This document shows, piece after piece, positions 1 to 64,000 of a stretch of 64,000 nucleotides of DNA. Below the pieces are notes generated by a model. The model was not told the DNA's origin and made no database searches. It saw only the letters and a program-made list of their open reading frames with translations. The position numbers were made by a program, and so were the translations under genes. Each line of letters opens with the position of its first letter. The stretch's first letter is position 1. Origin of the DNA: Pachyseris speciosa (lineage: Eukaryota > Cnidaria > Anthozoa > Scleractinia > Pachyseridae); assembly GCA_016490735.1 (NCBI GenBank), contig JAEMWC010000986.1, positions 30,001-94,000 of the forward strand. The letters are read 5' to 3'.

Positions 1-32
1 TTGAGCCAGAGCCGTTTGTGGAGTCTTTCAAT

Positions 33-472
33 TCATGCAATATTTTCACAAGAAAGCTGGCTTTCATCATCCTTTACAGTTGTCATTGGAGCATTGCCTT
101 CAGTTATAGCAGGTTGGGCCATGTAAGGACCTTCTTTGCAAGAGGACAGGGAACAATCAGACTTTTCAATGCAAATGCCACAACAGTCATGTAATGGGGA
201 AACTTTTGCATGCTTCGTTTTAAAGTGCATCGCCACCATCTCACGTCTGCATTTGGTTTCTGGATTTTTGATGAATGCTTTCATGCTATATCATCACAGT
301 GCGCCAAATGGTAGGACTTGAAATGCAATATACTGTACCTCCTCCTCCCATCTCGTCCTTCCCGCCCGATTTCCTGAACGTATTCTTCTAGGGTATCACG
401 TATGACAAATTGGCATACCCTTTCGACTTCTGGGATATTTACCCCCTTTCCTAGGGCTGTGGTAGCAACCAC
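33..472 (-). pseudogene. RecQ-like helicase, C-terminal helicase and zinc region, broken
   Basis: Two overlapping minus-strand frames together look like the end of a RecQ-family DNA helicase. The upstream one (281-472) carries the helicase C-lobe signature ending in GREGRDGR, preceded by a GKGVNIPEV-like segment typical of motif V. The downstream one (33-284) is rich in paired Cys and His (CRREM, HDCCGIC), matching the zinc-binding region that follows in RecQ proteins. A frame change near 281-284 separates them, so the copy is interrupted or spliced there. RecQ helicases unwind DNA 3' to 5' using ATP. The N-terminal lobe lies in the same orientation at 1323-1800. RecQ-like fragments are common as repeats in corals (recalled, not checked). 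The fragment may continue beyond the left edge. Confidence 0.7.
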
Positions 473-1322
473 TACTCTTCACTGGACCATCTATGTGGAA
501 CACAATTATAGAAGACCTTTGTTTTCAGAGCCTCAGGTGTGGTACTGTGAAAACATGGCAATGTTGGAGATGGCATCTCCATCAAGAACACTGTCAAGCA
601 TAGAATAATTCCCCACAAGCATTTATTGACCGACAGTCATATATTATTGTTTTGCACGTTTTATTTTTGTTTTCTGTCTTGAGTTCTTCTATCATCCAGG
701 AAAATGTTATTTCCAACTCCTCTTCTTGAGAAAGTTTTTGCACTGACATTTTTCATATTGTTTTTATCAGGTGGCTTATTAATGAAAAGTACATTTTTCA
801 TGTACAAAGTCTTGATAATTTGCTTTCTTGTTTTCTTTGCTCCTGTTGAAGTCAAGCACAGTAAAGGTGCTCTTGTGAAACTCCTGACATTGCCTATTTT
901 GCTGTAGGCATCTCGAAAGGGTGCTTTCTCTGGGGAAGGTCCAAAGCCCCTATCAAAAAAAGATTATAAAGAAGAGAAACGTTGTGAAAAGTCGATTAAG
1001 GGTGCTTCACACTGGTGACAACATTAATGGCAAAACAACGTACAGTGTAATGCACCTTTTTATCAACATAAGAGCAAATTCATTATTATATGGGAAATAT
1101 GAAACCTTGGTTGGATAACTAAGGTCATCACCTAGAAGTTGTCTTCGTCTTTTATAATAAAGAGTAATTACATTTCAAACAAGTAAGCCAATGATAATAC
1201 CTTTCAATATTTTAGTTGAGGGCCTTTGAATGACTTGATGACACTTTATAGTGCATCAATGGCTTGCAAGTTGACTTCAATATATCAATAGTCGGGGATT
1301 TAAGATTTTGTCATTGCTATTC
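473..1322. other. No gene seen: probable intron or insert in the RecQ relic
   Basis: Between the two RecQ-like fragments I find only short AT-rich open frames without recognisable motifs. Confidence 0.4.
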
Positions 1323-1800
1323 TTACCAGTTATTCACGCAGTGAGACTCGTCAACTACTGTCCCAAGCAGGTGCTCTCCAAGTTTTAGAATAATTTGCGT
1401 GTTTCCAATTAAAGTTTCCGGGCTAATGTAGACAATGTGAATGCCTTCTAAGAATGGCAACTCGTGGCCTTCAGTTTTGGTAGCATTGATCCCTAGTTTC
1501 TCACAAGACGATAACTGGCCCTTGATAAGGGCATTCAAAGGAGAGACAACTAAAACCACTGGTTCTGTAGAGAAGAGAGAGATCCTTGTAATTGTAAACA
1601 ACAGATAACTCGATGGCCACTCGTACTGCTGGTTGGTAGATTAAAGATTTGTCATAGCCCATCGGGAGACATGCAAACGTATCGCATCCTTTAAGGAAAC
1701 CAAGTATGACTTTTCTTTGTAGAGATGTTATTTCTTTTATACGTTAGAAACGGATGATTTTATGGCTTGATCAAAGTGAGAAATCTCGAAACTCGGGGTT
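1323..1800 (-). pseudogene. RecQ-like helicase, N-terminal DEAH-type lobe, fragment
   Basis: The minus strand encodes, in order, a Walker A-like segment (LPMGYDKS, where a functional enzyme normally has GYGKS) near 1640-1690, and, in another frame from 1601 down, a VVLVVSPLNALIKGQ segment (motif Ia region) and the Walker B box VVDESHCV (DEAH-like) near 1330-1350. These are the ATP-binding motifs of RecQ helicases. The Gly-to-Asp change in Walker A and the frame break near 1600 argue against activity. It lies upstream, on the same strand, of the C-terminal fragment at 33-472, so both are probably one decayed gene with about 850 bp of intron or insertion between them. Confidence 0.7.
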
Positions 1801-2301
1801 CTCATGGAAGCCATAATCCACAGTGGGGTCAATAATTGTCAGCGTACAGTCTAACAAGGCATGTGCATTACACATTAAATGAAACCAGTTTTGAAAACTG
1901 GTAAGTTTCAACCAGAAATTTGGTTGGCGGCTTCATCAATCAACCCGTCGGGAGCTGGCAGTGGTCTCTCTCTTCTTCGTTTCATTCTTGCCTCATCAGG
2001 AGAGACCTCTGCAAGTAGGGAAGGTCTTCAATTGCTGAATCATCGATGATTTCCTCCTCTAAGTAGGAAAAGCTTAAAGTTTGGGATAGATTGTTAAATT
2101 ATTGTAAGTTCAGGTACTAAAACCTTTGCAAACATCAATACTGCATCCCAGAGATATTGGGTGCTGAAAAGTGCTTCGTTTTGCCTGTGATATTCGTAGA
2201 GCGGTCGGGTCAATTGTCGGGAATTTGTCGGAATTAACAGTAGTGACGTCACTATTGGCGAGCTGAAAAATTGCGGGAACATTAAAAACTACAAGTGAGT
2301 C

Positions 2302-2556
2302 TTGAAATTAGTGTCGTTTTTTTTAGCGGAAAGCACTGTGTTTTGTGCTGCAATAAACTGCAGCAACAATTCCAAGTGTAAAGTAAGTACTTTCAAGTTT
2401 CCACATGACCCAAAACTACGGAGGAAATGGCTCATAAGACTGAATAGGGAATCGCTTGTGCAGACCATTTTACATTTCACACCACACATCTTCAAACAAA
2501 ATCTCGTGGCAAGGACTTCGCTAGTTCCAGCTTTCAAGCCACGAAGATCTAATTGA
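2302..2556 (+). pseudogene. THAP zinc-finger domain fragment
   Basis: The reading frame shows the THAP arrangement: a first pair of Cys (CAAINC), a stretch ending in the conserved FKFPHDPKLRRKW block with the invariant Pro and Trp, then a hydrophobic C-terminal segment. THAP domains are C2CH zinc fingers that bind DNA in P-element-type transposases and host regulators. The later Cys-His half of the finger is not obvious, and the frame stops after 84 residues, so this is a partial or decayed copy. It stands alone in a non-coding stretch. Confidence 0.6.
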
Positions 2557-2559
2557 AAG

Positions 2560-4650
2560 ATGATGCTGTACCAACTTTTTTAAGAATAAAAACGTTGAAT
2601 CTGAAACAAAAATCGGCCAGAAAAGAAGCAACACCGACAACAATTCTAGACCGCTGAATAACGGGACGACTTCAAGCGGCAATTCCTAATGTATTCGCTC
2701 AGCGTTTGCAAAAATGGCAGAAAGTTAGCAGTAGGCATTTTCCATCTTGTTTGAAATAGCTGGAAGTAGAGTGATCCTTTTGCTCTCTCTGATAATTAGA
2801 TCTTATATTAAGTTTGCTGGGATGTGAAGAGCTGAGATGTCCGTGCAAACCATTGATATTCTTATAAGTGGCGTACAAATCGAATTTACGTAATGAACAG
2901 TAGCCGTAAATAGATTTGGCCAGAGCCTTTCACTTCGCATCCTTTCAGAAAAGTAGGCGCTTGTTAACATTCAAGGAGGATGATCTTAGTGGTTGGATAA
3001 TAATATCCTAGAAAGCGGAGTAACTGAGCGTCCTCTTCATACGGCAACCTGGACGGGAGTTTGACCTCATGGGAACAAGTTGTCTCAGATTTATAAGCCG
3101 AAAGCCAGGCAATTGCTCCAAATTAAAAATTAAATATGTCGCCTTCGCTTGTGATATATCGGCAAGCAGAACTTCAATTCAACTTGTTCAAAACTGGTAA
3201 TGCGAGATAAAAGAACATCGCGAGTATTTTCAAAACAAAGCCGTCTGTTTGCATATCGGACGTGCTTAAAAGCAGGTGCTCTGTAATATACTTAAGTTAT
3301 AGTGCTAACATCGCAAACACCTCCATTGCGAGATATGGAAACGGATGTTTTTTTTTTTTTTTAAGAAATTAAACAAACCTTTGTCCATCCATCCATTTTT
3401 GTGCACTGACATTTGTGGTCAGTTACTCGAGCGTTCTCGTCGCTAGTGTTTACGCTACTGAATAATCAAGGTGAATCAGTTTTTATAGTTTTATTTGCCT
3501 GCGCATGTGACAATTTCGCTCGAATTCAAATCAGGATGCAACGTTTGGTTATTTCGTAGGTCACAAGTACATAAACTTAATAAAATGTGTTCCCTCTACT
3601 TTTTTGGCGGTTTATTTATGCATGGGTTTTTGTTCCTGTTTACTACAACTTCGTTGTCGCTCCACATGTATTTCTAGTCCTTCTGATGTTACTTTCAGTT
3701 TATGGTGCGTCTTTTTACCAAGTGTTGCTGAGTCTGGGGTGTGTTTTATAGCCGAGTGCACCTTATAACCAAAAAACTACGGTACTTTCACGTGGAAAGC
3801 TCTCTTTCTCTCTCCCTTTTTTTTTAATTTTTCTTTTTTATTTATTTTATTTTATTTATTTATTTTTTTACCAAAAACGAGATGACAGCTTCTCATGTAT
3901 CCAATAGGTATATTGCCGTTTGGCAACATATCTGTATGTACTGACAGAAAAGAGGAAAAACGTACTCAATCTATATATAATACCATACTCTCAAACCTTG
4001 GGTGACAAAATTTTCACAACCTTTTTCCTCATTTGGTTCATAAAATTCTTAGTGGCATGAATTATATACCCTCTGGAGCTACATAATATTTCATTTTACA
4101 GACAGACACAAATAATTTATCATCTAAGTAGTTGTAATACTAAAGGAATGCTTGATTTGTTTTGGCAGCAGTTTTGGTGGTATGGCAAATACATGTATCT
4201 GTACAAATGATGCAAGTAACCACATCTAGATTGGATGGAGTTTATGGGACAATGAATTATGTTAAATCACTTTGACATCATGCAAGTTATTGCAAGTAGT
4301 GTAATGATACAGAATATATACCAAATGGAAAACTTTCAGGGAGGTTGTTAACGGCCATGAGATGTTTGGCATCAGTGTACATCCCACCCATTCACAAGCT
4401 TGCTCATTTCTAGACCAAAATTATGACTATGCTCTTTCCGTGGCCATTTTGATACTGACATACACCAATTGTAGGTGAACTCCTTACAACAATCCCACAT
4501 AATTCATGCATTACCCAAAATCAGAAACCTTTTCCAGACACACATACTTATGTTGGTGATGGTCGGACAAAAATATGGCAATGTTTACAAGCATACATAT
4601 ACATCCCCATTTAGTGGCTCATTATAAATCGGGCCTTCATTCTCTAGATA
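2560..4650. other. No gene seen; T-rich and AT-rich low complexity
   Basis: No coding region with recognisable motifs. It holds a T run near 3350-3362 and a T-rich low-complexity block near 3818-3870. Confidence 0.5.
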
Positions 4651-4654
4651 CTGG

Positions 4655-4858
4655 TTATAAGTTATCTAAATAACAGCTGCACACAGCAGTAAAATTCTCA
4701 TTCTCAGTAATACAGGACATGGAATGTGGTATCTTATCAGATGACTTTGAGATTTCACAACAGCAGACGCTTTCCTGCCCAGTTTGTATGGGCACACAGT
4801 TTCCAGAAATGCACCTGCATTTTAAGTGCAAGTCAAGATTGTAAAGAAAAGTAAACAT
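4655..4858 (-). pseudogene. P2X7 intracellular (ballast) domain-like exon
   Basis: The minus-strand frame is a dense cysteine cluster: CRCISGNC, then ESVCCCEI, then SMSCITENENFTAVC. This order (C-x-C-x3-4-C, E-x-x-C-C-x-E, C-I-T with an acidic/aromatic segment and VC) matches the zinc-binding C-terminal domain first known from P2X7 receptors and, as I recall, widely found in cnidarian transposon-like proteins. It is 67 residues, with no receptor membrane segments nearby, so it is a single exon or orphan fragment. It may belong with the RecQ-like relic on the same strand. Confidence 0.55.
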
Positions 4859-4869
4859 TTCATTAAAAA

Positions 4870-6200
4870 AAGCATATAAGATTTAATCACTGGCATTTTG
4901 TCAATTCACGGATACCCCTGTTACAACGATTGTACATTTCAGTTATCTAACTTTGGGATTGTTCACGCAGTGTCATTGGAATGAAATCGGACTCACAAAA
5001 ACAGCTGCATGGAAATTATGGTATTGCATAACAATAAACAGTGAAAATGTACAAAAACACAGGGAGCAGGTAAAATGCGTGAAATGAAAGCGAAACAGCA
5101 TGCAGTTGTAATTTTATGGCCACCTTTTCATAGTATGGTGAATATTAATATAGAAGAAACGCGGATCAAAACAACAGCAGCGCATGGAAGTATGGCTTCA
5201 CAGTATACATCGAAAATACAATTAAACACCACAGAGAACAAAGCAAATGCTTCAAGGGCGATTCCAACGTATTTATTGACCATTCTACGGCGATCTTTTA
5301 CAGTATATTGAGTAAACAAATGCTCACCAATCCACTTGACCGATTCGGTCCTTGTTTACATCGTATTCTTTGCAGTCAGACGAGTCATCGGAGGTTCCAG
5401 CATACGATTCTGTTGCCATTAATCAGTGCATTAATTTGTTCATACTAGTACCGCTCTACGTTAAAAACCACATGTTCGACTTCCTCGACCTTTTTCGAAA
5501 GAGAGAACGAAAGGTTAAAACGAAGAACTTTTCGACAGATTGCAAAGAATAAGTATAGCATTGAGCTCCTCATCCATTCGCCAATAGTGACGTCACAACA
5601 ACATGTGCTTGTTTCCATTCCTTCCATGTCAAGCGCGCGGCCATTTCAGAAACGTTTTCGTTTGTTCTTCGGATATTTCCGTACTCCCTGTTGTTTTACT
5701 CCCTTAAAAGCTCAGATAGGCCAATTTCTACGTGATTTTGTATTCCAGTAGTCCTTTTTAGTGTTCGGTCACTTTGAAATGACACAAAGAAAAGTTTTCG
5801 AAATTTTGGTTCATTTGACCTTTAATATTATTTGACATAACAGCTTCCCTCTTTTACAAAACTTTAACAGATAACATTTTGGCATCACAAATAGCTGTCA
5901 TATATTAAATAATACACGGTAATAATGATATTCAACAGCAGTAATTTCATTTGAAATTTCGAATTTCTTATTTCACCAACACTGGTGTTATTGGTATAAT
6001 CACGATTATGTGCCAGTTTTCACTGCAACACTAAGGAGAAGTATACTTCTTAAAAAATGCTGACACTTATACACATTTCAAATACATGTCAAATGCTGAG
6101 CAGTATTTTACGCATGGTCATCAGGTTAAATACAGTGTAGTATTGTATAACTATTGTTATATTTCAGTGTGAATTTTCAGCATTCTCTCCTAGCAAGCAC
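4870..6200. other. No gene seen
   Basis: Only short, motif-free frames on both strands. Confidence 0.4.
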
Positions 6201-6212
6201 CCCAATTTCTTC

Positions 6213-6480
6213 CTACTCATCTTGTTCAGCAAGTGGAAGGTATTTCAACCTTTGGGCATCATCTTGCCCGGGGTACTTACTTGCCAGGTCCAAATGTTGA
6301 TTGGTCTCATAAAAAGCATCCACTGTTTGGAACAATTGCTTGTAAGTACCGAAGGAAGTGTTGTGCTTACCATGTTTATATTCTTCATTCATAAAGTATT
6401 CTGGAACCTTCTTCAAAAAGACAGTGGAGTGATTTATGACAGCCATTTTTTCAAGGCCTTCTCTAGGGCCTCGAACTGCT
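6213..6480 (-). CDS. Unrecognised possible exon
   Basis: A minus-strand frame of about 85 residues has a protein-like composition (mixed charged and aromatic residues, few low-complexity runs) and continues upstream of its first Met without a stop to about 6480, where TTTTAGC on the opposite strand could mark a boundary. I do not recognise the family. It lies on the same strand as the P2X7-tail-like exon and the RecQ fragments, so it may be another exon of the same decayed gene. Confidence 0.3.
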
Positions 6481-6489
6481 CAGCCACAA

Positions 6490-7290
6490 AACTGAGCAAA
6501 GGAAAGCGAACTGAAGAGAAGCTAGAGTACACCCTTTTAGCTGTTGTAAACATATCAGCTGTTTAACGTCATCAGCAGATACACCAGTCCGTATGGAACG
6601 TGCCCCATCTTTGAGTGTGACAGCCTGATGAAATATAAGTATCAGGTGAAATCATTGAATACCTGTAAATTCATTTCATAGGGGAACACCATACCAAGAC
6701 CGTCATGTTACATTGCTTTGTAGGTGTTACAGTGTTATGACTATTTTGGTCAAGCTACAAACAAAAAACATTTGAATTCCACCTGGAAACATTTTCGTGC
6801 ATTTAGATGAACACCTTACTAAATATCCAGACAAAAATATTGTAAAAAGCTGAGTTGTTAAAGTTGCTTAAGAGTTCCATTGTACTTTCTTTTCAATAAT
6901 TTTGAGCCTTGATACAATATACATCTTGGAACCATATGCGTCTACTATATATATTATGTAGACTGGCAATATCGAAATGGACACAATAAGAGACATTCTT
7001 GACATAGAATAGGATAGAATAGAATGTGATAGAATAGAATAATTTATTTAATGTCGAAGAACGTGGGAAGTGTTTGCACAGTCTTCTGAGCCAGAGGATC
7101 ATGTTAAAAATGCTCGACAAACTAAAATTACAAAACAAGGTAAATTGTGAATTATGCACATTTATGCAGATTTGTTATTAGCTACTTATCCAAATGCTAT
7201 TAGTGGTACATCGAATGTTACTGGGCTGAGCGGTCAGCTTGCAGTTATTTTTTAAGTTAACCTGAAGCCTACTAGATCAGTTAAGCCCCC
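6490..7290. other. No gene seen
   Basis: AT-rich spacer with no coding motif. A short imperfect tandem repeat (units like GATAGAATA) lies near 7005-7040. Confidence 0.4.
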
Positions 7291-9086
7291 ACATAAGGTG
7301 TATTTGCATAACAAAGCTAACTTTGATGGCCTAAGAGAATTTATGTCAGACTGGTCATCTACATTCTTTGCATCAAAACTCGAAGAGAAGTCAATTGAAG
7401 AAAACTGGAACATATTCATAACATCTCTGTTAACTGGAATGTCTCAATTTATTCCACAAAAATCGTCTCGACCGAAATTCACGTTACCTTGGATTGATAT
7501 CAACATCAAGAGAGAAATGCACAAGAAAGATTGTTTGCATAAAATGGCTATTCGCTCCAAAAACAACCAACATTGGAAAGCGTTTAAGCATCAACGCAAC
7601 CTTGTTTCAAAACTTATTAAGGAAGCTCACAACCACTATCTTAATGATGTTATTGGCAATAGCCTAATGGACAACCCAAAGAAGTTTTGGTCATATGTAA
7701 GGAACAGCAAATCTGAGAACCTTGGCATCCCTCCACTAAAGAACAGTGACTCATCAGTATGTGTAACTGATAAGGACAAAGCAGAATCTTTACTTTATTC
7801 TTACTTCCATTCTGTCTTCACTGAGCAGCAGATGCCAATTCCTACATACACCCTTTTCGTCAATTCCAGACTTACAGATTTCACCAGCAGGGGTCTTTAA
7901 ACAACTGTCTCAATTAAATCCCAAGAAAGCATGTGGGCCTGATGAAATCCCAGCAAGAGTGCTAAAGGAGGTTTCACAATCAGTTTCATGTTGGCTCTCT
8001 TTCATCTTCCAACAATCATACAACTGTAGCACTGTTCCATCAGATTGGTCCAATGCCTTAGTTACAGCAATTTTTAAGAAAGGAAACAAGTCAGACTCAG
8101 TAAATTATCGCCCAATTTTATTATCCTGCATTTGCTGTAAGATAATGGAGCACATTATCCTAGTCACATGTCTAGACACCTTTCCTTGAATAATATTCTT
8201 ATAATATTCTCGATCAACAACATGGTTTTAGAGAGAAATATTCTTGTGAAACACAGATTATTTCTGCAATACACTACTGGGCGAAAGGCATTAATCTTTG
8301 CCAACAAACTGATGTTATTTTGTTGGACGAGCGTATGGTATTAGAGGTAAAATGCACAGTTGGATTAAAGCTTTTCTATCCAGTCGCACACAAAATGTTT
8401 CAGTTAATGGAGTTCTCTCCTCATCGAGACCTGTGGTATCTGGTGTTCCTCAGGGTTCTGTTTTGGAACCGGTGCTGTTCCTTTTATTTATCAATGATAT
8501 CTCAGGCTCAGTTCAATCAAATCTACGTCTATTTGTGGATGACTGTGTATTATATAGAGAGGTAGTTACCCATCAGGACTGGCTAGCCCTCCTGCAACTG
8601 CAAGATCTTCATTGTCTTTCCCTTTGGTTGAAGACTTGGCAACTTACCTTTAATGTAACCAAGTGCTATCATTTAGGGATAACTCGCAAGAGAATTCCTG
8701 TCGATTTTAATTATACCTTGGACGGTAAGGTTATCTCAAGAGTATCCTCCGCAACTTACCTGGGAACATCAATCTGTCCTGGAACAATCATTGTGATATT
8801 ATTTGTAAGAAGGCAAATTCAACCCTTGGTCTTCTCAGACGAATCTTATCTGGTTGTACTCCAGAGGTCAAGAAAACAGCATATGTTACACTTGTATGCC
8901 CCAAACTGGAGTATGCAAGTAGTGTATGGAACCCTCACACGCAGTGTAACATTGACAAGATAGAGATGGTCCAACGTCGTGCAGCCAGATTTGTTTACAA
9001 TGATTATTCCCGTTTCAGCCATGTTTCTCCAATGATCAAAGTGGGGTGGGTACACCGTAGATTGACTAACCAAGTGTTTATGTTTT

Positions 9087-9389
9087 GTGAATGATATATG
9101 AAATGAATCATATACGAACTGCGGAAATGAAATCAAATGAAGAATGATCCTGCAGTTGTGAACGCAATTTTACTTCCAACGGGGTTTGAACCCATGACCT
9201 CGTGATTACTGGTGCGATGCTCTAACCAACTCAGCTATGAAGCCACTGACGTTGGGAGCAGGTCAATTGTGCGAGGATCATTCTTCATTTGATTTCATTT
9301 CTGCAGTTCTTATATGATTCATTTCATATATCATTGACACTCATTTCTTTCACGGGAACATATGAACCCACAATTGACCTACTCCCAAT

Positions 9390-9421
<32 letters not shown>

Positions 9422-9540
9422 ATCGCACCGGTAATCCCGAGGTCACGGGTTCAAACCCCGTTGAAGTCCTGAATTTTTTTTTAGGCTTCTTTTCGCAATT
9501 GCATAAATTGCGTTCACAACTGCGAGGATCATTCTTCATT
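9087..9540. mobile_element. Foldback tRNA-derived SINE-like insertion with 12 bp target duplication
   Basis: The insert is bounded by TGTTTATGTTTT at 9075-9086 and 9541-9552, and removing it restores the LINE frame region. Inside are two inverted modules: a minus-oriented tRNA-like unit (about 9176-9245) and a plus-oriented one (about 9396-9470), plus inverted arms containing GGATCATTCTTCATTTGATT and TATATGATTCATTTCATATA. The arm and tRNA-like sequences match a repeat I remember as frequent in corals. The duplication length fits target-primed insertion rather than a cut-and-paste transposon. Confidence 0.75.
9396..9470 (+). repeat. tRNA-like head of the SINE (Thr-like)
   Basis: The unit has tRNA box A (TAGCTCAGTTGGTTAGAGC) and box B (GGGTTCAAACCCC) and an acceptor-like pairing (GGCTTCA with TGAAGTC). 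The anticodon stem carries mismatches (C-C), so it is unlikely to be a working tRNA. A second copy lies inverted at about 9176-9245. Confidence 0.65.
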
Positions 9541-10009
9541 TGTTTATGTTTTTATAAGATCTACAAAGGCCTTGTCGGTATTTCCTACCACTTGAAGTAT
9601 CTTGCAGTACAAGAGCTTCAAGGCTTCCTAATTTTGCGCCATTTTGCCAACTTACCACACTGAATGATACTTATAAATATTCTTTTTACCCCAGAACTAT
9701 AAGAACTTGCAACTGTTTACCTTTGTCTTTAATTCCTGTCTCACTAGGTGAATTTAAAGCCGTAATCTCAAGCATGTAGGTTATTATATTATATGGTCTA
9801 TTTTTATTATTATATTATTTTAAATGGTTAATTTTAATAGGTTAATTTTATTGCGTGTTCATACATTTATATGTACATATGTATATATTTATTTATTGAT
9901 TCATTTTTGCTTTGAAACTCTATTATAGTTATCCTGTCTTAGGAGTATACTGATTAAAAGATTAAAAATTGTAGTGGAAGAAGAATAAGGAACATGTCCA
10001 TATGCCCAC

Positions 10010-10326
10010 CTCTCTACTTGAAATCAATACTTTACGGATAAGACACCATGGGGAAAAAAGGGTCGATCATGCAATTCTATGCTAAATTGGAAGCTGTCAC
10101 TCTCAATGCATTAAACTACCCCCAAGGCATGCTCCCCGGGAAGAGGATCGATCTTCAGGTCTACCTTACTTAAACCTCCTAGAACGTCCCTTCTGTTTGA
10201 CATTATTTTGTGCAGCTTCAGTCCTTTATTGGCACAAATTCCTTGACTTGCCTTCATCAGATTGAAAGCGTCCACATTAGGAACAGATTGTCCACATTGT
10301 CCATTGTCCACATCCATGTACGACAT
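10010..10326 (-). pseudogene. BEL/Pao retrotransposon polyprotein fragment
   Basis: The minus strand encodes a segment with FNLMKASQGICANKGLKLHK, then SNRRDVL, then LPGEHALGV, followed in a shifted frame by CIESDSFQF near 10050-10080. This succession is characteristic of BEL/Pao polyproteins in the region between the reverse transcriptase and RNase H. One frameshift near 10110 and the lack of flanking RT, integrase or LTRs mean this is a short orphan fragment. It lies between two LINE fragments of opposite orientation. Confidence 0.7.
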
Positions 10327-10334
10327 TCAGGACA

Positions 10335-10860
10335 TTAAATAGACAATCTCCTGTTTATATCTCTGAACTTATTTCTCGCTACCAGCCAACTAGAACTTTC
10401 AGGCCTTCTACCTGTAATTACTTGTCAGTTAGTAACTGCTCTACTCAATCTTATGGAGATAGGTCTTTCACTGTCGCCTCTTCCAAGTTATGCAACTCAG
10501 TTCCGTTTTCTCTGCGTAACTGCTATTCGTTTGCCAACATTTTAAAGTCACAATTCCTTCTCTGCCTGATCCCCTTCCCGCTTGTTTCCCTGTTTTTGCT
10601 CATCCCAGTGTCATGCTCGTTCGCCCGCTTGATTGCTCGATCTTCCCGCTCAGTGTTTGGCAAGTAATAGTCACAGCTGAAAACCTGTCTTTTTAATCTG
10701 ATTTTCACTTATTACATTCTTCCCCTGTATTGCATGAATTTCTAGTGTGATAGTTTTATGCACTGTTTATAGTAGCATTTAACAGCTGAATTTTAGCGGT
10801 GTTAAATTAGATTTTTTTTAGGATTACTTTGGAAGAGCAGTGAGACTTCTGTATAATGCT
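10335..10860 (+). mobile_element. LINE 3' end fragment
   Basis: The plus strand starts with a segment like PVYISELI and continues with STQSYGDRSFTVASSKLCN, the conserved C-terminal tail of CR1/Jockey-like LINE ORF2 proteins (consensus YGDRxFSVAAPKLWNSLP). The end of the protein near 10690 is frameshifted, and an AT-rich 3' tail follows to about 10860. It is a separate 3' fragment, not the continuation of the element at 7298-9775, which already has its own tail. Confidence 0.7.
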
Positions 10861-10889
10861 CTAAATATATTATTATTACAACCATTACA

Positions 10890-11830
10890 TATTAAGTCAG
10901 CGGACACGGGCGGACTTGATATCTAAGAGAACTGCTGTTGTGTCATCTGCAAACTGGAGTACTTTTGTCACTTCATTCCCTATTTTAATACCTTTAATTT
11001 GAACGTTGTTACGAGTAGCAATTACGAGGGTTTCAACGGCCAAAACAAAAAGATAAGGGGAAAGTGGATCACCTTGCCTGACACCGCGTTTAAGGGTAAA
11101 ATAATCTGAGGCAGTACCATTATTTATAACACAACTTTGAATGTTTTTATAGAATAGCGTGACTCAATGTATAACATCGTGTCAAAAGTTGAAGGCTTCA
11201 GGTCATTTAAGAAGAAAGTCCCATTCTAGGGTATCGAAGGCTTCTTGAAATCAATAAATATTAAAAGGCCAAGAAATATTTTCAGCATCTGTGAATTCCA
11301 TGATATCAAAGATAGACCTAACAGTTTCGCCTATGTATCGGTCTTTGACATACCCAGTTTGGTTGCTATGAATTACATTTGGCAAAACCTCTTTTATCCT
11401 GGCAGCGATAACTTTCGACATTATCTTAGCATCAGCATTTAGCAATGAGATAGGTCTCCAATTCTCGATGAAACAGCGATCTTTACCTTTCTTCTCAATA
11501 AGCGTTATTACAGCTTTTTTCTGTGTGTTTGACATTTCACCTCTTTCAAAAGATTCGTTGACACATTCAATAAAAGGTTTCTTTATGATATCCCAACATC
11601 GTTTTTAGAATTCTATGGGAATCCCATCACTTCCAGGTGATTTGTTCTCCTTGAAGCTTTCTAAAATTATTTCGCATTCTTCCAGTGATATTTTCCCTTC
11701 GCATGATTACTTTTCTTCTTCTGATAATTTTGGAATTTCCAGACTACTTAAGAAGTTCTCTATCAAAATTTCTCTGTCCGCAGTTATGGATGGTGATTGG
11801 TACAAGTTCAAAGATGCAACCATCCAAGAC
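10890..11830 (-). mobile_element. L1/Tx1-like LINE reverse transcriptase fragment
   Basis: On the minus strand, in order: SKIIRRR and ECEIILESFKENKSPGSDG (about 11640-11700), then SNTQKKAVITLIEKKGKDR and NWRPISLLNADAKIMSKVI (11400-11535), then the catalytic box FADDT within KVLQFADDTTAVLL (about 10930-10960). These are reverse transcriptase domains 0 to 5 of the L1/Tx1 group. Several frameshifts (near 11240, 11610 and 11730) inactivate it. Its 5' side carries SINE-like copies. Confidence 0.8.
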
Positions 11831-12660
11831 CTCCAAAGTGAGTGAAATAAGAAATACAACATGATATAAATGCATGAAACCTGAAACAGAAACTCGAAAA
11901 AAATTCGAGTGCCAGATGGGATTCGAACCCACAACCCTCTGCGATCTAGATGGACGCTCTAACCACTGAGCTACTGGAGACTCTATGGTGAGCAAGGGTG
12001 AAATGTGGTGAAATTAGTTTCTGTTTTGGGTTTCATACATTTATATCATGTTGTTTTCTTATTTCACTCACTTTGGAGGTCTTGGATGGTTGCATCTTTG
12101 ATATGCCTTAATGTGACTGCGTGATGCAGTTATGAGTCTGCTGGTCATTATTTGGCTGTGTGACCGCGTGATGCAGTTCCAGTCAAAGCCCACATTTCAC
12201 CCTTGCTCACCATAGAGTCTCCAGTAGCTCAGTGGTTAGAGCGTCCGTCTAGATTGCGGAGGGTTGTGGGTTCGAATCGCATCTGGAGCTCGGATTTTTT
12301 TCGAGTTTCTGTTTGGGGTTTCATGCATTTATATGATGTTGTATTTCTTATTTAACTCACTTTGGAGGTCTTAGATGGTTGCATCTTTGATATGCCTTAA
12401 TGTGACTGTGTGATGCAGTTATGAGTGTGCTGGTTATTATTTGGCTGTGTGACCGCGTGATGCGGTCCAGTCAAAGCCCACATTTTACCCTTGCTCACAT
12501 AGAGTCTCCAGTAGCTCAGTGGTTAGAGCATCTGCCTAGATCGCGGAGGGTTGTGGCTTCGAATCCCATCTGGAACTCGGTTTTTTTTCGAGTTTCTGTT
12601 TGGGTTTTCATGCATTTATATCATGTTGTATTTCTTATTTCACTCACTTTGGAGGTCTTA
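11830..12660. repeat. Cluster of three tRNA-derived SINE copies (one inverted, two tandem)
   Basis: tRNA-like heads occur at about 11907-11985 (minus), 12215-12290 (plus) and 12505-12578 (plus). Each has box A (TAGCTCAGTGGTTAGAGC) and box B (GGTTCGAATCCCA) and an anticodon-loop sequence CTAGAT(T/C). The flanking tail (TTTCATGCATTTATATCATG, ACTCACTTTGGAGGTCTT) is repeated with each copy, and the two plus copies are spaced about 290 bp, so they are tandem duplicates. No long variable arm is present, so these are retroposon heads rather than real tRNA genes. Confidence 0.75.
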
Positions 12661-12989
12661 GAAGGATTTTAACGAATAAAATTCAATGGAGTTGATAAAT
12701 AAATTCTAAGCTGACTTATGTAAAAAGACTACCGGTAAATAAAGAATCAGACCAAAAACAAAGCCTACCACTATCAGGGAATGTTAACCGTTTGATGGAA
12801 TATAAACCGTAATGTCGCAGATGTAAATAAACAATAAGTGGAACGATAATAAATAAAACACATTTGGTTAATTTACCTACAATTTGATAAGCCATTACAC
12901 TAAATAACAATAAACTAGTAACAGGGAAAGAGCGGACGCCTTATACTAAGAATGTATTTTTTTAACTGATTATAAATTATCTAAGTCTT

Positions 12990-13345
12990 TCTCAGAGACG
13001 ATTCTAATAGGTCTGCCATCAGGGTAGTTTTAACAAATAACTTACCATCCACTTTACAAACACTAAGCAACGTACCATCTCTTCCGCGCCTGTTGGCTTC
13101 TTCTAATAATCCTCGCCTATATGTTGTCATGTTCTCATTGATAAAAATACCACGTTATGTTATGCTTGGATATCCGGGAAGAGATCTTTGATTTTAACGT
13201 TTTTCAACTGTGTACGGTTTTTGTAAAGGCTAGACTTCGTTTTGTGGCTAACAAATTTTGCAATGGTACCTTTTCCTCGTTTTAATTTGTGGCAAATTTC
13301 GAAATATACTTCTAAAACAGGAGGCCACCTGTGTCTGAACAAAAG
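12990..13345 (-). pseudogene. LINE ORF1-like C-terminal fragment
   Basis: The minus frame at 13160-13342 holds KGTIAKFVSHKTKSSLYKNR and KNVKIKDLFPDIQA, and a shifted frame downstream to about 12990 reads like the following ORF1 tail ending in DGRPIRIVSEKDL. This resembles the RNA-binding C-terminal domain of ORF1 proteins in L1/Tx1-like LINEs. It lies on the same strand as the reverse transcriptase fragment at 10890-11830 and upstream of it, so both may derive from one element split by SINE insertions. Confidence 0.5.
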
Positions 13346-13349
13346 ATTG

Positions 13350-14140
13350 CTGTGTAAACTGCAAGCAGATTGATTTTGTCATAACCAAAGTTCCTTTTGA
13401 GGCGTACAAAAGGGAAACTATAAGTTGTCGCCATTAACACATCCCTTGAAGACCCAACATGTCAGCATATAAATTCTCCTTACTGGTCTCAACTTCTTAC
13501 AATAATTATTGGGAGAATTTTATTTAATTTCAAGGCAGTTTTCCCAGAAGGTCACTTTCTTTGTTTCAGACAATCTCAAAAATATTCTTTTGCAAAGCAG
13601 GATATCTTGGCAACAATTACATGCAAGCTTTATCTCATTCAAGAATACCTTCTAAAAGGAAAGTTTTCTCTTATTCTGTACCCATCAGGACTGCACAGTT
13701 AACCATTCCTTGGTACTCAGTATTGCACAACACTTTTGGTTGCCTTCGTTTCTGGTACTAGTCACATTTTCCTTGAACTGAATAGAAATAACACAACTGC
13801 ACAATGCTTTTGGATGCCTTTGTTTCCAGTACTTAACATTTTCCATGTACACTATCCTTAATTTCACTCATCCCCAGCTGATGCATCATTTTGTTTGAAG
13901 ATCTTATTGCAAACTGTTCTATACTTATAGGTTCTCCATAATGGGGGGTAGAGGGTATTCTTGAATTTGAGATAAAACTTGCATGTAATTGTTGGCTAAG
14001 GCATACTCCTCAAGAAACTGAAAGAGTAATCTTTGCTTGTTGTCATATTTGTATATTAAAAGCATAATGGACAGAAAGCAACAAAAAAAGCCCTTTGGTA
14101 TAGTCAATGCTGTCTCCGTCAGTTACTTATAAAAACACAG
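13350..14140. other. No gene seen
   Basis: Short direct similarities (CAAGAATACC/AGGGTATTCTTG, ATGCTTTTGGATGCC/CACTTTTGGTTGCC) suggest internal duplications, but there is no coding motif. Confidence 0.35.
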
Positions 14141-14149
14141 TCTCATCTA

Positions 14150-14276
14150 TGACAATAAACGGCTGGCCTAAGTCTTTCACAGACGTCTTGTCTTCCACAA
14201 GGTCAAATGCCAGAAGTGTTGGTGAATTGCTTATAGTTTCTCTTTTAATGAATTCATCAAAGTCACCGCTTGCCTA
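14150..14276 (-). CDS. Possible orphan exon, unrecognised
   Basis: The minus strand has an open, protein-like segment of about 42 residues starting after a CTCTAG acceptor-like site (near 14276) and containing FDEFIKRETISNSPTLLAFD. It ends before an in-frame stop near 14125. I do not recognise the family. Confidence 0.25.
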
Positions 14277-14489
14277 GAGATAAGAACAACAACAACAACA
14301 ACAACAAAGACAATAGGAAATCTTGCAATTGCAATGTTGCAATTCCTGTTCAAATTATGGTTTACTGAATCACACTGGCATTTTTAAGTTAACAGTATGG
14401 GCATTGTGACAACCCCATGTCCATAAAGCTTGTTACAAATCTGATTCAGATCGTAAAAGCACACCTCAAGTGAATGTATTAAGGATGTC

Positions 14490-14603
14490 AGTAGTAGAAT
14501 CAGAGTCTAATGAATACCACCTCCTTGCAGCACACCCTCCTCGCTTCGCTCGTCGGGTTTAGCTGTGCTCCGGTATTATTCATTAGACTCTGATTCTACT
14601 ACT
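14490..14603. repeat. Foldback repeat (27 bp arms)
   Basis: The left arm starting AGTAGTAGAATCAGAGTC (14490-14516) is the reverse complement of the right arm at 14577-14603, around a loop of about 60 bp with a GC-rich stretch (CCTCGCTTCGCTCGTCGG). It looks like a MITE or solo foldback. It stands at the left limit of the GC-richer old Polinton arm. No target duplication is evident. Confidence 0.7.
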
Positions 14604-14703
14604 CCAGAACCGAGGAGCAAAGCGACAATCAAAAGAAAGGCCCCCCACCACAAAACAAAGGGATTGAGTATATGCAGGTTGGTCTATTAGAGAGAGGGGT
14701 GTC

Positions 14704-14990
14704 GTGTGTAAGCAATGGCGCACAAGGCAACAGTACACATGCAGGAAGAGGGAGGATGTTTTTGGGAAAAAAACGAAGGAAAGGTGGGAAATGGGTTGGA
14801 ACGCTGTTCATGAAGAACTTTTGGAAGATTGTTTGGTGAAAGATTTAGTTGCTGGAATAAAAATGGCAGAAGATGAGGACAGGTTTAATAAATGGAAAAA
14901 AGCTCGCGGCTGTGAAGATGAAGACCCGCTGCTGTGTAAGCATTGTTATCATTTTGAATTTGAGTGCGGGGCTGTAAGAGGCAAATGAAG
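14704..14990 (+). CDS. Unrecognised protein with GWxxVHEEL motif, unit 1
   Basis: An open frame of about 90 residues starts with a basic region and contains MGWNAVHEELLED followed by an acidic/charged stretch and CKHCYHFEFECG. The GW-x-x-VH-x-E/D-L-L/F motif recurs at 15802 and 15960 on the same strand, so this is one of three related units. I do not recognise the family. It lies upstream of the PLA2 gene, on the opposite strand, where the young element has integrase and polymerase. Confidence 0.4.
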
Positions 14991-15034
14991 AAAATTGCAC
15001 ACATTGCAAAGTGGAAAATTGGAACAAGAGGGTC

Positions 15035-15372
15035 TTGAAGCAATACCCTTTTCATATTGTGATGATTTTGAAGCTTTATGTGGTTGTGATGAGAAATACG
15101 ACATTTTAGAACATGAAACAACATGTTACTTCGCTGGGTGATATCTTCCAAACAACACCGAACCGCGTGGGCGGCCTATTAGAGAAAGGTATCTTCAGGG
15201 TAAGATTGAGCAGATTGACCAGCTGGAAGAGATGCTCTTCGAGATGTGGGCGGCAGGAGTATCTCCAGAATTGGCTGGGACTGTTCTGTTGGTACTTGCA
15301 GGGGAGAAGCTGCTCTCGAGGCAAGGCTGGAACAAGAAGAAAAAGAAACCTTTCAGCCGGAGGTGGTTTTGA
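15035..15372 (+). CDS. Unrecognised cysteine-containing protein
   Basis: The frame runs through CGCDEKYDILEHETTCYFAG, a basic stretch and a helical, acidic segment (QIDQLEEMLFEMWAAG) to a lysine-rich end. It follows unit 1 directly on the same strand, with a frame change near 14990. Nothing in it points to a known family. Composition and lack of stops over about 110 codons suggest a real ancestral gene. Confidence 0.35.
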
Positions 15373-15429
15373 ACTTGAAAGCTGGAGCAGCGTGAAAGCT
15401 AATTAGAGAAAAGTGAAACTGTTTTATAC

Positions 15430-15726
15430 ATGGCGGCTGACCTGTTGTGGTACAATGTAAGGCAAGCTCTGATAACAGAGATAAACAAATGGTTGGGGAA
15501 AAAGAAAAACATCGATTCCCCCCACAGAATTTATATCCGCCATGTGCAGGAATTATTAAAGCAGGACACATCTCCCTGGCAATATATAAAGAAAACAGGC
15601 GACGACAAATTTATTGATGAATGCGCCTATTGTTGTTTGATGGTGGGTTACTCTCTTCCTGCAGAAGAAAAAGCATTCATGGACCAGTGGTTGACTGATG
15701 AAGGGTTTTATGACACAGTCAATTAA
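15430..15726 (+). CDS. Unrecognised 98-residue protein in old Polinton arm
   Basis: This intact frame begins with an ATG at 15430 and encodes a mixed-charge, probably helical protein with a CAYCC cluster in the C-terminal third. It has the same strand as its neighbours and is only about 55 bp from the next unit. No homologue occurs in the young element and I cannot assign a function. Confidence 0.45.
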   Translation: MAADLLWYNVRQALITEINKWLGKKKNIDSPHRIYIRHVQELLKQDTSPWQYIKKTGDDKFIDECAYCCLMVGYSLPAEEKAFMDQWLTDEGFYDTVN

Positions 15727-15780
15727 ACATCTGCATAAAGCAGTCTCTTTGCGAGCAAATAAACCAACTACCACCCTAGC

Positions 15781-16104
15781 TGACACACAAATCCAACTGA
15801 AAGAAAGAGAAAAAATGGGCTGGCGATGGGTTCACGAAGAGCTGTTGGCCCCTTTAAACAATGTCACCCAGAACACATGCATCTCTTGGAAAGAGTCAAC
15901 CAACTCCCACCAGAGCTGAAGGAAAAAATCCTTCAAGAAAGAAAAGCCCAAATTCAAGACAAAAAAAGGGTGGGTTGGGATGAAGTACACAGAGATCTCT
16001 TCTCTTTATTCGAGGATGCACCTTTTTGTGAAATTGAAAAATGTTATACCTATGTCACAGCCTTTGGAAAATGCTCCACATGCAGGGAAAATGGTACTTG
16101 TTGA
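15781..16104 (+). CDS. Unrecognised protein with two GWxxVHEEL-type motifs, units 2 and 3
   Basis: Two overlapping frames carry the repeated motif: EKMGWRWVHEELLAP at about 15802 and KKRVGWDEVHRDLFSLF at about 15960. The second is followed by CEIEKC and CSTCRENGTC, a possible metal-binding tail. A frameshift near 15860 separates the two. Together with 14704-14990 this makes three diverged copies of one small module, suggesting a tandemly repeated domain gene in the old Polinton lineage. Function unknown. Confidence 0.4.
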
Positions 16105-16316
16105 GCCTGTTGGTTGAAAAACAGGTAAAACAGGTGTCAATAGTATGAGATGGAGGATATTAAAAAAAGGTGGCCTGTACCGACCTGTACCCATGGTTGC
16201 CACATTTATGCTCGTGCTGTGTTGGTGGGTGGTGCCCATCGCAATCAAAATACAAGGATGGCCAAAAAGTTTCGAAAGAGTGGTTGCTGACGAATTTCAG
16301 CAAGTCGTAAATGAAC

Positions 16317-17173
16317 TTAGACACGACGGGGTTTTACCCCCAGACCAAGCTTCTCTTTCACATTAATCACGTTTTGGGCCAACGCGTGACCCCATTGTCT
16401 CTTTCCCCACGGAATTGAATCAAGCGCTTTGACCATTTTTCGGTCAGCAACATGCTTGCATTTTTTTTCGTTCTCGCCGTACTTCTTTGCACGAAAACCA
16501 CAACTGCTGTAATCCACATCATGCTGCATAGCCACAGCATCGGTGGGGCCAGTGGGCTTTTCAAAGACTTCAAGTATCTCACCCGTCTCAGGATTAAAGC
16601 TCAGCTGATGGTTCAAGGGGTTGTAAGGGTCGGTGTAGTTGTGGCCGGGAAGGGTCCACCCCATTTTTGGTGCGGGCAGCTTGCCAATCAGGCTGTGAAT
16701 ATCCACCCCCGTTCCATAGTAGTGGCATAGGGTTTTCTTCAGAGCATCAGTGAAACCGTGGTGTTGGGGAATGGTCTTTCCGAAAACTTTAAAAACTTGG
16801 TGTCGGTTGCAAACTTGGGCACCGACACACCCTGAGAAACGAAACGAGGATCAAACAAATTTACAATACCATCCCTATAACCCCTCCATTTTATCCACGA
16901 GCCATAGCTGCGGGTGCCACCCTGTCTTTTGTAATCCACGTATTGGCGTTTATATTCAGCTACCATTGCCCGCCCCTCTTTTTCTGAAACTTCAGGTCCT
17001 TTGAAAAGCTTGGGTTTGGAAACAACATCCCACAACTTTTTGAAATCAACAAAGGGGAAAGGACCAGGAGGCCCATGCCCATCCAGGTCTGGCCTGTCTG
17101 CTTTGTAACTGATGTTTGGTCGTACCTTTGTGGAAAGCTGGTCCAACAACTCACTGCCCACCTTTTGCAACAC
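16317..17173 (-). pseudogene. PLA2-like capsid-associated protein, old copy, frameshifted
   Basis: The upstream frame (16739-17173) begins with the segment that in the young element reads LKQLSTKVRPNI; the downstream frame (16317-16706) holds DIHSLIGKLPAPK, the Ca-loop-like DPYNPL and the catalytic-type QHDVDY, ending with KLGLGVKPRRV. PLA2 domains of this type are known from parvovirus VP1 and are found in Polintons and adintoviruses, where a role in membrane escape is inferred. Between the two halves is about 100 residues of extra sequence absent from the young copy. A frameshift near 16720 breaks the gene. Confidence 0.75.
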
Positions 17174-17210
17174 AAGAGCCCTCTGTGTGAGGGCCCCGTC
17201 AGTTTCCCGA

Positions 17211-17340
17211 TTTCAGTAAGAAGCGAGTTTTTGTAATTCCACAAACTGCACACTTGGCTTTCCCCATTTTTTGACCATTTTTGGTCACGACAACCTTTTC
17301 AGACCCAGGTACGTTGGGGGTTCTGCGTTAGTCTCACACA
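17211..17340 (-). pseudogene. Small zinc-ribbon protein (DUF5679-like), old copy
   Basis: The minus strand reads VPGSEKVVVTKNGQKMGKA, followed by a C-x2-C-G-I-T-K knuckle, matching the young protein at 36602-36912 (VPGSERYQKTKNGR, C-x2-C-G-I-T-K). A frame change separates it from the upstream YCVRLTQN segment near 17320-17345. The position between PLA2 and protease genes is the same in both elements. Confidence 0.65.
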
Positions 17341-17354
17341 ATACCAGTCAACCA

Positions 17355-17803
17355 TCAGGATATATTCAGAAAATAATTTTTCACAACCTGCTCATCGTTG
17401 TGAACATTATCGGAAAACATTTTGAGAATGTCTTGGTAACTTGTCCCTTTGTTGTGTTCATTGAGGAAAAGCAGGCAGTAATACGCACACCTCACACTTT
17501 TGATCCACTGGATTTGGTTGTTATTCTGAAGGAAGGTTTTGTGGCCCAACTTTCGCATTTCCAACTCCTACTCATCTGGCGGTGGGAAGCCGAAGGAGTC
17601 AAAATATTCCATGTCCTTTCCCTTCCAACAGCAAACCCAGTCTGTGCCCAAACTTCAGAAATCGTCCAGGTTGATTATGCAGGGTGAATGGTGCAGAGGT
17701 TTGGCCTCGTTGCGGGAGAAGATCCCTTTGAGGGGGATGCCAAGATACTCACACCAACTCATCAGATCAACGTTGGAAAGTGGCACATCCTTGAATTTCA
17801 TCT
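17355..17803 (-). pseudogene. Adenain-like cysteine protease, old copy, broken
   Basis: From an ATG near 17803 the minus strand reads PLSNVDLMSWCEYLGI, then GIFSRN, then LGTDWVC where the catalytic His of GTHW has become Asp, then YFDSFG (catalytic Asp region), and, after a stop and frame change near 17565, a C-terminal part with QWIKSVRCAYYCLLFL containing the nucleophile-type Cys. In adenovirus-like elements this enzyme processes capsid precursors. The His change, in-frame stops and frameshift make it non-functional. Confidence 0.75.
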
Positions 17804-18492
17804 TTTTTTTCCACGTCCTATCATCATTGGGTATTCCCAGTCTTCACACCGTCCGTAGATGGGTGGAGGACGCATTTGCATTCTGCTCCCTGCAGGTGGG
17901 GCTTGAAAGCGGGAGGCGGAATGTGGATGAGTTTGCATCCCCTTTCCCAACATTTTCTGCACGAGGCTTATCGCCAAAGGAATCCCAACTGAAGCCAACA
18001 TTCCAAGGAAGCCTCCATATTATACACTTCCACCACCCCTGACCATACCCTGTCCAACAAGATAGTTTTCAAGGCCCCGTTTCTGAGTGGGCGACATCAT
18101 CTGCACCTCCCTGGGCCCAACATTGCTGCGGAAAATTTTTTTCAACAGTTTTTCTGCGCCAATGCCGGGACCAGCCATTCCCAAAGCCTTTCCCACAGAG
18201 GGAGCAAGAGCCCGGCCCCGGCTGAGCGCTGTGGAAAATAGGTTCCCCAATCATTTTTTTCGTTTTGCTGATTTGTGTCTTGCTGAATGTGATATCCACG
18301 CCACGTCCGGCACTGGCGGCTTTTTTCAGGTGGTTTATTTGCGTGGTGGTCAACAGAAGGTCGTCGCCCTTTCCAATCTGTTCCGGCTTGACACGAATAG
18401 TCACAGCCACGTTTTTCTTCACTGCCTTTTGCGAGGCTATGCCTTTGGTCCTCGGTCAGAGCGACTTTGAAGGGGTGATACACAGTTGGCAT
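17798..18492 (-). pseudogene. PX-like basic core protein, old copy, frameshifted
   Basis: Starting at MPTVYHPFKVALTEDQ (18492) the gene continues through two frame changes: AVTIRVKPEQIGKGDDLLLT and TTQINHLKKAASAGRGVDIT (18270-18422), a glycine/alanine hydrophobic stretch (18020-18250), and a C-terminal PPIYGRCEDWEY near 17810. The order parallels the young PX-like protein: a T-Q-I-x-x-L-x-K block, then a hydrophobic segment, then PP(V/I)(F/Y)G near the end. PX homologues are small basic proteins packaged with DNA in adenovirus-like particles. Confidence 0.7.
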
Positions 18493-18539
18493 CTTATATC
18501 AAAGAAGAAAAATTTACAACTCAAACACCAACAACCAAC

Positions 18540-19736
18540 TCATTGCTGACCTGTTGTATGATGACTTTTTCCTCATTCAAGACGGTGGTGTACATGCGGT
18601 AATCAGCTGTGGTAGCTTGGTTCAAGCGATAGTGCAAAATCAACTTCTTTTCATCTCCAGTTATGCTTTCTTTCGTTGGTGGAAGATAAAATAGACTGTG
18701 GGGTAAAGTGTCAAATAGTTGGCCACATTTAGCTGGGTCCCCGTGTTAACATCGTTTTTCCTGTAGCTGTAATCGATCAGGTCGCGCTGTATCCATATTT
18801 GGTCTTCCCCATCGTAATCTGTCTCAGGATAAAAGGTCGTGCCATTGTGCAGGCGGCAAGTTGAAAGTTTTGACCCTCCATCAAGATCGGATGTATGGAA
18901 AACTTATGGGTTCATTGTGGTGGCATTCAGGTTTGCCACCTTTTGAATGAAAACGAACAAATGCTTCACGTTTTTTAGCCCAGGGCTTATCATCCACTGG
19001 CCACTTGCATCCCTTTGGTCAGAGGTCGAAGGTTTCGTTCACCATCTTTTTCCCCTCAGGCGTGAACATCAACTTTGGAACCCACAATTCGAACAACTTG
19101 ACGACAATCCGGTGGTCGGCAGCTGCGGCACCACCGAAAAGCATCTAAGCATCTTTCTGAAGTGTTACTGCAGATGTATCGGGGGGAGGTGTTTGTCCAA
19201 CAACTCCTTGAAGAATGAATAGTTTTTAAGGGGGATGATGGTTTTGACTGTTTTTTGGGGATCATCCTGCGAAAGAAGGACACACGCTCTGATTCCGAGG
19301 TTGGTTGCGTTCCCATCTGTGACGGTCGTGTTGTCATTGTCAAGATACCAAAACTCATCTTTCGCCACACTTCGGGTGTAGTCGTCGGAGAATTCAAGCA
19401 GGTTTTTTATGAAGACGATTTTGTGGACGCCAACAGCCTTGTAAAGGGGTTTTCCTGCGGATTTAATTTTCAAATCCTGAATGAGAGAGAAGGAGCCATT
19501 GACTGGAGCTGAAGCCACATCGGCGGGCACAAAATTTCCGTTGGCCTTCACCTGCAGCTCGTACTCCACCTGGAAATAAGCGTTATACCAGTCGAAAATA
19601 ACGTTGTGGTCCTTTGCCTCGATATGACCACCCCAGTTTTAATTTGTTCCTGCCCATTTCCTGGCAACCTCAGTGTTTGGTTGGGAAGGAATTGTATGTA
19701 GTCCACCTTTTCGAGCAGGCGAGGTGTTCTGAACAT
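18540..19736 (-). pseudogene. Major capsid protein, old copy, multiply frameshifted
   Basis: Similarity to the young MCP is clear in the central frame (19165-19569): a DLKIKSAGKPLYKAVGVHK block, LLEFSDDYTRSVAKDEFWYLD, and an FFKELLDKHLP segment matching the young FFKSFWDELMP. The start (MFRTPRLLEKVDYIQF, 19736) and the C-terminal segment near 18550-18680 (ADYRMYTTVLNEE against the young ADYSVYALVLYEQ) are in other frames. The MCP of this group is a double jelly-roll forming the icosahedral shell. At least three frameshifts and some stops remain. Confidence 0.8.
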
Positions 19737-19830
19737 CGCTCTATCAAAACCGAAAACAATTTACAACCAGCTTGACAAAATTTGGCTGAGTTTTACCATC
19801 GAGTCTGAGGTTGGGGCAGGAACCATCTTT

Positions 19831-20013
19831 TCATGAGTTGCCTTTCGTCTTCGCCTTTGAGGCGGCCTTTTTCAGTGCCAGCGCAGCCGCCTTCTTGAGT
19901 TGTTTGCCAATAGCCATGAGGGTGTCGCGAACCACACCCGATCCCTTGTGTCTGAAGCGGTACCAACCAACACGGGGGTCATAAAATTTCATCCACTCAC
20001 TCATGCGATTCAT
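19831..20013 (-). CDS. Small basic protein, old copy
   Basis: A 60-residue minus-strand frame lies between MCP and penton, with a lysine/alanine-rich C-terminal half (QLKKAAALALKKAASKAK). The young element has a small basic protein in exactly this slot (40031-40267). Sequence similarity is weak beyond the composition. A DNA- or capsid-binding role is only inferred. Confidence 0.5.
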   Translation of the reverse strand: MNRMSEWMKFYDPRVGWYRFRHKGSGVVRDTLMAIGKQLKKAAALALKKAASKAKTKGNS

Positions 20014-20032
20014 ATATTCCTCATGAAGAAAT

Positions 20033-20430
20033 TTACCAGGCTTCTCGGATCATGAGATCCACAGCTACATTAGCATCGTTGAGGTCAAGAATGTTGTTCC
20101 GCTTGTTGGTTACCCTGATTTTTAACGAGTCGATTCGAGATTTGTTGACAGGGTGAAACTTTGGGCGGAAGGGTTCTTTTGTGAAAGGGTAGCTCACCTC
20201 GAGGTTGGCCATTGAAAAGGTGAACAAAACATCATTTGGAATGTCATCCACCCGCTGCGAGATCAAGTCGCAATGGAGAAACACCCAATCGACGCTTTGT
20301 GTGATGTCAAGGATCCTGTCCCCCGTAAAAGTTGTGGTGCCTTTCAGAACCTTCTTGTCGAAGCCCAGCAGTTTTCCAAAATCACCAGTCGTGAGGTCAA
20401 GTTTGTACCCAGTGGCCATCCTAATTATTA
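20033..20430 (-). pseudogene. Minor capsid (penton-like) protein, C-terminal part, old copy
   Basis: This frame begins just downstream of the Harbinger-like insertion and contains DFGKLLGFDKKVLKG, matching the young DFRKLIGFDSKLV, then FLHCDLISQRVDD (young YINCDLVTDSIVD) and the C-terminal NDANVAVDLMIRE (young NGIDWYIELFLRE). It is a single jelly-roll minor capsid protein of the penton type by context. The N-terminal part is at 22004-22320 on the other side of the insert. Confidence 0.8.
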
Positions 20431-22003
20431 CCTGGGGTCAATTTAATAAAGAAATTACACTTGTAGTTTTTGCACGTGTAATTTACACATGTAAAGTCCG
20501 ACTTGTAAATACAAGGATTTAATAGAAGAATTTTCCGCACTGGAATTTACACGTGTATACTCAGGATACAAGTGTAAATTACAATTGTAGCCTTACAACT
20601 TTAAACTCCACTTGAAAGCACGTGTATTTTTTACATATGCAACATCCCTGCTGTTCTTTCAATATATATGCAGCTTTGCTTCCTTCGTTCTCAGTTATAT
20701 TCTTGAGAAAATCGTTGAGCATGTTATCCAAACAACAAAAGTTGCTTTTAGCCCAGCTCGTGAGGGACCACAAAATGATAGTTTTGGCGCCATTTTCGCC
20801 GACAGTGACAAATAAGACAAAACAGGAAGCGTGGCCAGAAACAATTCACGCTCAATTAAACAGCGTTGGCACGAACATAGATAGCTGGCTGCACCAAAAC
20901 CCTCAGAGACGTTCTGTGGGCCATTAGTATAAATCTACTACCGTTCCGTGATCACAAATGCCGTTCTCTGACTGGCTTCCCTACTCTGGCGCTATCTATT
21001 GTGTGAGCGTACTTGCCCTGGGTGGGAGAGAAATGAGAATGCTATTATTATCATTTTTGTGTTTCATGCTTAAACCAAAAAAGCAAAAGGGAAAGAACTC
21101 TCGTATGATGTAAAACTAGAATAAAAATCTTTGTGTACAAACTCAGATCTTAAAGCCATATCAAAAGAGGTAACTCATCTTAGACCCAGAAATGCTTAAA
21201 CCCCACCCAGCGGCACTAGCCCTATCCCAACACTGGCGAACCGCAGCGACCGCTTACCCTGCAGATAACAACGTTATCATTGTCTTTGAACTACAATGCG
21301 GGCTGTAAGAGTTGGCACAGTCAACGCGATAAGAGCAAAACTCACTCCAATCCCCCCTACCCCCCAAACAATGTTGAACTGGGAACACTGGACAGACATT
21401 AGCCAAGCAAAAGAAGTGTCAATGGTCGCTGAGAGCTTTTCAACATTGCTTGGGGCAGGGGGGGGGGGTGGTTAGGGTGGGACCTGGGTCATGATAATGA
21501 TGGCGAGAGTAAAAGGCACAAATTTGAAAGGATTCCTGGAACTGTCTCAAGGACATCTTTCCTCCATTGTCTGATTTTGAGTTGGAAAAGAAACTGCCAC
21601 TTCCCCATGGTTTGCTACAATGTAAATCGTATTTTTGGGCTGCCTTGTAACTAAGTGGGAATACAGAGCCTATTTTCTGAGCTTCCTGTCGTTTATTAAC
21701 GTTTTTTTCTGAAAACTGAGAAACAACGGTCGGAAACACGTCCTTTTTAGAAGTCGAACTTGATGGTTACAAGTGACATGCGACTTGTATTTTGCATTTG
21801 TGATTTACAAGTTGAGCCCTTGTAACAATACAAGTCGGACTCCTGTAAAAGTTTTATTAAATTGGATACTGTAATTACAAGTCGGAGACTTGTAATCTGG
21901 ACTTGTAAGGATGTTTATTAAACTCGTTTTCGTCTGTGCTTGTAAATACAATGGTCCGACTTGTAGTTTACAAGTGTAAAAGTTTTATTAAATTAACCCC
22001 AGG
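20431..22003. mobile_element. PIF/Harbinger-like non-autonomous element with TTA duplication
   Basis: The 1,573 bp insert has terminal inverted repeats CCTGGGGTCAATTTAATAAA (left) against CCTGGGGTTAATTTAATAAA (right, reverse complement), flanked by TTA at 20428-20430 and 22004-22006. Subterminal zones are dense in ACTTGTA/TACAAGT motifs in both orientations. Its interior encodes a Myb/SANT-like segment (see 20710-20920) of the kind Harbinger elements carry. No transposase is seen, so it is non-autonomous. It splits the penton gene of the old Polinton. Confidence 0.85.
20718..20927 (+). pseudogene. Myb/SANT-like (Zeste-type) DNA-binding fragment
   Basis: Within the Harbinger-like insert, the plus strand reads MLSKQQKLLLAQLVRDHKM, then LAPFSPTVTNKTKQEAWPE and LNSVGTNID. 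This is the N-terminal Myb/SANT-like domain found in Harbinger accessory proteins and Zeste-like regulators, which binds element termini and helps the transposase. The frame stops at 20927, so only the DNA-binding part remains. Confidence 0.65.
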
Positions 22004-22320
22004 TTAATGGCGTAATCAAAGTACAGGTTGAAGACGTGCTTCTTTTCTGCCATGGTGGGGTCCACAAAACCGCTGTGTGTGTGCAAAACGTGATTGAGGT
22101 CGGTGTAGTCGTAACTCCCATCTGGGATGGTCAATGTTTTCCAAGCTCCCTCCGCCTTCCGCCATTTCAATTTGTTGTTGTATTTAGCTGTGATGTAGCA
22201 GGAGTAGCTCATGGTTATGAGGCTGTTGAGCGCCGCTTCATAGTTTCGGCTGCTGTCAAGCATGATTGGTGGGTTGAAAACTATCTCGAAGTCGTGGGAC
22301 TTTTGGTTGGCCCATTTCAT
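22004..22320 (-). pseudogene. Minor capsid (penton-like) protein, N-terminal part, old copy
   Basis: The frame starts at MKWANQKSHDFEIVFNPP and matches the young penton N-terminus (SKSHDFEKRFNSP), followed by MSYSCYITAKYNNKLKW (young MTYSWYNIRDIFGNNQMKY), SYDYTDLNHVLH (young SYDDINSYIH) and VFNLYFDYAINL at the insertion junction. The Harbinger-like element cuts it here. Confidence 0.8.
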
Positions 22321-22329
22321 TGCAGCTTC

Positions 22330-23215
22330 GCGAGGCTCGAGTCGAGCAGCAGGTGAAACATTTCACCGTAAATAATCCTTGAAAATTTTGCGGGCCTGAA
22401 ATTCGTTGATTAGACCAAGTTGGAGGAGCTCTTACACCAGAGCGGAAACCACTTTTCGGAGCTTCGTCGAGGAGTTGCCGGCCCGTATCGAACCGAGGCC
22501 CACATAAAGTCCGTCGATTATTTTGTGAGCGGTCTTTCCAAACCCACTGCCCTCTGTTGCCCAGTCTTCCCATTCAGGGAATAATTCAGGAATAATTCAG
22601 GATCCTCATCGTCCTCTTCCATTTCAATCGCAGGTCGGCATGACAAGACTGCCTGTTGCCAATCTGGTGGGTCAGGGTCTTGTTTCTTTCGGTGGGGTTT
22701 GTTTGAGCCCCTTTCTTCCCACTTGCAGCTGTTGCGGTGAAACTCCCCTTCGGCGGTCATCAATCTCTTCTTGGACTTTTCGAAGATCCACCACTGAGAA
22801 CCCATGGAATGGAGAAGTTTTGCTTTTTACTCTGTAGTTGGGGTCGTTCCCGAACTTTGTGAGGAGCTGGTTGATCGGTTGCAATTGAATGGATTCACTC
22901 ATTCCTTCAAGTAGGCTGGGTACCACCGTTCCTCCCACATTTGACGTGGCGGGGGTGGTGGTGGAAGAGGAGCTTCATCATCACCCCCATTCACTGGTGG
23001 TGGAGGTGGAGGTAAAAAATCATCCTCCTGCCCCTCTTCAGGGGTTGGCGGCTGCATTTCAGCTTCCGGCCTGAAATTGCCCCAACCAAACGGGTTGATT
23101 CGGTCAAACTCGTCCATTACATAGTCTGGGCCAACCTCCTCTGCCGCGGGCCTCCTCCTAGTGACTGGTTTGAGAAGTTTTTCAGCTTTGATCTGGGCGA
23201 CCTTCTTTGCAATTC
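22330..23215 (-). pseudogene. Coiled-coil protein downstream of ATPase, C-terminal part, old copy
   Basis: Several minus frames cover the slot of the young coiled-coil gene (41161-41877). One has a proline-rich stretch (runs of P near 22955-23070), one has a region with PFHGFSVVDLRKVQEEIDDR (about 22760-22840), and the end near 22390-22520 has KIIDGLYVGLGSIRAGNS-like and LLQLGLINEF-like segments before the penton start. Proline-rich content is not seen in the young homologue. The gene is cut at about 23215 by a 2.3 kb insert. Its N-terminus lies at 25480-25640. Confidence 0.5.
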
Positions 23216-25480
23216 AGTTTTTGTGTCACGGCTCGCCGTGACACTATTGTCAGGGCAAGACTTTGCCGATTGGTTTTGTTAGCAGCAATCGGGTCCCCGA
23301 TTGGACGTCAATTTCCGTATCTTGATATCGATAGGTCGCTTTTTCTCGTGTCAAAAGCGATCAAGAGACCGAGCAGCAATCGGTTAAACCGAGTAGCAAT
23401 CGTAGTTTTGGATCGAACCGATGTTCCGTTTTGGAAAGTTCATCGCCTTGTCGGAATTGTCGGAATTGTGCACTATCGCACGTCGGAATCATGCACTATC
23501 GCACGTGCACATTGTCAGTCGCTGACAGGTATGCCTCAGGTAAGCCACAATTTTTATCATGTTTTCGTTTCTAACCAGAAGCGTTAATTTGCGCAGTTTT
23601 CAAGGATTGTATAATTGTGTCTTACTGAAAGGGTCACGAAGTTGTCAACTTACAACTGCTTGTCTTAAAGCGCTTGAGTACAAAATGAAGTCAATGTTAT
23701 CGTTGTTGCTGTTGCTGTTATGTTTACCAGATGTTACTGAAGAGAATCGTTCGTCTTCTTTAAGCCTATGGGGGAACCAATAAACTTCCTTCAGGAAGAA
23801 GAACACATTTCTTTCCAGGGAGGCCTGAAACTCTTTTTTGAGGCTAAGGAATTGTTACGACAAATGAGGAATTCTTTGTACTTCCACTTGCTAAGCCTGT
23901 AATCTCAGATAAAGGTTGAAATTTACCTCTGTCTTAGTGAGAATCATGGGATCAAATTTGTCGGTTGCAGGAACTTTCGCATTTGCGTTGTATTGAATAC
24001 GATCCTTTTATTTAATTCTCTAAGGCTGTGCTAATTGCGTAAGAGTAAATCAGTGCGTGTTTTACCATTGCCCCGTTCATTTCGTAGAACGAATTAAATC
24101 AAACACATGTAAAAATATAATTCTCAGCTGTGATAATACAAAGTTGAAGTTGAAATACTCTTCAGCGAAAATTGTAAACAGAAATAGGACAAATAGAAAT
24201 GACACAGAATCACATGTTGGTACTTTTGAGAAAACGGTCAGTGATTTAATTATAGGGGTCATTTCCAAAGACATTAAAACTCGTTGACATTTCAAGGAAT
24301 TTTAAAGACATGGCTAGTTAACTGTATTTACTGCACAGAGAAACAACAGTTTAATGCATTGGCCTAAAAAATATTCCTCTAAATAGCTGTTAGCTCCATG
24401 TCTGTCTAGTGATTGTGAAGGCAAATGCCTTTTGTGAACTTCTGGTGTTCAAAATAAAGTACAGAATAAAGTACAGAAATATGTGGTTAATTAAACTCAG
24501 GTCCATGGCAATATCAGGAATAACACAATTAGAGAATTTTCTCCCGGTTCATCATGGGCGATAAGACTAAGTCAACTTGGAATATGTCCATTAGACGTAG
24601 GTGGTGGAGGAGACTGTTTCTTTAGAACAATTTTTGGTGTTCCAGGTTGCCATATACACATTCGATCAACAGCAGTTGAGTATATGAGGAGTCATCCGGG
24701 ACCGGTTAGCTCGGTTGGTAGAGCACCAGACCTCTGTGCTGGAGGTCACGGGTTCAAACCCTGGCCAGACCAACTCTCAGGATCTTTAAATAATTGAGGG
24801 AAAAGTGCTGCCTTTGTAATGACATCTACAAACGGTTAGACTTTCTAGTCTTCTCGGATAAGGACGATAAACTGTAGGTCCAGTTTCACAGTACTTTCAC
24901 TTAATTTAAACCTGTGTGATGTAAAAGAATCACTAGTGATGTAACAAAACTCTGGATGTGACCACCCCTAGTGTCTGTCCTAATTTGATATTTACTTTAG
25001 GTGGGCACGTATTAGTTACTTCTTTAATTGTAAACTGCACAAGCAGTCTGGTCAAGTCTTCCGGCCAGTGTTGTAAACCGCCATGAAACTGTGATAAGAG
25101 TGGTATATAAATACATTGCCATTACCATTACAAGTCATTAAAAGTAATACTGAAAAATATATGTCCAGACATAGTTAATAGAGGGAAATGGCTATAAAAC
25201 CTAGTGAAGTTCTTTGCTATATGTTTTTCTTTGCTATTTTGGGGGTTGACTGTGCACAATAAGAGGTGGTTACACATGTTCAACTAACTAATAGAAACAT
25301 TGCGATGATGTAATTCATCCATAGGGTGCAAAACAAAGAAATGTCCATGGTCATGGACCTTCCAACATCAATCTTGGCCTCTTTATTTTGCTCCGGCTTT
25401 GATGTTTGCTGGGCTTCATACCCATTTCCCTATATTAACTATGGCCCAGACAAGGGACTTGGGCAGATGCCCTTGCCGTG
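23216..25480. mobile_element. Unclassified insert in the old coiled-coil gene, includes a SINE
   Basis: In the young element the coiled-coil gene is continuous, but here its two halves are separated by about 2.26 kb of AT-richer DNA. Near the left junction is a perfect 22 bp palindromic stretch (GTGTCACGGC / GCCGTGACAC) and near the right one CTTGCCGTGACACG, so GCCGTGACAC-like sequence occurs at both ends, but I cannot define clean TIRs or target duplications. Internal short repeats include ATCGCACGTCGGAAT/ATCGCACGTGC. Apart from the SINE at 24696-25140 I see no genes. Confidence 0.5.
24696..25140 (+). mobile_element. tRNA-derived SINE
   Basis: The head is tRNA-like (box A TTAGCTCGGTTGGTAGAGC, box B GGGTTCAAACCC, 24703-24773), with mismatches in the acceptor and anticodon stems. 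The body contains AAGTGCTGCCTTTGTAATGA and CTTCTCGGATAAGGACGATA, which I recognise from a SINE frequent in cnidarian genomes. The 3' end is a short CATTAC-type simple repeat (about 25118-25133). Confidence 0.75.
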
Positions 25481-25640
25481 ACACGTGCACATATTATGTG
25501 CCTATTTTTGTTTTTGTTTTGTATGCCCGCCGGATCTCCTGTTCCTGTTTCTCATCTTCAGCTTCAGCCTCTGCCTGTTTCCTCCACTTTTTCAAAGACA
25601 TGGTATACATTCTGTACAAAGAGGAAGAAAAAATGCGAAT
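25480..25640 (-). pseudogene. Coiled-coil protein, N-terminal part, old copy
   Basis: The minus strand reads YTMSLKKWRKQAEAEAEDEK and EIRRAYKTKTK, resembling the start of the young coiled-coil protein (DIERMKRLLKSGIEAGNK, VIKTYEYRKQD) and in the same divergent position beside the ATPase. The insert at 23216-25480 separates it from the rest. Confidence 0.5.
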
Positions 25641-25696
25641 CCCCCAAAAAACGGTTTCTAACAGGCACAAACGGTTTCTAACAGGGACACCCCTCC

Positions 25697-26261
25697 ATGC
25701 CCACAGACATTTTCAGGATGTTAATCTGTGGGCCGAGCAACTCCAGCAAAACGAACATTCTGCTCCTCATGCTCTATGAGCTGTTGTATTTCCACAAAGT
25801 TTTTCTCTTTTCGAAGAACCTCCACCAAAATAAGTATCAAGCGCTTTTGCGCGACTTTGCCGAAAATGTTGACCTTGAGGTGGCGTACAAGGTCATCGAG
25901 GCTTCTGGTGATGAAATAATCCTGCTTGAGGAGCTCTCACCTGACGGCCAAAAACTTGTCGTGTTCGATGACTTGGTTTGCGAAAAAAAACAAAATGACA
26001 TCATCAACTATTTCATCAATGGCCAGCACAGGAACTTCAGCGTCATTTATCTCACAGAAACCTATTACAAGGTTCCAAAAACATCCGGGACAACTGCAGC
26101 CATTTTTGTCTGTTCCGCTTCCTCCCAATGGAAAACAAGCGAATCGCCGATGTGCTGGGCGTGCCCCACGATCTGCTGGACCGCACCACTGACAAAAAGT
26201 TCTCCTTTTTTAGTTTGACAAACCACAAAAGCTAATGAAGAAAAATTTCGAGGAAACAATA
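25697..26261 (+). pseudogene. FtsK/HerA-type packaging ATPase, old copy
   Basis: The frame aligns with the young ATPase from its TFRMLLAG region (here IFRMLICG). Walker A reads GPSNSSKT, where the young copy has GNSGSGKT, so the third Gly is lost. Walker B is LVVFDDLVCEKK and the sensor region is SVIYLTETYY. Two frameshifts follow, near 26095 and 26215, with the C-terminal part in other frames (ENKRIADVLGVPHD, KLMKKNFEETI). These ATPases pump genome DNA into preformed capsids. The damaged P-loop and frameshifts make this copy dead. Confidence 0.85.
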
Positions 26262-26263
26262 TA

Positions 26264-28310
26264 ATGGGTGCGTTTGCCATGCGACACAGAACTTTTGCAA
26301 GACATGCAGTGGCAGCAGGGGTGTCGACAGAGGCTTTTCTGCAGCGAGATGGGAGCACACCAATGATAGGCCCTCTTGACATGGGTGGAGACCCGATTGA
26401 GAACCTGGGCCCACCAGCCGGCCCGCTCGATGCGGTCAACGAAAGTTATGTCACAGCCACTTTTGCCCAACTCGATGGAAGCACTCCAATGATGGGGAAC
26501 ATTGACATGGGGCGAAACCTTGTCATCAACATGGTTTACGCTGTGGACGACCTCGACGCCACGAACAAAAGCTATGCCGACTCTGAAATTGCGCTTTGTT
26601 TGAAACACGATGGAAGCGACCTGGCACTGGACGATCTAAATATGGCTGGGTATACCATTGAAGATTTGAAAGATGTTGATTCCAGCACCCCTGCTGAAAA
26701 CGTCATCCACAAAACATATGTGAACCAAATTTGACACGATTGCACAAAAATACTTGGACATGTATGACAACTCAGTCGTGAATCTTGCGCCCCCCTTCAA
26801 CCTCAAGGACGCAGTGAACAAAGAATATGTGGATGAGTATTTTGTGAAAAGAGATGGTTCGAGTGCAATGTATGGGGATCTGTCGATGGCCAACCACAAA
26901 ATCGAAAATGTTGGAGCACCAGCAGCCGAAGAAGATGTTGCAAACAAAATTTATGTCGACCAAGCCCCTTTTCTTCCACTTGCTGGTGGACAAATGGCAG
27001 GGGACATTGACATGCATGACAACATGCTCGCAAACTTGAAAGATCCCGTGGCTACAAGTAGTGGGGCAACCAAGAAATATGTCGACACAACTCACGTTGA
27101 CGCCTCCGGCACCGGCCCACAAGAAAACCCCTTCAAATATCTCTTGGAAAACATCAATCAATCCTCAAGTGAAAGGTGCATAATATTTCGAAATTTACAG
27201 CCTCTCCTCACCAAATAAACCAATCGGCATACAATTTCAGTCTCGTTGACAACAAAGATGGAACCACAAAAACATTCCAAGCAACAGCTACCATTGATGG
27301 GTATGTCAAAAAAGTGCTGCACTTTCAAAAACGACATGCCGACCAACGAGAATATCTGTATCTGGATCTGCATGGGAAAACTGCATTTCCTAATCCCACT
27401 GGGCGTATGGTTATCTACAGTTTGAATGGGACTGTGTCAAAAGTGCCTTCCACAGTGTTTGACCAAATTTTCTTTGCGCAAGACGGGCGAATGGTAATGC
27501 AGACTGATTTGGACCTGAATGGAAAAACGATATTGAAACCAAAAATTGGTGATCCCTTGGGTTTGAACGGACAACAAGTGAGAAATATGACTATTGTATT
27601 GTTTGACAGTTGGAACAAACAACTTGTCTTACACACAGACTTGAACACCAACGGATACAGTATGGTTGGAAAAAATGGGGGTGGTTTTGAAGTTGATGGT
27701 AATGGCCAGTTGAAAATGCACGACAAATTGGATTTAAATGGGCATGGAATGCATGAAGTTCTCGATTTCCGATCTGGGAGAACCCGGCTTTTGAAAGATT
27801 TTGATCTGGGTGGAAAATGGGTTTACAGTGGGGCTACACCACTGTTCGGTGAAACCCGTCAGCAGTTTACAATGGCAAGTGATTTGCAAATGAGGGGGCG
27901 TGTCATTTTCCAACCAAAACTGGGCGACAGGCTCGATTTGAATGGTAACCGAATAATCGATCACTCGCTTTTTATCAACGCCTTCGTTGAAGAAAAACAA
28001 AACCATGACCGGAATGTGTTGAAAAGTGTTTTGATCGATGGGGGAATTCAGATGGTTGTGTTAAATAATTTTTATTTCAAACGTTCACATAATTCAAAAT
28101 GCCGAGGCTGGAACGTTGGTTTTAGTGAATACACAAGAAAAACAATCCACGAGGAAGAACATTACTTCATCATACAATCAGTCAAACCTCAAATGTCACA
28201 ACGGTCAACGTCAATCGGCAATTGAACCAAGGCTACTTTTACATTGACTATTCACACCCCAATTCAAAACCTTTCAATTTGTCTCTTTTGCTTGAATTTC
28301 TTGTTAACTG
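26264..28310 (+). pseudogene. Fibre/tail-like repeat protein, old copy, frameshifted
   Basis: Three frames (26264-26734, 26754-27218, 27176-28225 and on to about 28310) together make a long fibre. It consists of repeats of the form LxxDGSxxMxGxxDMxxxxIxNLxxPxxxxDAVNKxYVD, the same type as in the young fibre and in phage tail-fibre stalks, followed by a C-terminal domain with LDLNGKTILKPKIGD-like blocks and GRMVMQTDLDLNG. Unlike the young gene it lacks the N-terminal collagen stretch. Frameshifts lie near 26735, 27180 and 28195. It follows the ATPase directly, on the same strand. A receptor-binding spike role is inferred. Confidence 0.8.
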
Positions 28311-28329
28311 AATTTTCATTCCCTTTAAA

Positions 28330-28509
28330 ACACTGTCCGACCACATCGAAAGTTTTCTTTGCACATACACCTGGTGCGATTGGTGTGACAAGTGCCGCCT
28401 GGTCTGCCCTTGCAGAAACCCTAAACCCAAATGGCACGAACGGGCAAAACTTTGCGCGGTCATGCTCGCTGCACATTTGAAAGGATCTTCTTACGACACC
28501 ATTGTTTAA
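28330..28509 (+). CDS. Small cysteine/tryptophan-rich late protein, old copy
   Basis: The frame in this slot contains CTYTWCDWCDKCR and RNPKPKWHERAKLCAVML, ending at about 28508. The young element has a 139-residue protein in the corresponding position (47298) with ERKNPGVDKRILKSALVY, which may be a distant match. Assignment is by position mainly. Confidence 0.35.
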   Translation, partial: TLSDHIESFLCTYTWCDWCDKCRLVCPCRNPKPKWHERAKLCAVMLAAHLKGSSYDTIV

Positions 28510-28530
28510 ATTTTTAAAATATATACGGTC

Positions 28531-29051
28531 ATGCGGTTGCCAAACAGAAAACCTCCGCCTCCCCCTCTCAACATCTTTGACTTGAACCACATCGATTCGT
28601 CCCTTCCAAAGGACACCGTCGATATGTTGAAGCGTCTCTATGCTTTTTACCACAAGAAACATTGGGGCTACGACAAGCTTTTCCGAACGTTTCAGCGCAG
28701 GAACTTGCTTTCCAATGTGGTTGCCGGAAAAGCTGTTTTGACTGGAGCTGTCGCAGGAGGGGTTACTCCCCAACCTGCTGTCATTGCCAGCCTGACAGCG
28801 TTTGGTGCTGTTGTCAAAGTTGTCGCAACTGTGAAGAAGTACAACAGAAAAGCTGAAAAGGCAAACTTCGCTCGAGTGGAGTACAAAAAATACTGGATGC
28901 CATCCAGTTCCATCTCTTGGGAGAACCTTTTGATGCAAAGGAGTTTCTTTACAAGCTGAAAATGATCAACAACTTCGTTTCCGACCACTGCATGGAAATG
29001 CTCGAGAAACTACAGGCGAAGTACGCCAAATGCTTCGTCGTGAAATGCTAA
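28531..29051 (+). pseudogene. Small late protein with hydrophobic core, old copy
   Basis: The protein begins with RKPPPPPLNIFDL, has LKRLYAFYHKKHWGYDKLF (young LKSYYQTYHRKCWAHKQAV) and an alanine/glycine/valine-rich hydrophobic segment (about residues 68-100), then a basic helix KKYNRKAEKANFARVEYKK. After a frameshift near 28890 the C-terminal part continues to 29051. It matches the young 47727-48212 protein in order of blocks and in position. The hydrophobic core could insert in membrane or pack in the virion; this is inference. Confidence 0.65.
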
Positions 29052-29615
29052 ACGCTATTCAAGCCCCACCCCCACCATCCATCAAACCTTTCTTTCGCCC
29101 AGCGATGCATTGCTGGGTGCATTTTTTCAATGGCAGGAAAGAGGTTCGCAAGAATTTCTTTTCTGTGCAGCCAAACACTTTCTGGAACCGCTTGAAAGTA
29201 ATCGAACGGAAAGCAAATGTTGTTAACCGATCTGGGGAAAAGATACTCTCTGAAATTGTGGATGAGTTTCCCAAAAACTTCCACCAGGAAAGGTCTCAAG
29301 TTCTTGCCTGGTGTCGACGGCATCGAATATTTCATGTTTCTTGAGAACTTTGCGGAGATTGGTGTATGAAACAGGATTGGTTGTCCACCCCACCTCCTCC
29401 CTGGTTTTGTTTGGAGTGGCGAGCTCCTCAACTTTTCCACAGTGGTAACACACAAGCTCGAAAGCAACAAAATCCTTTTTCATTCTTTCACCACAACATT
29501 TTTTTATGTCCGCAAGTGTTAACTCCTCCTGCTCTTCAGTTGGAATGTCGTGCTCCTCAGGTTTTCCACAGCGCCGACACATCAACCCGAAACCAACATA
29601 ATCCTCGATCATCAT
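29048..29615 (-). pseudogene. Zinc-knuckle protein in the VLTF3 slot, old copy
   Basis: The minus strand from 29615 has two C-x2-C-G knuckles (CRRCGKPEEHD and CYHCGKVEELA) separated by an acidic stretch, then a segment that breaks into other frames down to 29048. It occupies the same place and strand as the young VLTF3-like gene (48202-48837), which also has paired knuckles, but the diagnostic R-K-S-x-Y-x-R-K block is not visible here. It may be a divergent homologue or a different zinc protein. Confidence 0.5.
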
Positions 29616-29689
29616 TATATGTTCAATGGAAAAACACCTTTCAAAAATTTATTACAGCTCGCGGGTTATTGGAAGGGGTTTGCCGCGGT

Positions 29690-29815
29690 GAAAAAGCTGG
29701 CCCAAGCTGCAAAGGTTTTAGCCTCCTTCACAGATGTGTTTGGGCTCGTCACGCGTTCCTTCCCCACAAACGTCTGCTGAACTGAGCTACCACTTCTGTT
29801 TGCGGCGGTTAGCCA
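29690..29815. repeat. Inverted repeat at the right border of the old left arm
   Basis: The stretch containing TTAGCCTCCTTCACAGATGT and GGCTCGTCACGCGTTCCTT down to GGCGGTTAGCC is the imperfect reverse complement of 49332-49440. It also encodes FTDVFGLVTRSFPTN, matched by FADVFGLVTRSLPTN on the minus strand of the partner. I interpret the pair as old TIR remnants facing each other. Confidence 0.65.
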
Positions 29816-29847
29816 ATCATAGTTCGTTTTCCAATGTATGGAAAGTA

Positions 29848-29853
29848 GGACTT
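29848..29853. repeat. Target site duplication, left (GGACTT)
   Basis: GGACTT immediately precedes the TIR and is repeated at 49233-49238. Six-base duplications are the Polinton standard. Confidence 0.9.
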
Positions 29854-30321
29854 AGTAGTATAGTACATGGGTGATCTAGCACATGTTCCATAAAATTGCG
29901 CAATTTTTCAAAACAGCACACTTTTTCCCAAGGTCAAGGTCAAATTTTCCAAATCTATAATTAGCGTTTTCTCCCAGAATATTTCAATATTTTAGACATC
30001 AGGATGATGAATGAAAGAATTGAGTAGTATTCGTCGAGAAACGGCTGATTTCAATATTCTAAGCGGAATGAGCATATTTGAGTAGTATTCGTCGAGAAAC
30101 GGCTAATTTCAACATTCTAAGCGATAATTAGTATATATGAGCAGTATTCAGGTAGAACGGCATTTTTCCCATTTTCCAAGGTCAACTATTTAAGTACTTT
30201 ATGATATAAAAAACACTTAAAGACATATCGCTATAAGTCAAATGGAGAATGACGAAAGAAAGAAATCTCCGGGCCTTGGAAAAGCCCTCTCAAATCAGGT
30301 CAGGTAGCCAGATGGTAAATG
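29854..30321. repeat. Left terminal inverted repeat (468 bp)
   Basis: Starts AGTAGTATAGTACATGGG and matches the reverse complement of 48765-49232. The only differences I see are three substitutions near 30232-30240. The inner 73 bp are the start of the polymerase coding region. Confidence 0.95.
30022..30160. repeat. Subterminal tandem repeat inside the TIR (58-59 bp period)
   Basis: GAGTAGTATTCGTCGAGAAA begins at 30022 and 30080, with a third, shorter degenerate start (GAGCAGTATTC) at 30139. The same array lies inverted in the right TIR (about 48926-49064). The GAGTAGTAT core resembles the element tip AGTAGTATAG, as expected of binding sites for integrase or replication protein. Confidence 0.85.
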
Positions 30322-33300
30322 GCCTGAGTCAGAAAAATATTGGATCAGGTAGCCAGATGGTAAATGATCCGAGTCAAAAAATTATATATTCTAATAGTAT
30401 AGACATGGAAAATAGAAATAGTATTTTCAAAGAATTATTGAAAAGATTAGGCCGTATGGATGTTGGCGAGATGAGGCGATTAGTTAGTCTCGCTGATAAC
30501 ATCAAAAAGCAGAAGCCAATTCCAGCACCTCGCAAGAGTGTGAAGCAGATGGTTAAAGATTATGAAGACAACATAATTCTTCCACCACCACAATTTAGAG
30601 ATAGACCAGTACCAGCACCAAGAACTAAAAAACCAGCCCCAATACCAGAACCAAGGACTAAGATAGAGCAAACAGATAAAGCTCTCAAAGGATACACCAA
30701 ATCATTTCAAATAGATATCAAAAATTACAAAGACCCGCTATTACAACTGCAAAACACAAGAAAGGCTGTAGCGTACCGTCTTGTAAGTTTACTAAAATCA
30801 ATGAAAGGACTGAAATTCGTTGAAACACTAAAGGTAACATTCAGAAAAATGTCTGATGGTGAAATAATACATAAAACAGCCTTTTTCAACAGTCCACCTC
30901 AAACAATTATAAATAATCTCCAGATCAGTGAATCACTTCAAGCGTCAAAACAAAATATATTAAATAAGATTGCAGTTTGGATTTCAGAAGGATCTGGCTG
31001 GGTTGTGGAATCAGTCGACAAGCATTTTCTAAATGTTGTAATATATCAGCCAATGAAAGGCTCATCATATATTAAACTACCCCCAGAATTAATGAATGCA
31101 ATGAAGGGATTGATTAACATAAAGAATGATGACAATGAATGTTTCAGATGGTGTCATATCAGGCACTTGAATCCACAAGAGAAGAACCCTCAGAGAATAA
31201 AAAAATCTGATAGACAACATATTAATACGTTAGATTATTCGGGGGTTGAATTTCCAATCACAAATAAACAGTATAACAAGATAGAAAAACAAAATGAGAT
31301 CAACATCAATGTATTTGGTTATGAAAACAAACAACCATATCCAATTTACGTTTCAAAAGAAAAGTATGAAGACTGTTTGAATCTTCTATTGATTACAGAA
31401 AATGAAAACAAACACTACGTTTTAATCAAAGATTTCAACAGATTCATGCGCAACAAAACAAAGCACAATGAAAGAAAACACTTTTGCATGCACTGTCTAC
31501 AATGTTTCAGCTCAGAAAGAGTCTTGAATGATCATGTGGACAACTGCATACTGGTTAATGGCACACAAGCAATAAAGATGCCAAACAAAGACAATAATAC
31601 TCTGAAATTCATCAACTTCCATAAACAACAGCAAGTGCCATTCGTCATATATGCTGATTTTGAGGCTATAACTGAGAAAATACACGGTTGTCAACCCAAC
31701 AATGATAAATCATACACTGAAGCCTATCAGAAGCATACTGATTGTGGATATGGTTACAAGGTTGTTTGTTGTTATGATGATAAATACAGCAAGCCAATAC
31801 AAATATACAGGGGTGAAAAGGCTGTATACAAATTCATGGAAGCTATGTTAGAGGAAGTTAAATATTGTAAGAAGATTGTAAAAGAATTCAACAAACCATT
31901 GAAAATGACTGAGGATGATGAAGAGAAATTCCAAAAAGCCAAAGAATGTCACATTTGTGATAAAAAATACACTGAAAAGGATATTAGAGTACGAGATCAC
32001 TGTCACATTACTGGCCAGTATAGAGGATCAGCTCATCAAGAATGTAACCTGAAACTTAGAGTCAATCCAGAAGAAGTGAAGATACCTGTTATATTTCACA
32101 ATCTAAGAGGTTATGACAGTCATTTTATTATGCAGGAGATTGGAGCTATTGTCAAGAAACACACATTCAAAAATAAAAAAGGTGAAGTTTGCCAAATGAA
32201 CATCAATGCTATCCCAAATAACATGGAGAAGTATATGGCTTTCATGCTTGGCAATCACCTAACATTTCTTGATAGTTTCCAGTTCATGAGCTCTAGTTTG
32301 GAAAAACTTGTAGGCAATCTACCAAAAGAAGCCTTAAAATACACCTCACAAGAGTTTAAGGGAAAAGATCTTAATCTGATAGCACAGAAAGGTGTTTATC
32401 CATACGACTACATGGACAGTTTCAATAAATTCAATCAGAAGTTACCCTCAAAAGAAGAATTCTATAGCATACTGAGTGATACGCATATATCAGATGAAGA
32501 CTATACACATGCTCAGACAGTGTGGGAAACATTCTCTTTGAAAAACATGGGTGAGTATCATGATCTGTACCTTAAAACAGATGTACTCCTGTTGGCTGAT
32601 GTATTTGAGAACTTCAGAAGAACATGTCTCGAGTACTACAAACTGGATCCGTGTCACTATTTCACATCTCCTGGTTTATCATGGGATGCAATGTTAAAGA
32701 TGACTGATATCAAACTGGAATTGATGACTGACATTGATATGTTCCAGTTCATTGAAAAGGGTATGAGAGGTGGTATCAGCTATATTGCAAATCGTTACGG
32801 TAAAGCTAATAATAAATACATGAAGAAGTATGATGAGAAGGCGCCCTCAAAGTACATTATGTATCTTGATGCTAATAATCTATACGGTTGGGCAATGAGT
32901 CAATACCTTCCAACAGGCGGATTCAGATGGATGACTGAGAATAAAATAAATAATCTCAACCTGGCTAAATACAAAGAAGACAGCAATAAGGGTTTGATTC
33001 TGGAAGTTGATCTGGAATACCCCCAGGAGTTGCATGATCTGCATAATGATTACCCGCTTGGACCAGAGAAGGTGAAAGTAACTGGAGACATGCTTTCAGA
33101 TTACTGTAAAGACATAGCAGAGAAATACAATATATCGACTGGTTTGGTACATAAACTGATGCCAACATTAAGCAACAAAGAGAAGTATGTTCTGCATTAC
33201 AGGAACCTCCAATTATACACAGACTTAGGTTTAAAGGTAACAAAAATCCACAGAGTGCTAGAGTTCAAACAATCACCTTGGCTGAGACAGTACATTGATT

Positions 33301-34136
33301 TCAATACACAGAAAAGAACTAATGCCAAGAATGCTTTTGAGAAAGATTTCTTCAAGTTGATGAATAACTCAGTATTCGGCAAAACTATGGAAAATCTCAG
33401 AAAGAGAGTAGATGTCAGATTGGTGACTGATGAGAAGAAGCTATTGAAATTAGCCAGTAAACCAACTTATGTTAGCAGTAAGATATTCAATGAAAATCTG
33501 GTAGCAGTGCATAAGATCAAAGAAACACTAACTCTAAACAGGCCGGCATATGTAGGAATGTGTATTCTTGATCTCAGTAAGACACTTATGTATGATTTCC
33601 ATTACAACTACATTAAACAAAAGTACGGTAATAAGGCTAAGCTGCTCTTCACTGACACGGACAGTTTGACATATGAAATTGAAGCTGAAGATGTCTACAG
33701 GGATTTCTGGAATGATAAAGATAAATTCGATAACAGTGACTATCCTGAAAGCTCGCCATTCTCCGATAAGACCAATAAGAAAGTGATTGGTAAGATGAAA
33801 GATGAGGCTGCTGGAGTCCCAATATGTGAATTCGTAGGGCTGAGATCAAAGATGTATAGCTATATTAAAGATGATCAGAAAGGAGGAAAAACAGCAAAAG
33901 GAATCAAAAAGAACACAATCAAAAATGAAATCAAGCATGAAAATTATAAAGACACTCTATTCAATGACAAACAAATGTATCATAAAATGAAAACAATCAG
34001 AAGTGAAAACCATCAATTAGGAAGCTATAAAATCAACAAAGTATCACTCAGCTGCTTCGATGACAAAAGATATTTATCAAAAGACGGAATCAACAGTTAT
34101 GCTTATGGCCATCACAAAATAAATAGCCAGGAATAA
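30249..34136 (+). CDS. polB: Protein-primed family B DNA polymerase (pPolB), 1295 aa
   Basis: Replicates the linear element genome, with a terminal protein as primer by family analogy. Order of features: TIR-encoded N-terminus; a 15-residue duplication around residue 20-50; proline-rich PIPAPRK/PVPAPR motifs (90-137); a C2H2-like finger CMHCLQCFSSERVLNDH (about 411); exonuclease I box YADFEA (about 468); a treble-clef/HNH-like insertion with C-x2-C and RDHCHITGQYRG-x-H-x2-C-N (567-595); exo II FHNLRGYDSHF (616); exo III YLKTDVLLLADVF (about 770); palm motif A YLDANNLYGW (872), B NNSVFGKTMEN (1036), C FTDTDS (1132) and a SKMYSY box. All catalytic residues are present and the frame is unbroken. 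The initiation codon lies inside the left TIR; an out-of-frame ATG precedes it by 7 bp. Confidence 0.95.
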   Translation: MTKERNLRALEKPSQIRSGSQMVNGLSQKNIGSGSQMVNDPSQKIIYSNSIDMENRNSIFKELLKRLGRMDVGEMRRLVSLADNIKKQKPIPAPRKSVKQMVKDYEDNIILPPPQFRDRPVPAPRTKKPAPIPEPRTKIEQTDKALKGYTKSFQIDIKNYKDPLLQLQNTRKAVAYRLVSLLKSMKGLKFVETLKVTFRKMSDGEIIHKTAFFNSPPQTIINNLQISESLQASKQNILNKIAVWISEGSGWVVESVDKHFLNVVIYQPMKGSSYIKLPPELMNAMKGLINIKNDDNECFRWCHIRHLNPQEKNPQRIKKSDRQHINTLDYSGVEFPITNKQYNKIEKQNEININVFGYENKQPYPIYVSKEKYEDCLNLLLITENENKHYVLIKDFNRFMRNKTKHNERKHFCMHCLQCFSSERVLNDHVDNCILVNGTQAIKMPNKDNNTLKFINFHKQQQVPFVIYADFEAITEKIHGCQPNNDKSYTEAYQKHTDCGYGYKVVCCYDDKYSKPIQIYRGEKAVYKFMEAMLEEVKYCKKIVKEFNKPLKMTEDDEEKFQKAKECHICDKKYTEKDIRVRDHCHITGQYRGSAHQECNLKLRVNPEEVKIPVIFHNLRGYDSHFIMQEIGAIVKKHTFKNKKGEVCQMNINAIPNNMEKYMAFMLGNHLTFLDSFQFMSSSLEKLVGNLPKEALKYTSQEFKGKDLNLIAQKGVYPYDYMDSFNKFNQKLPSKEEFYSILSDTHISDEDYTHAQTVWETFSLKNMGEYHDLYLKTDVLLLADVFENFRRTCLEYYKLDPCHYFTSPGLSWDAMLKMTDIKLELMTDIDMFQFIEKGMRGGISYIANRYGKANNKYMKKYDEKAPSKYIMYLDANNLYGWAMSQYLPTGGFRWMTENKINNLNLAKYKEDSNKGLILEVDLEYPQELHDLHNDYPLGPEKVKVTGDMLSDYCKDIAEKYNISTGLVHKLMPTLSNKEKYVLHYRNLQLYTDLGLKVTKIHRVLEFKQSPWLRQYIDFNTQKRTNAKNAFEKDFFKLMNNSVFGKTMENLRKRVDVRLVTDEKKLLKLASKPTYVSSKIFNENLVAVHKIKETLTLNRPAYVGMCILDLSKTLMYDFHYNYIKQKYGNKAKLLFTDTDSLTYEIEAEDVYRDFWNDKDKFDNSDYPESSPFSDKTNKKVIGKMKDEAAGVPICEFVGLRSKMYSYIKDDQKGGKTAKGIKKNTIKNEIKHENYKDTLFNDKQMYHKMKTIRSENHQLGSYKINKVSLSCFDDKRYLSKDGINSYAYGHHKINSQE

Positions 34137-34210
34137 AAATATTCTTGGCTACCAAAATAGCAAATACAGTATAATACTGACCTCTATCACATATATAGGT
34201 TAGATAAAAG

Positions 34211-34993
34211 TTAGTCTTTTCTTATACGTGATAAATACAATTTGCTTTCTTCCATGTGTTTGGTTATTTCAAAAATTAAATCTTCAAAACAATTGCTCAT
34301 AATGTATTTGCACTTGTTTTTCTCATACATTTGCTTCATACTTTTTTGTTTATCAGTCACTTGGTATACACCAGTGGGACTTTTGAATTCAAGACATAGA
34401 GCATTGTATTCTTTTGTTGGATTCATTAACATTAAATCACATTGTCCGGACATATATCCTTTGTTGTAACTTTTGATTCTCATGTTTGAGCTTATTTGAT
34501 TCTCACCTAAGCCGGCTATCATTAATGCGTCTTCATATTTCTTTCTGATGAATGAAACAATCTTGCAGTGTAAATCATTTTCATTTTCAATCAATAGCAT
34601 GTTATTGTTTCTGTCATTGAACTGTTTTTGATATATTCGTTTTCTGACTAATGGTAAGACCTTTTTAGTAACCCAATGTTTAATTTCTTTGGCTTCTTGT
34701 TTTTTGGATGAGAATAAAAGTGAATGAAATCCTGTTTCATTTATAAAAAAACATTTGAAAGTTTTTTCGATTGCATCAGCGAAAATTGACTTTGTTTTGG
34801 AATTTATGGACAGTTTGAAGTCCAATAAGATTTTATCTTCAGAATCAACATGATCTCTGATTGCTCTTTGCGGATTTTTATAGTTGAGAATAATGGCTAT
34901 GTCTCTTCCTCTGAACCATATTTCGTTTTTATCATCGAGATAACAATCTATTGAAACGTCTAATTCTTTATTATCGTAGGAATATTTTTGCAT
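34211..34993 (-). CDS. BRO-N domain fused to VRR-NUC-like nuclease
   Basis: Residues 1-118 form a BRO-N/Bro-like DNA-binding domain (FRGRDIAIILNYKNPQRAI, then ETGFHSLLFSSKKQEA and VTKKVLPLVRK) as in baculovirus BRO proteins and phage antirepressors. Residues 135-250 form a PD-(D/E)xK nuclease of VRR-NUC type: GQCDLML (D186), LEFKSPTG (E202, K204) and Q216. The pairing suggests a DNA-targeted endonuclease for replication, recombination or resolution. It ends tail-to-tail with the polymerase and starts just after the integrase. ATCTAACA lies about 11 bp upstream of the ATG. The old element has no counterpart between its integrase and polymerase. Confidence 0.8.
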   Translation of the reverse strand: MQKYSYDNKELDVSIDCYLDDKNEIWFRGRDIAIILNYKNPQRAIRDHVDSEDKILLDFKLSINSKTKSIFADAIEKTFKCFFINETGFHSLLFSSKKQEAKEIKHWVTKKVLPLVRKRIYQKQFNDRNNNMLLIENENDLHCKIVSFIRKKYEDALMIAGLGENQISSNMRIKSYNKGYMSGQCDLMLMNPTKEYNALCLEFKSPTGVYQVTDKQKSMKQMYEKNKCKYIMSNCFEDLIFEITKHMEESKLYLSRIRKD

Positions 34994-35004
34994 CTACATG
35001 TATG

Positions 35005-35990
35005 TTAGATAATTTTCTTTAAATCCTTGAACGGTATCCAACTGTTAAAGTCATCACTATATCCCTTCCACTTCACCAAAGCTTGTTTCTTCTTGTAATC
35101 TCTGCGAATGACTTTATCAATACGGAATACATCCTGTTTAGCCTTTAATAACTCAGGTTCATAAAAACTCCCTTCAATTTCTTCATCGTTGTGATCTTTT
35201 AGTTTGTATGTTATTGGATTAGTGTATTGGATTTTATCAACTGTAAACACTTCTTCAGTCCAATTTGGTGTATAGCCCTTGTCGAACACAATCCGTTTAT
35301 ACTTGGATATTCGGACCTTATCACCTATTTTAAATTTTAGTTTCTGTTTTAATGGCTCCATATCACCATAAAGATTGAAGTAAACAGTTCCTTCATTCCT
35401 CTTATCAGATGCTTCAACGGGTGTCATCTTTGTGCTTGAATGTTTTGTGTTGTTATACTGTTTCACTAATTTTTGTAACATGTCTAAATACTGTGTATTG
35501 CCTTGAACAGTGAACTGCTTCCACATTTTGGATTTAATTGTCCTATTCCATCTTTCAACTACTGATGATTTCTCTTCATTCTCAGTTGAGTACATCTGTA
35601 CACTATGTTTCTCTAGCAAGTCCTTCAAGTGTTTGTTGTAAAACTCTTTTCCCTTGTCGACCCATAAATACTGTGGTTTTCTGCCTTCCTTGAATATTGT
35701 TTTGAATGCTTCAGTGACAGATTCACCTTTCTTATCCTTCAATGGGACAATCCAACCATATTTGCTGAAGACATCAATAACCATAAGAAGATATCGATAA
35801 CCTTTATTCCATTTACTAAACTGTTGCATTTCAACTAGATCACTTGCCCATATTTCATCAATTTTATTTACAATCACACGCCGCCGAGTGAAATTTCGTT
35901 TTATGGGTGCATGTAATTCATCAGCTAGTTTTTCTTGCCAGTTTTCTTCACTCGACGGCTTTTTCCGTTTTTTGAAACACCAAGACCAAG
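35005..35990 (-). CDS. Polinton integrase (DDE) with chromodomain
   Basis: Inserts the element DNA into the genome. Numbered from the codon at 35877, the rve core has D13 (ASDLVEM), D74 (WVDKGKEF) and E108 (SSVVERWN), a D-x33-E spacing. An SH3-like segment follows, then a C-terminal chromodomain with RRDYKKKQALVKWKGY and SWIP (about 250-290), which may steer insertion to particular chromatin. The frame stays open upstream to about 35990 with the family-typical LADELHAPIKRNF and TRRRV, overlapping the PLA2 gene end in another frame, but has no ATG there; the start is therefore uncertain. It follows PLA2 on the same strand. Confidence 0.9.
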
Positions 35991-36561
35991 TTTCTGTTTT
36001 TTGTCAATTAAGAATCTAGCTGTTTGACCCCATTTTGGCATCTCACCATATGGTATTTGATCTAGTGACTCGACCATTGTTCTATCACATTCACCTTTTT
36101 TTTTTCATATCATAACAAATATCATGATAAGCTGCTATTTCATCCACTTTATTGTAAGGTTGTACATTCCATTTCAAGACCTCGCCAGTATTTGGATCAT
36201 ATTCCAACTGCTCATGCAATGGATTGTATGGTCCCATATATTTATATTTACTTGGTGTCCAACCACTTTTCGGTTTAGGAAGCTTGCCAATAACCTTATG
36301 AATGTCAATAGCACCGCCATAATCTAATCCTTTGATATCTGTTTTGTAACGAATATTTGGTCTCACTTTTGTTGAGAGTTGTTTCAAAGCTTCTGACCCA
36401 ACCTTTGTGATTGCAGGTTTTGCGAGGGAAAGTCCTTTGTCAATTAATTTCTTTTGCAGCTTTGGATTTCTCATTGCTTCAGAAGCATAATATCTTCCCA
36501 TTTCTACACCTTTCTTTGCTAAATAAGGGACTCCATGTTCTAAGAATCCTGTTAGCGCCAT
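35945..36561 (-). CDS. PLA2-like capsid-associated protein, one frameshift
   Basis: Parvovirus VP1-type phospholipase A2 domain. N-terminal helical part, then STKVRPNI, KVIGKLPKPK, the Ca-loop-like MGPYNPL and the catalytic-type dyad in AAYHDICYD. The frame hits a stop just after, at a run of ten T (36099-36108 region; A run on the coding strand). The next frame continues with a conserved-looking tail ending near 35945 (compare the old copy's GLGV tail), so a one-base indel has split the gene. Such domains breach membranes during virus entry in parvoviruses; the same role here is inference. Confidence 0.85.
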
Positions 36562-36601
36562 ATCTGCGGCTGAATCTAGTATGCCCGCCCCTTCAGACGG
36601 G

Positions 36602-36912
36602 CTAATTAGTTTCCCCGATTTCTGACAAATTTAGTTTTGTGATTCCACATTCAGCACAAGTACATTTCATCACAGTTCGACCATTTTTAGTCTTCTGATA
36701 TCTTTCACTTCCTGGTACACATTCAGTGACTTTCTTCTGTTTCACACAATATGATCTCATATATATTAAGTTGGATAAAATAGCTTTCCACAATTTATCA
36801 CCTGCTCTTTTTTCAATCTGATATTAATTATTTTATCAATTTCATTAGCTTTCTTGATCTTCTTTCTTTGTCTAGTAGTTAAATCGACATACATTTCCAC
36901 TAAGTTTGTCAT
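36602..36912 (-). CDS. Small zinc-ribbon protein (DUF5679-like), one frameshift
   Basis: A first frame from an ATG at 36912 (MTNLVEMYVDLTTRQRKK) leads into a second that holds SNLIYMRSYCVKQKKV, RYQKTKNGR and a C-x-C-x2-C-G-I-T-K knuckle. The two join at a run of six T at 36808-36813, where one base added or lost would fuse them. The Cys pattern and the KNGR turn match small proteins seen in many Polintons. The old element has the same gene in the same place (17211-17340). Role unknown; nucleic-acid or protein binding through zinc is likely. Confidence 0.65.
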
Positions 36913-37023
36913 AGAATACTGTTATATTATCCAAAGTGCATTTGATTACAACTCGTAAACCAATCAATCTGTTGACAACTATTATAACAAATATATTAAC
37001 ATCATCAATTATTTCGAATTCTA

Positions 37024-37302
37024 TCATACTTTTATGTTAGATAGAAATTTATTAAATCTTTCATCATCAAATAATATTGTTAATATCATAGTACCTTTCT
37101 GACGTTCTAAAAGGTAGTACAAACACCATTGTTTACTCAATAACGGATCTCTAATACACATTGTTTCATTGAAACAATTCTTTTCCTCCATTTGAGTAGG
37201 TATCTCCTGTCCTGATGGATCAAAGTATTCTTTCTCATTATAGCACGCGTAATATTTGCCGACTTTTATTATCCCACTGTTTTTGTTTAACTTAACAGAC
37301 AT
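37024..37302 (-). CDS. Tandem protease-like paralogue lacking catalytic residues
   Basis: This 92-residue protein is a diverged copy of the C-terminal half of the protease directly upstream (37312). Shared blocks: KEYFDPSG against CEYFDSFG, and QWCLYYLLERQKGT against YWCLYYLLERQKGT. The catalytic His position (GTHW in the protease) reads VGKYY here, and the nucleophile region VLCGYWC reads LLSKQWC, so both His and Cys are replaced while the Asp is kept. It starts 10 bp downstream of the protease stop. It may be a regulatory or structural pseudoprotease, or a decaying duplicate. Confidence 0.75.
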   Translation of the reverse strand: MSVKLNKNSGIIKVGKYYACYNEKEYFDPSGQEIPTQMEEKNCFNETMCIRDPLLSKQWCLYYLLERQKGTMILTILFDDERFNKFLSNIKV

Positions 37303-37311
37303 ACATATACA

Positions 37312-37845
37312 TTACATATTTTTGAAATAATTGATTATGAATCTATGATTGACTCTTGTGTCTGTGGGATTGAATTTTGCATTATGAATGACTTTCAATA
37401 TGGGGGTCCCTTTCTGTCTTTCCAATAAATAGTACAAACACCAATATCCACATAATACTGATTCCCTTTCTTGTATCTCATCACCAGAGTATTCAAGTTG
37501 TTTACCGCTTGCAGCCATGTATTTCTGTACTTCTGTTGGCATCATTAAACCGAAAGAGTCGAAGTATTCACAGTATTTATCATTTTTGAAATTCCTATAA
37601 CAAACCCAGTGAGTACCAGGTCCAATTTTGGAATCAAGATTGACTATCCCACATTCATTCTTTTTTATTTGTCTCGGATTGTCTCTTGAAAATACTCCTC
37701 TAAAATGTTTTATTCCAAGTTGTTTAACCCAATTGATTAAATCAAAGTTGGATAAGGGTTTATTTACAAAATGGTTCCTAGTATGGGGATTGAATTGAAT
37801 GGACTGTTTTTGCCTAGTAGAAGTCCTTTTCCTTTGTTTTTTTTT
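37312..37845 (-). CDS. Adenain-like (Ulp1/C5 family) cysteine protease
   Basis: Matures capsid precursors in adenovirus-like elements. The open frame runs from about 37845 and shows PLSNFDLINWVKQLGIKHF, GVFSRDN, catalytic His in GPGTHWVCY (about 37612), Asp in EYFDSFG (about 37560), Gln region GDEIQERES and nucleophile Cys in VLCGYWCLYYL (about 37450). No ATG precedes PLSNF; the frame opens directly after the end of the PX gene at a run of ten A on the coding strand, so the real start depends on an indel or slippage there. The old copy starts at an ATG four codons before its PLSN. Confidence 0.85.
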   Translation of the reverse strand, partial: KKKQRKRTSTRQKQSIQFNPHTRNHFVNKPLSNFDLINWVKQLGIKHFRGVFSRDNPRQIKKNECGIVNLDSKIGPGTHWVCYRNFKNDKYCEYFDSFGLMMPTEVQKYMAASGKQLEYSGDEIQERESVLCGYWCLYYLLERQKGTPILKVIHNAKFNPTDTRVNHRFIINYFKNM

Positions 37846-38612
37846 TCATTCCATAACCGATTGGGTTATTCCATGTACCAAAAACAGGAGGAGATTGCCA
37901 TGGAATCATAGCATGTTTCCCACCTTTCTTTCTGGGTACAATTATCTGGAACATGAACAGGTATTGACCGTCTTGGACGGCTGCTTTCAACATGCAAACC
38001 TTTTCCAGTTAATTTTCTGATTGCTTCTATAGCCAAAGGAATTCCAATGCTGGCGAGTATTGTTCCAATACCCTTTCCAGTCTGCGCTTTTGTTGGTTTT
38101 ATAACAACGTCTCCACCATACTGCATTTTTTGGATAACATCAGCCATCTGTCTCGTATTCAATAAATTTCCTACATTAAATAATTGGGATAAATTGGCAT
38201 TAGGAATAAGAAATCCTCCTTTTTGTTTCTTTCCAAATAGTTTATCAATGCCGAGACTTGCTAATGAAGAAAGAGCACCTGTAGCCAATGCTGGAGCCGC
38301 TTTAGCTACTGCTTTACCTGCATAAGGCAATAGTCTTGTTCCAAGTGAAAAAAGACTGGACCAAAGAGAACCTCCTTCTTGGACTGATTTTCTGATCTGT
38401 GCTTTGGATATCTTTACATCAGCACCTGTTCCATTTCTCTGTGATTTGGCTAATTTTTTTATCTGTGTTTTTGTCAACATCATTTGATCACCTCCAGTGA
38501 GATCTCCATGTGCGAGTCTCAATGTTACCGGTGAATTTGTTTGTATAGCTTTTGCAAGCCTTTGCTTCTGACTGTTTGAAAGTCTTACTCCATGAGGATG
38601 ATAAGTAGTCAT
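37830..38612 (-). CDS. PX-like basic virion protein
   Basis: The 248-residue frame begins MTTYHPHGVRLSNSQKQRLA, has TKTQIKKLAKSQRNGTGADV (young form of a block shared with the old copy), an alanine-rich hydrophobic segment (SLFSLGTRLLPYAGKAVAKA), KQKGGFLIPNANL and many basic residues. It resembles the pX/core-protein family of adenovirus-like elements, which condense or stabilise the packaged DNA. Near 37950 the conserved C-terminal part (PPVFGTWNNPIGYG) is in a different frame from the rest, so a one-base indel shifts the last 40 or so residues. Confidence 0.75.
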
Positions 38613-38636
38613 ATAATATATGTTTATACTAAATTG

Positions 38637-38740
38637 TATTTAGTATAAAACAATCAATTTATTTAATTATTAATTTATTTAATTATTTATTTAATTATTT
38701 AATTCATTTAATTATTTATTTAATTTATTTAATTTACATA
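38637..38740. repeat. AT-rich simple tandem repeat (TTTAATTA units)
   Basis: Reiterated TTTAATTA/TTTAATTT between the PX and MCP genes. It could serve as a terminator/promoter spacer on the minus strand. Confidence 0.8.
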
Positions 38741-40019
38741 GATCTCAGAATTAATTTTCCATCAGTCTTTCTCATCTCAATATCCTGCTCATAGAGGACC
38801 AGTGCATACACACTGTAATCAGCATTTGTTGTAGCACTTAAAGTGTATTTGAAAGTCAGTTTTGTCATTCCATCTTTGATATCCTGTTTCTGTTTTGTCA
38901 GATCGAAATAAATGAAAGGGAATATTGTACCAAAGTTTCCTCTTGTGAGAAGGGTACTTATCACTGAAATCATTAACGCTTGAACATATTTCAAAACATC
39001 TCTAAATACTCTTGTTGGTTCTGTTGATGGTTTATAATGAAGCTCTGGATAATCATTTCCGTTGCCAACCTCAAGATAACAATCAGTCAAAGTTCGGTCA
39101 TTTGCAACTGAGAATGTGTTGTACAAGAATTTATTGGCTGTCTGAGATGCATTACTGCATCATTGATGATGAATACAAAGACATGCCTGGGTTTGTTTAT
39201 TCCTGTGGAAATACGGAAATTGGCAGTCTGCTGTCTTGTTGAATTGCCTCTCTCAACCATTTCTCTCATGTAAGTCCACTTTCTGTTGTCAAGATACTTG
39301 CTCATGTATAAGGACTTTCCCGCAGAATTGAAAACAATGCGAGGAACTATTAGCTGGAATTTAGTTAGTACCACACGGCAATCATCAGCAGCTTGCCAAA
39401 TCAAATTGTCATCACTCTCAAGTGTCAATTTCACCTCTATTTTTGAGTTAGGCATGAGTTCATCCCAAAAGCTCTTGAAAAAACCGTATCTGTTCAATGC
39501 TATCTCTGCATTTACTTCACCACCATCATTAAGCAAAGCTTTGCGAGCTGCGAAACCTTTGTTATAAGTAGCCACCTGTGCCACTCTGTCTTCAGCATTC
39601 CTATTTGTGTCAAGATAGAAGAACTCATTGGTTCCCTGACTTACAGCATAACCCTGTGAATACTCAAGCAATGACTTAATATTTGTGGCCTGGTTGGCAT
39701 CTCTGCACTCATAAACATCAAGACCATTCATTTTCACATTAATGGTGTTAATAAGAGCGTGAGCTGAATTAACAATACCATTTCGATCGTCAGCAGCAAT
39801 GTCAGCTCCATCTGCAAGCTTGTTTACTTTAAAAATAACATTAAAACGGGCATTATACCAGTCAAATGGTGTAGTCTCTCCACTGTTATCAACAATGAAT
39901 CGGTAGCCTGTTTTACTCTGATGAGCATTGTTTGCTACTACAGTATTAAGTGCTGTCTCTAGTTCGAACACTACATCTTCATATCTTTCGATATATTTTG
40001 AGTCACGATAGTTTGACAT
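38734..40019 (-). CDS. Major capsid protein (double jelly-roll), one frameshift
   Basis: The main frame (39087-40019, 310 residues) starts MSNYRDSKYIERYEDVVFEL and includes INTINVKMNGLDVYE, FFYLDTNRNAEDR, FFKSFWDELMPNSKI, LTKFQLIVPRIVFNS and KPRHVFVFIINDA. The C-terminal part (38734-39126), with YNTFSVANDRTL and ADYSVYALVLYEQ, is in another frame; a missing base near 39135 explains this. Together about 430 residues, the usual size for Polinton MCPs, which form the pseudo-hexagonal capsomers. The old copy at 18540-19736 matches throughout. TATCTAACA lies 11 bp upstream of the ATG. Confidence 0.9.
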
Positions 40020-40030
40020 ATATTATTGTG

Positions 40031-40267
40031 TTAGATAAAAGTTATTTTACGCGGTCGGCCTCTCTTTCTTTTGATTAAACCACCAGTCTGGCTCGCACTC
40101 TCAGTTCCACTCTTTCTCTTTTTCAAAAGTTCTATGATTTTGTCGCCAGCTTTTTTGCCAGCATGTTCACCAATTGTTGTTGCTGCTTTTTTTCCAGCTG
40201 TTTTGATCATATCAGTCACAATACCTTCACCATGTTGTTCATATTTTTTAAACTCAAACCGTTTCAT
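40031..40267 (-). CDS. Small basic AT-hook protein
   Basis: A 78-residue lysine-rich protein with an amphipathic alanine/glycine middle (KTAGKKAATTIGEHAGKKAG) and a C-terminal AT-hook, KRKRGRPRK. It probably binds the packaged AT-rich DNA. It lies between MCP and penton genes, and the old element has a small basic protein in the same slot. CCTAATAG precedes the ATG by about 6 bp. Confidence 0.75.
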   Translation of the reverse strand: MKRFEFKKYEQHGEGIVTDMIKTAGKKAATTIGEHAGKKAGDKIIELLKKRKSGTESASQTGGLIKRKRGRPRKITFI

Positions 40268-40280
40268 ATACTATTAGGTT

Positions 40281-41066
40281 TTATAATTCTGTCTCTCTCA
40301 AGAACAACTCAATATACCAATCTATCCCATTTAAATCGACTGGAGCTCTAGAAGAGTCTGTGACATAAAAGCGTATTGAGCTGATATTATGTGTTGAGAC
40401 TGGATTCCATGAAAGAAAACGAGGTTTGTAAGTGAAAGGTAAACTTCTAACGAGATCTGTGACAGGAATAACAGCGATTGTATTTGTGCTATTTCCATCA
40501 ACAATGCTATCTGTCACCAAATCACAATTGATATAAATTTCATCTACTCCTCTTGTAATATCAGGTAGATTTGTTCCATATTCTGTGGCTGGAACTAATT
40601 TTGAATCGAAACCGATAAGTTTTCTGAAATCAAGATTCCTCAGATCCACACGATAATTTTCATTGAGTTCAATCAAAATGCGATATGTTGACAAAACGAA
40701 ATACATGTTAATACCATACAGGAATTTTGATTTGTCTGTTTCAGATGGATTCAGTACATGGCTGTTTTTTCTCATATACTCATGAATGTAACTATTGATA
40801 TCGTCGTATGAATACATCCCGTTAACGAATGTTATTGTTTCCCAGTTTACACCTTTGTCATAGCTGTATTTCATTTGATTATTCCCAAAAATATCTCTGA
40901 TATTGTACCAACTGTATGTCATATTGATGACATTCACAGCCATTTCATATTTTAAATCATTCGTTAATTTAAGAGGTGAATTAAATCTTTTTTCAAAATC
41001 ATGACTCTTGCTGACACCAATTTTGTCTCTGTTTTTACTGTTGAATCGTAATGAAATTTCTGTCAT
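40281..41066 (-). CDS. Minor capsid (penton-like) protein
   Basis: A 261-residue intact protein with SKSHDFEKRFNSPLKL near the N-terminus, MTYSWYNIRDIFGNNQ, RKLIGFDSKLVP in the middle, INCDLVTDSIVDG and a C-terminal DWYIELFLRE. By size, all-beta composition and position between MCP and coiled-coil genes it fits the single jelly-roll penton protein that fills capsid vertices. Every block is matched in the old copy. TATCTAATG is 11 bp upstream. Confidence 0.8.
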   Translation of the reverse strand: MTEISLRFNSKNRDKIGVSKSHDFEKRFNSPLKLTNDLKYEMAVNVINMTYSWYNIRDIFGNNQMKYSYDKGVNWETITFVNGMYSYDDINSYIHEYMRKNSHVLNPSETDKSKFLYGINMYFVLSTYRILIELNENYRVDLRNLDFRKLIGFDSKLVPATEYGTNLPDITRGVDEIYINCDLVTDSIVDGNSTNTIAVIPVTDLVRSLPFTYKPRFLSWNPVSTHNISSIRFYVTDSSRAPVDLNGIDWYIELFLRETEL

Positions 41067-41160
41067 ATACTTTTACATTAGATATTTCATCATTATTTTA
41101 TTCAACTCACCGGTTTTCAGGATTCCCAGTCTGTTCAATGTATGCAATATTTTTGTGAAT

Positions 41161-41877
41161 TCATTTCTTACACATGCTGTTGTTGCCGGCTGAAATAGAT
41201 CCACCAAGCAACTGTAGTCTTGAAAGCATGTCACCCAAAAATGCATCCCTTGAACCCATTCCTTTCCCTGTTTTGTATTTGTAAGAAGCTAATACATCAT
41301 CAATCGTATCTCTATATTTCTTCAAAGTTTGTATTTCTCTTTTATGAGATTCATTTTCTTCTGGAGTGAATGATTTTTTTTTTCTTCTTCCCATATTCTG
41401 GGCTATTTCTTTAGCTTTTTTCTTTTCCTCGACAAGTTTTTGTGGGGTGACTTGAGTTAATTCGGATGGTTTCAAAAGATTGTGATTTCTTAATATGATT
41501 CTATCATCTCTATCGAAATAGTTATCGATCGATAATATGTTGGGTGTCTGATCCTCTTTTTCAGGTGCTTCAATGGCTCCAGGAAGTTCCGTTCCCATTG
41601 TAATAGCTCTTCTATTAGCTTCAATAACATCATCAAGTCCTTGTGTTAAAGCCTGTTGATTCTTTTTCAACTGTTTAATGACTTCATCCTGTTTTTCGTC
41701 GACACTTTCTTTCACACTCTTCTGGACATCAATAGAGGGTTTCAGCAATTCTGATGTTGTATCATATGCATCCTGTTTTCTGTATTCATAAGTCTTGATA
41801 ACATCACGAACTTCTCTTGTTTTGTTTCCAGCTTCAATTCCACTTTTAAGAAGCCTTTTCATTCGTTCTATATCCAT
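41161..41877 (-). CDS. Coiled-coil virion/assembly protein
   Basis: About 238 residues from the ATG at 41877. The first 110 are heptad-rich and charged (ESVDEKQDEVIKQLKKNQQA, DDVIEANRRAI), followed by an acidic linker, a second helical segment with GRRKKKSFTPEENESHKR and a glycine-rich C-terminus (LQLLGGSISAGNN). The gene is divergent from the packaging ATPase with only 36 bp between the two ATGs, suggesting a shared promoter. The same arrangement exists in the old element. Function not established in sequence; a scaffold or vertex role is inference. Confidence 0.7.
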   Translation of the reverse strand: MDIERMKRLLKSGIEAGNKTREVRDVIKTYEYRKQDAYDTTSELLKPSIDVQKSVKESVDEKQDEVIKQLKKNQQALTQGLDDVIEANRRAITMGTELPGAIEAPEKEDQTPNILSIDNYFDRDDRIILRNHNLLKPSELTQVTPQKLVEEKKKAKEIAQNMGRRKKKSFTPEENESHKREIQTLKKYRDTIDDVLASYKYKTGKGMGSRDAFLGDMLSRLQLLGGSISAGNNSMCKK

Positions 41878-41913
41878 ATACAATTGTGTTAGACTAATCT
41901 AAACTATTTACAT
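41878..41913. promoter_or_regulatory. Divergent promoter between coiled-coil and ATPase genes
   Basis: The 36 bp spacer contains GTCTAACACAATTG towards the coiled-coil start (minus) and AATCTAAACTATTTA towards the ATPase start (plus). Both contain TCTAA 10-17 bp before the ATG, the motif seen before most late genes of this element. Confidence 0.6.
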
Positions 41914-42552
41914 ATGGAAATCCCTAATTATGATATTCAGGGTTTAAAGAATTCATTCAGACAGTTGTATCCGTATATGCCAAAAGACACTTTCAGGATG
42001 CTGCTGGCTGGTAATTCTGGATCTGGAAAGACAACATTGTTCATGCATCTGATTATGGAACCATTGGTTTATTATGATCAGATACATCTTTATGCAAAAA
42101 ATTTGGATCAAGACAAATATCAATATCTTCGGAAAGTAATGGATGAAATAAGCAGTCACATTGGATATCCTGCCTTGGTTTGCAGTCAAGAAGAGATATT
42201 GCCAGTTGAACAAATAAAAGACACAGATTTGCAGCGATTGGTTGTTTTTGATGATTTCGTGACTGATAAAAAACAAGATCAAATCATAAGCTATTTCATT
42301 CAAGGGAGACACAAGAACTGTTCAGTCATATATCTCACACAATCATTCTATGGATGCCCAAAATCAATCAGACTCAATTGCAGTCACTTCTGCCTTTATG
42401 ATTTCCCATCCTCAAGAGAAAGGAACTTGATTGCACAGGAGCTTGGAATCGACAAGAAGAAATACATTGAAGCAACCAAAAAACCATATTCCTTCTGTTA
42501 TGTTGACAAGCCGATGAAAACAATCAAGAGAAATTTTTATGGTGCTGTTTAA
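41914..42552 (+). CDS. FtsK/HerA-type genome packaging ATPase
   Basis: A 212-residue intact enzyme. Walker A GNSGSGKTT at residues 33-41, Walker B LVVFDDF (D113, D114), a sensor region SVIYLTQSFYG and the C-terminal LGIDKKKYIEATKK. This is the A32/FtsK-HerA superfamily motor that translocates DNA into capsids in Polintons, virophages and large DNA viruses. It starts the plus-strand half of the element and is followed by the fibre genes. Confidence 0.93.
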   Translation: MEIPNYDIQGLKNSFRQLYPYMPKDTFRMLLAGNSGSGKTTLFMHLIMEPLVYYDQIHLYAKNLDQDKYQYLRKVMDEISSHIGYPALVCSQEEILPVEQIKDTDLQRLVVFDDFVTDKKQDQIISYFIQGRHKNCSVIYLTQSFYGCPKSIRLNCSHFCLYDFPSSRERNLIAQELGIDKKKYIEATKKPYSFCYVDKPMKTIKRNFYGAV

Positions 42553-42568
42553 TCTAATCTAATATTAT

Positions 42569-42643
42569 ATGGCAATCAATAATTTCCAAAATGTTGAAAA
42601 ACAGGAGAATCCAAAAACAGAAAGAATCGAAAAATTAATCTAA
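42569..42643 (+). CDS. Possible 24-residue micro-ORF before the fibre gene
   Basis: ATG at 42569, preceded by AATCTAATCTAATATTAT, encodes a short charged peptide (MAINNFQNVEKQENPK and 8 more). Its stop codon overlaps the TAATCTAAC motif of the fibre gene. It could be a leader peptide or a remnant of a duplicated fibre start, since NxQxxVE resembles the fibre N-terminus only loosely. Confidence 0.3.
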   Translation: MAINNFQNVEKQENPKTERIEKLI

Positions 42644-42655
42644 CAAGATGATATA

Positions 42656-45600
42656 ATGGGAGTTTTTAATGCTCAAATAAATCAAGATAAAACAGAAACT
42701 GGTACTGGTGAAAGAGGCCCAGCTGGTCCAATTGGTCCCAAAGGTGAAAAAGGTGATAGAGGTCCAAAAGGTAATACAGGTGCAATTGGTCCACAAGGAG
42801 CTACTGGAGCTGTTGGTCCCAAAGGTGATGGATTTAGATTAACACAAGATGGTAATTATGACATTGAAAATAAACGTTTGACATATGTTGGTGATCCAGT
42901 AAATCATTATGATTCTGCTAACTTGGGATATGTTAATGATGCTGTTTTATCAATTGAAGGAACACGTGTTAATCCATTTAAATTTCTTCTTGAAGATATA
43001 TCAAAAACAACTATTCTTAGAAATGCAAATAATCTGCAATTTGAAGACTATGATAAAAGCCCTTACTCAATAAATAAAAAAGCCTTGTCTTTTGTTATCC
43101 ACTGCTGGTCTTACAACTGTTCTTCGTTTTGATCTGACACAATTGGAAGTTTCAAAGTACACTTTAGTTGTTGAGTTTTATACTGATGGTAGCCCAAACA
43201 ATGCAACAGTCGATGACGACAATCTGTCATCAAATTTAATTGAAAGAAAGGATTCAATAAAAAGAGCATTTCCAAAGACTCATCTTGTTGATGGTTATCT
43301 TAAGAGAATATTCTTCCTTGAAAAAACAAGTCATGGTTCCACATCAATGGAGTTATTGTTGATTTCACCATATTTACAAAATAATAAAAAACATTATGTT
43401 ATAGTTTATGGTGTTTACGGATTTTCAAATATTATTTTATCACATATTCACGATCCTGTTTTTGAAATTGAAAATGGTAATGTTGCATTCGATGGTAAAA
43501 TTGACATGAAATTAAACAAAATCATCAACCTGCAGGATAACCCCTCAAACCCACAAGACGCTGTAAACAAATCTTACGTTGATAATAAAACAGCTGATTT
43601 CCTTAATATAAACACTGGTGGTGTAATTTATGCACCTGTCAGCATGAATAGAAATGATCTATTTGGCATACCAGATAACCCAAGATTTGGTTATTCAGCT
43701 GTAAATAGAAACTATGTGAACAATAATTTTTTGAAACTAAATGGAAGCGTTGCGATGACTTCTGATTTGAATCTTGGAGGTAACAAATTGACTAATGTAT
43801 CAACACCAACTGCAAACAATGATACAGCCACAAAGGGGTATGTTGATACTGAAATTGCTGGAATTACTGGCATTGATGTTTCACCATTTCTTAAAAAAGA
43901 TGGAAGTGTTGCAATGACTGGTGATCTTGACATGGGTGACAATAAAATAACAAATGTTGAGACTCCAAACTCTGATAAAGATTCTGCCAACAAAAAGTAT
44001 GTTGATGACCTTATTTTATCAGCATCTGGTACTCAACGCAACCCATTCGCTTTTCTGTTAAAAGACAAATCCAAGTCTTCTGTAGTCAGTGGTGCGGAAA
44101 ACCTTCAAATTGAGAATTTTGACAGATCACCTTATCACATAAACAAGTCGTCATTGTCTTTTATCATTTCACATAGTGGTAACTTTACATCCAAAATTCG
44201 TTTTAATGTGACATCTTTGAGAAACAGTCAGTACACTTTTGTTGTTGAGTTTTACTCACCATCAGACCCAAGAAGTGCAACAGTCGATTTAACCCTTCCA
44301 ACTGTAAATATACGAGATGCGGGACAGCCGTTTCAAAAACCTTTTCTCAAAACACCACACGTTGATGGTTACATGAAAAAACTTTTCCGAATCGAAAAAA
44401 CCAGTGGTGGTCAAGCGGCAATACAGGTGGAACTTTCCAGCACAGCTCCTGCGTCTAACACCAAAACACATATCATCGTTTATGGGGCCTATGGCTTTCA
44501 TACCAACTTGTCTTACTTTGTCCATGACCCAGCGTATGAAATTGAAAACGGCCATGTTGCATTTGGTAGTAATGTTGACATGAAATTGAACAAAATCCTC
44601 AACCTGCAGGATAACCCCTCAAACCCACAAGATGCTGTAAACAAAAAATATGTTGATGCTGAAATTGCTGGTATTGATGTTTCTCAATTTCTTAAAAAAG
44701 ATGGAAGTGTTATAATGACCGGCAATCAGGATTTTGGGGGGTTTATTATTAGAGGTCATGGGATAGGAAACCAACCAGCAGATCTTGTGAATAAATCGTA
44801 TATTGACACTAATCTCGCATCAAAAAGCAGTATCGGTCAAACTCTACTTCGAGATGGAACACAAGAAATGACTGCTAATTTAAATCTGGCTGGTAACAAA
44901 GTGATCAACTGTGCAACACCAACTGCTAACACGGATGCTGCCAACAAAAGATATGTTGACCAGGCCCCTTTTCTTAAACTTGTCGGAGGTCAAATGGCTG
45001 GTGATATTGACATGGGTGATAACACACTCGCAAACTTAAAAGAAGGAACAAATAAAACCGATGCCGTAAATTTAGATCAATTAGAAAAAAGTCATATTTC
45101 ATCTGCTTCTCATCCAAAGAATGCTTTCAAATATTTGATGAATGATATTAATGAAATTAGCACTGAATATGGCTTGACAGTTAATGGATATGTCAATTTA
45201 CCTCGCTCACCACATTTGATTTTAAAAAAGGTCATTGATATAGACTTGAATAAAGAAGCTAATCATATTTACAGAGCTAGAATTGGATTTAATATGTACA
45301 CAATAAATGATGGAAAATACACTTTCATTCTTGAATGGCTATTTCCTGATTATGAAGGAATGAGTCTTAGTAGTGTAACATTCAGTGCAACTGGTGGAAT
45401 TACAATTCATAAAACTGTAGGGAGAAAATTTGATAACAGAAATGAAGATCATTCGAGATATTTATTATGGATTGAAAAACCATCAGCAAGTTCACCACCT
45501 GAATATTTATATTGTACTATTCATATTAATGCTAATCCAACTTATCCAAATAAGTACAAAGTTCATTGTGTTGCATATGGTATTGATTTTGAAGCTGTAG

Positions 45601-46265
45601 ACGTTCCATCAAGTGTTTACGACTTCGCTGAAGCTTATAAAATTGTGAATGAAAAACTACAATTACAAACTGATTTAGATTTGAACGGACATGCTTTGAT
45701 TGATAATTCATCAAACTTATTCGATGGTCAAAACGGTGAATTGACAATGCTAAATAATATTAATATGAACACATATTTGATAAAAGAGGCTAAACTTGGT
45801 GGTAATTTAAATATGAATGGACATAATATTTACAATGGAAATGATCTGTTATTTGAAATTACCTCAAATCAAATAAAAGTTCCACGCCCTTTAATTTTAT
45901 CAGGGTTAGTTTATAAAATAGTAAGTTCTTTGTTAACCGGCTCTTCCGCATCAGAGGATGTTTTTTCTATGCCAACGCTTTGGGCTCCATATACACCGTT
46001 TTTTAAAGAATTGATTCGCACCGATTTACATTTTTATGACCGCACTTCCATGCCACAAAATGGTTCTTTTCGTGTTTATGTCACTGTTGGAGGAAAAGAA
46101 CAACGGCTTACATCTCACAATATTTCCAAAGGGGAAACTGGGTGGGTAGTTTTGTCAAGCATTAGGACACACTTGTATTTTCCAACAGCTACTGCATTAA
46201 CGTTTAAAATTACCGGACTTAACCAGAGAACAAGAGTAACGCTTACTGCTGAGTTTCTTGCATAA
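42656..46265 (+). CDS. Collagen-stalked fibre protein with phage tail-type repeats, one frameshift
   Basis: Likely spike for host attachment. The N-terminus MGVFN is followed by about 13 collagen G-x-y triplets (ERGPAGPIGPKGEKG and on). Next is a 115-residue module containing NPFKFLLEDISK and SPYSINKKALSF, repeated later around residues 460-560. Then come many stalk repeats of the type LKKDGSVAMTGDLDMGDNKI and DAVNKKYVD, as in phage tail fibres, and a C-terminal beta-rich domain (DFNGHALIDN-like and final LTAEFLA). Frames 42656-43132 and 43092-46265 join through a one-base indel near 43100. TAATCTAACA precedes the ATG. The old fibre shares the QAPFLxLxGGQMAGDIDM stretch. Confidence 0.85.
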
Positions 46266-46346
46266 AATTTTATTTTTGGAAATATGATGGGGGAGGATGT
46301 TGACCATAATCCATTCACACTTAAATTAATCTAAAATAATATTATA

Positions 46347-47279
46347 ATGGGAGTATTCAATCAAGATAATACAAGAACTGGTGAAAGAGGTCCAAAAGGT
46401 GATAATGGCAATGGATTTACATTAACACAAGATGGGCATTTTGATATTGGAGGAAATAAAATAACAAATGTTAATGAAGGAACATCGGATGATGATTGTG
46501 TAACAAAAAAACAACTAGATTTGAAGTTAGATAGAGCAACTTTTGTTATTTCAAATTCACTGCCTGGTATACCTGTTCTTGATGGAATTTCAATTGCTTT
46601 GATACCAGCTCTGTCTGTAGTGACAACTGATGCTGATGATAGAGTTTCTAGTTGGCTGGATCCTGTTAATAATGTCACTTTTACACAAACTTCTAATTCG
46701 AAAAAACCATTGTTACTGAGAGATTCAGTCAAGAAAAAGTTTTTCATACGTTTTGATGGCAGTGATGACTACTTGGAGAACAGTTCATTTGATGTTTCTA
46801 AAGTTGCTGGACGGAGTGGAAATACTTGTACTGTTATAATCATTGCAAACACAAAACAAATAAAATGTCAATCACAATTTCAATGGGGTGAGGGTGCTGT
46901 TAGATTTGGTGTTCATCTGCCTTGGATTAATGGAGCATGTTATATTGATTTCGGTTCTACATTAAATGGAAGACTTGCTGTTTCTTCTTTGGCTGATCTG
47001 ACGGGAAATATTGAAGTTTTTACTGTTCGAGTTGATGGTCATAATATGGAATTTTTCAGAGGTATTTCATCAATGACACCAGTTGGAACAGGATCAATTT
47101 CAGCAACATTGACTGGTAGTGCACAAGAAATGTTTATTGGTTGTCAAGTTCATACAGATGGTTCTGCAATTAATTTTTGTGAAATGGATCTTTATGCTTT
47201 TGCTGTTTGGCAGAAATCACTAACTAACCAAGAACTGAGAAATATGTATCGTTTTCTTGAAGATTATTTCGATCTTTGA
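46347..47279 (+). CDS. Short collagen fibre with LamG/lectin-like head
   Basis: Begins MGVFNQDNTRTGERGPKGDN, the same opening as the large fibre, then one FTLTQDGHFDIGGNKITNV stalk repeat and a 220-residue C-terminal beta-sandwich with VSSWLDPVNNVTF, FIRFDGSDDYLENSSF and LYAFAVWQKSLTNQELRNMY. That succession (strand with FDG, then a final W-x-x-x-L-T-x-x-E-x-x helix) is the concanavalin A-like/laminin G lectin fold. It is probably an alternative or additional glycan-binding spike. TTAATCTAAAATAATA precedes the ATG. Confidence 0.8.
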   Translation: MGVFNQDNTRTGERGPKGDNGNGFTLTQDGHFDIGGNKITNVNEGTSDDDCVTKKQLDLKLDRATFVISNSLPGIPVLDGISIALIPALSVVTTDADDRVSSWLDPVNNVTFTQTSNSKKPLLLRDSVKKKFFIRFDGSDDYLENSSFDVSKVAGRSGNTCTVIIIANTKQIKCQSQFQWGEGAVRFGVHLPWINGACYIDFGSTLNGRLAVSSLADLTGNIEVFTVRVDGHNMEFFRGISSMTPVGTGSISATLTGSAQEMFIGCQVHTDGSAINFCEMDLYAFAVWQKSLTNQELRNMYRFLEDYFDL

Positions 47280-47297
47280 ATTATGTAATCAATTATT

Positions 47298-47775
47298 ATG
47301 AAGCAGATTATAAGATTTGTACGATGGTTCATTCGGGATGCTGAACGGAAAAACCCTGGTGTTGATAAGAGGATTTTGAAATCAGCTTTGGTTTACCAGT
47401 TTCTATATCACAAACATTTCAACAAATATATTGAAGTGAGAGATATTATCCAGGAGCATATAGGCATTGGATTAATCGGTCCCGGTGAAGGCTGCTTAAC
47501 ACATTTTTTGGAGCATACTCTTGGTTGGATTGACGTGTTACAAACGCATGCAATATTACACGATGCTTTCGGCAGATTCTATGTCAAACATGGTCTTGAT
47601 AGAGGATATTCTTATGCTTTTCCATGTTTCTTATCGACTAAATTAAGTAAGTTATCTCCTCTGAGTGGCCAGATCTCTGGAATACTTTATTGCATATTCA
47701 AGAGAATCATTATGTAAAAGATATATATGAAAGAGCGAAAAAGCATATTCAGCTGGAACCATATTTCAGGTGAAT
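47298..47775 (+). CDS. Small late protein, unrecognised
   Basis: A 139-residue frame (47298-47717) with a basic N-terminus (IIRFVRWFIRDAERKNPG), EVRDIIQEHIGIGLIGPGEG and GYSYAFPCF. An open, protein-like continuation (LHIQENHYVKDIYERAKKH) exists in another frame to about 47775, overlapping the next gene start, so the C-terminus may be shifted by an indel near 47675. I cannot assign a function. It lies between the lectin fibre and the hydrophobic-core protein. Confidence 0.55.
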
Positions 47776-48212
47776 TAACAGAAGATCAGGTAAATGAATT
47801 AAAATCCTATTACCAAACATATCACAGAAAGTGTTGGGCTCATAAACAGGCGGTTAAACGGTTCAAAAAATGGAAATTACTTGGGAACTCATTGTCCATC
47901 ATCTTTGCAACTGGGGGTCTTGCCGCAAGTATTTCGACTGGTGGTGTTAGTTTAGTTGCCATCAGTACGGTATCACTTTTAATACAAGGTTGGATGAAAC
48001 ACAAGAACCTTGACATGAAAATACAGAATTGTACATATGCTTATCAAAGCTACCAGCATCTTCTCAATACAATAAAAGAAACCATGAGAAGCGGTAATTT
48101 TGATAATTCCAGCATACACAATACAATGAAGAACATAGACGATTATGTTGTTGATAATAGTCCAATTATTGATAAGTACCTACTGAAATATGATGAAAAA
48201 TTCACTGTTTGA
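47727..48212 (+). CDS. Small late protein with hydrophobic core
   Basis: 161 residues. Helical N-terminal part (LKSYYQTYHRKCWAHKQAVK), a glycine/alanine/serine-rich hydrophobic segment at about 50-92 (FATGGLAASISTGGVSLVAI), then a polar helical tail. The layout resembles pore- or membrane-active helical proteins of the apolipoprotein L kind only in general form. The old element has a homologue at 28531-29051. A membrane role in entry or egress is inference. It overlaps the convergent VLTF3-like gene by 11 bp. Confidence 0.65.
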   Translation: MKERKSIFSWNHISGELTEDQVNELKSYYQTYHRKCWAHKQAVKRFKKWKLLGNSLSIIFATGGLAASISTGGVSLVAISTVSLLIQGWMKHKNLDMKIQNCTYAYQSYQHLLNTIKETMRSGNFDNSSIHNTMKNIDDYVVDNSPIIDKYLLKYDEKFTV

Positions 48213-48837
48213 TAATACGAATAATCTTACCAAATATTAACAATAGAATCTCAACCCAATATTGATTATAAAATTTCAGTGTTTTCTTTGAGTTGGTTAA
48301 TATGATATACTCATAAGGCAGATCCATCATCATAAACAATTGTTTCAGAATGAATTTGGTGTTTATCATTCTTTTACGATTCTTATTCACCGAAGGGATG
48401 ATAGTGTCTATCTCCTTGAATATTCTTAATATTTTACCCTTATCTTTTACTGAAATTTGAAATCTATTCTTGCAACATATACCATTTATCACATTTTCAA
48501 TATGGTACTTCCGATGATATATAGATTTCCGCTTTATTTTATACATATTATTATGAAAGTCAACGTACTCCTTACAATAATCATAACCATAGACTGAACC
48601 ACAATTTGTACAAACATTTTCACCATTGTCATTAATCATTTTCTGATTATCACAACATGGTTCATTTTTGACACTATGTTCTGCTATCTTCTGATCACAT
48701 AAAGGACATATTAGATATTTTTCTACTTCAACAAAATATTCGTGAATATCTGGATTACAAAAATCATTTACCATCTGGCTACCTGACCTGATTTGAGAGG
48801 GCTTTTCCAAGGCCCGGAGATTTCTTTCTTTCGTCAT
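48202..48837 (-). CDS. VLTF3-like late transcription factor
   Basis: 211 residues with two zinc knuckles (C44-P-L-C47 and C76-T-N-C79, plus CC61-62) and the family-typical basic block KRKSIYHRKYHIENVI at about 103-117. This combination matches the poxvirus VLTF-3/A2-like family present in many nucleocytoplasmic DNA viruses and some Polintons, where it activates late genes. The first 24 residues are encoded in the right TIR and are identical to the polymerase N-terminus. It reads inward from the TIR. Confidence 0.8.
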   Translation of the reverse strand: MTKERNLRALEKPSQIRSGSQMVNDFCNPDIHEYFVEVEKYLICPLCDQKIAEHSVKNEPCCDNQKMINDNGENVCTNCGSVYGYDYCKEYVDFHNNMYKIKRKSIYHRKYHIENVINGICCKNRFQISVKDKGKILRIFKEIDTIIPSVNKNRKRMINTKFILKQLFMMMDLPYEYIILTNSKKTLKFYNQYWVEILLLIFGKIIRIIKQ

Positions 48838-49232
48838 TCTCCATTTAACCTAAAGCGATATGTCTTTAAGTGTTTTTTATATCATAAAGTACTTAAATAG
48901 TTGACCTTGGAAAATGGGAAAAATGCCGTTCTACCTGAATACTGCTCATATATACTAATTATCGCTTAGAATGTTGAAATTAGCCGTTTCTCGACGAATA
49001 CTACTCAAATATGCTCATTCCGCTTAGAATATTGAAATCAGCCGTTTCTCGACGAATACTACTCAATTCTTTCATTCATCATCCTGATGTCTAAAATATT
49101 GAAATATTCTGGGAGAAAACGCTAATTATAGATTTGGAAAATTTGACCTTGACCTTGGGAAAAAGTGTGCTGTTTTGAAAAATTGCGCAATTTTATGGAA
49201 CATGTGCTAGATCACCCATGTACTATACTACT
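48765..49232. repeat. Right terminal inverted repeat (468 bp)
   Basis: Reverse complement of the left TIR, ending CCCATGTACTATACTACT. Includes the inverted subterminal repeats and the first 73 bp of the VLTF3-like coding region. Confidence 0.95.
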
Positions 49233-49238
49233 GGACTT
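49233..49238. repeat. Target site duplication, right (GGACTT)
   Basis: Identical to 29848-29853. Confidence 0.9.
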
Positions 49239-49331
49239 CGACCCCTGGATTATTTTCATTGACGATGCAAGTGAATCGGGTGTCGATTTCCATTCTTACA
49301 CAGCTTGTTATTGGTTTCTTCAAAACAAAGG

Positions 49332-49440
49332 CTAACCACCGACGAACGGAAGTGGCAGTTCAGTTCGGCAGTTCGTGGGCAAAGAACGCGTGACGAGCCC
49401 AAAGACGTCTGCGAAGGAGGCTAAAGGTTTCTGAAACTGT
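49332..49440. repeat. Inverted repeat at the border of the old right arm
   Basis: Imperfect reverse complement of 29690-29815 (GGCTAACC at the outer edge; ACGCGTGACGAGCCCAAAGA inside). Before the young insertion the two repeats faced each other about 170 bp apart. Confidence 0.65.
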
Positions 49441-49489
49441 GGCCAAACAATGATTGCAAAAGCAGGCGCTTTAGCAGATCTTTCTTCCC

Positions 49490-50240
49490 GTGCCGCAGCG
49501 AATTCCTCGACCAAAGTTTGACATACCAACACCCAACGCAGTGCACAAAGCTGATCTGCTTTTTATGCTGCATGACAAGGTGGGACGCAAAACTTTCAAA
49601 TGTGCGCTCACTGTGGTCGACATGGCCAGCCGCTTCAAGGCAGCTGAGCCTCTGACCTCGAAAAATTCTGACGAAGTTGCCCAGGCATTTGAGAAGATTT
49701 ACAGACGAGGCCCTCTCAAGTGGCCAAAGCTGCTGCAGGTGGACCTGGGGCGAGAGTTCATGGGATGGGAATGCTTCAACTGCATTCTTGCTGAGCGTCT
49801 GTTCGGGCACCAGTACGCAGTCGAAATGCGGCTGCCAGAGGGTGAGCAGTCTGTTGTGTGGGTGGCAAGGCTGCCGCGGGTTGTGGCTGCTCTCAACAAC
49901 CAAACCACACGGCTGACGGGTTTGAAACCCACAGATGCAATCCGAGAACAATCTGTTTTTGCACAGCCTGCAACGCCATATTTCAGGCCTGTTGGAATGG
50001 CCGCAAAAGTCCTCCCAGCTGGTGTGGAAGTGCCCTATTTGTTTCAACCGGGTGAGTTGGAAGGTGGTGTGTGAAGAGCCACAGATCCTATTTGGTCTTT
50101 GAGTGTTCGAAGTTGAAAGAACCATGGTGAAACCCAACCAACCCATCATGTATTGGCTTGCTGACCCTGGGCTTAAAGACAGCTTTGTTCGGGAAGAGTT
50201 GATGGTTGTTCCTTCGAATACCGAGCTCCCTCCTGCCAAG
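49490..50240 (+). pseudogene. Polinton integrase, old copy
   Basis: The frame shows PTPNAVHKADLLFMLHDKVG with the first catalytic-type Asp, ALTVVDMASRFKAAEPL, and LLQVDLGREFMG with the second. The segment that should carry the catalytic Glu (VERWN in the young copy) is not recognisable; instead a region reading VVAALNNQTTRLTGLKPTDA follows. After a frameshift near 50075 an SH3-like end (FEVERTMVKPN, GLKDSFVREELM) continues to about 50235. It runs tail-to-tail into the old polymerase end. Confidence 0.75.
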
Positions 50241-50350
50241 CCTGGTTAAATGTGGTATTCGATGGGTTTGGTGTGAATTCCGTCTGACAATACCCACCGC
50301 TTGTCGTAGAATGCGCTCAGGCCCAGCTTCTGCTGCACATAAGTAACCAT

Positions 50351-51101
50351 ATTATGAAAGGTTTTCGTCATCGTGGTTTCAAATGATAGCTGAGTTCATC
50401 TTTTGTCTCACAATTGAATCACGACTGGCTGCATGTGAGTATAAGAAGCACCGTGGTTGGTGGTGATTGGTGCATTTTGATCCTCGCTTAGGCTGTTGTT
50501 GATTGGAGGATTTCGATCCTTGTCCTTCAGACTAGAAATTGTTCCCTCAGCGGTCCGCTTTGGTACTGATAGGCTGTTGTGGTGTTTGATCGTGGACATC
50601 CACGCTACAGGAACTTCAATTCCACTGTTCCTGTTGATGTTGTTATGGTGAAGTCTTATGTGAATAACCTCTTTAACCCTAGGGGTGTACCAATGTGGGT
50701 CTTGGTCAATAAATTTAACTTCGTCCCAGGGCGGATAATGTCTGGTCGCGTTGCTATGTCTGAAACGGTGGAGGATTGGGTTTGAGCAAGCCGTATGTCT
50801 CTCTCGTGTTCCTTAATCCGTTCATGCATAGATCTTCCCTTCTCTCCAATATAAATCTTACCACATTCGCAGGGAATCTTGTATACTACTCCGTCTTTTT
50901 TTACTGGATCGACAATGTCCTTAGGTCGCACTGGGTGTGATCTAAGAAAAACGCAGCAATCACCACCAGCCACGGTGCTTCTTATACTCACATGCAGCCA
51001 GTTGACACCATCGCCTGATGAAGACCAGCAGTATAGTGGTCGAAACGTCGCGATCCACATCTTTGTGACTCAATTGTAAGACAAAAGATTAACTCAGCTA
51101 T
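50351..51101 (-). mobile_element. Penelope-like element fragment with GIY-YIG endonuclease
   Basis: The insert is flanked by CATAAGTAACCAT at 50338-50350 and 51102-51114. Its ends are inverted copies of each other (AGCTGAGTTCATCTTTTGTC against GACAAAAGATTAACTCAGCT, and GGCTGCATGTGAGTATAAGA in opposite orientation). The minus strand encodes GVVYKIPCECGKIYIGEKGR and MHERIKEHERDIR, the GIY-YIG nuclease of Penelope-like elements (about 50700-50890). The reverse transcriptase is missing. A hammerhead ribozyme-like motif lies at 51009-51056. Confidence 0.85.
51009..51056 (+). ncRNA. Hammerhead ribozyme-like motif
   Basis: CTGATGA (51015-51021), a stem II hairpin GACCA-loop-TGGTC, then GAAAC (51042-51046) followed by GTC. 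This is the conserved catalytic core of hammerhead ribozymes with minimal stem III, known from Penelope-like elements. The outer stem I was not verified. Confidence 0.6.
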
Positions 51102-51587
51102 CATAAGTAACCATCTTTCCCTCTCTCATGTGGGAGCCTTTGTTTTTAGCCATGTCTTTGTGTCCCTCGAGTGCGTTCTTGAACCTTTCCCACCTGATTG
51201 CGTTTTGCCTTTTTGTTCATTCCTTTTGTGCTGAACTTGGTTTTCCCCTCTTCTGGATCCACGAAGTAGCGCTTTGAAGAGAGAGCAATCATTTGGTCTC
51301 CTTCACAGTCCAACTTGAAAAGCCTGGGGAACAACTGCTCCATTCATCCCACGCCAGCCACTGATTTTTTTCTTTTTCGAACTGAGCTCTCTTCTCCGGT
51401 TTCACAATATCTTCCAACTTGTCAGCAGAAATCGCCATGTAGTTGCTATCGGTGTCCATCTGGATCAATTCGAAGTCTTGCCAGTCCACAAACTTATCCA
51501 GAAAGTCATAATAAAACCCAAGCATTCTGAGTTTCACAAGTTGGTACACCGCGATGGCCAAAATACAATGTTTCACCTTAAAGATCC

Positions 51588-52445
51588 ATGTGCACATCTC
51601 TTTTTGGACACATAACTGTTGTTGTGTTCACACGCCACCACGAAGTCAGGAAAACAAAAATAAGATCCCATCAATTTGAAGACGCCAGACTTTGCAGAAA
51701 AATCCTTGGATACGACGCAAATACTTTGTATTTACCCACAATGCTCAATTACATGCCATGTGGAAAGGAAACAATTATTCACATACCCCAAGGGCAAGAA
51801 GCAAGATTAGTTCCAAGGTTCGTCAAATCTTTGAAACACAGAAAGTGGTTTGGGTTTGCAGCAGTGGATTTGGAAGTACCAAAAGACTTGATTCCCAAGT
51901 TTGAGGAAATGGGCCCCTTCTTTAAAAACAAACGGGTGCCAGAGGAAGCTGTCCCAAAACATATGATGGACTATCTGAAGCGCACCGGCAGAAATCGTCG
52001 GGATGGCCGAAAATTAGTTGGTCCTTTGTCAGCCCCTCTCCTCCTCTGGTACGTCGAACATGGAGTGGAAATAATGGCAGTACACAGAACAATCAATTAC
52101 AAACCTCAAAAGATTTTCACTTGGTTTGTGGAGAAAGTAACGGAGGCGCGTCGGGCAGGAGAATCAGATAAAAGTAACGCGTTGTTGGGAGATGTGTTCA
52201 GACTTTTAGGGAACAGTGCTTATGGAAAAATGATTGAAAATGTGGAGTGGCATACAAACGTTATCTTCACAAAAGACGAAAAGGTTGTCGAGAAAGCATT
52301 ACGAAGTCCGTTCTTCTCAGATCTGGATGAAATTGGAGAGGCTTATGAGTTGGAAAGCCGGAAGGGACATGCTAAAATCAACAGGCCATACCAAGCCGGC
52401 TCACCAGCAAGGTTGTGTGTCAGAGAGATTTCAGGCATAGCAGAA
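51588..52445 (+). pseudogene. Family B polymerase, palm A and B region, inverted old fragment
   Basis: The plus strand encodes KIRSHQFEDARLCRKILGYD with motif A (GYDANTLYLPT), then HRTINYKPQKIFTWFVE, motif B (LLGNSAYGKMIENVEW) and INRPYQAG. In the young polymerase INRP-like sequence leads directly to motif C, but here motif C is on the opposite strand at 51290-51597. The block is therefore an internal inversion of the same old polymerase gene. The exonuclease half is absent. Confidence 0.85.
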
Positions 52446-52744
52446 TATTTATATCTGTGTGAACTCTGACAATCATTGAACTGACTAGTAGCCCATCAGA
52501 TGCCTTTAATTTTGGGGTATCCCTCACTTTGTAAGCTAATATTGTTTAAGTTGGCGCACCCTCCCGTAAAATTTCACTAGCCCTCTTCATCAAAAACAAA
52601 GGATCCCAAATATAGGCAGTTGAACAAACGTGGTTCAATATTTTCACACAACTCTTTTCTTATTCCTAGTACTAAACTTACAGGCTCTCCAGAGCAAGGA
52701 CATAATCTGAAAGTCTGTTTGGAATCCAGATCAACAGATGGCGT

Positions 52745-53065
52745 GCATTAAAGAATGTTTTGCTTCTACCTCCTGCCTCAATTGAGTTCCTGGTAATGGC
52801 AGCCCTTACACTACACTACAATTTTCTGAAGAAGGGACCATCAAGAAACATATACTGCCCTCCAGAGCTTGTTGATCATGAGGATCCCAGAACTGGTACA
52901 ATGGCGTCATGATGGGGTACTGCAAAGGATGCTTCCACTTCCAACTCATTCAACAGGACATAATGCTAGTAATGAAGCAAAAGAGATCAGGAATGCTACG
53001 AAGGTGTTGTCAGCTGGCAATGGGACATTTGTATGTGAATAAGTCTAGACATCAAGTTCAAGTAC
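52745..53065 (+). pseudogene. PIF/Harbinger transposase C-terminal fragment
   Basis: A plus-strand frame reads LLLPPASIEFLVMAALTLHY, then KGPSRNIYCPPELVDHEDP and, after frame changes, NASNEAKEIRN. These match the C-terminal end of Harbinger DDE nucleases (a conserved A-x-x-x-L-H-N segment, a PP-x-x-VD-x-E-D stretch and the final AKEIR block). The catalytic DDE core upstream is not recognised. It may pair with the MADF-type gene at 54245-55112. Confidence 0.6.
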
Positions 53066-53143
53066 TGAAATTCTCGATATTCCAGAAAAAAATTGTAGCT
53101 GCTTGTTAAGTTGTAGTGTGCTGCTCGTTTTCTAAAAAACATT

Positions 53144-53273
53144 GGGTTTTTCCGTTTTGCCAATCATCTAAGTGGGGGCGGGGTTATGCAAATCACAATG
53201 CAAGGAATTCTGATTTGGCTATTTGCATAACCCCACCCCAATCAGATGATTGGCAAAACAGGAAAAGCCAGAA
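53144..53273. repeat. Hairpin MITE-like palindrome
   Basis: Arms of about 52 bp (TTTTCCGTTTTGCCAATCAT and inward GGGGTTATGCAAAT) are inverted around a 27 bp loop. Arms differ at a few positions (e.g. GTGGGGGCGGGG against CCCCACCCCA). Confidence 0.85.
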
Positions 53274-53502
53274 TCCATTAAAAGTTTATAAAATACAGCG
53301 CATACAACGAATTTGGTTGTAACTAATCACTTTTGTGAATACAAAAATGCATTCAAAGGGTGCATGGCTATAGAGTGGCTTAAAAATGTCTTTACAAAAG
53401 CACAATGGCTGCTTCAAATGCGTTAGTTTTAAAATATAATGTTCCAATTATTTAGCAGTTGTCTTATTAATTAATGTCAATTAATAGTAGAAACAATAAT
53501 TT

Positions 53503-53545
53503 TCCAGACATGTTTCAACGGTGCATCCGTCATCATCAGTGTACA
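53503..53545 (-). ncRNA. Hammerhead ribozyme-like motif
   Basis: On the minus strand: CTGATGA, a stem II hairpin ACGG-loop-CCGT, GAAAC, then ATGTC with the cleavage-type GTC. Minimal stem III, as in Penelope-associated hammerheads. Confidence 0.6.
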
Positions 53546-53908
53546 GTTTTGAAATCGCCGTTGAATTTATAACACGCATGAAATTACAAGGTTCGTTACA
53601 TTTGCATTCACCTGTTCATTGAGAGTGGGTTTCTCCCATTTGATATGCAAGGATTCCTTAAGCCTCACTTGATATTTAGTAGCTGCATAGTCCAGAATCT
53701 GGAAACAATCCGTTGAACAGGAAGCTCGACAAGACTCTGAACTCAGCAGATGTTTGTGAACGTGCGAAGATCCATGCGATAGTAAGTGCTCGCACACTCG
53801 CGTGGAGAAGTGTTGGCTTGTTTCGCCGACATAACAAGCTTTACAGCTTGCACACAAGAATTTATACACCACGCGTGTGCGGAGCTTTTTAGGGATGGCA
53901 TCTTTCAC
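53503..53908 (-). mobile_element. Penelope-like element fragment with GIY-YIG and hammerhead-like 3' end
   Basis: The minus strand encodes RVVYKFLCASCKACYVGETS and STRVCEHLLSH, the GIY-YIG nuclease, followed by RLKESLHIKWEKPTLNEQ, the usual C-terminal end of Penelope proteins. Downstream on the same strand is a hammerhead-like core (CTGATGA at 53533-53539, GAAAC at 53512-53516, GTC at 53507-53509). The reverse transcriptase is lacking; a continuation upstream to about 54060 (RVKFKS-like) is weak. Confidence 0.8.
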
Positions 53909-54244
53909 ACTAAAAACATCTTTGATTTGAAAGTAGTAAAGTCTAGTTTAATATCAATAGGCTTACATAATCGATTAGCAAGTTTGCATCCTTCTCTGTG
54001 TGAAGAGTGAGAAGCGCCCAAGATATGGGATCTTAAAAAAGAACTTGGATTTTTCCCGGGACTCTACTGCAGAAGGTTAATTACTATTCACCACCAGTTG
54101 GTTTCTTTATGATTTTCTGTAACACAAACATGGGCAAACGAATGGCATCCCCGTCCATTCTCATTCTTTGCAAGAGCTGCATCCCTCATTTCCTCCGGCA
54201 CATGGTTGTTGAGAGTAAATAAGTAGTTGGCTGGGGATTTCACC

Positions 54245-55112
54245 CTATGACCAGATTGATACATTAATGATGACATTATCAAATTGATTCTCTTGGTAAA
54301 ATTTTTGCCGTTGCAATAAAGATGATGTGGCCGCAAATGAAGAATCTGAAGCACTTGAACTCCTGCTTGAAATAATTTGATGAGGGTACACATTAATCCT
54401 GTTTGAAGACCATGGAATGTGTGAAGTGGTAGGTGTTTCCATAGCTCCAATCTCAATATCAGAAATCACATCAGATGTCTTTTTTTCTGCTAACACTCTC
54501 TGAACGGTGCTAAAGCTGTTCAGTTTTTGAGCAATGTAAGCTGAGAATTTCTCACTCGTGCGTTCACCTCTTGATACTTTTTCAGCTGGTTCTTTACAGG
54601 CCTCAACAGCTTGGGTGAGAAATTCCGTCTTCAAAGCTTCTATGTCCTTTTTTTGGTCTTTTTCCTTTTAGGTTCTTCTTCGGTATCGTCCCCTCCTTCA
54701 GCCGCCCCACTGCTTGTTTCTTCTTTAACAAGGTTATCAGTGCTTTTCCTTGCTTGAACCACCTCTGTTAGGAATTTCATCGTATCTAAAAACTTCCATT
54801 TGCTTTTATACCTTTCACTAGTCAGTGCCCCAGACTTTACTTTCAACTCAGAATGCACCTCCCTGCTAAACCGAGTTCTTAAAACGTTCCACTTTGAGGT
54901 AACTTCTTCTTTCGGAATCCCCATCACCTCTGCTATTTCCTCGATGGCTTTCCCTCATTTGGGGCTAAAAGTGGCCTCTCTTCATACTCACTGATCAAAG
55001 TTTCAACTTCCCAATCCTTCCAAACTCGCTTCTTTTCCTTTCTTTTTTTCCCTTTCTGGCTGTCTGCAGCTGTCTCTTCATCAACTACCACGAGGTCCTC
55101 ATCTTCTGCCAT
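54245..55112 (-). pseudogene. MADF/Myb-SANT-like protein, frameshifted
   Basis: From an ATG at about 55112 the frame reads MAEDEDLVVVDEETAA, a lysine-rich stretch, KRVWKDWEVETLISEYEERP (MADF helix 1). After a one-base shift near 54955 it continues with GIPKEEVTSKWNVLRTRFSR and YKSKWKFLDTMKFL (helices 2 and 3), an acidic linker and KRKKTKK. A second shift in an A run near 54650 leads to a C-terminal part with ERTSEKFSAYIAQKLNSF. MADF proteins bind DNA, and in Harbinger elements they accompany the transposase. A single-exon layout suggests a transposon gene. Confidence 0.75.
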
Positions 55113-55199
55113 CTTTGTTTTGCAAAGGACGCGAGAAGCCTAGGCTTCAAAATAATATAGCAATTCATGATTGGCTAGCAGGATGAACGTGACCCGCTT

Positions 55200-55475
55200 C
55201 AAGGTACAACATTGTTGGAAGAACGGCAATACACTCCGACATTCGTCGAGCAAAATTGTTGGGCAAAATGTTTGATCAAACATTTGATTGAGCAAAAATT
55301 GTTGGACGAACGTCATCCAACATGGGCGACCAAACAGTCCAACAATGTTGGACTGAACAAACTTGGAGCGTTTAATCCAACTTTGTTCGATAGTTTGGCC
55401 AGGACTTTATTTACAAACCTTTGTGTGCCATCAGCAAAAACCAGTTGTTTTCCAGACTTCAACCTCGACAATTGA
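55200..55475. repeat. Region of short reiterated TTGTTGGA/TCCAACA motifs
   Basis: TTGTTGG, CCAACA and GTTGGAC motifs recur in both orientations (e.g. TTGTTGGACGAACGTCATCC and CAGTCCAACAATGTTGGACTG), making partial foldbacks. This looks like a MITE remnant. Confidence 0.5.
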
Positions 55476-55559
55476 TACTTCGTAGACTAAAAAGGTATCG
55501 TCTTAAGATTCATAACAGGAAAAAACTAAAGTTATTACATTTTGCCTTGAATTAACGAC

Positions 55560-55700
55560 ATTATGGGTTACTTCAGTTTATTACATTTCCTGTCAAAAGT
55601 TATTACATTTTGGGTCACCGAGTTTATTACATTTTGGGTTACTATTACATTTTGCGTCCATTGTTCAATTATTACATTTTGTGGCGTAACAGGGTCCCCT
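55560..55700. repeat. Short tandem-like repeats (TTATTACATTTTGGGT)
   Basis: Variants of TTATTACATTTTGGGTTAC occur about six times between 55520 and 55685. Unknown origin. Confidence 0.6.
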
Positions 55701-57310
55701 AAACCCTCTTCAAAATGCATTCACATAAAAATTTTGGGACGCATCACAGTAATTCCCAAAATTCCTTCACACTGACACAAAAATTGATTAATTCGCGTTT
55801 CACATTAAATTGAAAAACAAATTCACTGATTAATGTTTCCCATCGAGTTACTAGCCTAGGCTGTTTACACTCCAAAGGTAGCTCGTTCTACTTGTAATCT
55901 CAATGTCTGAGAGGACTTTTGACGGCTCTTGGCAGACGATTTTCCAAACAAATGCTAGGGTATGGGCAATACCCCTAATGACGCTTAGGCTTCATGCTAC
56001 AGAGCCTGTACTCGACTTTGGTCGACTTTGAGATGTTTGAGGGTTGTGACGGAACCACTCGGCTGATTGTAGGCCGGATTGACAACTTAGTAAAGTACCA
56101 AGGATTAAAAAAATTCATAGCATCAAGAAAAGCGTAGGGCTCTGACAGAGTCTATCACTGTTGCCAATAATCTTGTATGATCTTTCAGTATATACTAAAA
56201 CACTGGATATCGTTTTTCGTGCGAAATGATTGGCTACTCAAACTCGGGATGACAAGTACTATTCACCACGGAGCAATTTTATTGTTTGCACGTGAAAATC
56301 GTAATTGTTTAGGGCAATAAATTTGACTATAATGAGCCCCAAGTAATTGTGTTGCTTCTCCCAGAACGAGTAGGTCTCAAGAACAAGTTCCATGCACATT
56401 CTTTGTCGATTTCAGTGTCAGAGTGTCTTAAATCGTTGTACTTGAGGCCGGTTGCAGAAGTTCCAGGCAACTGGTTTTCAGCTAACTTAATGGATGGCCT
56501 GTCACTGATGTCATAGGAGAAACAACGAACTACGAGACAAATATGTAGTATCCGAATTCCATTTTAGATCAAAGGTCATCACCGGGCAAAAGAGATTAAA
56601 AAATAACAGAAGTTCCATTACGGGTTAGAACACTCAAATAACTTAATTCATGCAAAACATGATCGTTCACAAATCATGTTTAATTGAAGTCTTCATTAAC
56701 GTGTCACGCTTAATTCAGAAACCGATTTTACGTGCATGTGAAAATGGTCTTGACACTCTCAGTCACAAATCACTAATAAATACAAACTTAAATCACGTAT
56801 AATCACGAAAAATGTAAAGGTACCCTCGTTGGTGCTGCGTAAAATGAAAAAGCACCAAGAAAAAATACAAGACAAATTCGAAAATTACATTAGTCTATGG
56901 AATAGGGGCAGATAATTTTTCTTCAAGCCAAGTTTGTATGGAAGTTACCTTTCACAAGGTACATTCTATGAAAAGTTAATGCGTAACATTATGTTGCCTT
57001 TATTCTGCAGCATAAATCTCTTGCAAACTTTATGCTAGGTAAAAACCTAATTTAAAGTGAACAGCGTAAAGTGGAACTTTACAGCATCTTTATGCTGCAG
57101 TAGTAAAAGCATAAACTGCGTCATGCCACATTCCATTCCGCAAACTCATTCCACGTTTTAGTCTCACCAAATATCAGGTAATGTTAAACGTAGTTGTCTG
57201 AGCAATCTTTAGATGTTGTCCTTCAGTAGCATTTTCATGAAAAAGATTACAATACAAATGTGGCCTTGAACTACTGTAAAATACACTAAAATACTAAAAG
57301 TCCGAGCATT
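55700..57310. other. No gene seen
   Basis: AT-rich DNA with no coding motif on either strand. Confidence 0.4.
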
Positions 57311-57314
57311 CGCC

Positions 57315-58265
57315 ACTCAACGGCATCGTCAGGTACAGATAAGATAAAATATTCCGTGAGGGCCGAATAAGAGGGGAAAAAGGTGTCACTGTACAAGGTG
57401 TGTGATAAAATAAAACAATAAGTTGAACAATCAATGGCAATGAGCGAGTGTGACTGTGAGAGGATCCAGTGTCATTAAAGAGTCGTCAGAGCAATAGGTC
57501 TGCAAATTCGGTACATTCTTCTCGGGATTTAAGTTTTGGTTTGTTTTTTCTTATGTAAAATGCTTCAAATAGGGGTAGGTTTACTGGGTCGTTTTACAGT
57601 ACGATGATTTTAACTTCGATGCCTTTGTAATCTTTGTTTTGGCATATGGTGATATGTTTGTTTAAGGATGAATTTCCGCTTTTGAGATGTTCTTTCACAC
57701 GATCGTGGATGAAACGTGTGGTGCTCCCGATGTAGTGTTGGTTACAGTTTTTGCATGTAATTTGGTAAACGACATTTTGCAATAAGCACAACTTGGTTTG
57801 GGCGATGGGACAATTGTCTCTTGTGCATGTACACTGTGTGGTTTTGTGGGAGAGTGCTTTTCTGAGGGTATATGACTTGTGTGTGACGTGTACGGGTATG
57901 CCCTCTTTACAGAAAATGTTAGTGATCTTGTGGTCTAGCCGTTTGGAGATGTAGGGGATCTTCAGGTATGACCATTCTGTGTTGGAGGGGCGAGAGTCTT
58001 CGCGACAGTTCTGTGGTTGTTTTGTTTGGTACATGCAGTTCTCTGGGTATCCATTCAGGTGGAGGATCTCGTCAAACACACCTTGGTGTTCTGTGTTTGT
58101 AGTTTGTGTGGAGCATTGGTCTTAAACACGTTTCCGCTCGTTACGAATGAAGTTCTTCTTGGCCTTTCTTGGGAATAGCTGATTGATGTTGTATGAACAG
58201 TGATTTTTTTGGCTTTTTTCTTGTAAAACTCAAAGGAGCTTTTACCGTCTTTAGTTGTCTGAATC
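57315..58265 (-). mobile_element. Penelope-like element fragment, RT end plus GIY-YIG
   Basis: The minus strand from 58265 reads KDGKSSFEFYKKKAKK (end of the reverse transcriptase thumb), then after a frame change near 58075, EILHLNGYPENC, RLDHKITNIFCKEGIPV, a CTRDNCP knuckle and VVYQITCKNCNQHYIGSTTR (GIY-YIG, 57640-57790). Downstream, near 57318-57350, is a degenerate hammerhead-like core (CTGACGA, a hairpin, then GAAT instead of GAAA). 5'-truncated copy. Confidence 0.85.
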
Positions 58266-58269
58266 ACAA

Positions 58270-59700
58270 ATGTCTAATGAAATGTAAAAATTAAGGTTTC
58301 CAAACTTGTGTATTCAAGGGAAAGGAGATCTAGAGATCTAGACATTTGAATTTTAAAAATTACATGAACTGGAACAAAATTGAGAAGAAAAGACTTAAAG
58401 AGCAGGTCTCTGAGAAAGTGAAGCAAAGTTGGAAATGAAAATTTTTAACCCCCCTTCATTTTTTGTGTGGAGGTAGGTTGCCTGGGGGGGGGGGGGGGTG
58501 AACGAAAATGGCCATATAAGGGTCACCTGATGTATCGTTGTCATGGTAACCAGTGGATCATACCTGCCTCCAACCCATGTTTTGAGCAAAAAAATTTACT
58601 CTGAAATGCCCGACAAATATGAGGCTATTTCTAGAGTGAATGTGAGCCAATTCAAACGACATTCCACCAAGAGGTACTCACGTGAATTAAGGCATGGGTC
58701 TAAAGGAAGATCCACCACCCCCGCAAAGCTTTTAGTTAGCCATTAATTAATGGTTGATTTTATTAACTCAGTGTCTGGTTGATGTAGCTTGTAAACATGG
58801 CTTCGCTCCTGGTCGAAAGGCTATTCACTTTCGCAATGCGTCCTTAAAAAACCCCATCAATTTGTCTTTACAAAGGAGAGCTAATGTGAGAAGGTTATTT
58901 GCCTGCTTATCGACAGAACACAAGATGATAGTTCCAAAAACCAGAGGTAAGGAGTATTTTAATGTTGATTTTGTTTTTCCACACGGGAGCCGGTGTTATT
59001 TTAATAAGCTTATCATAGCAAGCTCACAACAGTTTCAGTTTTCCCTTGGCGTTTCGAAATTTTTTGGTTAGGATTCGACAGTGAAGACAAGCGTTTTGAT
59101 ATCTCGGGAAAGGTCACTTTTTAATTATTATTGTAAGCAAACGGCAATTAGCCCAATGAAGCTTGCAATAGATTATTACGAGCTTATAAATCACGCTTTG
59201 TACAGGAAGATACTCTCTTCAATCAGCGCAGATATTTGCGAAAATTGAGTTTTATAAGAAGCTTAGATTGCCGCCGAAAATCGAAATAATTTAAAATTGT
59301 GGATGCATGGGTAAATATACTTTTCTTTGAGAGCAGGGTTGAGAGTTTCTTGTTGAATTTTATCGATACTACAATGTTGAACAACTCTTTCCAAGAATAG
59401 CTCTCTTACATGGCACAAAAAGAATATAAGTACTTAACTTTATGCAAAATTTGAACGAAGAACAAGTATTTACACAACAAAAGGAAAAAGCTCTACAGCC
59501 AATGGCTGGCTGAATAATTAAATATTCCTGTAAAAACTTTGTGAATTGATTATAATTTATCCTCAAAGCAACATTTCTCCACCTCGTGATATACTAGCTA
59601 CTTGCTTTGATTTTAGCAGAATTTAAAACTGTATTCATTTTTAAAAATTAAGGAAGAGTAGCAATACAAAAGCGATTTTAAAAGTGCAAACGAGCACATC
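58270..59700. other. No recognisable gene
   Basis: A G tract (about 58483-58497) and a duplicated AGATCTAGAGATCTAGA stretch near 58325. A 105-residue plus frame at 58754-59071 has protein-like composition (HGFAPGRKAIHFRNASLK), but I recognise no family and cannot support it further. Confidence 0.35.
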
Positions 59701-59723
59701 AGTTTTTGCTGATCCTTTTCAGT

Positions 59724-62700
59724 TCATGAATGGATGTGCACAGTTATTTTCCAATGTTTTAGCAAGGCCTTGCTCAGTTTCTTTTTCCTATATACAGCCT
59801 TGATTGTTGCTTCCGACTCATAGTGTTCATAATTTGGTGCAAAACCATGCTTGATGACAAATTCCCTTTCCCAATGATTTATTTCTTTTGTGAAATTGTT
59901 GTGAGCCGCTAGCACTTGTGTTTGAACAGAAGCCAAAGTGTCCTTTGTACTTGTTTTGGTAGTAACTGTTGTTGAGGTTTCTTTTGTCGTGAAGTGCTTT
60001 CTTTGCTTTGTCAAGAGTCTTCACAAGAGGTGTCACACCCAAAACCTTAGACACAGAAGTGGCAAGTTTTGTTTGCAGATGTGACTGTTCATTTCTGTTT
60101 TCAGTAACTGCAGGATTTCTTGCTTGTGGTGGTTGGTGGAATGCACAGTTGTTGCCGATGGAATGATTGCTGCCTTGAAGTTGTGTAGACTCTGGAACAT
60201 CTGGTAAGTTTGCAGGATTTTCTTTGTCTCTAATGTAAGCATCACCTCCTTCACTACCATCTCCAACCCCTTCAGCAGCATCATCATCGCTGAGCTCAGC
60301 GTTGTTTTCAGTAGTGACTATAAGATCTGTAGTCCAGGCAACTAGCTGTGTTCGGTCATCTTCTGCTTCTGTTGATTCATCAGGCAAAGGAACAGTATAA
60401 TATTCAGGCTGGTTTTGATTGAGTGGTGTGTTCTGCTCTTCAATTTGTCTGTCATCGAGTGGCCATGGCTCGTCTTGAAATACCCTGTAGTATTCAGTAT
60501 ATGATGCATTGCCTCTTGAGTCGTACACTTTGACCTTTTTGTTTGGTAAGGGAAAGTTGGGCTTTGCAAGGCACTCTTCCCATTTCTCTTCAAGGTAGGA
60601 TCTCTCACTCTGAAAGGACGAAGAGCAAAAATGATGGAGAGGGGGCCTTGTTCTTGAAATTCAGGCATGGCTTTGCTGTCATGAAACACAATTTCTTTGT
60701 TGTCTCGATCTGCATGCCACCAAATTCCCTTTCCACAAAAAAAGGAAATCACTTATTTTCTCCAAGTGAGCCTGGTAAATTTCTTTGTCCAATAGTTCAT
60801 TGGGAATGATTGTGTTGGGGAAGTCGGGGAGGTTTCTTGCAAATTTTCCAATCTTTGACTGCTGATCCAGAATGGAGCTAGCCTTGCTTGCCTTAAACTT
60901 TCTTTCTGCTTGAGCTCGAACTATGCAGTTTGGAATTATGTGCTCTGGGTGACCATTGGAGGTTGTTTTGCTGATGGCATTTATGGTACTGAATTCTCTT
61001 TCTTCCTCCTCGGTGTCTACGGAACTGAGTGAAATCAAACGTGATGCGAGAGGTGCATGGCATGTGATGCTGTGGTAGTATATTCCATAGAGCGTTCTGT
61101 AAGTCAGCACTTCAGGGTTCTGAAATACCTTTCGCATTGCAATTACATGACAGAAGGTAACATGCAGACGTAAAATAAAGCGGGGAGTGCGTTTGTCTGC
61201 AGGGGCATAGAGTAGCTCACAGAGTTCAGCAAGAGTATACAACAGTCTTCGGATTGTCAAACGACAGTTATTTCCAAGATGTAGAGCCAAAACAATACAA
61301 CAGAGACGGTAGTCTGAACCCCTTAACGTTTCTTTTGTGGAGAGCACTGCTTCTACTGACTCTTTGAAGATGGAGTTTTCTTCATCAGTAAGGTGCTTTG
61401 GCAGCTCTTTCAGCACGTTGTTTATGTGTTCCTTGAGGTCATGTAAGGGTTCCACTGGCACCACTTCATACTGGCCTAGGTTGAGGTCCTCTATTGAAGC
61501 TGTCTGATTTGGAAAGCACAGTGCTGGAACCCTTTGAACACCCTTCAGTTCCTCTCTCAAGTTGCTGTAGAAGGCTGGCTTCAGCAAACCATCAGTTGGA
61601 AGATGTCGGCCTCTGCACTCCCTTATCAACTCATCTTTGCTCAACTGTTGGAATGGATTTACACCCCCATTTCTTCTTTCTTGTCCAGCTGGACCTGCAA
61701 TGACTTTCTTCTTTCTCTCTTCCAGTGTGATTTGTGGGGCTCTCAATGATGCTATATGGTCGACGTATTGTTCTGATGCCCCAGTACAACGGCAACAACC
61801 ATGTTTACCTCCAATTTGTTCAGCACTCTCAACCTCTTGTGATGGATGGTCAACATGAAACAGCCTGCAGATGTCATTTATGGGGACTTTGTGAGATGAG
61901 GTGACTTTGATTAGGAGCTGTTCTATGTCTTCAGACGTGTGTCACTGTACACCAACTGATCTTCTATTGTGTCCCTACATCTTGCCATGAGGTAGACTTG
62001 AGGTTTTTCTACCAATTCTTGTACATCTTTTCCGCCAAGTTCTTGTGAAGTATAGTAGAAAGCTGGGTCATAAATAGTATTTACAGTCAGGAGAATGTGG
62101 CCATGATTCATGATGCTGGAATGATCAGACCAGATCATTAGGTGCCTTGTTCTTTCCCAGTGTTTTAGTGATTCAACTAGTTCTTCTCTTGTGAACTTGC
62201 CATCAGCTGGTTCCGCATGCTCTCCAAGCTCCTTCAAACGGTTTTTACTTTCTTCATTGGTCAATGCCTCATAATGTGTATCTGAATGGTCCCTGACAAG
62301 ACCTTCCTTCTCATGCTGTGCCAAAAGGTTTTTCCTTATGTCCAGCAAAGGGATTTTTCTTCCACTTACTGTGAAGGTCTCCTCCTTTTAGAGTACTATC
62401 AGAGTGTAGTGAGAGCTTTTTGTAAGATTTTGGTGCAATAATTTCTCTCAAGCAATATTCCCCATTTGCAATTTTTTGCCGCAAGGTTTCCCTTATGGCT
62501 ACACTTGTGCAGGGTACCGGTGTTGTTATCTCTCCACCAAAGGTTTTGTTCAGCTGCCTTCTTGGTAGTGCGTTATTTTTTCTGTGGCTGTTAAACTTTG
62601 CAAGGTCCACACCATTTTTACCAAGGAATTCTTTAACAACCATGTTGCCAAGCTTGGTTTTGGCAGATGCTTCATATTTCCTGGCCAGTTCTGAAAAGTT

Positions 62701-63780
62701 TATCTACACAGCAAAAGAGAAATGGATATTTAAGAATAAGCTTTTCAAGGTAAATTTGTCATAATTAGTTAACAAATAGGAGGAGGAATAGTTTATCCAT
62801 TCAACAGCAACATTCTGGATTGCCACAATGTCAATACTATTTGCTTCATTTTGCTATGATTGTCTTCATAACTCATTAAGAGAACTCATTCTCACCTTCT
62901 CACCCTCTTTCATTGAATTTACTTCCTGTAGGAGGCCCTCCTTATCAAAGTCAACTTCATTTGGATCTGGTGAGTGACGCTTCTTCTTCCAAAGACCAGC
63001 CTCCTCAAGTGTCGTCCTCTTCGTGGTCCGGATTTTGGCCTCCTCGATGGACTCAAAGTACAATGCTTTTTGCTGTTGGTCACGCTGCTTAAAGGATTGC
63101 TGTGTTCCAAGCATTGTGTCACAGTCAACTTTGGAACACTGTTCTTCAGTGATTTGTTTGAATCGCCTTGCATTCTCTCTTCTTTCCTTTGATTTTTGTG
63201 CCTTTGTTTTGGACTTTGCGATGCCAACGTCTGGAACTCTTGTTAAGGCTTCAGCAAGGTCAACATTGTAAAGGTTCTTAAAATGTTCATTGATTTTAAA
63301 ATAAATGTTCTTGGCGGTGTCCTGCATTGTAGCTTTAGAAGGTTTCACAGCCTTCACTGCTTTTCTCAGGCATGTTGCTTCCCTCATGCATGTAGATACT
63401 GGGTCACTCCCTTTGATTCGGTTTGATCTCAGAGGGAAGAATGAATGAAAGAGCAGGTGATTTGTTTGGCATGCTTTGCAACTCGAGATTGTATGCAGTC
63501 CTTTCTTGGCTGCTGAGAGTGAACTCCATGCAGTAGAACTAAAGTGTTCTAAGTACTTAGTCTTGTCTTCGCCTCGCCATTTATGAAAGTTTTGGAGGAG
63601 TGCAGGTAGTCTCTTGTCAAATGCGTTCTGAGTAACAGCAAATGCTTCTCTGTTACTGGCAAATGTACTCAAGAACTTCTGTAGACGAGTGCTCTTCTCT
63701 AGTTGGAACTTCCCATTCTCATCGTATACACTGTTTCTTGCTGCTACGCGTGCAAAGCTGCAGTTGAAAAATCCCACCAT
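59724..63780 (-). pseudogene. Unrecognised multi-exon transposon-like gene with frameshifts
   Basis: Exon 1 (about 63780-62896, 295 residues, starting MVGFFNCSFARVAARNS) ends at a consensus donor AAG/GTGAGA. Exon 2 begins after a TGTAG acceptor near 62706 and runs through several frames to about 60750; one-base shifts lie near 62390 and 61940. It contains HLMIWSDHSSIMNHGHILLT, IYDPAFYYTSQELGG, CCRCTGASEQ and, in the 355-residue part, IYYHSITCHAPLASRLISLS and HPEHIIPNCIVRAQAE. A further exon begins after CCTTTCAG near 60607 and ends acidic (DDDAAEGVGDGSEGG). Conserved-looking Asp, His and Cys suggest an enzyme, perhaps a DDE transposase, but I cannot place the family. Confidence 0.5.
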
Positions 63781-64000
63781 AATAGCGGCATGATTTTGTC
63801 CTGAATTCTCAGCCTCTAGGAAATTTTGTTCTTATAATTGTTGAAAAGTAACTGAGTTTTACGTTTAGTGGCCCGTAAACACTAAAAGTTGACTTCCATA
63901 AGTAAAACTTACAATATATCGAACTTATGAAACTGCACGAAGCAAACGTTAACCTCACAACTAACACCACTAATCTAGGAATTGCGCCAAAACTGCGAGA
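63781..64000. other. No gene seen; possible promoter side of the preceding gene
   Basis: Non-coding, AT-rich. It lies upstream of the minus-strand gene start at 63780 and may hold its 5' region. Confidence 0.3.

Follow-up and report, generated by a model that had tools for sequence, protein, structure and literature searches.

A recently inserted Polinton in the stony coral Pachyseris speciosa belongs to a large mosaic family with exchanged fibre heads

Results

A complete Polinton/Maverick lies at positions 29854-49232 of the window, i.e. the whole 64,000-nucleotide stretch of Pachyseris speciosa DNA that was analysed (C986:30001-94000; copies are named by C and the number of their contig). 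The features are given below as coordinates, strand (a dot where none applies) and identity, with the basis of the assignment in brackets.

29848..29853,., left target-site duplication GGACTT (sequence)
29854..30321, +, left TIR with tip AGTAGT, containing the PolB start and a 58-bp internal repeat (TIR alignment)
30249..34136, +, PolB, 1295 aa, with EndoVII/HNH insert (PF02945, 2.1e-5), C2H2 finger and OTU-like Cys motif (profile and motif search)
34211..34993, -, BRO-N (3.7e-22) with weak VRR-NUC (0.0032, below cutoff) (profile search)
35005..36003, -, rve integrase (3.1e-10) with C-terminal chromodomain (1.7e-7) (profile search)
35928..36630, -, PLA2-like domain gene (PF08398, 2.3e-7), frame-broken in the window copy (profile search)
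36605..36823, -, small Cys-rich ORF (ORF)
37027..37311, -, diverged partial duplicate of the protease, 34-38% identical (comparison)
37315..37845, -, adenain-like cysteine protease (HW, D and C motifs; Peptidase_C5 0.0016, below cutoff)
37869..38639, -, hydrophobic capsid-core protein, C-terminus in a different frame from most other copies read (copy comparison)
38737..40022, -, MCP, frame-broken in the window copy (sequence comparison)
40034..40270, -, small basic protein (ORF)
40284..41072, -, penton-like putative minor capsid protein (gene order)
41164..41898, -, coiled protein, two-allele block (ORF, copy comparison)
41914..42552, +, A32-like packaging ATPase (PF04665, Pox_A32, 1.1e-16; Walker A) (profile search)
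42656..46265, +, fibre 1: collagen leader, phage-fibre-like stalk and C-terminal head from about 45864 (profile search)
46347..47279, +, fibre 2: collagen-like leader and concanavalin-like lectin head (sequence and model)
47298..47717, +, conserved ORF (ORF, copy comparison)
47727..48212, +, SLATT-like two-helix membrane protein (SLATT_1 3.8e-4, SLATT_4 6e-5, both below cutoff) (profile search)
48202..48837, -, VLTF3-like transcription factor (PF04947, 7.8e-6) (profile search)
48765..49232, -, right TIR (TIR alignment)
49233..49238,., right target-site duplication GGACTT (sequence)

The original prediction, made from the sequence of the window, described 468-bp TIRs with about three differences and a GGACTT duplication; we counted exactly three mismatches between 29854-30321 and 48765-49232 and found GGACTT at both flanks. 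All three mismatches fall within seven bases, directly before the starts of the PolB and VLTF3-like genes, which begin inside opposite TIRs and share identical first 24 residues. Instead of about 20 genes in two strand blocks, the element holds 18 genes, in the order listed, in four blocks: PolB on the forward strand, the BRO/VRR gene to the ORF at 41164 on the reverse, the ATPase to the SLATT-like gene on the forward and the VLTF3-like gene on the reverse. The polymerase is open over 1,295 codons as predicted, and Exo I-III and palm A, B and C were matched by regular expression; the names given to its motifs (Exo, palm, finger, OTU-like) are those we presume to apply. Pfam DNA_pol_B_2 gave no match to this PolB at E 0.1, and the OTU-like region is represented by the Cys motif at residue 295 only. 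No ATG lies ahead of the core in the integrase frame 35005..36003. We take the capsid-core protein at 37869..38639 to be pX-like, and the ORF at 40284-41072 is, by position, presumably a penton-like single jelly-roll candidate. Proteins similar to the MCP numbered 2,019 (best 77% identical), and the model of the MCP homologue P0003 is a double jelly roll (pLDDT 73.8, pTM 0.79). The SLATT-like protein has 445 similar proteins (best 81% identical), of which family 13 of the 25 members scanned match the SLATT profile under the curated cutoff, and its assignment is tentative.

The element thus combines long AGT-tipped TIRs, a 6-bp duplication, a family-B polymerase, an rve integrase and an A32/FtsK ATPase, the features by which Polintons are recognised; AG- or AGT-repeat tips on long TIRs are the end motif given for Polintons/Mavericks in the available part of PMC8097293. 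The definition of adintoviruses includes a PolB with an N-terminal OTU-like domain, a chromodomain integrase and a hexon recognisable by BLASTp (PMC11071296), and the rve integrase of the coral element does carry a C-terminal chromodomain.

Searches of the Pachyseris speciosa assembly (983.67 Mb, 2368 contigs) returned at least 49 matches to the TIR (40 scored of 375 candidates), matches to an MCP piece, none of them below 88% identity (128 scored of 4191 candidates), and matches to a 60-aa MCP piece that were 93-100% identical (150 scored of 2424 candidates). The merged MCP matches represent at least 212 loci on 196 contigs, and the full frame of about 428 aa (420-445 aa) is kept in 103 of these 212. 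When TIR, MCP, fibre and capsid-core matches were merged, at least 282 sites on at least 254 contigs carried a matched part, where matches within 22 kb were joined and one site may contain just part of an element. The prediction had named a lack of other copies, along with read-confirmed frameshifts, as the sign of a single dead relic; with hundreds of related loci found by the TIR and MCP searches, that reading was discarded, and the ends, the gene set and the multiple copies bear out both the Polinton identity and a mobile family. Eleven TIR pairs, those of the window and of ten other full-length copies picked by TIR similarity, enclose elements of 19.0-19.7 kb, which excludes chance for the window element. 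The pairs are 96.6-100% identical, and five of them differ by 0, 0, 1, 1 and 2 bases. A 6-bp duplication, different each time, flanks 10 of the 11 copies (8 were found with a script; for C529 and C220 the sequence had to be read one base further than the BLAST match); in C353 it has just 4 bp.

After the flanks of the window element were joined, 40 of 40 scored repeats matched continuously across the junction at about 93% identity over 318-322 bp, i.e. the element is a clean insertion into a palindromic repeat. The empty sites that the prediction proposed to look for therefore exist as target-repeat copies without an insert, but these are paralogues and not an allelic empty site. The palindromic flanks were also considered as a part of the element and rejected, being a separate repeat with at least 40 uninterrupted paralogues. 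Recent insertion was supported too. All three TIR differences of the window recur in C787 and, judged by sight of the ends, in C610, and two of the three are present in C32, C139 and C353; they are inherited alleles and no post-insertion mutations, and TIR divergence was abandoned as an insertion clock. Age is thus better judged from the near-identical coding blocks, where divergence is about 0.2% per copy (over 5,500 sites in ten copies, 118 substitutions and 12 one-base indels are private).

Identity to the window in 300-bp steps ranges from 100% down to 71% in combinations that vary between copies, so that the copies are mosaics of near-identical blocks and two-allele blocks. All four allele combinations occur in 23 of 36 pairs of nine blocks, and this requires recombination or repeated conversion. 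Across the ten TIR-picked copies, a sample chosen independently of the capsid-core block, a substitution is present at a single site of block 37944-38642 (counting substitutions only), and dS in its neighbours is 0.22 for the protease and 0.12-0.18 for the MCP. At least 40 genome copies of a 666-bp capsid-core stretch are 100% identical (best 40 of 1600 candidates, outside the window locus). C86, C269 and C554 carry this identical stretch, yet their adjacent MCPs are 91-92% identical to that of the window. A recent sweep or nucleotide-level constraint are candidate causes of this near-invariance.

Both fibre genes bear different heads in different copies. The stalk of fibre 1 matches PHROG head decoration (2.6e-26) and tail fibre (3.6e-23) profiles. 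Among 43 scored loci, 8 match the window fibre 1 through its last residue and the other 35 diverge from it at about residue 895-938; in 36 of the 43 there is no stop within the best match, with open frames of 981-1297 aa. Eight of the ten fetched copies have a different head, and these heads are 86.5-99.5% alike; in C32 and C353 fibre 1 breaks ahead of the head, which is untypable. A PDB sequence search with the fibre 1 head gave no match at E 1. The fibre 2 head was modelled as a concanavalin-like lectin (pLDDT 72-91 for the block from residue 91, <50 for residues 1-82); fold matches to sialidases, pilins and toxin binding domains reflect the common concanavalin-like fold only, and these identities were rejected. 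The lectin head exists as two alleles, with about 70-81% identity from group to group: one in the window, C32, C145 and C529, the other in C139, C23, C610, C220 and C787. C353 and C993 have the same collagen leader but no match to other copies past about residue 150. The fibre 2 gene is in pieces in C139, C145, C529 and C787. In the protein collection, 16 relatives carry the fibre 2 head, mostly on differing N-termini and one on an ATPase-like start.

Most genes of the family are kept by purifying selection. In trimmed alignments of ten copies with the window, covering 51,165 codons, 2,649 differences are nonsynonymous and 3,226 synonymous (pooled dN/dS 0.195), and there is one stop; the single-stop count depends on trimming stretches of <60% local identity, and all comparisons use the window as reference and are hence not independent. 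The MCP and fibre genes have dN/dS of 0.21-0.33 at a synonymous divergence of 0.12-0.36 and no stop after trimming. Constraint is weak or absent for the VLTF3-like gene (0.49) and the protease fragment (0.81), and the capsid-core gene, with no synonymous change, has too few changes for dN/dS. In untrimmed alignments several stops appear in low-identity stretches (e.g. the C145 integrase and penton genes and the C23 fibre), which look like frame drift. In untrimmed variable blocks, single-site counts give 9 stops among 501 private changes, 13 among 926 shared ones and 1 in the window, which is still below the neutral 4.4%. In near-identical blocks the private N/S of 1.11 exceeds the shared N/S of 0.52, so some decay after insertion is likely.

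Discussion

The window element is a recently inserted, well preserved Polinton of known type, and its family appears to evolve in a virus-like manner. We consider it probable that the element is a copy from a large endogenous family of virion-type Polintons in this stony coral. The closely related loci, constrained capsid genes and swapped fibre tips suggest recent spread by a virus-like parent, and we infer that the family forms virions. In functional parents, protein priming at the TIRs would start the replication of linear DNA, which the A32-like ATPase would package; the capsid would be a double jelly-roll one that the protease matures. The two fibres would attach to cells, their heads being swapped by recombination between co-replicating variants, and the chromodomain integrase would re-insert the element DNA.

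What counts against such a virion-type family is that four genes of the window copy contain frame breaks (PLA2, the pX-like capsid-core gene, MCP and fibre 1, whose leader and stalk are in different frames) and that the ten other copies read all have one or more broken genes. The prediction left room for the breaks to be assembly errors and proposed to compare frames between copies; they do lie at differing places, and every copy read has some. Errors of a long-read assembly, with the window copy in fact intact, would account for stops being rare and indels common and for break positions that vary from copy to copy, and the Pachyseris assembly was presumably made from long reads. This explanation was nevertheless not established, and we regard it as rather unlikely, for the indel ratio and the weak homopolymer bias speak against it. 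Private one-base indels and substitutions in near-identical coding blocks stand at 12:118, an ordinary biological ratio. The strong homopolymer signature of sequencing error was not found in coding DNA, where 25 of 190 one-base indels lie in homopolymers of at least 4 (9.2% of element bases), compared with 33 of 66 in non-coding DNA; in the totals of 190 and 66, an indel of the window itself can be counted as many as ten times. Moreover, one-base indels are rarer in coding than in non-coding DNA (1.2 vs 4.6 per kb), a difference that uniform error would not make. The window copy may thus be truly broken while its family is not, and it is probably non-functional, a dead or helper-dependent product of a functional parent.

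The same breaks, four in the window copy and at least one in each of the others, would fit a family that is dead, was amplified once and is now decaying in all its relics; given the full MCP frame in nearly half of the loci, the largely stop-free fibre loci with their long open frames and the five TIR pairs with two differences at most, we find this very improbable. A purely intragenomic DNA transposon, self-synthesised in germ cells without virions and retaining capsid genes since its burst was recent, agrees with the many loci and near-identical blocks in one genome and with an exact-word scan of viral contigs, with a reach of close relatives, in which no free relatives of the MCP were found. 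It is improbable too, if less so, as the fibre heads are exchanged and as the MCP and fibre constraint, measured at such synonymous divergence, is older than the burst.

Beyond the preferred reading of a virion-type family lies a bolder one, to which we give somewhat less than an even chance: that a reef-building coral is host to a recent virion-forming DNA virus, which may still circulate and which enters the coral germ line in great numbers; its variants would co-infect and recombine, sweep the capsid-core segment near fixation and exchange fibre heads as phages do. Particle formation by animal Polintons is an old open question. With hundreds of related loci, many of which keep whole capsid frames, and with swapped heads and constraint measurable on capsid, packaging and fibre genes, it becomes directly testable in an accessible reef animal, and the family offers a candidate native coral DNA virus.

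Polintons as such, the Maverick load of corals and modular fibres have all been described before. In the accessible part of PMC8097293, vertebrate Mavericks have in common with the coral element (AGT)2 ends, 6-bp duplications, pPolB, rve integrase, protease, ATPase, capsid genes, purifying selection and degraded copies beside better ones; relative to that description the coral element adds two head-exchanging fibre-like genes and the BRO/VRR, SLATT-like and VLTF3-like genes, and its copy number is within the range of the highest vertebrate totals (287) and not above it. For cyprinid Mavericks the same excerpt finds all core genes under strong purifying selection, read as virion-mediated spread (PMC8097293), and by the same logic, within the limits of comparison stated above, selection in the coral family argues for such spread. 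RepeatMasker totals of 5.20%, 6.74% and 1.41% Mavericks in three coral genomes, as given in the section consulted of PMC12005156, mean that a high coral load is not new. The Stylophora adintovirus is likewise a coral Polinton with OTU-PolB; compared by description, in the text available of PMC11071308, its terminal protein is a separate gene, whereas in Pachyseris it looks to be fused to the 1,295-aa PolB because a long N-terminus precedes the OTU-like motif. Cnidarian MCPs lie outside the main metazoan Maverick and adintovirus cluster according to an extract of PMC10120064, and the Pachyseris element may therefore belong to a less studied Polinton branch. Cryptophyte Polinton-like viruses likewise have modular fibres with collagen, laminin-G-like and phage-tail repeats and, in some, rve integrase and 6-bp duplications; these are protist elements, and the portion of PMC12220804 available has no description of near-identical copies exchanging heads. 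A limited literature search, covering titles and abstract openings, found no description of such exchange between near-identical animal Polintons.

The window also contains other Polinton-related DNA. Left of the element, at 16320-28767, lies an older decayed Polinton with the same gene order from PLA2 to the SLATT-like gene, 23-58% identical per matched piece. The right flank of the element carries a DNA_pol_B_2 fragment (1.2e-6) and an integrase ORF with a weak match (rve 8.5e-5, below cutoff).

Near-invariant block and terminal repeats of the young Polinton

Between copies of this Polinton family in the P. speciosa genome, a 699-bp block in the capsid-core (pX-like) gene region (window 37944-38642) was found to be nearly free of substitutions, with variable genes on both sides of it. 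This near-invariance could reflect either a sweep or constraint at the nucleotide level.

In the terminal inverted repeats (TIRs), two AGGTCA half-sites lie side by side at window 29931-29942 (TIR positions 78 and 84), mirrored in the right TIR, and further half-sites occur at TIR positions 326 and 444. The pair resembles a nuclear-receptor site.

Target repeat and neighbouring elements

The element was inserted into a palindromic repeat that spans at least about 320 bp. No fewer than 40 paralogues match this repeat at about 93% identity, and a first look gave 2071 candidates.

Features around the young Polinton (window coordinates)
8352-8963, reverse transcriptase fragment
16320-28767, decayed Polinton pieces: PLA2, protease, capsid-core, major capsid protein (MCP), penton, ATPase, fibre stalk, SLATT-like
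29226-29648, zinc-ribbon-like ORF (weak match, below cutoffs)
29717-29853 and 49239-49425, flanking parts of the palindromic target repeat
49490-50074 (+), rve integrase ORF (weak match), right of the insertion
51588-52469 (+), DNA_pol_B_2 fragment, right of the insertion
57594-58079, GIY-YIG ORF

The second, decayed Polinton is divergent from the young one and colinear with it in gene order, and the zinc-ribbon-like ORF occupies the expected place of its VLTF3-like gene. The integrase ORF and polymerase fragment are probably a further Polinton remnant. On another contig, C94, two MCP loci near 1489555 and 1506684 lie on opposite strands with 17 kb between them, the elements being either neighbouring or nested.

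The reverse transcriptase fragment and GIY-YIG ORF probably represent retroelement remnants, and five tRNA-like matches at 9171-12578, located inside inverted and tandem repeats, are likely tRNA-derived repeats.
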